Below are positions 1 to 64,000 of a stretch of DNA of 64,000 bases, piece after piece; the stretch's first letter is position 1, and each line of letters begins with the position of its first letter. A program made the position numbers and the translations under genes. The DNA comes from Rhododendron vialii (Eukaryota; Streptophyta; Magnoliopsida; Ericales; Ericaceae), in assembly GCF_030253575.1 (NCBI RefSeq), contig NC_080561.1, positions 4,269,001 to 4,333,000 of the forward strand, given 5' to 3'. Under the pieces are notes generated by a model. That model worked only from the letters and a program-made list of their open reading frames with translations. It ran no database searches and was not told the origin of the DNA.

Positions 1-300
1 TCAACCTATTACCTTATGAAGTAGTTCTGTACCAATTTATCCCGTATGGTGATGGCAAGAAAAACCCATGCTACACAGAGCTCGTGCAATTGATTGCAGT
101 GGGTGTGAGTGCAAACAAAATTATGGTGTTTACTGTTGGATCTAATTCTTTGTTTGTTTGTTTGTTTGTTTATCTACTTGCGCACAGGTTTTTGATGGCG
201 CCGTTGGTGACATTGCATGCCATCATCATGAACAAGACAAAGAAAACGGCATCACAACAAAGAAAAACGGGCATCCCAATAAGGTTGACACCTTAGCCCT
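1..300 (+). pseudogene. Glutamate receptor-like channel exon fragment, copy A1
   Basis: Two adjacent exons of a plant glutamate receptor-like (GLR) ligand-gated cation channel. Bases 1-104 translate in frame to a stretch containing [20 protein letters not shown] and then [11 protein letters not shown], which is the S1 ligand-binding lobe of plant GLRs. The exon ends at a GTGAGT donor (105). An intron with a (TTTG)n run follows, then a CACAG acceptor and an exon from 188 that reads [10 protein letters not shown], the conserved GLR continuation. After GDIA a few extra bases (around 226-230) shift the frame; the expected Asn-Arg-Thr-Lys block survives as NKTK in another frame. The remaining GLR domains (pore, S2, N-terminal LIVBP domain) are absent from the window. 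It is a non-functional two-exon fragment, and the left edge is cut by the window. Confidence 0.8.
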
Positions 301-1039
301 CGACAATCATTTGCCTTAAGACCCAAAAAGTTAGTGATCGAGGAACCAGACTCCTGACGTTATGTGCTTATCTTGTAAGTTTTATCTTTGCACTCTTATC
401 AGTAATGGTTTTTGGTTCCTAAAGAGCAAAACAGGCTTTCGCTCTGTGCAATTGAAAACCGAAGGTCTCTAGTTTTTTGATCAGCACACTAGAATAATTT
501 TCTCAGAATAAAAAAAAGAAAACAAGATTTTTTATCAATAGGACAAAGGAAGAGTACAAAGTAAAGGTTATACGCCTCAAACACCAAGAGCAATGCAAGG
601 TACCCAAACAAATTACCCAGAAAGTATCCCGAAAAGAGAAATCAAAGGTCTAGATTCGCTCAAAAGATGATCTGGACCCGCGGGGTACTTTCTCGGTAAG
701 TTTTTTGGGTACCTAGTAATAATGAAACAGCGAAAGAAACTCATCACGCCTATCAAAAAATAAAAAGAGCAGGAATAATCCCAACTAAAAGGACCGGTTT
801 GGCGGTTTAAGAGCTTCCCTGGGCTGATTTAGGAGCTATGGGTTCAATGCAAGATGTCCATCAGCAAATGTATATGACAGTTGAAGGTATAGAAAACAAG
901 TACAGGTTGCTCAGTGCAATTCAATATTCTCTAGTGGGAAGATAGGGCTCTCTTCAGGGTGTGAAATTAGCATAGCTTCGCGTTCCTACCTATATATAAG
1001 CTTGGCATGCGTTTTCTTTTTTTAACAGCAAATAGAAAT

Positions 1040-1180
1040 AGGAGAATAATAACTGGAAATTGCAGCCGCACGGTCTCTCGGTTGGAGTTGTATAAGTATT
1101 TTGTTGCAGGAAAACAAGGCACGTGACAGTAGCAGAAAATCGCAACCGGTCTCTTGGTTGGAGTTGTACAGACATGATTC
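1040..1180. repeat. Two-unit internal repeat in block A
   Basis: A unit of roughly 75 bp occurs twice, each containing a CGGTCTCT-type core followed by TTGGAGTTGTA. The same pair is present near 18950-19065 in A2 and 31985-32105 in A3, so it predates the array. It lies in the 3' flank of the PTPMT1 terminal exon. No coding function is seen. Confidence 0.5.
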
Positions 1181-1502
1181 AGAAGATGCACAACATGCAT
1201 CTTTGATGACAGCTTGGTCCTGGAAATGGCCCGACAACACTTCACAAGCAACTTGATTCAAAATCGCAAAATATAAACTGATGCAAAGAGTCATCTACAG
1301 ATAGATTTGCAGGTTGTACTGTGCAATCATTACATAACAATTCAACTGGGCAACAAATCAAATTCCCCTCTTTGCAATTATTCTGTATCTTTCTCTCCGT
1401 TAAACACAAGATTACCGGAAACATGGAAATAGGTTACTTTCCTTTTATGCTATTTCCACCAACACTCTGTCCAAGCAACTGCCTTAACTACTATGGATGC
1501 CC

Positions 1503-1793
1503 TTAGGCCTTAGCAAGCACGTGCCTCTCAGTCAGCTGCCTAGGAACAGGTCCACAACCACCGGAGACTCTCAAAGAAGCGAAGAGACAGGAAAGCCTTG
1601 CAATCATTGGTTTAGACCTAGCCATTCTCGGGACAATTGCCAACTCCTTTTTGTGATCTTCATCACCAGAGCTACGGTAGCCTTCCAAATTGGCTTTTGT
1701 AATCAAAACTGCATCCCCAGAGGAGGGAGAGTGAGGAGTAGAAGTTAATCGGTGCTGCTTGTATTCTTTGACTGCCTGCTTATCAAAAACCAT
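1503..1793 (-). pseudogene. Copy of PTPMT1-like terminal exon (A1)
   Basis: A 96-residue open exon almost identical to the last exon of the intact PTPMT1-like gene at 32437-32727. It starts with MVFDKQAVKEYKQH after a TAG acceptor, includes VLITKANLEGY and ARLSCLFASLRV, and ends in HVLAKA plus a stop. These are the C-terminal features of plant PTPMT1. No upstream phosphatase exons lie next to it, and the HCX5R catalytic exon is missing. It is a truncated duplicate that cannot make an active enzyme by itself. The frame is still open, so it is a young copy or has been kept similar by gene conversion. Confidence 0.85.
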
Positions 1794-2029
1794 CTATGTC
1801 AAGCCCAGAACAAAAATGAAAAGCCAAATTAAAGGTTGAAGATCTCACCTACTGAAACAAAAATTACCAGATTTCCTAGTGTTAAAAATGTGGATTTTGA
1901 ATAAAGGAATTCGACACGTTATTCAATTAAGAGTAGCTGAAATTTAAATTCAAAACGTTGAGTTAGGGAAAAGTTCCACCAAAAAATACTGAGGATACTA
2001 GTCACAAAACTTGTGAAACAGGTAACTAC

Positions 2030-2142
2030 CGTCTCCGTGAGATGCCATCGTAAGGGGGGAAGAAATAAGCTTTTGAGCAATGGAAGCAATACCCTTAGCT
2101 GAAACTTCGTCCACAGCTGTCAAGAAATGCTCCAGAGGTTTC
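2030..2142 (-). pseudogene. Exon of mitochondrial processing peptidase alpha (A1)
   Basis: A 113-bp exon-like block with a TTTTAG acceptor just above 2142 and a GTAGTT donor at 2029. It translates to KPLEHFLTAVDEVSAKG, then IASIAQKLISSPLTMASHGD. This matches the C-terminal part of plant mitochondrial processing peptidase subunit alpha, a core subunit of respiratory complex III that removes presequences of imported proteins. The phase (one base before, one after) fits a single internal exon. The neighbouring MPP-alpha exons were not found in block A, so this is an isolated captured exon. It lies about 240 bp above the PTPMT1 exon on the same strand. Identification is from motif memory. Confidence 0.75.
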
Positions 2143-2149
2143 CTAAAAC

Positions 2150-4610
2150 ATAAACGATATGAAGTAAGAAAACTTTTCTAAAGGTGAAAGAGAATTAAGT
2201 CTACTCTTGTGTAGATTCCTTTTTCCTAAACTACTGCACACTGCACGATTAACAAGAAAAAAACACGCATTTGGCCAATCCTCGGTCAGCAAGATGGAAA
2301 TAAAACTAATCCAATGTCCGATTATGGAGATGGAGGAACTGAGAAAAATAGATCCACCGAATTTTCTGTTTGCTTTTGATCAGCAGATCCTCCAAATCTA
2401 TGTTACTTACCTGAAACATGGTTCATTCCAATATGAGGAAACAGGCACATGATGCACCACAAGTGCCAAACTGTGGTCCAACATGAGGAGGCTTTCCCAA
2501 GGTACAATAGCTCCAGGTTGTTTTATTAGACATTACAAAGAACAAAACCACAGAAGGCTAGAAAGTCCTGCCAAATAGTGAGGAAACTAGAATGCATTGT
2601 CTTGCTCCAAGGAACAACCTTTCGACATCATTTTTAAGCTAGTAAAAGAATGTGGGACTAGTACATAGTCTTGCATGGCAGACGAGGGTATCTTTCAAAC
2701 CACAGAAGGCTAGAAAGACCATATGCCAACAAATCATATATCATTTAGACATAAAATAGAGCATCCAGAAACAAATTTACACGGATTTTTCTTTGTCAAT
2801 ACTTGCTTATATAATCCATTAGATGCGATAAATATGCATACAAAAAACACAATAAGAGATCATTATGCATAGATGCATAGCGCTAGGACAACCTTATCCA
2901 AATTTCTTTAAAGAGAATTGAGAGCCAAGTCTTGAGCATTACCTCTCTCCATAAGTCAAAATTTGTCTACCGATATCTTCTGAGCATTACCTCTCCCCAT
3001 TGCCTGAGCCGTAAACCAGCCAGAAAAAACCCACCCAATCTGCCAAATGCACCCAAAACAGCCGCCAAACAATGAAGACGCTCCATCACCGCTATCGGAA
3101 CCCGGAGAACCAGCCCCTTTTGCTGCCCCAAAGCGGCAAAGAAGCCCCTCCCATGCCAGTCGACCTGTTGTCGCTGCCGTGTGCCGCTGAAATACTGCCA
3201 CCATGCTGCCATGACGTGAGAGCTGCCGCCTGAGAAACCACCCTCGTTGCCTCCATTGCACTGCTGCCGCCTTGCTCCGTTACATCGCTGCCCCCTTGTT
3301 GCCGATCCATCACTGCCGCCTCCCTGTTGCTGACCCAAAAGCCACCATGTGCCCCAATCGCCACCGCCGCTGCCACCATGATGCCGCCGCCCAACACAGC
3401 CCCCATCTGCCACCAACGACTCCAACACCTGAACCGCCAATGACCGCCAGATCCATGAACCCTTGCTCCTGCAACCTGCACACATCGCCACCAGCAAACA
3501 ACCCTCTGCCACCATGCCTGTTTGAATTCTATAGAGAGAGAGAGAGAGAGAGGGGAGAGTAAAAAGGAATATTCATTATTGCAAGTAGTATTTTAGCTAT
3601 TCGATGACTTTTCTTTAATATGTACACCTCTTTTACCCTGACTTTTGTATGAGCTCAGATCCCAACTTTAGCTGGGTGTTTGGCCTACAAGAATTCCCAC
3701 GTCCTAAGTGGTATACATTCGGCTAATTAAAGAAATCGAAATAACCTTCCAAGACTTTGCAGGAGCATTTGTCTTCCAATTTTTGTTTCTTAAGGGCTTG
3801 TTTCTTAAGAGAATTGCCGCAAAAGTGCGCTCTTTCTACCCTTCTGTTACACTTTTTGCGATTCTCTTGCTCGTCAAAAAAGAAAATTAGTATAAAGAAC
3901 GCGAAACCTAGCGAAGTTTGAGTTCGTCTCAACAACCAAAGAACTAATTTGATTATATAGGTAGGTCTCGTTGTGAAAGACCTATTACTGGATAATTTAT
4001 CGGTAGAGCCAAAGAGTGGTAACTGTACAAGTTACCAAGAAAAATAAAGTAAGAGGCTCCAGTGTATAGTGAAGACCTCACCGTTTGAGAAATAAGTATA
4101 GAAACGATGGAACCCACAATTTATTGCAATAGTGTATTGCTCCCTTACTTCGTTACTTTGTCTTTCATTTTCACGGTTATTTACTCCTTCTGCAAGTCAC
4201 ATGTTTGGGGAAAGAAGATCTAGAAAAGATTCACGTAAAATTAGATCATTTTTATTGGAACTACTTCAGCGTTCGGCAAAAACTACACTTTCTGTTTTTT
4301 GAAATACAAACGAAATCAAACGATCTCGTTTTACCATTTAAAGGGACTCTTTGCTGTTAGTAATTTCCTTAATTTTCTAGTCGTGTTTCAACTACTATTC
4401 CTTGATAGAAGATAGAACTATCTAATTTTAATTCCGAGGTACCTCCAAGTAATATAAACAAAGTGATACGGGTTATAGCACCTTGGAAAGATGATTGTAA
4501 ACATTACAAGTACGAACAAAAAGGTTGCAGCAAAACCCTAGAAAGTTAATTCAACTTCTTTAGCAAAGTGTATCACTTCAGGGCGTCGGAACTTGTAGAC
4601 CAAACCATAT
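2150..4610. other. Block A spacer with GCC-rich, A1-only segment
   Basis: No supported gene. The minus-strand open frames around 2956-3515 are Gly/Trp/Gln-rich translations of an imperfect GCC/CCA trinucleotide-rich stretch (3060-3500) and are not convincing proteins. A (GA)n microsatellite lies at about 3532-3553. Bases of roughly 3204-3778 are present in A1 but missing from A2, which jumps across at 21153 (GCCACCAT joined to TTTTGTTTC). That is a deletion in A2 or an insertion in A1. Confidence 0.6.
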
Positions 4611-5311
4611 CTGCGTTTTTACAGTAGCTGAGTTCTTTTCATCTCTATTATCTGAGAAGTGGAGTGTTCTAAAAAAATTCAAACTTCTGATCGATCGTTC
4701 TAGCAGCGACATTAGTATTTCCGGCATCTATATACCGACAAATGTCAACTCCTGGTTTCTCATTGGAATTTATTGCCTAGTTATTATCTACCAGTTCTTA
4801 AAGTATAGCTTGCCCACCCATCAATACCTTCTTTCTTTATCCCTCACAACATGGACCACTGTTACACATTTGGCGACCAAATACCGCTACTAATGAAATA
4901 TTTAGCCGCTGAAATCTAACACTTAGGCAACCAACAAAAAATGTTGTCGTTGAAACTAAATACTTAGGCGACCAAAACATATTTTGTCGCAAGAAGATTA
5001 AAAATAATTGGCAACTAACTCAAAACTTAGTTGCCAAAACACCAATGCTGGAAGAAGGTCATGAGATTGATTCCCTGTTGTGAGGGATAAAGAAAAAAGG
5101 TATTGATGGGTGGGCGAGCTATACTTCAAGAACGGGTAGATAATAACTGGGCAATAAGTTCCAATGAGGAACCAGGAGTTGACATTTGTTGGTATATATA
5201 TGCCGGAAATACTGATGTCTCTGTTAGAACGATCGAAAGTTTGATTTTTTTTAGAACACTCCACTTCTCAAATAATAGAGATGAAAAGAACTAAACTACT
5301 GTAAAAATGCA
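4611..5311. mobile_element. Foldback element with about 240-bp arms (A1)
   Basis: The left arm (4611-4850) and right arm (5076-5311) are inverted copies of each other. Both include the run with CATCAATACC, TGTCAACTCCTGG and GTTCTTTTCATCTCT on opposite strands. The 225-bp loop carries several copies of GGCAACCAA or GGCGACCAAA, the kind of subterminal repeat seen beside a CACTA-type end in the sister copy. No transposase is present. It is a non-autonomous foldback transposon, and the superfamily is uncertain. The same element is at 22294-22990 in A2. Confidence 0.75.
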
Positions 5312-5748
5312 AACAATGGACAGTATGAATCCTGTATAATGCCATCTACTATGATCCGGTGTGAACCTAGAATTCCAAGCACATTGCACTTACATGTGGC
5401 CAAAAACACAAAAGGGTGGATTGGGTGCATAGTGGATCGTAGCAGATGGCAATTATACATTTGTGATGCACAATCCTTGGAGAGAAAGAGAGGGAGAGAA
5501 AGCACTTTTGTTTCAATCGTGAAGATGAAGTGATTGTTTCAAGAATAGAACTATTGGGAAAATGACAGGGTTGGAATACATATATAGTGGAAGAAATAAC
5601 TATTTTTAGTACCCGAAATAAGGAATACGATTGAATTGTTCAATCACGTAACGATTAGTCCTAATTCGGTGGATAGAGATCCGCAAAAGTATGGACACTT
5701 GTTCAAAAGATAAAATAGGCCCCGTTTTCTAGCACTTTTAGTTTAATA

Positions 5749-6137
5749 CTCCCTCCGTCCCATTTTCATCGTCCAATTTCGAAATACTACAAATTTAAGG
5801 GAACATCATGATTACCTTTTCAAAACTTCACATTTCCAATAATACCTTTGAGTAATTTTTCTGGCCTCAATTTGAATTTCCCACTCATGCACTTAAAGTT
5901 AGAGTCAGAAATTTTGGTGGTATCAATCCCAAAAATTGAGGCGGGTATTTTAAAGTTTGGGCAAGTCTAGAAAGACATACAGTACAAAATTTAAAATTCA
6001 AACATTCTTCTTACAAATTTGAGAGAAGGGTAAAATGGGAAAACTAAAGAATTTTGTGCCTTTGTCTTGTCAAATGGACAATCTTTTTGGGACACAAAAA
6101 AGGGGAATTTTGGATGATGAAATTGGGACGGAGGGAG
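5749..6137. mobile_element. Stowaway-like MITE, present only in A1
   Basis: A 389-bp element with terminal inverted repeats CTCCCTCCGTCCC and GGGACGGAGGGAG, flanked by TA on each side (5747-5748 and 6138-6139). These are the hallmarks of a Tc1/mariner-type Stowaway MITE. The matching place in A2 (23429-23430) has a single TA and no element. The insertion therefore happened after A1 and A2 separated. No coding capacity. Confidence 0.92.
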
Positions 6138-6139
6138 TA

Positions 6140-7283
6140 TCTATTATAGGTTTATTTGCTTAAAAAACTTCATAAATTAATGGTATTTGGTATTAAATGT
6201 GAATAATTACATATTTAGTTTTCTGAGCTTATTTCATCAGAACAATTAATTATTTTAAGTTTCAATTTGTAACTCTATTTGTTCATTTAAAGATGTAAAA
6301 ATAAATTTTATTATGAACTAAATTCAAGAGGGCCACCATTGCCGTTCAAAAAAAAAAGAGGGCTACCATATATGTTATTGAGATTGATCTAGACATCTAC
6401 ATGGTAATAATCTATTCTACTTTTTAACTTTTACTTGTGCTTATAAAAAGTTGCACCAAACACGTTTCCAACTTATTTGAAGTTTTTTAATTAAGTGGGT
6501 AATCAAAATAATTATAACCTACTAATCTAACTTAGAAGTGAAAACAACGGAGCTATACTATCTGTACAAAATCCCCTCACTTTTGATAGTGAGATAGGTT
6601 ACAAACATGCTATAAAGCACCCTAGACCAATTTTTTTTTTTTTATCTAAGGTAAGTAGCAACATTTGGTCAAATTAATTGCAGTGCATTTCAATAGATGA
6701 ATAATAAAAGGCTTGAAAGTGAAAGACAGAGAGATGTAGTCCTAATTTTAGAACAAATCACTCCTCAAGTTCAATTTTCCCCCTTTTAATAATCTGTAAC
6801 CATAGTTCTCCCTTTTCAAGATTAAAAAAAATATTTTTTGGGGATTTATCAAATAAAGATGACGAGACACTTATATATAGACGATCGGTAAAAGAAGAAA
6901 AAAAACCTTTGGTTTAACTGTCCTTTTGGATTGAGTGATTTGGTAAGTAAAGAAAAAGGAATTGGTAGAGTTTCTCACAAATAAAAAAAATTCGTCGTTT
7001 CTCATCACATCCTTTCTTAGGATCCAACTAAGAAAATGTCAAACTACAAAGTGTACGTAGTTCGCTTGAAACCGCCCTCTTTTTAGGGGGCCGGTGTATT
7101 TGGACTCGTGGAAATTAGGAATGCGACTGAATTGTTCAATCACGTAACGATTAGTCCTAATTCAGTGGATCAAGTACATTCGGGGAATCATTTTTCACGA
7201 GTCTTTGTGCGAATAACTTTCCTCACTTTCAGTAATATCCCCTTAAAAAAAGTAAGAACACTTGTCCGAAAGGTAAAATAGGC
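6140..7283. other. AT-rich start of block B1, no gene seen
   Basis: AT-rich sequence shared with 11265-12269 and 23430-24584. It contains homopolymer A and T runs. I see no open frame with coding character and no RNA gene. Indels distinguish the three copies; for example an (AT)n run is much longer in B2. Confidence 0.55.
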
Positions 7284-7463
7284 CTATAAATTGCATGCCT
7301 CAATTATGCTTTGGTAATCAAATGGGCCCGATTTGAAAATCTTCAGTTTCTTGTTGCCACTGCTAAGTATATTCGGCGATTGATTTTCACCTGGATAAAC
7401 AACAAATCCATATGAGCCTAGTCCCCAGACATAACCCAAGTATTCAGACCAGCTTACAGCCTT
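7284..7463 (-). pseudogene. Unidentified terminal coding fragment (B1)
   Basis: The minus strand reads an open stretch of about 59 residues that includes WSEYLGYVWGLGSYGFVVYP and then KIFKSGPFDYQSIIEACNL before a TAG stop. Codon use and conservation across three copies suggest a real terminal exon. The pattern of a hydrophobic segment followed by a polar tail loosely recalls the C-terminus of purine permease or drug/metabolite transporters, but I do not recognise it firmly. The B2 copy (about 12270-12400) has lost the stop and reads on; B3 (24585-24760) keeps it. No upstream exons were found. Confidence 0.4.
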
Positions 7464-7970
7464 GTTAGATTTTTTTTTTTTTGAACCGCAACCTTGTTAG
7501 ATTACATTATCAGCCATACTAACTATTTTCCAATTTTCAATATTATGCTTTCTTCATTTCTTTTTAAATAGAAGAAACAGGAAAAAAAATGTTTTATTTG
7601 GGAAATTTTAATTACAGATGGTTAAATTAAATACTCGATTTTTTATTTTGATTTTTTGTTGTTCGTGTAATTGCACTAATTTGCAATTTAAACCATATTC
7701 TTTTTTTACTTTTTAAATTTCGCTCGACAATTGAGGAAGAGTGGAAAACGTAAATTTTTTTGACAAAAGATCAAAAAACCACCAAAGAACAAAAGTTTCA
7801 AACAATAAAAAAGTTGCTTTCATGTCTTTGCCTCGTAATTGTAGTGAACTGGATGTTGATATTCTAGAATACTGCGACAATGAATCTATTTATGTTCTCT
7901 CAAATCTCGGGGGCCCCCCTCTTGCCTAACAGTTTCTTATTTCTCGCTCAACTATTATACGTCTCTCTCA

Positions 7971-8132
7971 CTCTATTTCTCTATATAGACCACTGCCGGT
8001 ACAACCGAAGGTAGCAAAGGGTACGTTGTTATCTTAATTTTTTCAGCCCCACTCTATTTCTCTATATAGACCACTGCCGGTACACCGGAAGGTAGCAAAG
8101 GGTATGTTGTTGTCTTAATTTTTTCAGCCTCT
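7971..8132. repeat. 81-bp tandem duplication (B1)
   Basis: The unit starting CTCTATTTCTCTATATAG and ending in a TTTTTTCAGCC tract occurs twice in a row, at 7971 and 8052. B3 has the same duplication at 25261 and 25342. B2 has only one unit near 12950. It lies just upstream of the membrane-protein exon. Confidence 0.85.
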
Positions 8133-8207
8133 TCCTTTTCGATTACTCAGTGATCTTCTATTTACAAATCTATTTGTGTTCGACGGTTTTGGCTCATGCG
8201 TTTACAG

Positions 8208-9001
8208 GTTTCAAGGAGAAATGAAAGGCACGCCATATGTTGCTGGTATAACTTTTGTGATGTTTGGACTGCTCATCATCCTTCACGTGGGAGCTATATA
8301 CTGGGGAACCAAAAATACCGAGCATGCTGTTAATTGGGAAGTTGGTTGCTAGATTCTCATGGCCGTTCTGTATGTCCTCAACCTCATATGGAGGCCACAC
8401 GGTAAAGGATTTTGGACATGCTACAACGGTACAATGCTACTGCTACTTATTGCAATTTTTTTTGGCTCTTTGATGGGCACGTAACGGTTGGTGCCTTGGT
8501 GGATGTGTGTGCAATCCTGGCCCAAGACGGGCTGTTTGTAATGCACATTAATTACATTGGACCGGATACCAATGCAGAAGCAGAATAAGACGATGTGGAG
8601 AGGGCAAGGCACCTTTCATTTTGTCTGAGGAGACAACATTTGAGCAATGCTACTGCTCCATATTAACAACCTTCACAAGAAGTTACTACGGCAATGTATG
8701 AACAAGAAGAAAAAAAGGAACAGAACCGGTGGCTTGTTCGGCAATGTGGCAATTATTAATGCGTTCACCCTACTTTGGTCGATCAACGTCATCCTCCAGA
8801 TCTTGTACAAAATCGCTTGCGTATCTATTGAATGGATGTTGGTATTCGAATTCGATAGTAGAAGAATTGGTCTATGTGATCATAACGTTTTCCCTATTAA
8901 TTGTGGCTCTCACTGGCACCATTCGTGCAAATAGGCCCTTGCTGTTGATTGATACACGGGGTTTGTTTAATTCCAACGAACGTTTGACTTGTTTGAATTA
9001 A
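8208..9001 (+). pseudogene. Decayed multi-pass membrane protein, copy B1
   Basis: After an ACAG acceptor at 8207 the plus strand reads a strongly hydrophobic protein. It starts FQGEMKGTPYVAGITFVMFG and includes LLIILHVGAIYWGTKNTEH, then ILMAVLYVLNLIWRPHGKG and MLLLLIAIFFGSLMGT, giving three likely membrane segments. An in-frame TAG at 8350-8352 replaces the TGG kept in B2. After the TAA at 8482 a shifted frame reads DGHVTVGALVDVCAILAQDG, and a later frame (to 9001) reads another hydrophobic stretch with LVYVIITFSLLIVALTGTI. The gene is thus broken by a stop and frameshifts. I do not recognise the family. The original was probably a small polytopic membrane protein. Confidence 0.55.
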
Positions 9002-9927
9002 TATGAGAGTTCAGAACTCAGTTTGCAATTATACTCGAAATGTTATGCAATTGCTGTGGATCGTCTCGCATATATACAGACAGATATAGGCAATCTAAAA
9101 TCACCACTCATTTCACAACTTGTCCTCCAGCAGTCGAATTAAGTTCCCGAATCCCAACTAATTATCTCAAAACAAAGTGATCATACACGCAACTACACAC
9201 ATAACTACGTAAGCTAAAGTACAGAATTACGAAGCAGAAACAACTGCCATTCACACCATTACCTTCTGTTGAGCTCTACTAGCATATCAGCTTCAGAAAT
9301 TGGAAGCCTAGGAGGGCATCCATCAATTACACAACCAACACCACCACCATGAGATTCTCCAAATTTGGTAACACGGAAGTAAGTTCCAAATGTATTCCCA
9401 GCTGCCTGTATTACTGCGAATCAAATATGAAACAGACGAACGTTGAGTATCCAAATACTTGATCATACAGTAAGATGAGCTTAAAAGGCAAGTATTTTTG
9501 ACATTTTGATCATATGTTGATCTCCATTGAGGAGAGACCAGAATTTCAATAGAAGCTTGCCAAGTTCCCCTAATTGCACTTGTTCTGAGTGTGCAGTGTT
9601 TTTGAAATTTTCAACCCAGGAGAATTTTAGCCCTATTGGCTTAAAATCACAAAAAATAAGACGCTACTCAAATCATCAAATCATGTTGCTTTTCTTGTGC
9701 TCAAATATGTTGGTAAAACGTGATACTGATACCAGTAGCCCATGCTGCCATTTAAAATGTGTAGCATGTTCCAAAGTTTATTGCAAATGTTCTTATACAA
9801 GCCTGTAAGTTAAACCGATACAAAACCAATTCAACAGAGAGTTCAGTGGAAGGCTGCGATCTCCACACATACGCATGACTTGTTTGTGATCAATTTTTTG
9901 AACTTCAAAGGGGTCAGCTAAACCCCC

Positions 9928-10149
9928 CGAAGCTAATCAGGTTGCGGATTGCCTTGCTCGTCTGGGGTCACAACAAGAAGATGAAGAATTGTTTGTCATT
10001 GAGGCTATTCCGTTTGCGGCGAAGGAATTTGTCGTTGCGGATTCCGTGGGGGTTGGCCATCTTATTTTAGGATGGTTTGTAATTTGTTACTCGTAGTATG
10101 ACTCGATTTCGCTGGTGTTATATAATATTTCCGTTTGACAAAAAAAAAA
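9928..10149 (+). mobile_element. 5'-truncated LINE insertion (B1)
   Basis: The insert starts inside an open frame reading EANQVADCLARLGSQQEDEE and then VIEAIPFAAKEF, which is the RNase H C-terminus of a plant non-LTR retrotransposon. It ends in a poly(A) run. It is flanked by a direct repeat of AACCCCC (9921-9927 and 10150-10156). The same insertion is in B3 (26872-27090). B2 has the uninterrupted target at 16259-16266. This is a classic target-primed insertion with severe 5' truncation. Confidence 0.85.
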
Positions 10150-10385
10150 AACCCCCTCACACTATGCTAGCGCCGTGCATGACCATAAATATCTCCATGT
10201 ACACTAGGAAAATCCGTCGACAGGCCGGGGTAAACATCAAAGTACACGGATAGGCAAATAGATAGTTTGAGTACGTAAATCGAGCATAGATTTGGTTTGG
10301 CAAGCACTTACGAGTTTTTTTATATAGAGAGAGATAGAGAGATTTCAGGTTTCAATCTCAAGGAATCGTCAATTTCAGTTCCAAG

Positions 10386-10612
10386 TAGGGGTGCAAACGA
10401 GCCGAGCTTTATAGGATTTGAGCTCGGCTCGTTTAGTAAGCATGCAAAAAACACGAGCTCGAGCCCAGGTTAATTTACCTCACAAGCCTCTTTAATTTAA
10501 ACGAGCCGATCCCGAGCTTTTGAGTCTTTAGCTCGGCCTAAAACTACTCGAGCTCGGCTCGACTACTAAGAGAGCCGAGCCAAGTCACAAGCAGCTGGGT
10601 TCATTTTGCAGC
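10386..10612. repeat. GAGCTCGGCTCG palindromic-module repeat (B1)
   Basis: Repeated motifs GAGCTCGGCTCG, GAGCCGAGC and their reverse complements are spaced over about 220 bp. The same block is at 16488-16735 and 27274-27500. Related but diverged modules appear at 52790-53390, outside the array. This is a dispersed plant repeat with many self-complementary modules. The transposon class is not clear. It lies 3' of chorismate synthase exon 1 on the minus strand, inside its intron. Confidence 0.7.
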
Positions 10613-10989
10613 TCTAGTTCTAAGGTTGCTTACCATAAGACTTAGACCCGAAAAAAATTCGTGAGTGCGAGAATTGAGAGCGCAAGCGAATGGACTATTG
10701 GAAGGATCATTTGACGAATTGAATTAATCAGAAATTCACCGAGCTTCTTGTGGCGGGATCGAGGACTAGAGAATTTGAGGGCTGGAGACGGGAGATTGAG
10801 GTGACCGCGCCGTTGCAAAGATCGGTAGTCCGACGAGGATTGGGCGGAGAGGAATTGTTTGGTGGGGAGGGAAGAATTCGCCATGTTCCTGACCGACCTC
10901 AGCCCAACAGAAATTAGATACCGTACTATAGAAAAAATGGAAAAAACTACAATCGAAACCAAAATTAGTTTATCAGTATATTTGTCTTT

Positions 10990-11264
10990 ATTCAAAAAAA
11001 AAAAAAGGTTTCAATTGTAATTTTTTACTTTTTAAATTCTTCTTCTCATGACAAAGCAATAATCCAAAAAAAATCGACAAAAAAACTATCAAATGCTATT
11101 TTTTTTTAATAAAGACAAAAAAATAAGCCATTTGGCTTCTTAGATCTCAATAGTTCTATCTATCTATTTTTTTTTTAATTGTTGTGAGCTTTGAGTTTAG
11201 TTTTCAATTTTTACATATATTATTCATATTCGAGAGAAGAACTTTAAAACAGAAATATCTATTA
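10990..11264. other. Truncated end of B1 and B1/B2 junction
   Basis: Poly(A) and poly(T)-rich sequence shared with 17100-17490 and 27870-28140. B1 homology stops near 11256 after a TTTAAAACAGAA tract. B2 begins at about 11260 with the ATTATGAACTAAATTC sequence that also begins B1 (6311). This is the crossover or deletion joint that removed the B tail and one A block. Confidence 0.7.
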
Positions 11265-11836
11265 TTATGAACTAAATTCAAGAGGGCCACCATTGCCGTT
11301 CAAAAAAAAAAAAAAAAAGAGGGCTACCATGTTATTGAGATTGATCTAGACATCTACATGGTAATAATCTATTCTACCATTTATTTACCAAACAATTTTA
11401 ACTTTTACTTGTGCTTATAAAAAGTTGCACCAAACACGTTTCCAACTTATTTGAAGTTATTGAATTAAGTGGATAATCAAAATAATTATAACCTACTAAT
11501 CTAACTTAGAAGTGAAAACAAACGGAGCTATACTATCTGTACAAAATCCCTAATAGTGAAATAGGTTACAAACATGCTATAGAGCACCCTAGACTAATAT
11601 TTTATCTAAGGTAAGTAGCAACACTAGGTCAAATTAATTGCAGTGCATTTCAATAGGTGAATAATAAAAGGCTGGAAAGTGAAAGACTGAGAGATGTAGT
11701 CCGTGTCAAAAAAAAAAAAAAGGAGATGTAGTCCTAATTTTAGAGCAAATCACTCCTCAAGTTCAAATTTCCCCCTTTTAATAATTAAAAAAATATTTTT
11801 TGGGGAGTTATCAAATAAAGATGACGAGACACTTAT

Positions 11837-11867
<31 letters not shown>

Positions 11868-12269
11868 GATGATCGGTAAAGGAAAAAAAAAACCTTTGGG
11901 TTAATTGTCCCTTTGGATTGAGTGATTTGGTAAGTAAAGAAAAAAGGAATTGGTAGAGTAAAAAAAATCGTGAGATTTGTTTCTCATCACATCCTTTCTC
12001 TCTCAGGATCTAACTAAGAAAATACCAAACTACAAAGTTTACGTAGTTCGCTTGAAATCGTCCTCTTTTTAGGGGATGTATTTGGACTCCTGAAAATTAG
12101 GAATGCGACTGAATTGTTCAATCACGTAACAATTAGTCCTAATTCGGTGGATCACGTACGTTGGGGGAATCATTTTTCACGAGTCTTTGTGCGAATAACT
12201 TTTCTCACTTTTCGGTAGTATCCTTAAATAAAGTAAGGACACTTGTTCGAAAGGAAAAATAGGCCTATA
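11265..12269. other. AT-rich start of B2 with (AT)n microsatellite
   Basis: Homologous to 6311-7283. A perfect (AT)n run is at about 11841-11867, where B1 and B3 have only a short TATATA. Poly(A) and poly(T) runs vary among copies. No gene is seen. Confidence 0.7.
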
Positions 12270-12400
12270 AATATTACATGCCTCAATTAAGCTTTGGTAA
12301 TCAAATGGGCCCGATTTGAAAATCTTTAATTTCTTGTTGCCACTGCTAAGTATATTCGGTGATTGATTTTCACCTGGAAAAACAACAAATCCATATGAGC
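12270..12400 (-). pseudogene. Unidentified terminal coding fragment (B2)
   Basis: Sister of the fragment at 7284-7463. It reads GSYGFVVFPGENQSPNILSS and then KIFKSGPFDYQSLIEACN, but a small change near the end removes the TAG so the frame runs on. A poly(A) expansion also replaces the upstream residues (SEYLGYVWGL in B1). Not recognised. Confidence 0.4.
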
Positions 12401-13103
12401 CCTTTTTTTTTTCATAACCCAAATATTTAGACCAGCTTACAGCCTTGATAGATTTTTTTTTTTTTTTTGAACAGCAACCTTGTTAGATTACATTTTCAGC
12501 CATACGAACTATTTTCCAATTTTCAATATTATACTTTCTTCGTTTCTTTTTGAATGGAAGAAACAGGAAAAAAAATGTTTTAGTTGGGAAATTTTAATTA
12601 CAGATGGTTAAATTAAATACTCGATTTTTATTTTGATTTTTTGTTGTTCGTGTAATTGCACTAATTTCCAATTTAAACCATATTCTTTTTTTACATTTTA
12701 AATTTCGCTCGACAGTCGAGGAAAAGTGGAAAACATAAAATTTTGACAAAAAAACCATGCACCAAAGAACAAAAGTTTCAAAATATAAAAAAAGTTGCTT
12801 TCATGTCTTGCCTCTTAATTGTTGTGAACTGGATGCTAATATTCTAGAATACTGCGACAATGAATCTATTTATGTTCTCTCAAATCTCGGGGGCCCCCCT
12901 CTTGCCTAACAGTTTCCTATTTCTCGCCCAACTATACGTCTCTGTCACGCTATTTCTCTATATAGACCGCTGCCGGTGCACCCGAAGATAGCAAAGGGTA
13001 CGTTGTTGTCTTAATTTTTTCAGCCTTTTCCTCTTCGATTACTCAATGATCTTCTATTTACAAATCTATTTGTGTTCCACGGTTTTGGCTCGTGCATTTA
13101 CAG

Positions 13104-13895
13104 GTTTCAAGGAGAAATGAAAGGCGCCATATGTTGCTGGTATAACTTTGTGATGTTTGGACTGCGCATCGTCGTTCATGTCGGAGCCATATACTGGGGA
13201 ACCAAAAATACCGAGCATGTTGTTGATTGGAAAGCTGCTTGCTGGATTCTCATGGCCGTTCTGTATGTCCTCAACCTCATATGGAGGCCACACAGTAAAG
13301 GATTTTGGACATGCTACAACGGTACAATGCTACTACTATTGATTGCAATCTTTTTTGGCTCTTTGATGGGCACGTAACGGTTGGTGCCTTGGTGGATGTG
13401 TGTGCAATCTTGGCCCAAGACGGGCTGTTTGTAATGCACATTAATTTTATTGGGCTGGATACCAATGCAGAAGCAGAATAAGACAATGTGGAGAGGGCAA
13501 GGCACCTTTCATTTTGTCTGAGGAGACAACATTTGAGCAATGCTACTGCTCCATATTAACTACCTTTACGAGAAGTTACTACGGCAATGTATGAACAAGA
13601 AGAAGAAAAAGGAACACAACCGGTGGCTTGTTCGGCAATGTGGCAATGATTAATGCGTTCACCCTACTTTGGTCCATCAACGTCATCCTCCAGATCTCAT
13701 ACAAAATCGCTTGCGTGTCTATTGAATGGATGTTGGTATTCGAATTCGATAATAGAAGAATTGGTCTATGCGATCGTAACGTTTTCCCTATCAATTGTGG
13801 CTCTCGCTGGCACCATTTGTGCAAATAGGCGCTTGCTGTTGATTTATACACGGGGTTTGTTTGATTCCAACGAACATTTGACTTGTTTGGATTAA
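13104..13895 (+). pseudogene. Decayed multi-pass membrane protein, copy B2
   Basis: Sister of 8208-9001. After the ACAG acceptor it reads FQGEMKGAICCWYNFVMFGL, then IVVHVGAIYWGTKNTEHVV, ILMAVLYVLNLIWRPHSKG and IAIFFGSLMGT. Here the TGG (Trp) that is a stop in B1 and B3 is intact, so the first 90 or so residues stay open. A short deletion before CCWYN has changed four or five residues relative to B1 and B3. After the TAA at 13375 the shifted continuation (DGHVTVGALVDVCAILAQDG) and a later hydrophobic frame to 13895 mirror B1. It is the least damaged copy, yet still frameshifted. Family unknown. Confidence 0.55.
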
Positions 13896-14764
13896 TATGA
13901 GAGTTCAAAACTCAGTTTGCAATTATACTCGAAACGTTATGCCACTGCTGTGGATCGTCTCTCACATATACAGACAGATATAGGCAATCTAAAATCACCA
14001 TTCATTTCACAACGTGTCCTCCGGCAGTCGAATTAAGTTCCCGAATCCCAACTAATTATCTCAAAACGAAGTGATCATACACGCAACTACACACGTAACT
14101 ACGTAAGCTAAAGTACAGAATTACGAAGCAGACAACACCTGCCAATCACACCATTACCTTCTGTCGAGCTCTACTTTGCATATCAGCTTCAGAAATAGGA
14201 AGCCTAGGAGGGCATCCATCAATTACACAACCAACACCACCACCATTACCTTCTGTCGAGCTCTACTTGCATATCAGCATCAGAAATAGGAAGGAAGCCT
14301 AGGAGGGCATCCATCAATTACACAACCAACACCACCACCATGAGATTCTCCAAATGTGGTAACACGGAAGTAAGTTCCAAATGTATTCCCAGCTGCCTGT
14401 ATTACTGTGAATCAAATATGAAAGAGACGAATGTTGAGTATCCAAATACTTGATCATACAGTAAGATGAGCTTAAAAGGCAAGTAGTAATAAATCTAGAA
14501 CATGTTGATCTCCATTGAGGAGAGACCAGAATTTCAATAGAAGCTGCCAAGTTCCCCTAATTGCACTTGTTCTGAGCGTGCAGTGTGCAGTAAGATGAGC
14601 TCAAATGACTCAAATATGTTGGTAAAACTAGTTTAAAATGTGTAGATGATACACTAGTTTTTTCAAATATAAGTTCCCCGAATCTATAGATGATACACTA
14701 GTTTTTTCCAGTAGCCGGCGCCCATGCTGCCATTTAAAATGTGTAGCATGTTTTGTATGGTGCA

Positions 14765-16086
14765 TGTTAGGCCCATGGTTTAATTAGATTTTGATGATAA
14801 CAAACACATCCTAATTGGGATTAAATTAGCCTATTGGGCTCAATTGGAATAATATGTTTTAATCGAACTAATTCTGCCATTACTTATTTTTATAGGGACT
14901 TATGAGCAATTCCCTTTTGTATAAGTTGTACAAGCTGTGAGATTGATACAGTGAATAACTTTCCTGACCTAGGCTTCTTCGATAAAAATAAGAACGGCAA
15001 TGGAAACTATCAAAGGGAAGAGATTTTCGGCGGATGAAGAATCAAAGTTTTTTTCGGATCAATCAAGGATTCAAATTGAAGGGATATTCTCCATCAAATT
15101 GCTATCTCCAATAGACAAGTAAATTGAAGAAGGAGAGAGATGAAGGAAAATCTCCTCCTAATTTTTAACGGCTGGAAAAGCTTTGCAAGGAAAGAAGAAA
15201 TCTGCTGGGAATACAAAGATTGAATTAAGGAGCAAATAAGGTAAGATTGTGGCTGATTTCTTGCAACGGCTAGGAGAAGAAATTCCAACGTTCAATTGGG
15301 TTTTCCACGTTAAAAAGAAAAGCAGGAGCAAGGTCGAAGAAAAACAGATCTCTTGAGCAAAAATCCCAGTGAGCTATTACTTGAAATTCTATCAGTTAAC
15401 TTTGTTCTTCATCTTGATTATTCTACACTAGGTTGAGTGTTATCTTTGAACCATATTGTAAAAGGGTTTTTCACACCCTCGTCTGAGATTGAGACTGTTT
15501 CTTCTGAGTGATTTTTTGGTAGAAAAATCATTTGGGTTTAGCTGTGACTAGCGCCGGAGTCTTAGCTAGTTGGAAGTAGATTTGGAGTAATCACTCGTTG
15601 TAAGGTTTTCTAGCACCCGCGAAGCTAGAGGTTTGTAACGATTATTGGAGATAGTGCAGCAATTCCTGAGTAGGACACTTGGGGAGTGGAGTAGGCCGTG
15701 AAGTTGCGGACCGAACCACTATAAAATCCTCGTGTTAATTTTCTCTATCCCTTACTCTTTTACTTTCAGTTTTGCTTATCATTATCGCATAAGAAAATTG
15801 GTATAATTCTGAAATCACACTTGGGGTAGAAAAGCTTGCATAATTAGTTGATTTCGTGCTTATATTGCAATCATAGAATCTGTTGAGTTGTTATATGCAT
15901 CTGCTGTGTTTCTAATCTTTGAGCTAGTTCAATCTATTAAGCTTGCTGGTGTACTTACTAGTTGAGTCGACTCAAATATTGTGCTACAGCGTTGTTTTTG
16001 TTTCACCTCGCAATTAGTTTTTTAATTTGCGAATAGTCAGTGAGAAACCCAATTCACCCCCCTCTTGGGTTGCTTTTGGACCAACA
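14765..16086 (+). mobile_element. Solo LTR, probably Copia type, in B2 only
   Basis: A 1322-bp block begins TGTTAGGCC and ends CCAACA, the TG...CA ends of an LTR. It has the typical right-end text of many plant Copia LTRs (TTCACCCCCCTCTTGGG). It interrupts sequence that is continuous in B1 and B3 (TGTAGCATGTTCCAAAG at 9760 and 26700). No internal domain or second LTR is present. A clean 5-bp target duplication is not visible, so the exact ends may be off by a few bases. Confidence 0.7.
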
Positions 16087-16487
16087 GCATTTTTATGTAT
16101 GTTCCAAAGCTTATTGCAAATGTTCTTATAGAAGCCAGTAAGTTAAACCGATACAAAGACAATTCAACAGAGAGTTCAGTGGAAGGCTGCGATCTCCACA
16201 CGTACGCATGACTTCATATGTTTGTGATCAATTTTTTAAACCTCAAACGGGTTCAGCTAAACCCCCTCACACTATGCTAGCGCCGTGCATGACCAAAAAC
16301 ATCTCCACGTACACTAGGAAAATCCGTCGAACGGGCCGGGGTAAACATCAAAGTACACAAATAGGCAAATAGATAGTTTGAGTACGTAAATCGAGCATAG
16401 ATTTGGTTTGGCAAGCACTTACGAATTCTCTTACATAGATTTTTTGGGTTTCAATCTCAACGAATTGTCAATTTCAGTTCCTAAGTG

Positions 16488-16735
16488 GGGGTGCATATGA
16501 GCTGAGCTTTATAGTGTTCGAGCTTGGCTCGTTTAGTAAACGTGCAAAAAACACGAGCTCGAGCCCATGTTAATTTACTTCACAAGCCTCTTTAAACGAG
16601 CCAAGCCAATACAAACGAGCTAAGCCAAGCTTTTGAGTCTTCAGCTCGGCCTAAAACTACTCGAGCTCAGCTCGATTACTAAGAGAGCCGAGCCGAGTCA
16701 CAAGCTGTTGAGTTCGTTTGCAGCTCTAGTTCTGA
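16488..16735. repeat. GAGCTCGGCTCG palindromic-module repeat (B2)
   Basis: Sister of 10386-10612, with extra GAGCCAAGCC modules and more point changes. It lies in the chorismate synthase intron on the minus strand. Confidence 0.65.
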
Positions 16736-16999
16736 GGTTGCTTACCATAGGACTTAGACCCGAAAAAAATTCGTGAGTGCGAAAATTGAAAGCGCGAGCG
16801 AAGAGACTATTGGAAGGATCATGTGACGAATTGAATTAATCAGAAACTCAACAAGCTTCTTGTGGCGGGATCGAGGACTAGAGAATTTGTGGGCTGGAGA
16901 CGGGAGCTTGCGGTGACCGCGCAGTTGCAAAGATCCGTAGTCCGACGAGGATTGGGCGGAGAGGAATTGTTTGGTGGAGAGGGAAGAACTCGCCATGTT

Positions 17000-17892
17000 C
17001 CTGACTGACCTCAGCCTAACGGAAATTAGATACCGTACTATAGAAAAAAAGGAAAAAATTAATCGAAACCAAAATTAGTATATCGGTTTATTTTTGTATT
17101 TATTCAAAAAAAAAAGAGGTTTTAATTGTAATTTTTTACTTTTTAGATTCTTCTTCTCATGACAAAGCAATCATCCAAAAAAAAATCGACAAAAAAACTA
17201 TCAAATTCGATTTTTTTTAATAAAGATAAAAAAACCCATTTGGCTTATTAGATCTCAATAGTGTTTCTATCCGTCTTTTTTTTTTAATTGTTGTGAGCTT
17301 TGAGTTTAGTTTTCATCTATGTGTGCGGGGGAGTTTTGGAAGTAGAGTTTATGCGTGGAGTGGTTGATTTTAAAATAAAAGTATTTGAGGATCCAGGTTG
17401 ATACATTTAAGTTTTACAAATTTAATTTCTACTTTTTGGGTGCTTGTGGATTGGGGTGTTACAGTATTATTCATATTCGGGAGAAGAACTTCAAAACAAA
17501 ATATTACGATCAAAAGCACAAAATAAAAAGTTCGCTTACGACAGTAAAAGAATTTGAACTATTTTTTTTTCAATTTTGATTTATATTTTTATACTCTTTC
17601 TATTATTCTTCTTGAGATAAATATCTATCTTCCCGGCATTAATAACTATCTTCCCAATTCCAACACCTTTTTCGAATTTTGAGCTCCTTTCAAATCATCC
17701 TTTTCATTTGAAAAAAGAAAGAAAGACTTGTACCCATTCTCCTAAGGAAAATAAGTAGTTATTTTTTGAATAAATATTTATTTTTTAAATTAAGTGTGAT
17801 GTATTGTAAGAGAATGACTTGTCTCGTAAAAAAAAAATAAAAGTACTTAAAAAATAAAAACCTTGACGGAACCTATTTAAAGCTGCTGCATG
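17000..17892. other. Tail of block B2 and B/A joint; no gene seen
   Basis: AT-rich, shared with 27870-28450 and, past the Helitron, 30987-31065. The undisturbed Helitron target lies between 17814 and 17815. Roughly 17320-17460 is private to B2. No supported coding region. Confidence 0.6.
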
Positions 17893-18200
17893 TCAACCTA
17901 TTACCTTATGAAGTAGTTCTGTACCAATTTATCCCCTATGGTGATGGCAAGAAAAACCCATGCTACACAGAGCTCGTGCAATTGATTGCAGTGGGTGTGA
18001 GTGCAAACAAAATTATGGTGTTTACTGTTGGATCTAATTCTTTGTTTGTTTGTTTGTTTATCTACTTGCGCACAGGTTTTTGATGGCGCCGTTGGTGACA
18101 TTGCATGCCATCATCATGAACAGGACAAAGAAAACGGCATCACAACGAAGAAAAACGGGCATCCCAATAAGGTTGACATCTCAGCTCTTGACAATCATTT
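17893..18200 (+). pseudogene. Glutamate receptor-like exon fragment, copy A2
   Basis: Sister of 1-300. The first exon (17893-17996) is in frame through [20 protein letters not shown] to IAVG with a GTGAGT donor. The (TTTG)n intron is shorter than in A1. The second exon from 18076 reads [10 protein letters not shown] before the same frameshift, so the frameshift predates the array. Upstream of 17893 no further GLR exon can be seen. Non-functional. Confidence 0.8.
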
Positions 18201-19402
18201 GCCTTAAGACCCAAAAAGTTGGTGATCGAGGAACTAGCTTCCGGACGTTATGTGCTTATCTTATAAGTTTTATCTTTGCACTCTTATCAGTAATGGTTTT
18301 TGGTTCCTAAAGAGCGAAACAGGCTTCCGCTCTGCGCAATTGAAAACCGAAGGTCTCTAATATTTTGATCAGCACACTAGAATAAATTTCTCAGAAAAAA
18401 AAAAAAAAAAAAAAACAGGATTTTTTATTAATAGGACAAAGGAAGAGTATAACGTAAAGGTTATACGCCTCAAACACCAAGATCGAGCAATGCAAGGTAT
18501 CCAAACAAATTACCCAGAAAGTACCCCGAAAAGAGAAATCAAGGGTTCAAATTCGCTCAAAAGATGATCTGGACCCGCGGGGTACTTTCTCGGTAAGTTT
18601 TTTGAGTACCTAGTAATAATGAAACAGCGAAAGAAACTCATCCCAACTATCAAAAAATAAAAAGAGCAGGAAGAATCCCAACTAAAAGGACCGATTTAGC
18701 GGTTTGAGAGCTTCCCTGGGCTGATTTAGGAGCTATGGGTTCAATGCAAGATGTCCATCAGCAAATGTATATATGACAGTTGAAGGTATAGAAAACAAGT
18801 ACAGGTTGCTCAGTGCAATTCAATTTTCTCTAGTGGGAAGATAGGGCTCTCTTCAGGTTATGAAATTAGCATAGATTCGCGTTCCAACCTATATATAAAC
18901 ATGGCATGTGTTTTTTTTTTTTAAAAAGCAAACAGAAATAGGAGAATAATAACTGGAAATTGCAACCGTGCAGTCTCTTGGTTGGAGTTGTATAAGTATT
19001 TTGTTGCAGGAAAACAAGGCATGTGACAGTAGCTGAAAATTGCAACCGGTCTCTTGGTTGGAGTTGTACAGACATGAATCAGAAGATGCACAACATGCAT
19101 CCTTGATGACAGCTTGGGCCTGGATATGGCCTGACAACACTTCACAAGCAACTTGAATTCAAAATCGCAAAATATAAACTGATGCAAAGAGTCATCTACA
19201 GATAGATTCGCAGGTTGTACTGTGCAATCATTACATAACGATTCAACTGGGCAACAAATCAAATTCCCTTCTTTGAAATTATTCAGTATCTTTCTCTCCG
19301 TTAAACACAAGATTACCGGAAACATGGAAATAGGTTACTTTCCTTTATGCTATTTCCACCAACACTCTGTACAAGCAACTGCCTTCACTACTACGGATGC
19401 CC

Positions 19403-19693
19403 TTAGGCCTTAGCAAGCACGTGCCTCTCAGTCAGCTGCCTAGGAACAGGTCCACAACCACCGGAGACTCTCAAAGAAGCGAAGAGACAGGAAAGCCTCG
19501 CAATCATTGGTTTAGACCTAGCCATTCTCGGGACAATTGCCAACTCCTTTTTGTGATCTTCATCACCAGAGCTACGGTAGCCTTCTAAATCGGCTTTTGT
19601 AATCAAAACTGCATCCCCAGAGGAGGGAGAGTGAGGAGTAGAAGTTAATCGGTGCTGCTTGCATTCTTTGACTGCCTGCTTATCAAAAACCAT
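19403..19693 (-). pseudogene. Copy of PTPMT1-like terminal exon (A2)
   Basis: A 96-residue open exon, MVFDKQAVKECKQH to HVLAKA and stop, with a TAG acceptor. It differs from A1 and from the intact gene by a few residues (for example Cys in place of Tyr in KQAVKECKQ). No catalytic exon lies beside it. Truncated duplicate. Confidence 0.85.
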
Positions 19694-19959
19694 CTATGTC
19701 AAGCCCAGAACAAAAATGAAAAGCCAAATTATTGATCTTGGATTATTTGTTACTTAACCTAAAGGTTGAAGATCTCACCTACTGAAACAAAAATTACCAG
19801 ATTTCCTAGTGTTCAAAATGTGGATTTTGAATAAAGGAATTCGACACGTTATTCAATTAAGAGTAGCTGAAATTTAGATTCAAAACGTTGAGTTAGGGAA
19901 AAGTTCCACCAAAAAATACCGAGGATACTAGTCACAAAACTTGTGAAACAGGTAACTAC

Positions 19960-20072
19960 CGTCTCCGTGAGATGCCATCGTAAGGGGGGAAGAAATAAGC
20001 TTTTGAGCAATGGAAGCAATACCCTTAGCTGAAACTTCGTCCACAGCCCCCAAGAAATGCTCCATAGGTTTC
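19960..20072 (-). pseudogene. Exon of mitochondrial processing peptidase alpha (A2)
   Basis: Same 113-bp exon as 2030-2142, with intact AG acceptor and GT donor. It reads KPMEHFLGAVDEVSAKG and then IASIAQKLISSPLTMASHGD, so it is still open. It shares the isolated position next to the PTPMT1 exon. The A3 copy lacks it because A3 switches to genuine PTPMT1 intron sequence near 32930. Confidence 0.75.
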
Positions 20073-20079
20073 CTAAAAC

Positions 20080-22159
20080 ATAAACGATATGAAGTAAGAA
20101 AACTTTTCTAAAGGTGAAAGAGAATTAAGTCTACTCTTGTATAGATTCCTTTTTCCTAAACTACTATATCTGTACAGAAGCGATAAACACACTGCACGAT
20201 TAACAAGAAAAAAACACGCATTTGGCCAATCCTCGGTCAGCAAGATGGAAATAAAACTCATCCAATGTCCGATTATGGAGACGGAGGAACCGAGAAAAAT
20301 AGATCAACCGAATTTTCTGTTTGTTTTTGATCAACAGATCTCCAAATCTATGTTACTTACCTGAAACATGGTTCATTCCAATATGAGGAAACAGGCACAT
20401 GATGCACCACAAGTGCCAAACTGTGGTCCAACATGAGGAGGCTTTCCTAAGGGACAATAGCTCCAGGTTGTTTCATGAGACATTGCAAAGAACAAAACCA
20501 CATAATTAAGAAAGTCCTGCCAAATAGTGAGGAAACTAGAATGCATTGTCTTGCTCCAAGGAACAACCTTTCGACATCATTTTTAAGCTAGTAAAAGAAT
20601 GTGGGACTAGTACATAGTCTAGCATGGCAGACGAGGGTATCTTTCACACCACAGAAGGCTAGAAAGAGCATATGCCAACAAATCATATATCATTTAGACA
20701 TAAAATAGAGCATCCAGAAACAAATTTACACGGATTTTTCTTTCTCAATACTTGCTTATATAATCCATTAGATGCAATAAATATGCATACAAAAAACACA
20801 ATAAGAGATCATTATGCATAGATGCATACTGCTAGGACAACCTTATCCAAATTTCTTTAAAGAGAATTGAGAGCCAAGTCTTGAGCATTACCTCTCTCCA
20901 TAAGTCAAAATTTGTCTACCGATATCTTCTGAGCATTACCTCTCCCCATTGCCTGAGCCGTAAACCAGCCAGAAAAAACCCACCCAATCTGCCAAATGCA
21001 CCCAAAACAGCTGCCAAACAATGAAGACGCTCCATCACCGCTATCGGAATCCGGAGAACCAACCCCTGTTGCTGCCCCAAAGCGGCAAAGAAGCCCCTCC
21101 CATGCCAGTCGACCTGTTGTCGCTGCCGTGCGCCGCTGAAATACTGCCACCATTTTTGTTTCTTAAGGGCTTGTTTCTTAAGAGAATTGCCGCAAAAGTG
21201 CGCTCTTTCTACCCTTCTGTTACACTTTTTGCGATTCTCTTGCTCGTCAAAAAAGAAAATTAGTATAAAGAACGCGAAACCTAGCGAAGTTTGAGTTCGT
21301 TTCAACAACCAAAGAACTAATTTGATTATATAGATAGATCTCGTTGTGAAAGATCTATTACTGGATAATTTATCGGTAGAGCCAAAGAGTGGTAACTGTA
21401 CAAGTTACCAAGAAAAATGAAGTAAAAGGCTCCGGTGTATAGTGAAGACCTCACCGTTTAAGAAGTAACTATAGAAACGATGGAACCCACAATTTATTGC
21501 AATAGTGCATTGCTCCCTTACTTCATTACTTTCTCTTTCATTTTCACAGTTATTTACTCCTTCTGCAAGTCACATGTTTGAAGAAAGAAGACCTAGAAAA
21601 GATTCACGTAAAATTAGATCATTTATTTTTATTGGAACTACTTCGGCGTTTGGCAAAAATTACGCTTTCCGTTTTTTGAAATACAAACTAAATCAAACGA
21701 TCTTGTTTTATCATTTAAAGGGACTCTTTGCCGTTAGTAATTTCCTTAATTTTCTAGTCGTGTGTCAACAAAGTGATACGGGTTATAGCACTTTGGAAAG
21801 ACAAAGTGACACGGGTTATAATTACTCTTTGCCGTTAGTAATTCCATGATTGGAGATAGAACTATCTAATTTTAATTCCGAGGTACCTCCAAGTAATATA
21901 AACAAAGTGATACGGGTTATAGCACTTTGGAAAGACGATTGTAAACATTACAAGTACGAACAAAAAGGTTGCAGCAAAACCCTAAGAAAGTTAATTCAAC
22001 TTCTTTAGCAAAGTGTATCACTTCAGGGCGTGGAACTTGTAGACCAAGCACCCGCCTAAAGTTGGTATATGAGCACATACACAAGTCGTGGAATAAGAGT
22101 TGCAAATATATTTAAGGGAAGTGATTCAATAACAGAAATACTACTTACAATAATAACGT
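20080..22159. other. Block A2 spacer; no gene seen
   Basis: Homologous to 2150-4600 but lacking the segment equivalent to 3204-3778 (joint near 21153). A short GATACGGGTTATAGCA motif is locally reiterated around 21774, 21808 and 21910. No supported gene or RNA. Confidence 0.5.
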
Positions 22160-22290
22160 CACTACAAGAAATTACACATTCGGCAACCAAATACCGCGAC
22201 TAATGAAATATTTTAGTTGCTGAAATCTAACACTTAGGCAACCAACAGAAAATGTTGTTGCTAAAACTAAATACTTAAGCGACCAAAACA
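22160..22290 (+). mobile_element. CACTA-type terminal fragment (A2 only)
   Basis: CACTACAAGAAAT at 22160-22172 is a typical CACTA (En/Spm) terminus. It is followed by repeated GGCAACCAA and GCGACCAAA subterminal motifs. The matching right terminus is not seen. A1 lacks this piece, joining GACCAA at the 22042 equivalent directly to GACCAA at the 22281 equivalent, a 239-bp difference with shared hexamers at the ends. The transposon body is presumably the region holding the foldback arms. Confidence 0.6.
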
Positions 22291-22293
22291 TAC

Positions 22294-22990
22294 CTGCGTT
22301 ATTACAGTGGCTGAGTTCTTTTCATCTCTATTATCTGAGAAGTGGAGTGTTCTAAAAAAAATCTAACTTCCTATCGTTCTAGCAGCGACATCAGTATTTC
22401 CGGCATCTATATACCGACAAATGTCAACTCCTGGTTTCTCATTGGAACTTATTGCCCAGTTATTATCTACCAGTTCTTAAAGTATAGCTTGCCCACCCAT
22501 CAATACCTTCTTTCTTTATCCCTCACAACAGGGACCGCTGTTACACATTTGGCGACCAAATACCGCTACTAATGAAATATTTAGCAGCTGAAATCTAACA
22601 CTTAAGCAGCCAACAGAAAATGTCGTCGCTGAAACTAAATACTTAGGTGACCAAAACATATTTTGTCGCAAGAAGATTAAAAATAATTGGCAACCAACTC
22701 AAAACTTAGTTGCCGAAACACCAATGCTGGAAGAAGGTCATGAGATTGATTCCCTGTTGTGAGGGATAAAGAAAAAAGGTATTGATGGGTGGGCGAGCTA
22801 TACTTCAAGAACGGGTAGATAATAACTGGGCAATAAGTTCCAATGAGGAACCAGGAGTTGACATTTGTTGGTATATATATGCCGGAAAAACTGATGTCTC
22901 TGTTAGAACGATCGAAAGTTTGATTTTTTTTAGAACACTCCACTTCTCAAATAATAGAGATGAAAAGAACTAAACTACTATAAAAATGCA
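22294..22990. mobile_element. Foldback element (A2)
   Basis: Sister of 4611-5311. Left arm 22294-22530, right arm 22755-22990, loop with GGCGACCAAA repeats. No coding capacity beyond chance frames that run through the arms. Confidence 0.75.
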
Positions 22991-24584
22991 AATAATGGAC
23001 AGTATGAATCCTATATAATGCCATCTACTATGATCCGGTGTGAACCTAGGATTCCAAGCACATTGCACTTACATGTGGCCAAAAACGTAAAAGGGTGGAT
23101 TGGGTGCATAGTGGATCGTAGCAGATGGCAATTATACATTTGTGATGCACAATCCTCAGAAAGAAAGAGAGGGAGAGAAAGCACTTCTATTTCAATCATG
23201 AAGATGAAGTGATTGTTTCAAGAACAGAACTATTGGGAAAATGACAGGGTTGGAATACATATATAGTGGAAGGAGAAATTACTATTTTGAGTACCCAAAA
23301 TAAGGAATGCGATTGAATTGTTCAATCACGTAACGATTAGTCCTAATTCGGTGGATAGAGATCCACGAAAGTATGGACACTTGTTCAAAAGATAAAATAG
23401 GCCCCGTTTTCTAGCACTTTTAGTTTAATATCTATTATAGGTTTATTTGCTTAAAAAAGTTCATAAATGGTATTTGGTATTAAATGTGAATAATTACATA
23501 TTTAGTTTTCTGAGTTTATTTCACCAGAACAATTAATTATTTTAAGTTTCAATTTGTAACTTTATTTGTTTATTTAAAGATGTAAAAATAAATTTTATTA
23601 TGAACTAAATTCAAGAGGGCTACCATTGCCGTTCAAAAAAAAAAAGAGGGCTACCATGTTATTGAGATTGATCTAGACATCTACATGGTAATAATCTATT
23701 TTACTTTTTAACTTTTACTTGTGCTTATAAAAAGTTGCACCAAACACGTTTCCAACTTATTTGAAGTTTTTTAATTAAGTGGGTAATCAAAATAATTATA
23801 ACCTACTAATCTAACTTAGAAGTGAAAACAAACGGAGCTATACTATCTGTACAAAATCCCCTCACATTTGATAGTGAGATAGGTTACAAACATGCTATAG
23901 TGCACCCTAGACCAATTTTTTTTTTTTTATCTAAGGTAAGTAGCAACAGTTGGTCAAATTAATTGCAGTGCATTTCAATAGGTGAATAATAAAAGGCTTG
24001 AAAGTGAAAGACAGAGAGATGTAGTCCTAATTTTAGAACAAATCACTCCTCAAGTTCAATTTTCCCCCTTTTAATAATCTGTAACCATAGTTCTCCCTTT
24101 TCAAGATTAAAAAAAATATTTTTTGGGGATTTATCAAATAAAGATGACGAGACACTTATATATAGACGATCGGTAAAAGAAAAAAGAAAAAAAAAACCTT
24201 TGGTTTAACTGTCCTTTTGGATTGAGTGATTTGGTAAGTAAAGAAAAAGGAATTGGTAGAGTTTCTCACAAATAAAAAAATAAAATAAAACAAATTCATT
24301 TCTCATCACATCCTTTCTTAGGATCCAACTAAGAAAATGCCGAACTACAAAGTGTACGTAGTTCGCTTGAAACCGCCCTCTTTTTAGGGGGCCGGTGTAT
24401 TTGGACTCCTGGAAATTAGGAATGCGACTGAATTGTTCAATCACGTAACGATTAGTCCTAATTCAGTGGATCAAGTACATTCGTGGAATCATTTTTCACG
24501 AGTCTTTGTGCGAATAACTTTCCTCACTTTTAGTAATATCCCCTTAAAAAAAGTAAGAACACTTGTTCGAAAGGTAAAATAGGC
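22991..24584. other. A2/B3 transition; no gene seen
   Basis: Continuous homology to 5312-7283 apart from the missing MITE. AT-rich with homopolymers. It includes the empty MITE target at 23429-23430. Confidence 0.55.
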
Positions 24585-24760
24585 CTATAAATTGCATGCC
24601 TCAATTATGCTTTGGTAATCAAATGGGCCCGATTTGAAAATCTTCAGTTTCTTGTTGCCACTGCTAAGTATATTCGGCGATTGATTTTCACCTGGATAAA
24701 CAACAAATCCATATGAGCCTAGTCCCCAGACATAACCCAAGTATTCAGACCACCTTACAG
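24585..24760 (-). pseudogene. Unidentified terminal coding fragment (B3)
   Basis: Sister of 7284-7463 with the TAG stop kept. It reads WSEYLGYVWGLGSYGFVVYP and ends in IIEACNL. One change gives Arg in place of Ser just before the Trp. Unrecognised; a weak resemblance to transporter C-termini is an inference only. Confidence 0.4.
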
Positions 24761-25260
24761 CCTTGTTAGATTTTTTTTTTTTGAACCGCAACCTTGTTAG
24801 ATTACATTTTCAGCCATACTAACTATTTTCCAATTTTCAAAATTATGCTTTCTTCGTTTCTTTTTGAATAGAAGAAACAGGAAAAAAATGTTTTAGTTGG
24901 GAAATTTTAATTACAGATGGTTAAATTAAATACTCGATTTTTTATTTTGATTTTTTGTTGTTCGTGTAATTGCACTTTAAACCATATTCTTTTTTTACTT
25001 TTTAAATTTCGCTCGACAATTGAGGAAGAGTGGAAAACGTAAATTTTTTTGACAAAGAGATCAAAAAACCACCAAAGAACAAAAGTTTCAAAATATAAAA
25101 AAGTTGCTTTCATGTCTTTGCCTCGTAATTGTTGTGAACTGGATGCTAATATTCTAGAATATTGCGACAATGAATCTATTTATGTTCTCTCAAATCTCGG
25201 GGGCCCCCCTCTTGCCTAACAGTTTCTTATTTCTCGCTCAACTATTATACGTATCTCTCA

Positions 25261-25422
25261 CTCTATTTCTCTATATAGACCGCTGCCGGTACACCCGAAG
25301 GTAGCAAAGGGTACGTTGTTATCTTAATTTTTTCAGCCTCACTCTATTTCTCTATATAGACCGCTGCCGGTACACCGGAAGGTAGCAAAGGGTATGTTGT
25401 TGTCTTAATTTTTTCAGCCTTT
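25261..25422. repeat. 81-bp tandem duplication (B3)
   Basis: Same duplication as 7971-8132, units at 25261 and 25342. Shared by B1 and B3, not by B2. Confidence 0.85.
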
Positions 25423-25497
25423 TCCTTTTCGTTTACTCAGTGATCTTCTATTTACAAATCTGTTTGTGTACGACGGTTTTGGCTCATGCGTTTACAG

Positions 25498-26160
25498 GTT
25501 TCAAGGAGAAATGAAAGGCACGCCATATGTTGCTGGTATAACTTTTGTGATGTTTGGACTGCTGATCATCCTTCACGTGGGAGCTATATACTGGGGAACC
25601 AAAAATACCGAGCATGCTGTTAATTGGGAAGTTGGTTGCTAGATTCTCATGGCCGTTCTGTATGTCCTCAACCTCATATGGAGGCCACACGGTAAAGGAT
25701 TTTGGACATGCTACAACGGTACAATGCTACTGCTACTGATTGCAATTTTTTTTGGCTCTTTGATGGGCACGTAACGGTTGGTGCCTTGGTGGATGTGTGT
25801 GCAATCCTGGCCCAAGACGGGTTGTTTGTAATGCACATTAATTACATTGGACCGGATACCAATGCAGAAGCAGAATAAGACGATGTGGAGAGGGCAAGGC
25901 ACCTTTCATTTTGTCTGAGGAGACAACATTTGAGCAATGCTACTGCTCCATATTAACAACCTTTACAAGAAGTTACTACGGCAATGTATGAACAAGAAGG
26001 AAAAAAGGAACAGAACCGGTGGTTTGTTCGGCAATGTGGCAATGATTAATGCGTTCACCCTACTTTGGTCCATCAACGTCATCCTCCAGATCTCGTACAA
26101 AATCGCTTGCGTATCTATTGAATGGATGTTGGTATTCGAATTCGATAGTAGAAGAATTGG
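25498..26160 (+). pseudogene. Decayed multi-pass membrane protein, copy B3
   Basis: Sister of 8208-9001. ATG at 25511 opens MKGTPYVAGITFVMFGLLII. The TAG at 25640-25642 is shared with B1, so that nonsense mutation predates the split of B1 and B3. The same frameshifted downstream frames follow. A deletion of about 345 bp removes the sequence equivalent to 8870-9215, joining GAAGAATTGGT directly to ACAGAATTACGAA. Family not recognised. Confidence 0.55.
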
Positions 26161-26871
26161 TACAGAATTACGAAACTAAAGTACAGAATTACGAAGCAGA
26201 CAACAACTGCCATTCACACCATTACCATCTGTTGAGCTCTACTTGCATATCAGCTTCAGAAATAGGAAGCCTAGGAGGGCATCCATCAATTACACAACCA
26301 ACACCACCACCATGAGATTCTCCAAATGTGGTAACACGGAAGTAAGTTCCAAATGTATTCCCAGCTGCCTGTATTACTGCGAATCAAATATGAAAGAGAC
26401 GAACGTTTGAGTATCCAAATACTTGATCATACAGTAAGATGAGCTTTTGATCATATGTTGATCTCCATTGAGGAGAGACCAGAATTTCAATAGAAGCTTG
26501 CCAAGTTCCCCTAATTGCACTTGTTCTGAGTGTGCAGTGTTTTTGACATTTTCAACCCAGGAGAATTTTAGCCCTATTGGCTTAAAATCACAAAAAATAA
26601 GACGCTACTCAAATCATCAAATCATGTTGCTTTTCTTGTGCTCAAATATGTTGGTAAAACGTGATACTGATACCAGTAGCCCATGCTGCCATTTAAAATG
26701 TGTAGCATGTTCCAAAGTTTATTGCAAATGTTCTTATACAAGCCTGTAAGTTAAACTGATACAAAACCAATTCAACAGAGTTCAGTGGAAGGCTGCGATC
26801 TCCACACATACGCATGACTTCATATGTTTGTGATCAATTTTTTAAACCTCAAAGGGTTCAGCTAAACCCCC

Positions 26872-27090
26872 CGAAGCTAATCAAGTTGTGGATTGCCTTG
26901 CTTGTCTGGGGTCACAACAAGAAGATGAAGAATTGTTTGTCATTGAGGCTATTCCGTTTGCGGCGAGGGAATTTGTCCTTGCGGATTCCGTGGGGGTTGG
27001 CCATCTTATTTTAGAATGGTTTGTATTTGTTACTCGTAGTATGACTCGCTTTCGCTGGTGTTATATAATATTTCCATTTGACAAAAAAAA
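26872..27090 (+). mobile_element. 5'-truncated LINE insertion (B3)
   Basis: Orthologous to the insertion at 9928-10149: same 5' truncation point, same RNase H reading (VADCLACLGSQQEDEELFV) and the same AACCCCC flanks. Shared insertion by descent. Confidence 0.85.
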
Positions 27091-27273
27091 AACCCCCTCA
27101 CACTATGCTAGCGCCGTGCATGACCAAAAATATCTCCATGTACACTAGGAAAATCCGTCGACTGGCCGAGCATAGATTTGGTTTGGCAAGCACTTACGAG
27201 TTTTTTTATATAGAGCGATAGAGAGATTTCAGGTTTCAATCTCGAGGAATCGTCAATTTCAGTTCCAAGTAGG

Positions 27274-27500
27274 GGTGCAAATGAGCCGAGCTTTATAGTA
27301 TTTGAGCTCGGCTCGTTTAGTAAGCGTGCAAAAAACACGAGCTCGAGCCCAGGTTAATTTACCTCACAAGCCTCTTTAATTTAAACGAGCTGAGCCGAGC
27401 TTTTGAGTCTTTAGCTCAGCCTAAAACTACTCGAGCTCGGCTCGACTACTAAGAGAGCCGAGCCAAGTCACAAGCAGCTGGGTTCATTTTGCAGCTCTAG
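27274..27500. repeat. GAGCTCGGCTCG palindromic-module repeat (B3)
   Basis: Sister of 10386-10612 with the same spacing of GAGCTCGGCTCG and GAGCCGAGC modules. It lies in the intron of the chorismate synthase fragment. Confidence 0.65.
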
Positions 27501-28450
27501 TTCTGAGGTTGCTTACCATAGGACTTAGACCCGAAAAAAATTCGTGAGTGCGAGAATTGAGAGCGCGAGCGAATGGACTATTGGAAGGATCATTTGACGA
27601 ATTGAATTAATCAAAAATTCACCGAGCTTCTTGAAGCGGGATCGAGGACTAGAGAATTTGAGGGCTGGAGAAGGGAGCTTGAGGTGACCGCGCCCTTGCA
27701 AAGATCGGTAGTCCGACGAGGATTGGGCGGAGAGGAATTGTTTGGTGGGGAGGGAAGAATTCGCCATGTTCTTGACCGACCTCAGCCCAACAGAAATTAG
27801 ATACCGTACTAGAGAAAAAGCGGAAAAAACTACAATCGAAACCAAATTAGTTTATCGGTTTATTTGTCTTTATTCAAAAAAAAAAAAAAGGTTTCAATTG
27901 TAATTTTTTACTTTTTAAATTCTTCTTCTCATGACAAAGCAATAATCCAAAAAAAATCGACAAAAAAACTATCAAATGCAAGGTTTTTTTGAATAAAGAC
28001 AAAAAAATAAGCCATTTAGCTTATTAGATCTCAATAGTTCTATCTGTCTTTTTTTTTTTAATTGTTGTAAGCTTTGAGTTTAGTTTTCAATTTTTACATA
28101 TATTATTCATATTCAAGAGAAGAACTTTAAAACAGAATATTACGATCAAAAGCACAAAATAAAAAAGTTCGCTTACGACAGTAAAATAATTTGAACTTTT
28201 TTTTTTCAATTTTGATTTATATTTTTATGCTCTTTCTATTATTCTCCTCGAGATAAATATCTATCCTCCCGGCATTAATAACTATCTTCCCAATTCAAAC
28301 ACCTTTTTTGAATTATGATCTCCTTTCAAATAATCTCTTTCACCTGAAAAAAGAAAGAAAGACTTGTACCCATTATCCTAAGGAAAATAAGTAGTTATTT
28401 TTTGAATAAATATTTATTTTTTAAATTAAATGTGATGTATTATAAGAGAA

Positions 28451-30986
28451 CTAGTGTATGCCCGTGCCTGAAGGCACGGCACGAACAATCAGTACACGCA
28501 AATAAATTTTGAACCCACGTGCAATATATCAATCACTGCCCAACAAATCCAACTATGCGGAAAATAATAACCCAAGCATATTCATTGACATATTTAACTT
28601 GAATGAGCAAATAAAGAACAAACAATTTTCCAATCCCTAGAGATTGTGCCCCTGCCTGAAGGCATGATGCAACACGTTCTCAACAAATGAGTCTATGCTT
28701 GAAAGCGCTTATTAATTAAAAGGCATTAACCTAATATAAAAGTTTCTAGCACTATCAACAATAAAATTACCTACTTTTAATAAAAAATATTACGTAGGAA
28801 TCAAAACCGTTTCGAAGCTGCTATTCCAATCACAAACATTAACTAAGTCGATCAAAACGTATTCAATGTCAGTAAAGACTAATGAATTCAGTACATAGAG
28901 GGGGCCATCCCCCTTAAATTCGAAGCCACCATAATTGATGTAGCACTTAACAGCTACCAACAATAAAAAAAATAGAATGCTAGCCAACAATATAAGAAGA
29001 AGAAGATAGAATGTGAGTCATTCGGAAAAGGATAGCCAACAGTATGACCTTCACCACCACCTTCTATCTCTAGATACGTGCATATTAAATCTAAACGTTG
29101 GTGCAAAACACTAACGTTAAAGTAAAAACACTAATTTCAACCGGGGTGCGTAGTAGAAAAAAATTGTTCAGAAACACAATAAAACACTAACTTTGAGGGC
29201 TCTCTCAAAAAACACAATCATCACCTCCTTTCTGCTACCATATAAAGTAAAAAAGAGTTTATCAAAAATAATTAGGAACTATAGCTGAAATTGAAAATAA
29301 ACTATAAAAGTCAAAGTAAACTAACAAAACCATAATTTGGATAAACTAAAAGCATCTCTCTAGCTATATGTCTGATGAGGACTTTTACTCGATACCATCA
29401 TAAAGATGCTTCAGGAAATCAATAATTGCAACAGGTCCTTGAATCAATTTAAAAAAACTCAAATCGATAAGGAAATTGTAAGTCTAAGTGATTTAAAGAA
29501 AGTTTGAATTGCTAGTAATTAGGAATCAAATAATAAGCTTTGGTTGCCGTTTTTCTATACCATCTATAGAAACATGGAGCAAGAGATCTTTACTCAAGCT
29601 AAAGGAATTTGAATTGCCAATCGATTTTGCTTATTCCAAATTGTTAAGGAAATTGTAAGCCAAGTAATTTTGCTTATTCCAAACGGATCTTGAATCAATT
29701 TAAAAAAACTCAAAACGATATTTTTGGCTGCAGTCCTTGTTAATTAGCAGTAGAGGTGGTCTTTATCAAAGTAGAAGTAATATTGTTTGATGAAGAAGAG
29801 AATCTCTTCTATGCACGTGCGTTTTTAAAAATTATCACGACTTTGATTTATGATCAGTTGACCCAATCGTGCGATTAGAAATCTTACCATGCGATGCTGT
29901 GCCATTCAAATTTATCTCCCTCAATGCTCCAGCGTACACCTCATCGGTTGAACTTGAGTATGCACCCCTATCGTTTAACATTATCATTATTAAAAAAATA
30001 CTTCATGGTAACTGGTAAGCAAGACTTGATTAAAAAGAAGTATTGGGTGATGGATATTAGTATCTTCACGAATAAGCTTTTTGTTGAGTGGGACCCTTGA
30101 CCTAACATGGCGTGCTTGTTTGGACATCTCAGTATCGGTGTGGCATACAGATAATGGCCGCTTTCGATTGCGTCGGACAACATTAGGATTAACATTCTTA
30201 TTATTCATTCTGTAAGCGGGACAAAAAAAATAAAGATACTAAAAATTTCGGAGAGAAAACGAAGATACTCAAAAAAAGAAACGAAAAAGAATAGACTCGG
30301 AAGCCCACTAACCTGAAGTGGTTTGAAGTAGCGGCGTCGGCGGTAGAAAGGTCGGGGGTTGAAAACTTGATATACTTTGTTGGTTCTATAGTTTCACCCA
30401 AAAAATTCGTTTCTATGTATAGAGGTATAAAATCATAGGAATTAGCTTTTATGGAACCTACCTAATTGATACAGCCTACGTACCTAACCGGAATTCAGCA
30501 ATTTAGATTTATTTTAGGAATCAATTAAGCTTTGAATTGCTAGTAATTAAGAATCAAATAATAAGCTTTGGTTTCCGTTTTTCTATACCATCTATAGAAA
30601 CATGGAGCAAGAGATCTTTACTCAAGCTAAAACCCGAAATTTGAATTGTTAACTATTTTGTAACTATTTTGGGAATAAAATAAGCTTTGATTGCCGTTTG
30701 GAATCAATTGAAGGTTTGATTGTGTTCCTTTTCAATATTTCAAACTTACAAATTTTTGTAATATTAGATTACCATGATTGATTAGGATATTTCAATTCAA
30801 ATGAGCTCCTTTTTTGGTCTTGAAGTTTTCGATATTTACCAAACTTCCATGTTGTAGAAGGAAAGATGAAAACAAATCTAAACCGTCATATTTGTTTGTA
30901 TGGGTAGATAAATTTTGGACAGGGATAAATCTGAATCGTTGAGAAAGAATATTCTGTAAGATACCCGTCCTGTTTTATAATATAGA
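28451..30986 (-). mobile_element. Non-autonomous Helitron, 2.5 kb
   Basis: Read on the minus strand the element starts TCTATATTATAAAA at 30986 and ends CATACACTAG at 28451. Just before CTAG is a hairpin with stem CCGTGCC and GGCACGG around loop TTCA. It sits exactly between a host A (30987) and host T (28450), with no target duplication. These are the four marks of a Helitron: 5' TC, 3' CTRR, a subterminal hairpin and A/T insertion. The equivalent place in the B2/A2 joint (between 17814 and 17815) is uninterrupted. No Rep or helicase frame is visible, so it depends on another element. Short open frames inside (for example 28790-28990 minus) are not recognised. Confidence 0.9.
29504..30632. 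repeat. 100-bp direct repeats inside the Helitron
   Basis: The segment starting TTGAATTGCTAGTAATTA occurs at 29504-29603 and again at 30532-30632. Both contain CTATACCATCTATAGAAACA. A shorter motif (GAATCAATTTAAAAAAACTC) also recurs at about 29442 and 29694. This points to internal duplication in the element's history. Confidence 0.75.
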
Positions 30987-31065
30987 TGACTTGTCTAGTA
31001 AGACATGAAATAAAAGTAGTTAAAAAATAAGAAACTTGACGGAACGTATTCAAAGCTACTGCATG

Positions 31066-31400
31066 TCAACCTATTACCCGATGAAGTAGTTCTGTAACAA
31101 TTTATCCCCCCTATGGTGACGGCAAGAAAAACCCAAGCTACACAGAGCTCGTGCAATTGATTGCAGTGGGTGTGAGTGTAACAAAATTATGGTGTTTACT
31201 GTTGGATCTAATTCTTTGTTTGTTTGTTTGTTTATCTACTTGCGCACAGGTTTTTGATGGCGCCGTTGGTGACATTGCATGCCATCATCATGAACAGGAC
31301 AAAGAAAACGGCATCACAACGAAGAAAAACTGGCATCCCAACAAGATTGACACCCCAGCTCTCGACAATCATTTGCCTTAAGACCCAAAAAGTTGGTGAT
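31066..31400 (+). pseudogene. Glutamate receptor-like exon fragment, copy A3
   Basis: Third copy of the two GLR exons, lying just beyond the 3' end of the intact PTPMT1-like gene. The first exon is damaged here: a TAA interrupts the LPDEVVL stretch and extra C bases near 31105-31112 shift the frame. The GTGAGT donor (31172) and the [10 protein letters not shown] exon start (31250) remain. This position next to PTPMT1 is probably where the fragment sat before the array formed. Confidence 0.75.
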
Positions 31401-32436
31401 CGAGGAACCAGACTCCAGACGTTATGTGCTTATCTTGTAAGTTTTATCTTTACACTCTTATCGGTAACGGTTTTTGGTTCCTAAAGAGCGGAACAGGGCG
31501 CTTTGCGCAATTGAAACCAAAGGTCTCTAGTTTTCTGATCCGCACACTAAAATAATTTTCTCAGCATAAAGAAAAAAAGAACAGGATTTTTTATTAATAG
31601 GACAAATGAAGAGTACAACGTAAAGGTTACACCTCAAACAAGAGCAATGCAAGGTACCCAAACAAATTACCCAGAAAGTATCCCGAAAAGGGAAATCAAG
31701 GGTCCAGATTCGCTCAAAAGATGATCCGGACCCGCGGGGTACTTTCTCGGTAAGTTTTTTGGGTACCTAGCAATAATGAAAAAAACAGCAAAAGAAACTC
31801 ATCACACCTATCAAAAAAATAAAAAGAGCAGGAATAATCCCAACTAAAAGGACCTGTTTAGCGGTTTAGGAGCTATGGGTTCAATGCAAGATGTCCATCA
31901 GCAAATGTATGCGTTCCTACCCATCTATATATAAGCTTGGCATGCGTTTTTTTTTTTTAAACAGCAAACAGAAATAGGAGAATAATAACTGGAAATTGCA
32001 ACCGCACGGTCTCTTGGTTGGAGTTGTATAAGTATTTTGTTGCAGGAAAACAAGGCATGTGACAGTAGCTGAAAATCGCAACCTATCTCTTGGTTGGAGT
32101 TGTACAGACACGATTCAGAAAATGCACAACATGTATCTTTGATGACAGCTTGGGCCTGGAAATGGCCTGACAACACTTCACGAGGAACTTGATTTCAAAA
32201 TCGCAAAATATAAACTGATGCAAAGAGTCATCTACAGATAGATTTGCAGGTTGTACTGTGCAATCATTACATAACGATTCAACTGGGCAACAAATCAAAT
32301 TCCCCTCTTGGCAATTATTCAGCATCTTTCTCTCCGTTAAACACAAGATTACCGGAAACATGGAAATAGGTTACTTTGCTTTATGCTATTTCCACCAACA
32401 CTGTACAAGCAACCGCCTTAACTACTACGGATGCCT

Positions 32437-35400
32437 TTAGGCCTTAGCAAGCACGTGCCTCTCAGTCAGCTGCCTAGGAACAGGTCCACAACCACCGGAG
32501 ACTCTCAAAGAAGCGAAGAGACAGGAAAGCCTTGCAATCATTGGGTTAGACCTAGCCATTCTCGGGACAATTGCCAACTCCTTTTTGTGATCTTCATCAC
32601 CAGAGCTACGGTAGCCTTCTAAATCGGCTTTCGTAATCAAAACTGCATCCCCAGAGGAGGGAGAGTGAGGAGTAGAAGCTAATAGGTGCTGCTTGTATTC
32701 TTGGACTGCCTGCTTATCAAAAGCCATCTATGTCAAGCCAAGAACAAAAATGAAAAGCCAAATTATTGATCATGGATTATTTGTTACTTAACCTAAAGGT
32801 TGAAGATCTCACCTACTGAAACAAAAATTACCAGATTTCCTAGTGTTCAAAATGTGGATTTTAAATAAAGGAATTCGACACATTATTCAATTAAGAGTAG
32901 CTGAAATTTAGATTCGAAACGTTGAGTTTGGAAGCCGTGTCATGACAGATTTGGAATAAGTATATACCATGAATGATTCTAAAACCTTATCATGCTAAGT
33001 ATTGTAGGCATACAAGATCCTAATAACTAGACCTCATAAATTATTGTTGAAATTAAAGCATCTAGTCTGTTCATTTGTAATTCAAATCTATCCAAACAGA
33101 CCCTTGAAGTTCCAGTGCAAGAAAACCTTACCAAAAATACCTTAGTACACCATTCCCCTCCTTCCTCTATTATTTTCTTTCTAAAATCGTTGAGAATGAA
33201 ATGAAACCATTTCACCCCAAAATCCATGCAGTACGAATGCACTTCAAATACGCTCCACATTTTCTTGATCACTTTTGCCAGTTGGGAAAGGTTCCAAATT
33301 GACGTAGTGTACAAAATGATTTCATAAAATCTCCTTCGACTTTACATTACTAGATAGTGATCTGATTACTTACCTTCCACTGTGACGGAGCCAAAAGCAC
33401 TCGAGGTCGTCTAGAACGCACGTATTCCAGGGCATCAGCAGGAGACATCTGCTTATACTCCACCTAAGAAGTGTGAAAACAAATGAGTAATATCTATTTC
33501 AAGATGATCTACCAGGAGTTAAGGCACTTAGAGCAACCAGACAGGCAAATTGTAACCACAGGACATTACAAGATAGCAAAGCACAATGGTTGTGCTCCTT
33601 CCCCGCCCAGCTTTACAGTGGACATAAGTAGTCCTCCCACAAGATGAATTCTCTGCATCCAAAAAAGATGAAAATCATACATCATCATTCATCAAGCAAG
33701 AGAGTTTATGATCCAAGTAGCTGAAACAAGTTTAAAGAAGCTCCACTTACTGTGAATGAAATCAACAGCCCGATTAATATCGACAAATGAAGGAGCAAAG
33801 AGGTAGTCTCTCGTGGGAATGACCAAATGGTCTATCCCATGGGCCTACAGCCAGGGAAAAAAATAATGAGGATCGAAACTAGAAAAACGTAAATTAAACC
33901 TATATGAATCCACCTTCAACATACTTATACTCTCATCATAAATATTGTTCAGAGAGGAAACAGAAGCCCTGCTATGCAAATTTACCGCAAAAGCCTTCAA
34001 GTATCAGTACCAGATATTTGCTTCTCACACTGTGATTAAAGACAGCTGATAGATCGTTTCCCACCAAGAAACCAGCCTGTCATGCCTGCACCCTCCCCAA
34101 CCAAATCCTAATGAAGAGGGTTACTCTTGCTACCCCATCAACAAGAGAAGATCTTAGCATTTGAGTATTGATGTCTCCAGCCCACCCCTGAAGACTTTAA
34201 ACTGAAAAAAGCACACATCTTTTTTGCGAAGTAGAAAATAAGAGTCGGCTATAGTAGGATACTAATATCCAGGTAAATGTCAGCTCCTATTTGTTATATC
34301 AGGTACACAAAGCAGGGCAATGCCAACTAGTGTGTCCTCTTATTCCTGATGTAATAAGCCAATTGTTAAAACATCGAAGTCCAAGAATGCAAATGCATCA
34401 TCATAAATGCTACAACTAGTCAACGGCATACCACCCGGGAAAAAAAAAAAACCAAAAAAAGACTGACAAGGGCAGAAATGACTCACATGGTACAATGAAG
34501 TCGAAACCAATGTTTCATAAGGCTCATTAAGGGTGATGACACCACCAACACCAAGTAGCTTCAAACGTGGAACATCCTTAGGGAATGGAACCGCCCCCAA
34601 CAATAGATACTGATTACAAACCAAAAAAGAATAAAACAGGAATCAATAATCTTGTTCCCTTTAAGCTCTCTTTCTATATCCGTAACAAGAACACTGACAA
34701 AATTAAATGTAACGTAGTTGCATTGGTCAAATTCTAATAGAGGTTTTTATTTTTCTCTAATCTACTATAACAGAATTCCAAGAGTCAAATACTCCAATGT
34801 CCTTTATTGTGAGAGGACAAAGTCAAACCCAGCCACGCTTGTTTTGACTTGTACTGACTTATACGGTGGTTGTGGCTTGAGGTCATTCATAGACACTGAA
34901 AGGACGTCTCTAACTCTGCATCCATAAAGTCCAATGATACTTGTTGACTGGAGAAAAAGTCGGATGCTTAAATTACAGGGATCAAAGTAGAGCATGAGCC
35001 CAAGCTGCCCAACAAGTACGAGAATAGTGTGTACCTTCCCTCGATCTACATGTCTTTGTAGTTGGTCCTCCTATTATTGTTTCTTGGCTTCGAGGTGAAG
35101 TCTTATCACATTTCAGATACTCTAGCGTCTAGAATTTCCCAAATCGATTGTGATCACAAATGAATAATGATCTCCACATGGTATTCCCCAATGTGCAGGG
35201 CATAGCATCCTGATGATTTGTGTTTTCCATGTAATAAAAGCACATGAGGCAGTTATAACTGGTTATGAGATCAACCATTATGCTTATGAGGATGCCTACA
35301 CTCTGCACACCGGGAAAAATTCTCAGAGAACAAATCTCAATCCATCTTGGAGCTTCAAGACGCCAGAGTAGCCTCCAAGCCAAGCAATCCTAAACAGACA

Positions 35401-37427
35401 CAAGGGAAACACATCTGCATGAAGCCAAATAGATCAAGGGGAAAATACACACAACTCAATGACTCTTAACTCTTTTAAGCTCGTAATCTGCCTTGTTTCC
35501 ACTTCTAATCAAGCATCAAAGTGTCCGGACAATACTCAATTAGTTGCCTGTGTGGTACCAAATTCATAGGTTTCATTCCATATCTAGGAGCTCATGCCAG
35601 AACTACCGCTGTTGACAAATGAGGCCAGAAATGTCCTCTCACATCTTTCCTCCTGCAATTTCTCCGGTAACCGGTTTTCAGAGGAACACAATACATATCC
35701 AAATTCAGTCATTTTCTAATTTTTCATCAATCAAATGGAGCATGAAGAACAATCTCCAATATTCACTGAACCAACACTCAATAAATCATCTCATTTTACG
35801 TTTTTGCTATTAAATTTTCCGAGCTAGCAAGCAAACAAAACAAATTCAACTCCAGAAACTACACCCTACAAGCACAATGACATAAGCTCGCGAACAAACA
35901 AACACGCACTTACCGGTGGATTGCGAGAAGGGAGGAGAAAAGAAAGCATTTTTATTCCGCACCAAATCGCAAACATGGACCAATGAACAAAAAATTGGTG
36001 AGAAATAAAAATGGACCGATAGAAACTCGTACTTCCCTTTAGTTTTCACAGCTCTAAGAGTGAAAGAGTTCACCTACCTTTCTTTTCAATATCTCACCAA
36101 ATTTACACCAAAAAATGGACCAATGGTACCAAAAAATGGTCCGCAATAAAAATGGACCAAAGAAAGCCCCCTTTTTTCTTTCTTTTTTTCCTAAACCTCA
36201 CCATTTCACAACTCTTAAGTAAAAGAATTCACCTTTCTTTTCAATTTCTCACCAAATTACACCAAAAAATGGACTGACAGTACCAAGAAATGGTTGCCAA
36301 CAAAAAAAAAAAAAAAACCAAGAAAGATAGTAGCAAGAAATGGTGAGGTAAAAATGGACCCACAAAAACTCCTATTTTCTATTTGTTTTTCATCACATCT
36401 CACCATTCCTCACCTCTTAAGTGCAAGAGTTCACCTTTCTTTTCAATTTCTCAAAACCTAAAGGGCCTCTACGAAAACGTACACAATCGCATGCATGTAT
36501 AAGATGAGATTTATTGTGTTCGCTTTGGGTCTCTAGAACGGAAATGGGATTACTATAGTGCGGCATCCGAGCCATCCATCTCGGCGATCAATGGTTGCAG
36601 ATATGTTACCTCCTACCGGTAAGAAGTTAACTCTTAACGGGTAAGAGTGCTTTGGCGAATTGATAGTCCGGATGGTGCACTACACGTTTGTAGTGACCTG
36701 CTCAGACTTCTTGGTAACAACTGAACAAAGGGTGAGGTTCAAAACGAGTTTCATCATAATTGTACCGCGATTTAATGCCTCTTCCCGATCAGGATGTTGC
36801 CGACACTATCTGATTGAAGATTTACAAGTTTATCTTCGTGAGATGAAGCAGTTTATCAATGTGGACTCGGAGTCCCTTGATGACCCCAAAGATACAAGGC
36901 CACAGGGGATCCCTCTAGAACCAACCCCTCTCCGCGGGTCCCAAATAATTTTTTCCCCAATTATTACCCTCATTTCTCTTATCTATCTATCTCCACTGAT
37001 TACCCCAAAAACATCCAACAAAACCCAATCCAAACCAAACCAAACAGAGTTTAAGGTATCAGATTCAAACTATCAACCCTTTGGGCCTGTATCCATACAG
37101 GAACTTTGCTCGGGCTTTAATCGAGTCCCGCTACTAGACTGTGGGATTGGTCTTCTTCAGATTAGTCATATCAGAAGAAAAAAAAGGAAAAAGAGAAAAA
37201 GAAGGGATTTTTGGAACCAAAACCTGATCAATTTCGTCCCACCATCTGAACTCTGCCTGAATCTTGTTCCTGAAAACGTTGTACAAGAGGGTCGGGTAAA
37301 ACAAAATCCGAGCCCCGGCTCCGACGATCGCTCTCTTTGCGTCGACTTTAACAATCTGTCGATCTTGACTGTAACAACTCCTCCCGTCCGATTCGACGGC
37401 GTCGTCCAACAACTCCTCGATCTTCAT
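32437..37427 (-). CDS. PTPMT1: PTPMT1-like phosphatidylglycerophosphate phosphatase
   Basis: Six exons join without phase conflict: 37427-37224, 34609-34487, 33844-33751, 33652-33570, 33463-33374 and 32727-32437, giving 294 residues. All introns have GT-AG ends. Exon 1 reads VDAKRAIVGAGARILFYPTL and RWWDEID, exon 2 LLGAVPFPKDVPRL and TLNEPYETLV, exon 3 HGIDHLVIPTRDYLFAPS, and exon 4 TTYVHCKAGRGRSTTIV, the Cys-X5-Arg loop of dual-specificity phosphatases. Exon 5 reads VRSRRPRVLLAPSQW. Plant PTPMT1 dephosphorylates phosphatidylglycerophosphate in mitochondria and other membranes, a step towards phosphatidylglycerol and cardiolipin. The start is the first ATG in the conserved frame. Length is somewhat below the roughly 340 residues I recall for an Arabidopsis homologue. 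Intron 1 is 2.6 kb. The 3' end is block A3, so its last exon has two further copies at 1503 and 19403. Confidence 0.9.
35985..36470. repeat. Degenerate tandem repeat in PTPMT1 intron 1
   Basis: About three units of 160-200 bp, each with TTCACCTTTCTTTTCAATTT and ACACCAAAAAATGGAC, start near 36068, 36229 and 36431, with partial units before. Spacing is irregular. It has no coding potential and lies inside intron 1 of the minus-strand PTPMT1-like gene. Confidence 0.65.
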
Positions 37428-37785
37428 CTCACAGATCGCAAACGGAATTCCAACAGAATCAAAACCCTAACCCCGACAAATCGCCGACTTTAAAAATCCG
37501 ATGAATTTGAGTGGGTGACAAAATGGAACAACCCTAAGTGGGGGTGCGGAATGGGAGTGGATTATGCAATTGGGAATTGAAATCCGGCATCTCGTATGGT
37601 TGATTATTCGGAGAGAAATGGGCAATTTGGTGATGTGATTATCAACAGTTTTGTCGAGGAGAGAGGAGAGAGAGAGTGGGAGGGAGGTTTGTTCTTGATG
37701 CGTTGGAGTAGGGAAGGTGAAGTCAAACACATGCGTGGAACACACCCTTCTTTTTGCTATCTCCAGTCTACACACCTTGTAAATA

Positions 37786-38010
37786 GGAAAATGTTAAAAC
37801 TATGGGCTCGGATACAATATGAACGGTTCGGATTATAACAATAAACGCATAGTAAAGTCCATAATGGGCGGTGGTGGAAACAGTAGACCCCTTGTTTAAA
37901 GGAAAATGTTAAAACTATGGGTTCGGATACAAGATAAACTATTCAAATTATAATAATAAACACATAGTGGAGTCCACAATGGGCGGCAGAGTGTTTCCAC
38001 CGCCAGTGTA
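37786..38010. repeat. 115-bp tandem duplication
   Basis: GGAAAATGTTAAAACTATGG begins at 37786 and again at 37901. The rest of the unit, including ATGGGCGG, also matches. It lies upstream of the PTPMT1 start and may belong to its promoter region. Confidence 0.75.
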
Positions 38011-38021
38011 AAGAATTTAAT

Positions 38022-38125
38022 CTCCTCCAAAATTTACTGTCGGCACTCAAAAATTGGAGTGTCAATAGAAATTAATTTTTGACACTCTCTTTGTTGGAGT
38101 GCCGACAGTAATTTTTGAAGCGCCC
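38022..38125. repeat. Small inverted repeat
   Basis: TTACTGTCGGCACTC on the left is matched by GAGTGCCGACAGTAA on the right, about 50 bp apart. It looks like a short MITE-like hairpin. No target duplication was identified. Confidence 0.6.
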
Positions 38126-38347
38126 AAAATCGATATTCAAATGTAAACAACAACACGGTTGAGGATAATTAGAATAGGTGTATCAATATTGAGAATATTG
38201 AACATTGAACGTATTGATGTATGTAAAAGTGTACAAGTATTCGTGAGATGGGTATTAAAATCCGAAATGATTTTGACATTATTTGCATATTATCTATCGC
38301 ATGCTATGTTTTTCTTTTTAAAAAATGGCATGATATGTGAGTGTTAG

Positions 38348-38585
38348 ACTCCGTTTCGGAACGTAAAATAAGTACTTATTTTTTAAGAAGATAATTTCAA
38401 GCTCAAAAATAATGTGTTTACGCAAATAATTTTTCTACTAATATGGATCTTGTTTAATAGATCTCATTAATATCTTTAATACGGTGGTAAAAAAATTTTA
38501 AAAATATTTTTTATTTACATTATTTTTAAATTTGAAAATGTGAAATAAACTGCTTATTTTTTAAGAAAGTTTCTGAAACGGGGCC
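38348..38585. mobile_element. Short TIR element, MITE-like
   Basis: Imperfect terminal repeats ACTCCGTTTCGGAA and TTCTGAAACGGGGCC are flanked by TTAG on both sides. Inner AT-rich arms (TACTTATTTTTTAAG and partner) are also inverted. No coding capacity. The superfamily is not settled. Confidence 0.6.
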
Positions 38586-38656
38586 TTAGTGAGATCCTTA
38601 TAAATATGCAAAAATTCCACCCCACCTGTAATTTCATAATTGAACCAGCAAAAATA

Positions 38657-38777
38657 CTAGAGGCACGTCACCTAGAGACACATCAACTACACCCCTCTCC
38701 CATACAGGTGGGTCCCGTGGGTTCCACTGGAACGGGACCCACCTGTATGTGAGAGGGGTGTGGTTGATGTGCCTCTA
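38657..38777. repeat. 121-bp near-perfect palindrome
   Basis: CTAGAGGCAC at the left and GTGCCTCTAG at the right frame arms that include CAGGTGGGTCCCGT and ACGGGACCCACCTG, with a central GGGTTCCACTGGA. It would fold into a long hairpin. Likely a foldback MITE; no protein. Confidence 0.8.
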
Positions 38778-38897
38778 GCATCTCTCTTGAACGAGACGGA
38801 GAATTGCGGAATCCGATTTTGTCCACCCTCGCGTTGGTGCTTTCAAGTATAATATAATAATAATAAAAATGGGGAAGGGAAGGGGGGCGGGGGGGGG

Positions 38898-39891
38898 GGA
38901 ACCGAAATGATCTTTGTAGTTTAGTGTTTGTGAAAACTTGGTCTTTGCTGTTTGAATTAACTCGATTTACACTCTGTAGTTTTCATTTTGTTTCAATTTG
39001 GTCCAATTACTAACTATCGTTAGACTCCGTTAACCCCAGACACGAATGGGCCCCTTTTCTAGGGTTAAAACTGTAATCTGTCATTCTCCTGATACAAAAG
39101 GGTTAAAACCGTAATCTGTCATTCTCATCTTACCCTAATATACCTCTGAATCAAAACACAGAGTCTTATTATTCCCTTCTTCATTTTTTTTCACGACTTT
39201 CATTCTCCATTTGTCACCCCCGGGATTTTACCTTCGACCGAAACGTGTCTCGTTTGCTTTCGGGGGAAGGAGTGAGAGGGATTAGGGCTTGAATAAGTGA
39301 TCCGATTCCTATGAATTGCGACGTAGTTCTTGAAAAGAAATAAAAAATGAGGAGTTTTGTGTTCTATAAAAAGGGGTTCGGATATTTTTAAAAAATGTTT
39401 GAATTTTAGAAAATGAAGTGGATTTTATTTTAAAAATGGATCGAGCTTTCATCAAGTTACCTACATATCTCCGGGTAAAGGAGAATCAAGTCCGGACAGA
39501 GTTCGGGCCACAAAAGGGGTTTAGAAAAAAACTTAGAGTCTTCACCGAGTATAGAGTTTAGATGTGCCTGATCACCTCTTGAATATCGGAAGAATAATTC
39601 AAGTATTTTAGAGAAAAGAACACGGGCCAGAGAATCCGATTTTTAGAAAAAAGTGACTGTTTTGCTTTTTAGGAAAATGCTTTAGGTCTGCGAGGTTAGA
39701 GAAAAAAGGTTCGGTAATTCACTAGAAAATGGACCAATTTGTGTCTAAGGTTAACGACGGCTAACGGCAGTTAGTAATTGGACCAAGTTGGAACAAAATG
39801 AAAATTACAAAGTGTAAATCGAGCCAATTCAAACTGCAGTGACCAAGTTGACACAAATATTAAACTACATGGACCATTTCGGGTTTTTTCC
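38898..39891. mobile_element. Long-TIR transposon, about 1 kb
   Basis: Left 38898-39036 and right 39749-39891 are inverted copies of about 140 bp. The left reads ACCGAAATGATC, then TTACACTCTGTAGTTTTC and GGTCCAATTAC, and the right is its complement. Long TIRs suggest a Mutator-like non-autonomous element. A clear 9-bp target duplication is hidden by the G- and A-rich flanks. The interior has no transposase. Confidence 0.75.
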
Positions 39892-40389
39892 AAAAAAAAA
39901 ATTTGGAAGTACAGTAATACGGGATCCACTTATTTTTTAGAAAATTATCCCTTTGCAACACAAGGAGTGAAAGACGTGGTATCGCTCTCCTGAGAATCAG
40001 AACAAATTTTTTGGCCAACTTTGCTACAGAAACTGACAAGGAGCATCGACGGTTACACTGGCTCACTCCGAGTCCCGTACAAATGCCCTTTTTTGGCGTG
40101 CATTTGGTCCGATGAAAAAACACTTTGTGATTGAGATTCGAAGTTCTTTCGAGAGCATAAATTAAAGATTAATAATGGTGATGGAGTTACATTACAAGGG
40201 AGTTATCACTATGATTAAACTTGGTTGGACATACCAATTACAAGAAGCTAATAGAAGGGAGGATAACGTTCACTCTTATTCAGTGAAGGTGAACAAAATC
40301 GAACTCAAACTAGGGACTGAAAGGTATTGTTAATCCATCTGTGACAGCTCTTCTCAAATCTCTTAATAACAACTGAAATAGTTTATTGA

Positions 40390-40755
40390 GATGCTACATA
40401 CACTACCATCTATCTACTACATCTTTTTTGGAGCTCATTCTGGGTCTCAAAAAAATACAGAAAAATGTCCATAAATTTTAGAATAATATTGTATGGAGCC
40501 TTGTAAAAAATCAGCTCCAACGGATATCGGTAAATATTATTTCTTGATTTGTAGGGGTGAAATAGCTCAACTGTACAGTTTCGCCCTTACGAATCAAGAA
40601 ATAATACTTATCGATATTTGTTGGTGTTAATTTTTTACAGGGCTCCATAATATATTATTTTAAAATTTATGAACATTTTTCTGTATTTTTTTGGGACCCA
40701 AGGTGGGCCCTATAAAAAATGTAGTGGATAGTGTAGTAGTTGGATGTAGTGTACC
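40390..40755. mobile_element. Foldback element, about 366 bp
   Basis: Arms 40390-40550 and 40585-40755 are inverted copies, including AAAAAAATACAGAAAAATGT with its complement and AAATATTATTTCTTGATT with its complement. The short loop holds TAGCTCAACTGTACA. No coding capacity. Confidence 0.75.
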
Positions 40756-40793
40756 TAGACTTATTGTTTTTAAAAATAATCAAGAACATCATT

Positions 40794-42720
40794 GATGTTT
40801 AAAAACTCAATGTACGATGTCTTCACATTTGTTCGGAAACAAATAATTTTAGCCGTTGAATTGAAAATTCTTTTCTTTTAGGATAAATATGATGCAATCA
40901 TGCACCGATTGATATCCAATAAATATAATACTGATACGGCTGATGTGTCCATCAGCTCTACGAATGAATTGTTCCAATCGTTGAAGCATGGTCCCTAAAA
41001 GTAGTTGTTGTCTTCCATAATAATGTCAAACCTATTAATCTTCTCTATGTAAGCTGATATGCAACAACGGACGGAGTTATAATTAATCGATGGTGGGATT
41101 AAGTACTAATTATTGTACGTATACCAACTGCAAAATGGTTCTAACACTGTAATAGTTAACGATATTCAAGGGTGAAATTAACATAAACGAGACGACAGGC
41201 ATGTAATATGAGTGAAGAAAGAGGTTTGGGTTTTGATTGTGACCAAAGGAATAGAAAAAGAAAGATGCAAAAGGTAAGAGTGAAAAAAATAAAATTATGA
41301 TAGTAATTTGGTGAAGAATCCATCACAATCCAAAGTTTCATACAGTTAACCTAGTGGAGGAATTAACTGGGAATCAGGAAATGCTCTTATTCATGGAGGG
41401 AGGAATCTAATGCCTAGCTAATTAAGTCTTTTGTATTTAATAAGATAAGAGAAGTCTAATGGCACAACAAATCGTTAGGTATGTGTGTACACATATATAT
41501 ACACACGCGCACTTATGTACAGAAATTGGGATGGAGAAAGGGATACATGGGTTTGAATCCGAGATTTTTAAGGTGACCTTACAAGGAATAACCATAATTG
41601 ACAACCGCATAATCACTTGCAAATTTGTCGAGAACATCATTGATGTTTAAAAAATCAATGTACGATCTCTTCACATTTGTTCTTAAACAAATAATTTTAC
41701 CCGTTGACTTGAAAACTCTTTTCTCTTTTTAGGAAAAATATGATGCAATCATGCAATTGATATCCGATAAATATAATATTGATGCGGTTGATGTGTCGAT
41801 CAGCTCTACGAATGAATTGTTCCAATCGTTGAATTAGGCGCGATAAAAATCGTCATGGTCCCTAAAAGTAGTTGTTATCTTCCATAATAATGCCAAACCT
41901 ATTAATCTTCTCTATGTAAGCTGATTTGCAACAACGGACGGAGTTATAGTTAATCGATGGTGGGATTAAGTACTAATTAATAATTATTAGAACCGTCAAT
42001 AATTTGTTATGAGGAACACATGGGGCAAGAACTAAAATTTTCAAAAAGTTCTCTAGGCAATCCGATCGAGCAATTTGTATGGGATCGAAAATAATACTAG
42101 TAAAACTCTCAAACTATAGATAGTACTCTAGCAATTATTTAATTTTCAATTTATTGGGGTCACTTGGCAATACATAGATTCGCCCAGGCGTTGATATGTG
42201 TAACGACTAGGCGTTCATACATGTACCAACTGCAAAATGGTTCTAATACTATACTATAATATTTAAGGGTGAAATTAACATAAACGAGACGACAGGCATG
42301 CAATATGAGCGAAGAAAGAGGTTTGGGTTTTGATTGAGACCAAAGAAATAGTAAAGATGCAAAAGTTAAGAGTGAAAAAAATAAAATTATACTAGTAATT
42401 TAGTGAAGAATCCATCACAATCCAAAGTTTCATACAGTTAACCTAGTGGGGGAATTAACTGGGAATCAAGAAATGCTCTTATTCATGGAGGGAGGAATCT
42501 AATGCCTAGCTAATTAAGCCTTTTGTATTTAATAAGATAAGAGAAGTCTAATGGCACAATAAATCGTTAGGTTTGTGTTATACACACACTTATGTATGGA
42601 AATTGGGATGGAGAGAGGGATACATGGATTTGAATCCGAGACTTAATTTTAAGGTGACCTTACAAGGAATAGACAAAATTGACAACCGCATAATCACTTA
42701 CACATTTGTCGACGCATGTC
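40794..42720. repeat. 0.9-kb direct tandem duplication
   Basis: Unit 1 begins GAACATCATTGATG at 40794 and unit 2 at 41632. Both continue through AATATGATGCAATCATGC, GTTGTTCCAATCG-type text and the CTTGCACAATAAATCG-type end. Unit 2 holds about 220 bp more (around 41975-42215). I see no gene; short frames near 41459 and 42573 are conserved only because the DNA is duplicated. Confidence 0.8.
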
Positions 42721-43807
42721 CGTATATACATACAATGTTTTACTATAAAATAGAGGTTGAAGTTGCGCCTTGTATTTTAGGATTGCAAAGGCATGAGAGG
42801 TAGAGTGTGAGTTCGAACTATTTAAAATAAATAAGATTCTCCGCGAAATATTTAAAGTAAAACTCGAGTTTAGTGTAACACTGAAATTTTACATTTTTAG
42901 CTCATAAAAAAAACATCTCGAAGTACTTTCATAAGGAAAAAGCTATATAGCTGATCTATACATTGATTGACAATGAAAATTGGCATCATCAGATAAGACT
43001 TGAGGACATAGTGGTTTCATTTATTCAAGAGTGTGATGTGAATCAACCTGCCCCACCAAATCCGAAGGATTTGGCCAAGTGAAAATAAAAAAATTAATAA
43101 ATCGTCGTCTTTCATGAGGTCGCATGTCCGAATTTTAGAAAGATCAAAACATTCCAAATCTTGGAGTACCCATTCAAGAATTTGTCCGATCGTTAACTTT
43201 ACGAATTAGTACGGCTTCCGGAATTAATCGAAGTGGACGCAAAATAGCCGGGATATCTGGTTTTAAGAAAAAGAATCAACCTGGCCATTTGGGTTGTTCA
43301 CACACAACATATAGATATAGGCAGTTTTCTGATGATGACAGCCAAATAAATAAAGTTGGTCGGATGCTAACTTCACTTTGGGGACTTGTTCGAAAAGAAC
43401 CCTTTCCAAGTTACCCACATTCCATTGGTTCCTTTAGTTAGGTGACTTCTTTGGAAGTCTTTAATTAGTTGAAACAGTGTCCTATCTTCGAACTTAAGGC
43501 ATGAGAAAAATGACAAATATACGACCGGACGGACTGCGGACTGGTTGGTCGCTCATCATGAAATGGTAATTGAGTATTTTTCAGTCCTGTCACCTATAAA
43601 GCACCAACACTCTTAGAGGTCAGCGTGTTCACAACACATCTGAAACACAACAAAAAAAAAACCATATTGGAAACGTACAGGGACAAGTGTAGGAACACGG
43701 CAGGAGTTAGATATGCAATTTAAAAAAAAAAATTGAGCGAAAAATATGTACTATTGATGCTTGCTACTTTTACATGTAATTATGTTTCTATTGGTATAAA
43801 ATAAATA
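42721..43807. other. Intergenic, nothing recognised
   Basis: AT-rich sequence without a convincing open frame, RNA gene or repeat structure. Confidence 0.5.
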
Positions 43808-44089
43808 CTCCCTCCGTCTCATTTTTAATGTCCAGTATTCTATTTTGGACTGTTCCTTAATAAGTGTTCATTTTGTAAAGTTAATAGGTAAAAATGGTTA
43901 CATTTCTCATTTTGCCCCTAAAACTAGATTCCATTTTGAAAAGTTAGTGAGTAAAAGTGTAATAATAATATCTTCATAGAGGATAAGTAGGGGAAATGAA
44001 GGTAAAAGTTGATGTGAAATGTGTAATGATGATTTTTTTTTAATAAGTTGGAGTTACGAAGTGGGACACTTAAAAAAGAACGAAGGAAG
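43808..44089. mobile_element. Stowaway-like MITE, degenerate
   Basis: It begins CTCCCTCCGTCTC and ends GAACGAAGGAAG, with TA on each side (43806-43807, 44090-44091). The right terminus has decayed from the GGAGGGAG consensus. It is related to, but diverged from, the element at 5749. Confidence 0.75.
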
Positions 44090-46062
44090 TATTATTATTT
44101 CTTAAATGTCCCTGTTCTCATTTTTGTAGAAACTCCGTGTTTCGTTTCCGTGTTCGTATTCGTGCTACATAGTCCGCCCGACAACTTCTCGATTTTTCCA
44201 ACTTGATTCCCGCCCTAACAAAAATGGGGACGGAGGTAAAGTATAATAAATCCGACCCCGCCTGGCCCCGCCCCCTGTCATCCCTTTCCTTAGTTGGGTC
44301 CGTCAGTGTGACCACATGTTTTTATTGATATGTCCCTATTCCTAGCAAGGGATCCTCACAGAATATGCTGATTGACTCTCAAAGCACAATCCCTGAAAGC
44401 GTAGACTCAACTACTACAAGTAGATCAATTCTAGATTTTGTAATTGTTTTCCAAAATCCCACAACCTCTTATTGGCTCCGGAAATGGGACTGGGGCTGAG
44501 CAATCAGCAATGCTTAATTTTACCGTCCAAAATTATTTTGAACGGTTTGAAATTTAGAACAACTCCTACATAGAAGAGTTGAACTCTTCTCTGTAAGAGT
44601 TCTTTTAAAATCCGGATCATTGATTGTTGAAACGGACGGTAAGATTGAACGCTGCTGAATTCTGAATGTTGCTGTCCAGCAGCCCCCAAGTCCCCGGAAA
44701 TGGTCCTAAAACTTCCAACCCTATTGGTCGGTATTGGTGTAAATTATTTCTTCAGTCACATCACATGAAAATCGTATTATCGTTGCAGCCAAATATTTGA
44801 TTGTTAATAGGACTAGTGATTATCAATGTGACCCATCAGTAATCAACTTGCCGAAATTTACCAACTAATTAATAAAATTTGGTGGTTCAAGGAAAATGTT
44901 TCTTGGTAGTTTACATATAGTATATTTTAGTAGGACCCCGACTCCTAAGAAGTCTAAAACCACACTATGAGAAGCAGTCGCATTTTGGCAGTTCCATTTT
45001 GAAATGGTTAAGAAAACTTATAATTGGACGCCCAGATTGCCTTTAATTGGGAACACCACAAGTGGGCGGTGAAGTTGGCCTCTCATAATCAGTTAAGATG
45101 TATGTAAGCTAGCCAGACACCTGAGTTAAAAAAAAAACTCTACATCGATAGTCCAAAGAAGCCAAATTATTCATATGTTTGTTACACAAAACCATTAGCC
45201 GTTCTGATGAGCCTGGTACAAATCCGTAGCCTAACATTGTCTTCAACCAGTGGCGGATGCTTGGGGGAGCACGGCCCCTACTGAAATTTTCAATAATTTA
45301 TGTTTTACCCCAAATTATAAAGGCAATTATAATTCGTATCAAAATTTATACACAAAATTGTCTTCAACAAATTCGTAGCCTAATATTGTCTTCAACACAG
45401 TAAAACCGCACCGGGACTCTTGGGACTCCCTCCATAGACCCTACAGTTCCTCTTGAGCCAAATGTGATACACCCCTGCAGCTATAGCTTGAATATATAAT
45501 AGTAAGTCTTTGAATGTTTTTTTCCCTCTGCAATAACCCATTGCCCAGTTCAGATCAACATACCAATTCCCAGCTCGCCTCTGAACCTGGAACTTGCGTA
45601 GATTGGTCTCCCAAATCTGTCTAGAGTAGTTGCATTCGAAGAATTAATGCAAGGCAGTTTCATCCTGCTGTGAGCAAAGGACACTGAGACTCAACAGACA
45701 TGCCCCACCTCCCAAGCTTTTCTGTAGTTATATATAGACAGCTTCTTTAAACAAGCTAACCAGAACTGAAAGCTCACCTGAGGACATTTTCTGAGAACCA
45801 CCCTAGAGTTCCACTGCACTTTGTAACTTCTGGTTCTTACGGCCTCCATGTCCATGTGTGATACTATAGAAAAGCACTTTAGGGAATATGGACACCAAAA
45901 AGTTTACCCCCACGGCCCCACCACTCTGTTTCACTGCTCCCCACCGCTCTCATTCTCACAGTCCAAAAGTGTTTTGGACGGTCCGGATTTTAGAAGACTC
46001 TTCCAGAAAAGAGTTTTAAAATCCGGACGGACCATTGATTGCCGAGACAGACGGTGAGATTG
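44090..46062. other. Intergenic with dispersed repeat pieces
   Basis: No gene seen. A motif combining TAAAATCCGGA, CATTGATTG and ACGGT(G/A)AGATTGA occurs at 44605-44650 and 46015-46065. Each has a short hairpin (AAGAGTT with AACTCTT), which suggests a shared short element. A CAGTGGCGGATG start near 45249 recalls a decayed hAT-like end. Neither is certain. Confidence 0.4.
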
Positions 46063-46350
46063 AGCGCTGTGGTGGAGGAAGCGGTGAAATAGCGCGGCAG
46101 GGTAGCACCGCTGCATGGACACAACACAAAAGTCAACACAATTTCCTTACCATCAATGGTCCAAGAAATGAAGAAATCACAGATGACACTAGCCGCCGCC
46201 GCCCCCAGCGCTGTGGTGGGGGAAGCGGTGAAATAGCGCGGCAGGGTAGCACCGCTGCATGGACACAACACAAAAGTCAACACAATTTCCTTACCATCAA
46301 TGGTCCAAGAAATGAAGAAATCACAGATGACACCAACCGCCGCCCCCCCC
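46063..46350. repeat. 144-bp tandem duplication
   Basis: AGCGCTGTGGTGG starts at 46063 and 46207. The two units are nearly identical across TGAAATAGCGCGGCAGGG and CACAACACAAAAGTCAAC. 144 is a multiple of three, so open frames pass through both units on both strands, but the translations do not look like a known protein. Confidence 0.85.
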
Positions 46351-47399
46351 CAAGTCAACATTGATGACATTATAATAAAACGGATGGATAATGTTTTGTC
46401 AATCTTTTGTTTATTCTCATTTCTTTTGTGTGTGTGGGATAAGCTAGTTTATTGAATAGAAAGGCCTTAAATGAACAGTACAGAGTCAAGGCAAGGCCCT
46501 AGCACTCAACTTGAGTGACTCAAGCCAGCCAAACCTGCCAACTCCACAAAAGCTACTCACAGAGAGAGATCAGACACAGCCCAAGGAACAAAACAAAACA
46601 CCAGACAACAACGAAAAAGGCTTATTCTTGAGAGATCGCAAGGTCAAATTTTACGGAGGCCAAATATCTTGAATTTTGGTGCCATTGGAGGTCAGCCCAA
46701 TTGTTAACTTTGTTGGTGCAAAAACTGGAACCTTCAAAATCTGGAGCTTTCTGCAACTTGAACAATCTGATGGAAACCGCTTCGAGTCACGTTACGACGT
46801 CGCTTTCCGAAAACAATATTTGCCCCCACCAATTGGTGTGCACCGGGTTACAGCGAATCTGTTCTGAGGATAAAACGAAGCCCGATCAATGATCTTCTAC
46901 CTGCATCTGCACAAATGAAGGACAGACAGAATACCGAGCCTAAGAGAATCAATTGAACCAAGGACTGTTAATTCCGTTTTTGCAGAATAACGAAATAACA
47001 GCGCAAAAAACAACAAGTCAGAGAGAGGGAGAGTTTCTGGATATTTTTTGGTGTGTCGAATGACTTAACCAATGGCCTATTTATAGACTTATAGGCACCC
47101 TTACTTGAAAGGTTGTGTCTTTAGTAAACACGCATTAGAAAAGGGTATGTCATAATTAATCAATAGAAAGGATCATACCTTTTAGTAGACACCTTTTAGT
47201 AGACACCCTTTCAAGAAAATAATTAATTAGGAAGAGTCATGCCTCTTGGAGGCACCCCCATGTATCACATTCATTCTTAACAATCACACCACATTCTAAT
47301 AATCACACTCTAAGTTAATAGGTGTTATAACTATTCACATAAAGACATACCTCATGTGAAAAGGTGTCGCACATTTTCACAAATAACCTCCCGCAATCT
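46351..47399. other. Intergenic, no gene recognised
   Basis: A 63-residue plus-strand frame at 46676-46867 is not recognised and has no splice or promoter support. Short TTTTAGTAGACACC repeats occur near 47180-47210. Confidence 0.45.
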
Positions 47400-47790
47400 T
47401 TTTATTTTGAGAAATCTCCAACAAACTTCCGGTTCCGGAACTAATCGAGCTGGTCCATGTACCGGTTTATTGAAAAGTAAAAAACAAAGCCCGCACAAAA
47501 AGAAACGAACACACCCGAGAAAACAGAACAAAATCCACCAAATTCGAGGCCAACCCAGGCTCCAAAAACAGATTAAGCCTGATGGCCTCCACAATTTTGG
47601 CCTCAGCATTCTATTCTGTGGCGCGTCCTTAATTGATCTCCAATTGCTCATTCTTTGCTCTGATGGCCTCCACAATTTTGGCCTCAGCATCCATGGCCTT
47701 GTGCTGAAAAACCTTCTGATTTCTTTTCCCCCAAAGATACGGTATATAGCAGCCAAAAACAATTCTTTGTTGGTGGGATTGAGATGAATG
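47400..47790 (-). mobile_element. LINE 3' remnant
   Basis: On the minus strand a frame reads YLWGKRNQKVFQHKAMDAEA and IVEAIRAKNEQLEIN, which resembles the zinc-binding end of plant LINE reverse-transcriptase polyproteins (the usual IWGERNxRIF pattern). A 29-bp piece (GATGGCCTCCACAATTTTGG plus a few bases) is present twice, at 47580 and 47663, and other frames are broken. A decayed fragment; direction inferred from the frame. Confidence 0.5.
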
Positions 47791-48985
47791 TGTTTTTTTT
47801 TTTTTCAACAAGAGAAACGTTAAGACATAACGAAAATGTGTATCAACATTGTATTCAGAAAGGAAATTTTCACATATATCGAAAGTATTACGAAGTTTCG
47901 AGAAACTTTGTACTTTCGCACGGTCTCCATCCTCCAACCGAGTGCTGATACATTGGCATTTGCAAACTCCCTTTCATGGATATTGAATTCAAAACAGAGC
48001 AAACAGAGAAAACCCTTAAGCAAACATGTTTTACTTCTGCTTTTGTTAGTACTGTTTACCCAATATGTATTATGAGATATATATGGCCACATTTATTGCA
48101 TAATCACATTACTTTTCCAAATTCTGTCCCACTGTTCCTTTTTTCTGGTGTCAAGGGGCGTCATGGGCTAAGTCATAGTACAATCTTCAGCCTTCGGTCT
48201 CAGCGTCTCACTCTCAATACTTACTTTAAGTAGTACGTTCCCGCTCTCTATTCTTGCTCTCGTGAATATCAATAGCTTGAGATGTTTTCGGAAGACACTT
48301 TCACCCTCGCGCTCTCACTTTCGCTCGCAAGTCATTGGCATGTAGGGACTTCTGCAGAAAGCATGTTCTCGCATGTTACAAGTGACTATTTCAACGTATA
48401 AGACAGATATGGATAGCCCAGGAGGGTTAGGGATCACCTTTACGGCTTTACCTGATGTTTGGGGTTTTAAGTCTCATCCTTTCCCTCTTCCTCTAGTCTA
48501 GATTGTTCTTGTCTCCAAAATAAATAGAGCAACACTACAAACACACCTTTTAAACACGACTCCGGACACAACTTTGTCCGGAACCGCTAGATGCTCATGG
48601 ATCCACACACATCTGACGGTTCCGAACAACACGGTTGTATCCGGAGTTGTGTTTTAATGTGTTTCCTAGACATTTTGAAATGAAAAAACCTCATTCACTA
48701 TTTTGTTTTTCACCATTACTTGAAAGTACCTGGGTTCTATAGCCATTTCAAAACTTTAAATTCGCCCATCAACAGTTTCATCACCAAGATAACATTTATC
48801 TAAGGTCAGCCTCCATTATGACAATAATAAATCTCGAAGCATAAAAGCAGAAAATTAAGAGCAAGAGAATGTTTTGCACAGAAACAATAAATCACATTGA
48901 AAACCCATTAACACCATCACCTTGCCCCTTCCCCAATGCTGCAAAAACTTCTAGGGCAAAAGGCACATTATTTCTTCACCAGAAA
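47791..48985. other. Upstream region of the LRR gene
   Basis: No gene is seen. There is an inverted pair (CAACTCCGGAxACAAC text with its complement) near 48557-48655, giving a small hairpin of about 100 bp. The 5' UTR and promoter of the LRR gene should lie at the right end, but no clear TATA box was singled out. Confidence 0.4.
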
Positions 48986-50167
48986 ATGGCGAAGAGCTTC
49001 TTTTGTTTCCTGTGTTTTCTCCTCCTCCAAATAGTCACAACCCAATCCCACCTGAGTGGTGGTGTTTCCATCAGCATTGGCGGAGTTCGGGGAGCTGTTT
49101 GGATAGGCAGAGGAATCACAGCCCCGCCTGATTCGAAGCAAAGCCGGGTTTACACCGCTCTTCAGGCATGGAAATCTGCAATCACAGATGACCCAAACAT
49201 GGTTTTGGACACTTGGGTGGGATCAAATGTGTGTGGCTACACGGGAGTCTTCTGTGTGGATCCTCAAGATGGATTGGGTGACCCAACTGGACCTACAATT
49301 GCAGGCATAGATCTAAACCATGCAAATCTCCAGGGCGTTTTGGTCAAAGAACTGTCTCTCGTCACAGACATGTCCCTTCTTCACCTAAACAGCAACAGGT
49401 TCACAGGCGTAATACCTGACACTTTCAAGGATCTCCCTTTTCTAACTGAATTGGACCTTAGCAACAACCAGTTTTCGGGTCCGTTTCCATCCCCGTCTCT
49501 CCTCATTCCGAACCTCGAATTCTTAGACCTGAGGTTCAACAACTTCTCAGGGCCTATCCCTGAAGCTATCTTTGATACAAGGTTCGATGCCATTTTCCTA
49601 AACAATAACCAGTTTGAGGGGCAAATACCTTCAAATTTAGGGAATTCCCCTGCTTCTGTGATAACTTTGGCTAACAACAGATTTTCCGGTAACATACCAT
49701 TTAGTCTGGCAAACGTTGGTCCAAGATTAAAGGAGATTTTGTTCGTAAATAATCAGCTGACGGGTTGTATTCCGGAGGGGATTGGGTTTTGGCAAGATTT
49801 GAGAGTTTTGGACGTAAGTCGTAATTCGCTGTCAGGTCATTTGCCTGGCTCCATTTCTTGCTTGAACGACATTGAAGTCCTTAATTTGGCTCACAACAGG
49901 TTCTCCGGAGAACTGTCTGATTTGGTTTGCTCACAGGGGAGCCTTGTGGAATTGACTGTCACTAGCAATTTCTTTAGTGATTTAGGCCATGAATGTGGGA
50001 AATTGTCAAATAGGAATGTGCATTTTGATTTCTCAGGCAATTGTTTTCCGTGGCAGCAAAGGCAGAGGCTTGAACCAGAGTGCTCTGTGATCCCTAGAGG
50101 TGGGTTAAATTGCCCTAGGATTCCTGGATCAAGGCCTATTTTCTGTGGGGCATTCGATGTAACTTAA
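48986..50167 (+). CDS. Secreted leucine-rich-repeat protein, LRX-like
   Basis: A single exon of 393 residues if translation starts at 48986; an in-frame ATG at 48869 would add 39 residues without a signal peptide. MAKSFFCFLCFLLLQIVTTQ is a clear signal peptide. An N-terminal cap follows (TALQAWKSAITDDPN, CGYTGVFC), then about ten extracellular-type LRRs such as ELDLSNNQFSGPFP, FLDLRFNNFSGPIP and VLDVSRNSLSGHLP. The C-terminal cap has several cysteines (CFPWQQRQRLEPEC, ending FCGAFDVT). This is the LRR part of leucine-rich-repeat extensins, but without the Ser-Pro repeat tail, as in the At4g06744-like group. It probably acts in the cell wall or apoplast, binding peptides or wall components. 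No kinase domain is present, so it is not a receptor kinase. Confidence 0.9.
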   Translation: MAKSFFCFLCFLLLQIVTTQSHLSGGVSISIGGVRGAVWIGRGITAPPDSKQSRVYTALQAWKSAITDDPNMVLDTWVGSNVCGYTGVFCVDPQDGLGDPTGPTIAGIDLNHANLQGVLVKELSLVTDMSLLHLNSNRFTGVIPDTFKDLPFLTELDLSNNQFSGPFPSPSLLIPNLEFLDLRFNNFSGPIPEAIFDTRFDAIFLNNNQFEGQIPSNLGNSPASVITLANNRFSGNIPFSLANVGPRLKEILFVNNQLTGCIPEGIGFWQDLRVLDVSRNSLSGHLPGSISCLNDIEVLNLAHNRFSGELSDLVCSQGSLVELTVTSNFFSDLGHECGKLSNRNVHFDFSGNCFPWQQRQRLEPECSVIPRGGLNCPRIPGSRPIFCGAFDVT

Positions 50168-50819
50168 CGGGAATCGTTCTGGGCATTCATAACCATGAGA
50201 GAGCTAATGGCTGTCAACTTCCTAAGTCAATTTTTTCGGTGGACTTGGTAAATCTAATGTTTTCATGTCTTTCTTTCTTGGAAAGGATATGTGCAGAATC
50301 AATACAAATGGATTCAAATGGGAATAGGTATTACCGAACGAAAATTCAACCCATGGCGGTATGCATGTATACATACAAGAATCCACGATATGGAGTGAAG
50401 TCCGTGCAAGTTTATCATTATATCTTGCTCACCATGTTTAGGATCGAGAAATGTGACATGAATCTTGAAAAAACATGGGCTCAAAATTAACCCTGTGGTG
50501 CTAACATGTTGCGAAATGATTCAACTCAGATTCTCCTGCTAATGTTAATTATTCAGTCTTCGTCAGTAGTAATAAAACAATCTCTCACCCGATAAACAGA
50601 GCCAACTAAGTTGATGTCATAGCCATTGAGATCACAAATCAACAAGAAAACAGTAACAAGTTCCACTAATACACATAGAATAGACGGCATAAACCTAAAA
50701 AGAGAAGATGAATAAAATATTGAATTATTCAAATGGATTGTGGAGAAGCACCAATGAGTCACTAACATCCAAAGAGAATTTTTTTTTAATTTAAGTATCA
50801 GTGTATCAGAATACCTATT

Positions 50820-53800
50820 TCAGGCAATGTAATACATTGGATTCGGGAGTTTAAAAGACCGTTCGGCAATTGCAAAGCCAAACAAGTCGCTCCACTGATC
50901 ACCAGAGCTCCCATGTATCGTATAACCTTCATCTTTTACCTCCTTTCTCTTCTCAGATTTGTATACAATGGCTGGTGTCCCTGAATCCGATTCTCCCCTA
51001 TTTTGTCCACCAAAATTTGCTCATCGATCATTCACAACCAGGTGATAACAACCAAAATTTGCTCATCAATCATTAACGTCATAAATAGTAATATTTTTTT
51101 GTAAAAGAGGAGTAGAAGAAAATAGTTCCTCATGATCAGATTTTCTGCATACCTCAGTATAAGCCTTTTCCAGTTGCTGTATATTTCACTGTGACATTTC
51201 TTTGAGACTCCTCACGCCCTGTCAACAGAAATATCGTGAACCCCAGCTGTTGAACCTCCTTATACAACTTCAAACTTGCAGGTAGGGCAGGGGCCACAGC
51301 CAAATCCACCCATTCGTCCCAAGAGGTTTGGTTGTACTCTTCTAGTCTACGTTCAAAAACAAGATAGCTTGGTAACTAATATAAATGATCCATATTCCCA
51401 GAGAAAATACAAGTAGATTTGCCAAAGCTGCATATTAGGTTAACTTAGGCTTTGTAGCGAGAGCATGTAACCTAAGCAGGGGCATTAAGGCGGTTGAATA
51501 AGTCGTCTTCCGAGGTTGGTTGCCAGTGACATCTGGCATCCACAATCGTAACACAGCTAAACCAAAGCAAGGTAATCATCGCATAAATAGATGAAGGAAA
51601 ACTAAGCAACCAAAATGAGTATGAGCTAACTGAAAAGATTGAACCACAATGAACTCTTATGCAATGGCTGCACCCTTGAAACAATGTGTAGCTCAATCTT
51701 GTGTCAAGGGTCCAGCTGAATTTGGCAAGCCATACAAATAATCCTATTGCAACTCCAGAACTACATCGTGTGATCCTAAGATACATGCGAGACTAAGGAA
51801 TCATCTTACATCAGTGGAAAGAGGAGATGGATTTCGAACAGTATGAGACTTCTAGTATTTAGAAGCCATGGATTTAGTATGCCAACAATATCCAGAACAG
51901 AAAAAACTTGTGTAAACTACTGATGTACTTATTGAGCGAGGTGATGACAATGACTACCCTGAATTCTTGTAACTTTTGTTGGTTCAACAAAAAGGCCTCT
52001 CCGGTGCTCATTACAAATGACTCTATTCCTCTAGGGGAGCTTCTAAATTTATAACCTAGTTTCATCAGTTTTCAGCTGAGCACAAAGTTAAAGGTGAATT
52101 CTAAACACCACAATGAGAGTTTCATAGAACTCATCTTCTGCACTGGCACATAGTTTCTAATCTAACATTGTTTACAAGTGCAATTAAAATACAAAACGAT
52201 AAGCCTTGAAACATGGCATTCCGTGGATAGAAAATTGTTCATGGATCTAAGCTGGGGAAAAATTTAGTGCATAGGCGGCTCTACTATCATTTGAAAGGGT
52301 TCGGTTGAACCCTAAGTTCCAAAAACACAATAAAAAAGTATATCTTCTTATATTGAATTTTAATTTTCATTCGTATTGTCAACGTTGGATCACTTGTATG
52401 AAAAAGAAAAAAATGACAGTCCATTAAACTAGCGAGTAACTATATATTATAAGGCGAAAACGAAATATATGCAGCTCAATAACTTTTGCAACCTAAAATA
52501 TGGTAAAATACATAGTCAATTGGGTATAATTTTATCACTACTGATTTAAAATCCTGGGGCTGCCTTGGTAAACCATGGGCACCAAGAGGTCATGCCACAA
52601 ACGATCAATCAATTAACACCACTCACTTGGGGGAAGCAAAAACACCAATGAAGAGAATTGATTTTAGCACTCTCCCTTGTTTGAATGCTCTGAATTTTCT
52701 TTTGTCCTTTTCATGCAAAATTACATAATTGCATTTAGTACATGCTTTTCTTCCCATTTTAAAAGTACTGCAAACAAGTCAAGCCGGGCTTTGAAAGTGT
52801 TCGAGCTCAGCATGTTTAAAACTAGTCTAGCTTCAGCTCGGTCCGTTTACTTAATGAACCTCTATAAATGTCTACAACAAGCTTGTTTACCAAACGCGCT
52901 TACAACTCTAACTTGAGCTAGACTCGTTTATTTAGTTGAATCCATAACGAGCCAAGTCTTGAGCTGCTCACGAACAACTTACAATCAATTAACACCATTT
53001 ACTAGGGGAAAGCCAAAAAAAAGCATTTAAGAGAATTAATTTTAGCACTACCTTTTGTGGAAACACGCTCCATTTTTTTTTTGGTCCTTTTCATACAAAT
53101 TACATAATTGCTTTTCATACATGCTTTTCTTCACATTTTGAAATCGTACTACAAACGAGCCAAGGTGAGCTTCGAGCTCAGCTAGTTTAAAACTAGTCTA
53201 GCTTTAGCTTGGCTCGAGTTTAATCGAGCTTGACCTCAGTTTGTTTACTAAACTCTATAACCGAGCCAAGCCTCTACAACTAGTTCATTTCAGTCGTTTG
53301 GTAGCTTACAATTCGAGCTCCAGCTAGACTTGTTTACTAAAGTCGAGCCTCGCGCTGCTGACAAACAACTTGGTTCTTTGGCAGCCCTAAGTTTAAAAAT
53401 GATAATCTAGTAATTTCACGTGAATAAAAAATAAAAGAAAAGCGAGCATTCGGATAAACATGGGACCGTGAAAATCAATACCGCCAATCAAACAGCACAA
53501 AGAGATTGCACTCACCCGTATCGGACCGTCGCGTAGTACGGAAGGTTCGAGAGCAACGTCTCATCGATATCGAAAACCCAGGCGTCCATTCCGTCGCCGG
53601 GGACGTTCACCGTCTCAGCAAACGCCGACGCATCGACGGCGACAATGCCCGAGTCGTACCGGTACGGTGGCCGTTCATGTAATTCTTCACGTACTTCTCG
53701 CAGGTCGCCGGAATCTGAGTCCACACTCCGGCGTCATTGGTCTCGACGGAGAACCTCCAGCTCTCGCAGTACCTGTGTTTTCTGGGGCCCCGAACCGCTG

Positions 53801-53926
53801 CTCCGTCGGGGGTCGGGTCGGGTCGGGTCGGGCTGATTTGAGTTTCTCCAGCGTGGTTCGGGAGATGGATTTGGATACGAGGGCTAGGATTAGTAGTACT
53901 ACGACGACGTATTGGGCGGTGGCCAT
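50820..53926 (-). pseudogene. HAD acid phosphatase (VSP family) pseudogene
   Basis: An inverted, broken copy of the gene at 56267-58393. Exon 1 (53926-53516) starts MATAQYVVVVLLILALVSKS but needs two frameshifts. The middle part (RYCESWRFSVETNDAGVW) and the catalytic part (MDAWVFDIDETLLSNLPYY) lie in three different frames. A GGTCGGGTCGG run near 53810-53832 marks the first shift. Exon 2 (from 51346) reads GLEEYNQTSWDEWVDLA and FTIFLLTGREESQRN, then has a 16-bp deletion relative to the intact gene that puts a TGA at 51156-51154. Exon 3 (to 50820) still ends in RSFKLPNPMYYIA. Introns and 3' flank also match, so it arose by DNA duplication, not retroposition. Confidence 0.9.
52790..53390. repeat. 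Diverged GAGCTCGGCTCG-family repeats
   Basis: Two blocks (52790-52970 and 53155-53390) carry AGCTCAGC, GAGCCAAG, CGAGCTTG and similar modules, each next to a TTACATAATTGC(A/T)TTT tract. They resemble the array repeat at 10386 but are much diverged. They lie in intron 1 of the pseudogene and are absent from the intact gene's intron 1. Confidence 0.55.
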
Positions 53927-53934
53927 TGGTGGAA

Positions 53935-56197
53935 AAGAGAGGGAAGGCGAAGGACACTCTCTGTGGAGTTAATGGATTTGTGGTAGTGAGGAGGGAGAGC
54001 AAACAAAAGTATGGACTTGTTTTAGGGGATAATTTTTCAGTGCTGGTTGGGTTTCACGTGGTGTTCGCTCGGTGTATCTGAGCCGTCCATTGTATTTTTG
54101 GACAGTTCGAATTTGGAGAAAGAAAATATTGGGGTGAGAGGAGAGAGAAGATTTCAATCCGAGGCGTCCAAAGGTGTAATGGACAGCCGGGATGTACCAA
54201 GTGAATACTTCGTGGAATATACTCACCCAGCACCGAAAATTTTCTATGTGGAGCGTTTGGCATTATAAGTCAAATGGCTTTTTTTGAAATGAGGGTAAGA
54301 GAGTAATTCCACGTACTAACAAAAAAATAAGTCAAATGATTTTTTTTTTTTTTGGTTCTTATTCAATTTTTTGTTCTTATTTTTTAGTTTTACGTCGATT
54401 TTTTGTCATGATGATATATTGATATGAATCTAAAAATTTAAAAATTATGATTAAAATTTAATTTTTTTATCTTTATTCAAAAAATATTGAATTTTGATTG
54501 TAATTTTTTACTTTTTTAAATTTCTCTCGTCATAACGAAACAATAATCCTCAAAAAATCGACGAAGAACTAACAAGCCAAATTCTAAGACTAGTTTAGCC
54601 TAGCAATTTCCCTTGTCCTTTCATGTCCTCCTCCATTTCCGTTTGAAACTTTTGTTATTTTGACAATTACTAACGTTTTCTTCTTTGATTTAACTGTAAT
54701 TTCCATTATTGGTCTTAAGCTTCAATTAATTTCCATTTTTCACAACGGTTGGGAAAAATTTCGTTGAGGCAAAGCAAGAACTACCCTGTGGATTGACCCT
54801 TAAGCCATAAACGATCGCCATATTAGAAGTCAGCTCAAGCCTATTTAAATATTGAAGTGCAATCCAATCCTGACAAGCTTACGCTAAGCGCAAACACCTG
54901 CGAGTGTCCCTCACATTCACATGACATGCTAGTATAAATGGCCAATCACCTTTACACAAAAAAGAAGAAGTAAATGGTCAATCATAGATTCACAAGTATA
55001 CCACATTGCAATCAAGATAACATGTGATTTGGCTTATTCTAGTACTGATACTACTCGGGGGCAAGTAAAATTACCTACTCACTGCCACCTACTCGACAAG
55101 TTAAGCATGGTATTTTATTTGGAAAATGCTTGGGAAATGTTCCGATAACAGACTTAGTCCAAATGGGTGTGTGAAGTCGTCTGATGTGTGTGAATTTCAC
55201 GTGCATCGTGTAGGGTTTAGGTGCTTTAGACGATGTCGAAAATATTTGTTTGCAAAATGTGTGTCGAAACATCTACGTCCGTAACAATACCCATACTCAG
55301 TACGCTTACATTTGTCCATGGCTATGCGATAATACATCAATGACTACCGCAACTGGCAATGGGCAAGTGGCCACGGACGGTAAAATTGGTCACGGAATTA
55401 GTGGAGGTTCGCATGATGTAGGGCCAGTTTCCATTGCCCGAAATCAAGCGAAGCACTTTCTGTGCAATTTCTGATGGCGAAGACGGAGCCAATATAAAAC
55501 AAGGCCTCGTTTAATGTAAGGTCAGATTTGGTAGTGTTTAATAAACATAATGTCGTGAAAAGTCGTGTTATACTTGTTAAATCAAAAGAAGATAGGTTTT
55601 ATACACCCTAGTCCCTAGTAAGAGTTGAAACAATTTATTTAAAACTATGGAGAACATATGAAACGTGACATTATATTACTATTTAACAAGCAACACGAAT
55701 TTCACGACATCCTGATCATTAAAAATCATAAGATTCAATTTGGACGACAACAATCTTTAGAGGAAATGAAAACGTGATGCCATATTTTTCATGTTTTCTA
55801 CGTTTGAAATTAGCGGGAATAGAAACACGATTCCTGATCACATTTTCAAAGTGTAATTGCATTCTCAAATTAATTAGGAATCTGATTATTCTTGTCCCTC
55901 GAGAATCTTAGAATTTTTTTTTATAACGCAGAGTGTCCCTGAACCAATTTACGAGCACCACAGGACAAAATCGCTACGGCTTCCACCAGCTTTTTCTAAC
56001 TAAAAGATCTTTACGCATAAGTGATCCCAAGGTTTTTCATCGATCTATGCAAAAACAATAATTATTTGACTTTAAAAAACTTTCTAAATAAATAAAAGGC
56101 TGGAAAAAATTAATAAATTAATTCAAACATCGAAATAAAATTCAAATACCCACAAAGATTTTCGTCATTCAAACCGAGCCAAAATACCCTACATTAC
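53935..56197. other. Spacer between the inverted phosphatase copies
   Basis: About 2.3 kb between the two divergent 5' ends. No gene was recognised; short frames at 54047, 55250 and others lack support. The 54280-54600 part resembles the poly(A)-rich block near 10990-11100 and 27890-27970 (TTTGATTGTAATTTTTTACT), so it is a dispersed repeat. Confidence 0.5.
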
Positions 56198-56205
56198 TAT
56201 ATAAA
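56198..56205 (+). promoter_or_regulatory. TATA box of the acid phosphatase gene
   Basis: TATATAAA about 62 bp before the ATG at 56267. This leaves room for a short 5' UTR of roughly 30 bp, which is typical for a TATA-driven plant gene. Confidence 0.65.
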
Positions 56206-56266
56206 ACAGAGTCCATGTTAGCTTCATCTTCATAACACAGAGATTGCTTCCCTTTATTTTCCGCCA

Positions 56267-58393
56267 ATGGCCACTGGCCGATACGCCGTCGCACTGCTCA
56301 TCCTAACCCTCGTATCCAAATCCATCTCCCGACCCATCTTCATCCAAACCACGCCAGAGAAACTACTAAAATCCGCCCGACCCGACCCGACATCCGACGG
56401 ATCACTGCCCCGGAGCGTCACCGGCGACGACTGGTACTGCGACAGCTGGAGGTACTCCGTCGAGACCAATGACGCCGGAGAGTGGAGTCTGGTTCCGGCG
56501 AGGTGCGAAGAGTATGTGGAGGAGTACATAACCGGCGGCCGGTACCGGTCTGACTCGGAGTTGGTCGCCGTCGATGCGTCGGCGTTCGCTGAGACGGTGA
56601 ATGTCTCCGGCGACGGAATGGACGCCTGGGTTTTCGATATTGATGAGACCTTGCTCTCCAACGTGCCTTACTACGCAGCCCGCGGGTTCGGGTGAGTTTG
56701 GGGCACCGCCACGTGGTGCCCGAGAGGCATGGAACAATTACTCCTTTGATTGGTTTTCTTTGTTTTTGCTTTCAACCGGTTGGGCTTTGTTCCGTTGTTA
56801 GGAATGTTGCGTGGGAAATATATTTTACAAAAATTTGAAGCAGATGGAAAATGTTCGGTTGACAAAATTTTTTGCAGGAAAATCAAAATTTCTCATTTTA
56901 CTTACATGTAGCATCTATTTGGCAGAAACTTTATAGGAAAATTGAAATTCCTCCTTTTAAGTAGAATCAATTTAGCAGGAAAGTGTTTCTTAGTGCTAAA
57001 GTTGGAGTTGTAGATTCCACAACTTTCTTGGTAATTAAACTTCTTTATATGCAACTGATGGGGCCTTAGGGTGCCCCACTTAATTGTGGGTTTATGTGGC
57101 ATGACCACTCGGTGCCTGCCGCTGTGAATAATTTTTCCCCACCTTAGAATGAGTGAACAAAATTTGTATCCAACGAATGCCATGGTTCAAGGCTTTCCAC
57201 ATGGTGAAAGGCCAGTTGTCTTATGTTTTTGGCCTGTTGCCTGGGCGTTATTGGCCTACACACCTTAGTCATTGTATTTGAATTTATAAGTGGTAGAAGA
57301 GAAAACAGTTATTATCATTTGTGTTTTCCTTTTACTAGGAGAAAAGATTAGTTTTAAACAATTTTTCAATGCACAAGGTGAGTGCTATGAAGACTTGGAC
57401 TTCTCTATTTCTGTCCATAACTTTGTGCTTGGACAAAATTTGATGTTTTGACATGTGTACAACATTAAGAAAGAGTTTGAATTCCCTCTGGTCCAAGTTT
57501 TGGATTGGACAGGATAGTCCCAATCAGGACCGTACACCAAGCTGATGAAATAGTCCCAAAAATGCAAAACTTCCCCCTTCACGATGCGGGAGAGACCTTT
57601 TTGTTGAACCACCAAATCTCCATTACACGAGTTCAGGGTGGTCATTGCATTGGAGTTTATTGTGGTTCAATCTTTTCAATTAGCTTATACTCATTTTGTT
57701 AACTTAGATTCTTCCTTCTCTGAATTATTGATCATGCTATTATTTCCTTGTTTTTGCTTAAGTTAATCTAATATGCAGCTTTGGCAAATGTACATATAAT
57801 TTCTTTGGGAATGTGGATCTCCATATAAGTTACCAAGTTATATTGTTTTGAATGTAGATCAGAAAAGTACAATGAAACGTCTTGGGACGAATGGGTGGAT
57901 TTAGCTGAGGCCCCTGCCTTACCAGCAAGTTTGAAGTTGTACAAGGAGGTTCAACAGCAGGGGTTCACAATATTTCTGTTGACAGGGCGTGATGAGTCCC
58001 AAAGAAATATCACGGTGAAAAACCTGCATTATGCTGGGTACAGCAACTGGAAAAGGCTTATACTGAGGTATGCAGCATTTTTTATGATGGAAACTATTTT
58101 CTTCTACTCTTTGACTAAAAATATGGATATTTAAGACATCTGATATAGTATTTGTGATCAAAAGGTGGTTAAATATTATGAATAATTGACGAGTAAAATT
58201 TGGTTGATGAAATAGGCAAGAATCAGATTTAGGGAAGCTGGCTATTGTATACAAATCTGAGAGGAGAAAGGCGCTAGAAGATGAAGGCTATACGATACAT
58301 GGGAGCTCTGGTGATCAGTGGAGTGATTTGTCAGGCTTTGCAATAGCTGCCCGGTCTTTTAAACTACCAAATCCAATGTATTACATTGCTTGA
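56267..58393 (+). CDS. HAD superfamily acid phosphatase (VSP-like)
   Basis: Three exons, 56267-56691, 57858-58067 and 58216-58393, join in phase to 270 residues. An N-terminal signal peptide (MATGRYAVALLILTLVSKSI) sends it to the secretory route or vacuole. Motif I is WVFDIDETLLSN with both aspartates present (residues 124 and 126), so unlike soybean VSPs that lost the nucleophile it should be catalytically competent. Motif II is FLLTGRDE in exon 2. Exon 3 reads IVYKSERRKALEDEGY, GSSGDQWSDLSGF and RSFKLPNPMYYIA, the family's C-terminal signature. Members are class B acid phosphatases or vegetative storage proteins that release phosphate from small esters. A TATA box is at 56198. The head-to-head partner at 50820-53926 is a pseudogene. 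Confidence 0.92.
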
Positions 58394-59352
58394 AGTAGGT
58401 ACTCGGTAATCCTGTACTCTGGTGCTGTAATAAAAAAATTTCCGTATTGAATGTTACTGACTCATTGTTGCTTCTCCACAATCCATTTGAGTAATTCAAT
58501 GTCTTATTCATCGCCTCTTTTCTCTGTTTTAGTTGGCTATTTTGTGTGTATTAGTGGAAATTGATAATGTTTGCTCGTGGACTTCTGATGGAATTGCCAT
58601 GACATCAACTTAGTTGGCTCTGTTTATCAGGTGAGAGATTGTTCTGACTGTTGAGTGTTGACGAAGACTGAATTATTAAGATCAGCAGGATAAATGCTTC
58701 TTCACTAATTATTAGCTCATAATTTGCAACAGAATGTTAGAATGAATGTTAGCATTGCAGGGTTAACAAAGGAGACGGATATGGAAATAATGAAGTAATG
58801 ACAGAGGAAGTCATTCCTGTTTGAGTCCTAGGAACCATGATGGCTCGATTTTAAGTCAATCTAAATACCGTTATGTAATGGTTCAATAAATTATTATTGC
58901 CTGCTTTATTCTGATTCAACTGTTTCTTTAAATGGGATTCTTGATTCTCAGGAGGGACCGTAGGATATACTCCGGGTACTAATATGTTCAGTACGTAATA
59001 GGATGCACATCTGATTTTTCATTGGCCTATTGATGATGGAAAAGTTATTCTGCACTTCCAAATCTTAGCAAAATGTTCCCGGTGGCCAACTCAATTTGTT
59101 GCGGACTACGAACACATTTATGATACTCTTGTAGGTGTCTGTCTAGTATTTCGAGTTTAAACATAAAGTAATACTAATGAGTAATGCAACATGACACAGG
59201 CTTTTGACGATTTTGTATGTTATTTGATGAGTTGAAATAGGATAACTAACGGACTAGATAAATGCAAAATTAGTCACATGGAGCTGATACTACTGAATTA
59301 GACAATTATGTTAACTTTAGTAATTTTATTTTTTTATTGCTATTATGTTAAC
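58394..59352. other. 3' flank of the phosphatase gene
   Basis: 58430-58680 matches the flank of the pseudogene (50800-50550, reversed), showing that the inverted duplication extends past the stop codon. The rest is AT-rich with no gene seen. Confidence 0.6.
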
Positions 59353-59760
59353 GAGTACTGCTATGGGTACCGACGGTACCCATAGGGAAAATGCACCGAC
59401 GGCCACCGAACGGCTGTCTCCGGTCACCGGACGGCCGATCCGAGCCGTCCAAAAATTTTAAAAAATAAAACCGAGTGGCCTTACGCGAGAATCAATGGCA
59501 TCCGAGGTGTGTAGGGTACTTGATCCGAGCACCCATTTTTCGTGTATATTTGTATATACGTGTATATACACGAAAAAGGGGTACTCGGATCAAGTACCCT
59601 ACACACCTCGGATGCCATTGATTCTCGCGTAGGCCCACTCGGTTTTATTTTTTAAAATTTTTGGATGGCTCGGATCGGCCGTCCGGTGACCGGAGACGGC
59701 CATCCGGTGGCCGTCGGTGCATTTTCCCTATGGGTACCGTCGGTACCAATAGGATTTCTG
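59353..59760. mobile_element. Mutator-like foldback MITE, 408-bp palindrome
   Basis: Almost the whole element is one inverted repeat: about 195-bp arms including GGTACCGACGGTACC, CCGGTCACCGGACGGCC and CAATGGCATCCGAGGTGTG, with a short TATACGTGTATATA centre. A perfect 9-bp direct repeat TATGTTAAC flanks it (59344-59352 and 59761-59769), the size expected for Mutator superfamily insertions. No coding capacity. The arms are GC-richer than the surroundings. Confidence 0.9.
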
Positions 59761-59769
59761 TATGTTAAC

Positions 59770-60359
59770 TATCAATGAAGGAAGCATGGTGATGTGCACA
59801 TAAATTGATTTGCATCTCTAGGCCTGCCCTCTCTGATGCTATTTGGCTTTGATTTGGGGGCATGGTTTTACAACAAAACGTCCTTATAGCTCCTCGGTTC
59901 TTGGAGGTTTGGGGAGCTACTGTTTTAGTGGTATTCTGAGAGTAGCCACTTTGTGCATATATTGCCAAATGTTAGGTCTGTCTCCAATCATCCCCCGCCC
60001 ATACCATACCCCCAATGATTGGGGACTAGATGGGTTGTGTTGTTGTTGTAACGTCTCCTCACCGTCAGTTTTATATGCATCAAATATATTAATGGTAACA
60101 GATTGTGTTCGTATCGTGCTTGTCACTGCCTTAATGGGCACATGTACCCTATTGAGTTTTGTACAAGTCAACAAAATCTACCCTATTAAAGAAGGAAAAT
60201 GAAAGATGGAAAACGGAGAAAAATGCAGTGGGCAATTTGGTAGTTTCAACAGAACTAAGAAATCCATTGCGTTGCCCTAAATGTGCCTCTTATATATTCC
60301 CAACTTCATCCGAAGGCGGCTACTACTCTCGGCTCTCGCACACCAGTCCTTGTTTGATA
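59770..60359. other. Upstream of the unrecognised gene
   Basis: A 119-residue plus-strand frame at 59843-60202 shows no recognised motif, and several frames overlap on both strands. I do not call a gene here. It may hold the 5' UTR or promoter of the gene that follows. Confidence 0.4.
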
Positions 60360-62563
60360 ATGATGGACAGGTCGGTCAAAGAAGAAGATGAAGATGACAA
60401 AGACATGGAGATGTGCATGTCTTTTAAGCATCGGATCAGTGATTTACCAGACTGCGAGGTTTGATGAGAACTTTGCTCTTTGAAATGTCTTTTGGTTTTG
60501 TGCTTCACGATCTGAGTTATTCACCTTTATTTTTTGTATTGCTGCATTAGCTTTTGCTGACTCTTATTCTTTTACTGATTTGAGATGTATTTGATTTCTA
60601 CGACTTAACTATTCCCTTGTGTGTGCATCTGGGGTCATATCTTTGGGTCCAATTCTGTGTCATCATTGTCTATATGCTTAGTTCAGAAGTGCATGCTTTT
60701 CTTGTTCTACCATCAACAGATTGGGCTATAATGGTGGTCCTTTGGGCGTGGGATTAAAACGTTATCAATGTCCTGAATACTTTTTTCTATATCTATGCAT
60801 CTGCTCATCTTGAGAGGTGATAGTTTCCCTCAGTCTCTCGCTTCCCTACATATCATAGGCATTACTTACTATGCTTTTGATAAATTTGGCATCATCGTCC
60901 TACAGTTTCATTCACTTTTACCAGGTGAAGGCTTTTGTGGGGATTTGTTTACTGGGTACTTAAATATTGCCAGGACTTTTAAATGTGTGGTTGTAATGTT
61001 TTCCGAACTAATGGCTCCTAACCACTGAATAAGTTTGCAAGATATAGGGAGTCTCGAGCTTATGCTTGCTTTGTAATTTGTGGTTCGGGTTTTGATTGTC
61101 ACGGGGTAACACGTTTCTTATATCCATTTTGCTTTGATGTATTGGATAGCTTCCATTTCTCTAATCTCTTCTTATTTAGTTCTCTTTTAACTTCTGCAAT
61201 TACGTTAATGTCCAAATTTGGGATTTGGGAGTTGTAGATGCTTGCACATTCTTGAATTCTTAGCTGATCCAAGCATTAGTAGTGTTGTTGGTAGGCAATG
61301 ACCTTGAAGTTACATAGTTGCTTCTTGTAGTTATGTATGTTTCTTTGGTGACAGGTAGTTTAAGGTTTAATTACACACCCTTTCTGTTTGTTGTGGCTTG
61401 GCTTGCATGGACTTGGACGTTGTTGGCAAGGGAGTGTGTCTTGTTGTCACGTTCCTTTAAGTTGGACATTCATCTTATCTCTAGGCTGCTCATATTGATT
61501 GACAAAAGCCACTAATGGGTTTTGGGATTTGCTTGTACATAGGACAACATAGAAGGTTGTATTCCTTGATGAACTTATGCAACTACTAATTGTTTTTCAT
61601 TTCTGATAGCACTCAAGGGAGGATAATCAGACACCCGAGGAGGAGGGCATCATGCATGACGGTATCTTTGTGATGGTTCAGGTATGTGGTTTTGGCTATC
61701 TGCTTTGATGAAACCAAATGTTGAGATTCTTAAACCCTAGATTTAGTTAATCTAAGCCCTTTTTTTTATACTTGAGTGACAAAACCCCATTTATACTTAC
61801 TATACTTGATTCTATGACTCTTTCTTTACACCTTCTCTATATGTGCGTTTGTGAGAACAACAAATTCATGACCTAGCTACAAATAATAGAAACTAGTAAA
61901 TGTTGTTAACATAAAGATACGCACCAAAAGACCAATGAACTTCTTACGAATGGGGACCACCGTAATAATTGCACCCGTTAAAAGATCGTTTATATCCCAT
62001 TGATGTTAAACTACTTTTAACGGTGCAATCAATAATGTGGTCCACATTGGTAAGAAGTTACCATGATAGCATGGGGTGAATCTTTATGTTGACAACAGTA
62101 ACTACTTTCTATTATTCGTAACTAGGTCATGAAATAGCCGTAGACCGTCTACAAGTATGAGTACAAACACCCACATGTGTGCGCGCAATAAAAAAATACA
62201 CATATATAGTTGTGTGATTCTTCCAATTAAATGTCGGATGAAGTTTTCTTTTCTTTTTTTTTCAACCTAGATAAATTCATATCTTAGTCCTGGACACTTT
62301 TATGGCACCCTTAAGAATGGTGTGATATTTCCATTTGTTACACCAATTGCAGGTAGGCTCCACCAAAAATATCTACCTGGTCGAAACCAATGAACCTCAA
62401 GATACCAGACGACTGTGTGGATTACATCCTCGAAAAGGATGAGGTAAATGAATTCATATTTCTAGACTATGGAACTATCTGCAAACTGATCGGAATTGAT
62501 TGGCAAAACCCACTAGAAGATATGGGGATTCCTTTGATTGTCTATGTGATTGACAACATGTAA
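60360..62563 (+). CDS. Unrecognised gene, three tentative exons
   Basis: Three stretches with coding character fit together in one phase. Exon a (60360-60458) reads MMDRSVKEEDEDDKDMEMCM and SFKHRISDLPDCE before a GT. Exon b (61612-61680) reads HSREDNQTPEEEGIMHDGIF and VMVQ before GTATGT. Exon c (62357-62563) reads APPKISTWSKPMNLKIPDDC, VDYILEKDEVNEFIFLDYGT and LEDMGIPLIVYVIDNM with a TAA stop. The protein would be small, acidic and soluble. I do not know the family, and further exons may be missing between a and b. The b-c intron carries a foldback element. The true start may lie upstream, since exon a is open back to 60159. Confidence 0.4.
61866..62132. mobile_element. Foldback MITE in an intron
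   Basis: Inverted arms start TCATGACCTAG and end CTAGGTCATGA. They include AATAATAGAAA, CATAAAGAT, ACTTCTTAC and TTGCACCCGTTAAAAG with their complements. About 267 bp, no protein. It lies in the presumed last intron of the unrecognised gene. Confidence 0.75.
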
Positions 62564-63278
62564 GCTTGCGGTCTGTGTGGTTGTACTTCCTTCGCTGCTG
62601 TTTTGTCCCCATATACCTTAGCTTTACCGGATTGTACTTTGTAGAGTGCTTTTTGTCCAGATCCTACCACTATTTGTTCATTGGTAAAACTCACAAAAAT
62701 ACTAATTGATCGCATTGCATGCGTGCATTCATGTGGTCAGTATTTTTGTTATATGAACCACTGCTTTTTTTCCTTTGGGTCTTTCCTCTTTCTCTATGTA
62801 ATTGTGAAAACTTCTTCTGAGCATCTAAGAAGCGCGTACATCTCTAAGAAGATGCGTGTCCATGTTGCAGTTATGTCAGACATTGGCATGGATATCCACC
62901 TTTTGTCAACACATCTAAAAAGTGTCTAATTTGTTCCTGAATTTCCTGTTAATATTTTTGCTCCTGGACAATTTTGGGCACCTGGGAGAAGCAAGGGTCC
63001 ATTTAGGCATCTCCATATACGTTATTAAGTCTGGGAAATTTGTAGGATTTGATGTAAAAGAAATACTAGTTGGATTAATGCCCATTAGTTCTTTGCGTTA
63101 AGACTTCCGGCATAAGATATAGGTTGCCTTCTTTATTCATCTTCCTTCTACATTATTAACTACTTTTGTTATGCTTCATCATCCTTGTGTATCTGAACTT
63201 GTTAATATGATGTGAATACACATGGTTTGATATCATTGTGGTTTCATATGTGGCTCTCACTGATGGTGTGCTGGGCCA

Positions 63279-63690
63279 GATAAGTCCGTGGCCCTGAGGT
63301 TGATGAAGGGGACCTTGAGGATTGGGAGGATGACGTGCGCAAAGATATGTCTTATGAGGAGTTGGTGGCCTTGGTGAGGATACTGGAAATGCGAAAATCG
63401 GATTGGGTGAGGAAACAATCTTGGCAGGAGTAGGGTGGCGTAGCTATCAACTGCTGAATTCAGGATATCCAGTGGAGGATATGTGTGTCATATGCCAGGA
63501 AACTATGCGGATGGCTAGGAACTCGGAAACCTCGATTGCGGGCATAAGTTTCATTTCAATTGCTCCTAGCAATGGCTCGTGCAGAAGAATGCTCGTCCCC
63601 TGTGCAAAAGGGCTGTGGTGGCTATCTCTCAAAATGCTCGTCCCCTGTGCAAAAGGGTTGTGGTGGCTATCTGAGAGATGAAGCATTATT
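63279..63690 (+). pseudogene. RING-H2 E3 ubiquitin ligase C-terminal pseudogene
   Basis: The plus strand carries the C-terminus of a plant RING-H2 ligase of the HIP1/MBR/RHG1A type, broken several times. It reads VRGPEVDEGDLEDWEDDVRK, then DMSYEELVAL (the usual MSYEELLALGE lead-in). One missing G then shifts the frame to EDTGNAKIGLGEETIL. The RING starts MCVICQE; after a further shift it reads YADG, a TAG, then ELGNLDCGHKFHFNCS, another TAG and QWLVQKNARPLCKRAVV. The sixth or seventh metal-binding Cys is Arg (CGT for TGT). A 45-bp piece with the last Cys region is tandemly duplicated (63588 and 63633). No functional RING can form. Confidence 0.75.
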
Positions 63691-63817
63691 CTCATGGCCT
63701 CCTTTTTCTCCCAAATAAAAGATGATATACTGATCCAGGAGTTTGAACTGTGAAGCCCTTCTTCTTTACTAGCCATGATGCCTTGTCGAAGAACAAACCC
63801 CATTTTTCCTTCCATGG

Positions 63818-64000
63818 TCCTCTTCTTGCAGCCGTTGTGAAGGATCCTCTCTTGGACCAGCAAAACGTAGAATCGGCTGGAAATGCCGAAAGCCTGGGGC
63901 GAAATACTCGTAGGGGACTAACTCCTACAACAGCGGAAAATACAATTGGTTTTTCAGACTCCGTCAATGCTCATAGCTCTCATAATGGTTTTTCAGGCTA
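63818..64000 (+). CDS. Open exon running off the window, unrecognised
   Basis: A plus-strand frame reads FHGPLLAAVVKDPLLDQQNV, ESAGNAESLGRNTRRGL and NTIGFSDSVNAHSSHNGFSG without a stop to the window end. A plausible acceptor (CTTCTTGCAG) precedes the AVVKDP part. The text looks like protein, but I do not recognise it. It may be an exon of the next gene to the right. Confidence 0.35.

Follow-up and report, generated by a model that had tools for sequence, protein, structure and literature searches.

A 114-kb tandem array of gene pieces between two housekeeping genes of Rhododendron vialii

On C5 of Rhododendron vialii we found a tandem array of 114 kb, made of ten units and a terminal stub, which is a well-resolved case of a type of genome change already familiar: a segment between two housekeeping genes, already carrying gene pieces, was copied about ten times. 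Our preferred reading, to which we assign a probability of about 0.8, is that a mosaic formed locally, that tandem duplication and unequal recombination then multiplied it, and that it is largely neutral. The array can be accounted for without any function, and there is so far no sign of a new one.

Results

Extent and layout of the array

Comparison of the window (the whole analysed stretch of 64,000 nucleotides, C5:4269001-4333000) with itself revealed long direct repeats across positions 1-32,931, such as those between 1-3204 and 17893-21153 (94%) and between 6138-8871 and 23429-26161 (97%), bearing out the tandem array proposed in a preliminary description of this DNA. The array had been described as starting at window position 1; in fact it begins 81 kb further left, at C5:4187893, and ends on the right at window position 32,931. 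The segments are head-to-tail units of more than 1 kb with mean K2P of 0.02-0.08, which marks them as tandem duplications. Sequence searches confirmed the identities suggested for the gene pieces, namely GLR, PTPMT1, MPP-alpha and chorismate synthase (CS), together with a membrane-protein exon.

The units are of two types, L and S, and those in the window all lie on the forward strand. L7 (1..11254; the unit's initial 94 bases precede the window) contains a GLR piece, the last exon of PTPMT1, an MPP-alpha exon, the membrane exon, and CS exons 2 and 1. S8 (11253..17814) begins at the point equivalent to 6299 in L7 and carries membrane and CS pieces only. The preliminary claim that every unit holds every piece is thus incorrect, since S8 has no GLR, PTPMT1 or MPP-alpha piece; the PTPMT1 exon is absent from all five S units. 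L9 (17800..28450) served as the reference unit, numbered 1-10651. The terminal stub, d10 (30987..32931), holds a GLR piece and the 3' end of PTPMT1, and both it and the array stop within the last PTPMT1 intron.

A tRNA search returned no genes, Rfam gave one snoRNA, located outside the array, the plasmid collection had no match to positions 1-8000, and no Pfam family was found in any of the six frames of 1-4982. A second cluster, with which the array has one module in common, was observed on C5 at 3.66-3.93 Mb. A genome search with one 5-kb sample of it was dominated by a dispersed repeat, and the six frames of this sample contained no Pfam family at the cut-off.

The two edges and the unit joint

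The preliminary description had found no complete gene, which does not hold at the right edge: an apparently intact PTPMT1 gene of six exons occupies 32437..37427 on the minus strand, with its ATG at 37427 (exon bounds set by eye). All six exons are open, and the best PDB match is 3rgo, “Protein-tyrosine phosphatase mitochondrial 1”. The last exon (32437-32724) lies inside the array, and the other five are at 33.4-37.4 kb. Copies of this last exon are found on the minus strand of L7 (1503..1790) and L9 (19403..19690), both with an open frame; the frame is open in six of six copies, one of them split by an LTR element. Variable codons, compared in five of the six copies (the split one, in L4, was left out), comprise 9 replacement and 3 silent changes, that is, no excess of silent change. 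C13 carries an intronless, decayed PTPMT1 copy, with the last-exon sequence directly after the other exons. Judged from the sequence, the PTPMT1 piece of the array represents the end of the gene next to it, not a captured fragment.

The MPP-alpha piece (PDB 8zno, E 5e-9) includes the penultimate exon, on the minus strand at 2019..2146 in L7 and 19949..20076 in L9. The last exon is found at C5:4187824-4187889, just outside the left end of the array. An apparently complete MPP-alpha gene, with exon matches along its length, lies 47 kb from the array (C5:4136237-4140936), and the homology of the left flank to this gene extends over about 1.9 kb, 0.9 kb of which is outside the array. By homology, then, the MPP-alpha piece is an inverted partial copy of that gene, cut by a duplication breakpoint. 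C3 was also considered as the source, and dropped in favour of the closer gene 47 kb away.

In reference coordinates, the array opens at 2092 with its first unit and closes at 2098 with the stub. The outer flanks run on beyond the array, into the MPP-alpha copy on the left and PTPMT1 on the right, and the internal joint (2092-2098) fuses both ends. Its sequence is identical in four of the five L units (L2, L5, L7 and L9; L4 was not read), and the edges share a microhomology of 6 out of 7 bases, AGTTAGG on the left and AGTTTGG on the right. A joint common to these units, with microhomology at the edges, is what a tandem duplication predicts. S3 also has the last MPP-alpha exon, and therefore arose via another joint.

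Chorismate synthase, GLR and membrane-protein pieces

The CS piece matches Pfam PF01264 (E 6e-10) and PDB 7rca, and lies on the minus strand. Exon 2 is found at 9262..9420 in L7 (open, with splice-like ends by eye), at 14157..14411 in S8 (with an internal partial duplication and frame breaks) and at 26225..26383 in L9 (open); among eight full-length copies it is broken in five and open in three, and L5 has an exon 2 of the S type. Exon 1, at 10717..10888 in L7, 16829..17000 in S8 and 27600..27773 in L9, has a plastid-transit-like N-terminus in L7. The GLR piece is GLR3.3-like (PDB 6r85, E 6e-4) and lies on the plus strand at 1..243 in L7, where it comprises an exon end, an intron and the start of the next exon, the latter out of frame; at 17871..18131 in L9; and at 31109..31186 in d10, where the bounds are those of the protein-level match.

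The membrane-protein exon, for which no Pfam match reached its cut-off, is on the plus strand at 8230..8582 in L7, 13125..13475 in S8 and 25520..25872 in L9, and has two related places on C7. Compared with the C7 relative, a frameshift is present in all ten copies, including these three, and an additional in-frame stop in all five L copies. We rejected a deletion in S units as the cause of a one-base difference in this exon: the C7 relative also lacks that base, so the extra base belongs to L. Intron loss, suspected from C7:32716375, was likewise rejected, given that the second C7 copy runs without interruption, so that the break at C7:32716375 looks like an insertion there. Overall, the gene pieces resemble pseudo-exons in decay; against this stand the open frames of the PTPMT1 last-exon copies and of three CS exon 2 copies.

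Relatives of CS, GLR and the membrane exon were found on C9, C6 and C7, respectively. K2P to the relatives is 0.09-0.10 for MPP-alpha, 0.11-0.13 for CS exon 2 and introns, 0.14 for GLR and 0.18-0.19 for the membrane exon; CS exon 1, unlike exon 2, gives 0.23-0.28. CS intron 1 and the GLR intron have been retained, which led us to reject a processed (retro) origin; the membrane piece is uninformative in this respect. Retained introns, and the position of all pieces between two genes, would also be seen if a block of neighbouring genes had been duplicated with the whole genome and then fractionated, leaving these pieces. However, the best relatives were found on C6, C7, C9 and C5 itself, with no single collinear block, and the K2P of 0.09-0.19 is unequal between pieces; we attach a nearly negligible probability to this origin.

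The capture of gene pieces put forward in the preliminary description fits CS, GLR and the membrane exon, but not PTPMT1 and MPP-alpha, because the first of these two appears to be the end of an adjacent gene and the second an inverted neighbour copy cut by the duplication breakpoint. Capture by a transposon, that is, exons of several genes carried as cargo by a Helitron or Pack-MULE and then multiplied in tandem, would agree with the origin of the pieces from at least three unlinked genes, with the intron sequence in CS and GLR, and with a multi-copy Helitron family in the array and the genome. Nevertheless, the enclosing inverted repeats expected of a Pack-MULE were not seen around the pieces in L7, S8 and L9 (target duplications at piece edges were judged by eye). 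A scan of both strands of the window for a hairpin followed by CTRR gave six hits: an inserted Helitron (see below), a weak 3'-end candidate inside the array at 23337 (-), and four outside the array. Within the window, the features of Helitron ends (5' TC, 3' hairpin with CTRR, A-T target) were confined to that separate insertion and did not flank the mosaic. Furthermore, among the places scored the pieces occur together only in this array, and those of PTPMT1 and MPP-alpha adjoin flanking genes without a break. We consider transposon capture unlikely, and rejected a Helitron or Pack-MULE as the carrier of the mosaic on the end scan of the window and the absence of enclosing inverted repeats in L7, S8 and L9.

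Inserted elements

The Helitron at 28451..30986 (minus strand) has the 5' end TCTATATTATAAA and a 3' hairpin followed by CTAG, and is inserted between A and T. It has a full-length match at C9:778310-780869 (96%), belongs to the multi-copy family mentioned above, and is a later insertion, outside the unit proper. A Stowaway-like MITE with 31-bp terminal inverted repeats and a TA target (5747..6137) is present in L7 and absent from L9. CS intron 1 of L9 contains a poly(A)-tailed insertion of about 219 bp with a short target duplication, at about 26872..27090; it is found in L2, L7 and L9, and is absent from S3, S8 and the CS gene on C9. This insertion is our candidate for the extra exon of the preliminary description.

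Divergence between units

Trees and distances were computed only for units holding a module whole: eight of ten for C2 (without L4 and S4), eight of ten for C1/X (without S3 and S4), seven for D, seven for A1, five for A2, and six array copies plus the native gene for M. The split between L and S received 100/100 support in both trees holding several of each (C2 and C1/X), and mean K2P over modules was 0.023-0.041 between L units, 0.034-0.045 between S units and 0.057-0.083 between types. L and S are therefore distinct types, each more alike across sets, as in a higher-order repeat. By the membrane exon, S and L alternate along the array in ten of ten copies. As to a regular register of the sets, this alternation stands beside a chimeric L5, differing unit contents and pairings of units that change from module to module: L2 groups with L4 in the M tree and with L7 in A1 (87/92), and L units are unresolved in the C2 and C1/X trees. 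These discordant unit histories, like the separate joint of S3, count against our preferred reading.

The unequal tandem amplification suggested earlier is supported by the two unit types, the graded divergence (K2P 0.02-0.08) and the defined ends. Haplotypes or collapsed repeats set side by side by the assembly could account for the closest units, only about 2% apart in A modules (S1/S6 and L5/L9). Such an artefact is extremely unlikely: the unit joints recur precisely, mean divergence spans a gradient of 2-8%, the 114 kb contain no N, and single units carry LTR, Helitron and MITE insertions of their own, marked by target duplications or by matching empty sites in sister units.

Small-RNA potential

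We also considered a regulatory locus, in which small RNAs or chimeric transcripts of the array would act on PTPMT1, MPP-alpha or CS. Exact 21-mers are shared with the array by the native PTPMT1 last exon (201/271), the MPP-alpha last exon (33/58) and CS exon 2 (79/126), compared with 0 in two reversed-sequence controls, and it is this exact identity with the parent genes that makes a small-RNA idea possible. In addition, several units have inverted repeats, such as that at 4608..5311 (arms of about 240 bp, spacer of about 216 bp; counterpart at 22295-22990), and captured genes in maize transposons are a precedent, described as siRNA reservoirs in a review (PMC13317346). Against this, such sharing is expected from duplication alone, and is low for CS exon 1 (6/152) and the MPP-alpha penultimate exon (7/94); none of the gene pieces lies inside the inverted repeats, whose arms at 4608-5311 matched only this array among the places scored; and silent changes are not in excess among the PTPMT1 exon copies. 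A regulatory role of this kind would be very unlikely. It would be highly improbable that the array is a trans-acting locus, with 21-24-nt RNAs from inverted repeats and antisense pieces jointly tuning PTPMT1, MPP-alpha and CS; if this were true, array copy number would set the dose for three housekeeping genes of mitochondrion and plastid.

Discussion

Local formation followed by tandem amplification can be laid out in four steps. A mosaic would first have been built up between MPP-alpha and PTPMT1 on C5, with the 5' part of CS (C9-like), the GLR piece (C6-like) and the membrane-protein exon (C7-like); the inverted partial copy of MPP-alpha, the neighbouring gene, was probably the last to join. 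Here the pieces are recognized by homology and the order is suggested by divergence, on short pieces of differing sequence kinds whose relatives may not be the direct sources. One tandem duplication, with observed end points and a mechanism that we infer, would then have joined the last intron of PTPMT1 to that of the inverted MPP-alpha copy at AGTTnGG, and further L units therefore run from one gene into the other. Subsequently, types L and S, which the trees separate, would have diverged, and unequal recombination, accompanied by exchange among units, may have expanded the L-S sets to ten units. Finally, single units acquired Stowaway-like, Helitron and LTR-retrotransposon insertions.

The 114-kb locus thus records the formation of a mosaic and then its amplification, with both breakpoints, the unit types and later insertions readable. 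It also illustrates that “captured” exons may be mere truncated ends of flanking genes, which is visible only from beyond the array. It would also lend itself to testing whether young tandem arrays of gene fragments are a source of small RNAs directed at their intact parents. A full-text literature search found no publication on this locus; most subscription papers lay outside its coverage, and we do not claim absence from print.

In the segmental-duplication mosaics of primates, duplicated pieces of unrelated genes gather at one place and are duplicated again. The gathered pieces were duplicated again here too, although in a plant, in tandem, and at the one locus studied. Higher-order repeats of satellites multiply diverged unit types as sets, with units of the same type closer than neighbours. 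Our array resembles them in its two diverged types multiplied as sets, and differs in having ten units, each of several kb of ordinary genomic DNA, between genes. With Helitron and Pack-MULE capture, as outlined in the review (PMC13317346), it shares adjoining, intron-bearing pieces of unlinked genes in both orientations; however, no element termini were found around the mosaic, the pieces are together at one locus only among the places scored, and two of them are contiguous with flanking genes. The maize P1-wr cluster (Goettel and Messing 2009, PMC2686159) is described as eleven 12-kb repeats that follow one another head to tail, with chimeric genes framing them; end joining and unequal recombination are invoked for it, and its repeats are ordered by their own variants. 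The head-to-tail arrangement, the order read from the units' own variants and the appeal to unequal recombination are common to both, but each P1-wr repeat has a Myb gene, whereas the array described here consists of two unit types with gene pieces only.

Extent and organization of the array

A comparison of the window with itself revealed long direct repeats reaching position 32,931, which bears out the tandem array of gene fragments proposed in the preliminary description, including its right end. The window corresponds to C5:4269001-4333000. The array does not start at window position 1, as had been proposed: with 150 kb added to the left, it extends from C5:4187893 to C5:4301931 (C5 being the chromosome contig), 114 kb without N. 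We took the unit L9 (window 17800-28450, numbered 1-10651) as reference, and searched a genome of 532.6 Mb in 13 contigs. Two unit types, L and S, were assigned from the membrane-protein exon, and they alternate in all ten copies: S1 L2 S3 L4 S4 L5 S6 L7 S8 L9, followed by a terminal stub (d10); L7, S8, L9 and d10 lie inside the window. L units cover most of the reference. S units differ among themselves in start and content: S1 starts at reference 2092 and contains an MPP-alpha exon, S3 and S6 carry the GLR piece at their start, S4 starts at 6408, and S8 at 5787. The PTPMT1 exon is absent from all five S units.

Gene pieces and flanking genes

The GLR piece (matching PDB 6r85) comprises parts of two exons with the intervening intron kept, and the MPP-alpha piece matches PDB 8zno, among others. 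The chorismate synthase (CS) piece, identified by Pfam and PDB matches, still has its first exon (transit-like), intron 1 and the second exon in order. We identified the PTPMT1 piece as the C-terminal exon because it is contiguous with the remaining gene at the array edge, because the joined exons match PDB 3rgo, and because an intronless copy on C13 has the same last-exon sequence directly after the other exons. That copy (~3.3-4.4 kb into C13:11777001-11787000) is a decayed processed pseudogene.

The right array edge falls within the last PTPMT1 intron, and the PTPMT1 exons continue to an ATG at 37,427. On the left, MPP-alpha homology extends ~0.9 kb beyond the array and includes the last MPP-alpha exon. 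This tract is an inverted partial copy (~84% with gaps; K2P 0.10) of the gene at C5:4136237-4140936, which has exon matches along its length. The PTPMT1 and MPP-alpha pieces are the ends of neighbours; the capture of gene pieces proposed earlier fits CS, GLR and the membrane exon, which have relatives elsewhere. A joint fusing both array edges at AGTTnGG was found in L2, L5, L7 and L9 (L4 was not read), as a single tandem duplication with microhomology would leave. S3 contains the last MPP-alpha exon, and so must have arisen through a different joint. Another partial mosaic, a piece of another GLR exon beside a PTPMT1 3'-region piece, lies ~14.5 kb left of the array (C5:4172953-4173413).

Farther right, the window contains interleaved direct repeats of ~350 and ~520 bases, 88% alike (40780-42712); an uninterrupted run of 440 codons containing leucine-rich repeats (48845-50167, plus strand); a HAD class B acid-phosphatase-like exon (56222-56695) surrounded by inverted diverged repeats (78-80%; 50531-58693); and the small nucleolar RNA snoR100 (Rfam RF01219; 59773-59880, plus strand).

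Build-up of the mosaic

The CS relative lies at C9:34650813-34652374, where five Pfam-family stretches were found, the GLR relative at C6:588698-588954, inside a gene with a receptor domain, and the two places related to the membrane exon are both on C7. The piece boundaries inspected are sharp, with no transposon end visible. K2P distances to the relatives start at 0.09 for MPP-alpha and are 0.11-0.13 for CS exon 2 and introns, 0.14 for GLR and 0.18-0.19 for the membrane exon; CS exon 1 is higher (0.23-0.28). The simplest order would be membrane exon, GLR, CS, MPP-alpha and then amplification, with wide errors from the short pieces and with relatives that may not be direct sources.

Reference ~6799-7312 resembles C11:13772723-13773295, and ~5340-6790, a module without a recognised gene, resembles a cluster at C5:3.66-3.93 Mb. 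This second cluster (C5:3663822-3928461; sampled at C5:3753001-3758000) is inverted, ~0.3-0.5 Mb away, and matches the module at 64-93% in many places. Two sites 8 kb apart (C5:2076649-2077208 and C5:2084564-2085175) are ~80-86% matches to the DNA that separates the GLR piece from the PTPMT1 piece.

History of the units

Two trees, each built from eight units, gave full support to the split between L and S units. The close pairs S1/S6 (K2P 0.015-0.022), S3/S8 (0.024, C2 module) and L5/L9 (0.015-0.022, A modules), together with the absence from both L5 and L9 of an insert at reference position 3354, suggest the doubling of a multi-unit block. Against this, the D module places S8 at 0.020 from S4 but at 0.035 from S3, the nearest L pair in the C1 and C2 modules is L7/L9, and the M tree joins L2 and L4; the C2 and C1/X trees give no clear grouping of the L units. 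Units have probably exchanged sequence; CS exon 2 of L5 is S-type.

Insertions specific to particular units count against an assembly artefact. These are a Stowaway-like MITE in L7; a Helitron, of a family found across the genome, between L9 and d10, with a matching empty site at the S8-L9 joint; LTR elements inside the L4 PTPMT1 exon (LTR identity 99.3%) and the S4 membrane exon (99.7%, with a TGTAT duplication); and a poly(A)-tailed insertion in CS intron 1, present in L2, L7 and L9 and absent from S3, S8 and the C9 gene.

State of the pieces and possible small-RNA action

Compared with the C7 relative, all ten membrane copies are frameshifted; the five L copies also have a stop, and carry one extra base absent from S units and the C7 relative. 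CS exon 2 is broken in five of eight full-length copies and open in L2, L7 and L9. All six copies of the PTPMT1 last exon are open, one being split by the LTR element, and among five compared there are 9 replacement and 3 silent variable codons. No sign of constraint was seen, although numbers are small.

The array shares exact 21-mers with the last exon of native PTPMT1 (201/271), CS exon 2 (79/126) and exon 1 (6/152), the last (33/58) and penultimate (7/94) MPP-alpha exons, and the GLR exon (36/171); two reversed controls shared none. Such sharing with the parents is expected anyway from copies of this age. No gene pieces lie within the inverted repeats of the units, and of all the places scored only this array contained matches to the arms of these repeats. 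Small-RNA action of the array is thus possible but unsupported. The inverted repeats of S1 and S3 (C5:4189401-4190679 and C5:4210636-4211723) have longer arms (~340-520 bp) and a short spacer.

Comparison with known systems

In content the mosaic resembles transposon capture (PMC13317346), but the defining ends of such elements were not found around it. Among the described cases seen, the nearest is the maize P1-wr cluster, with eleven 12-kb repeats and chimeric genes at both ends (PMC2686159). The array is an example of an already known kind of locus.
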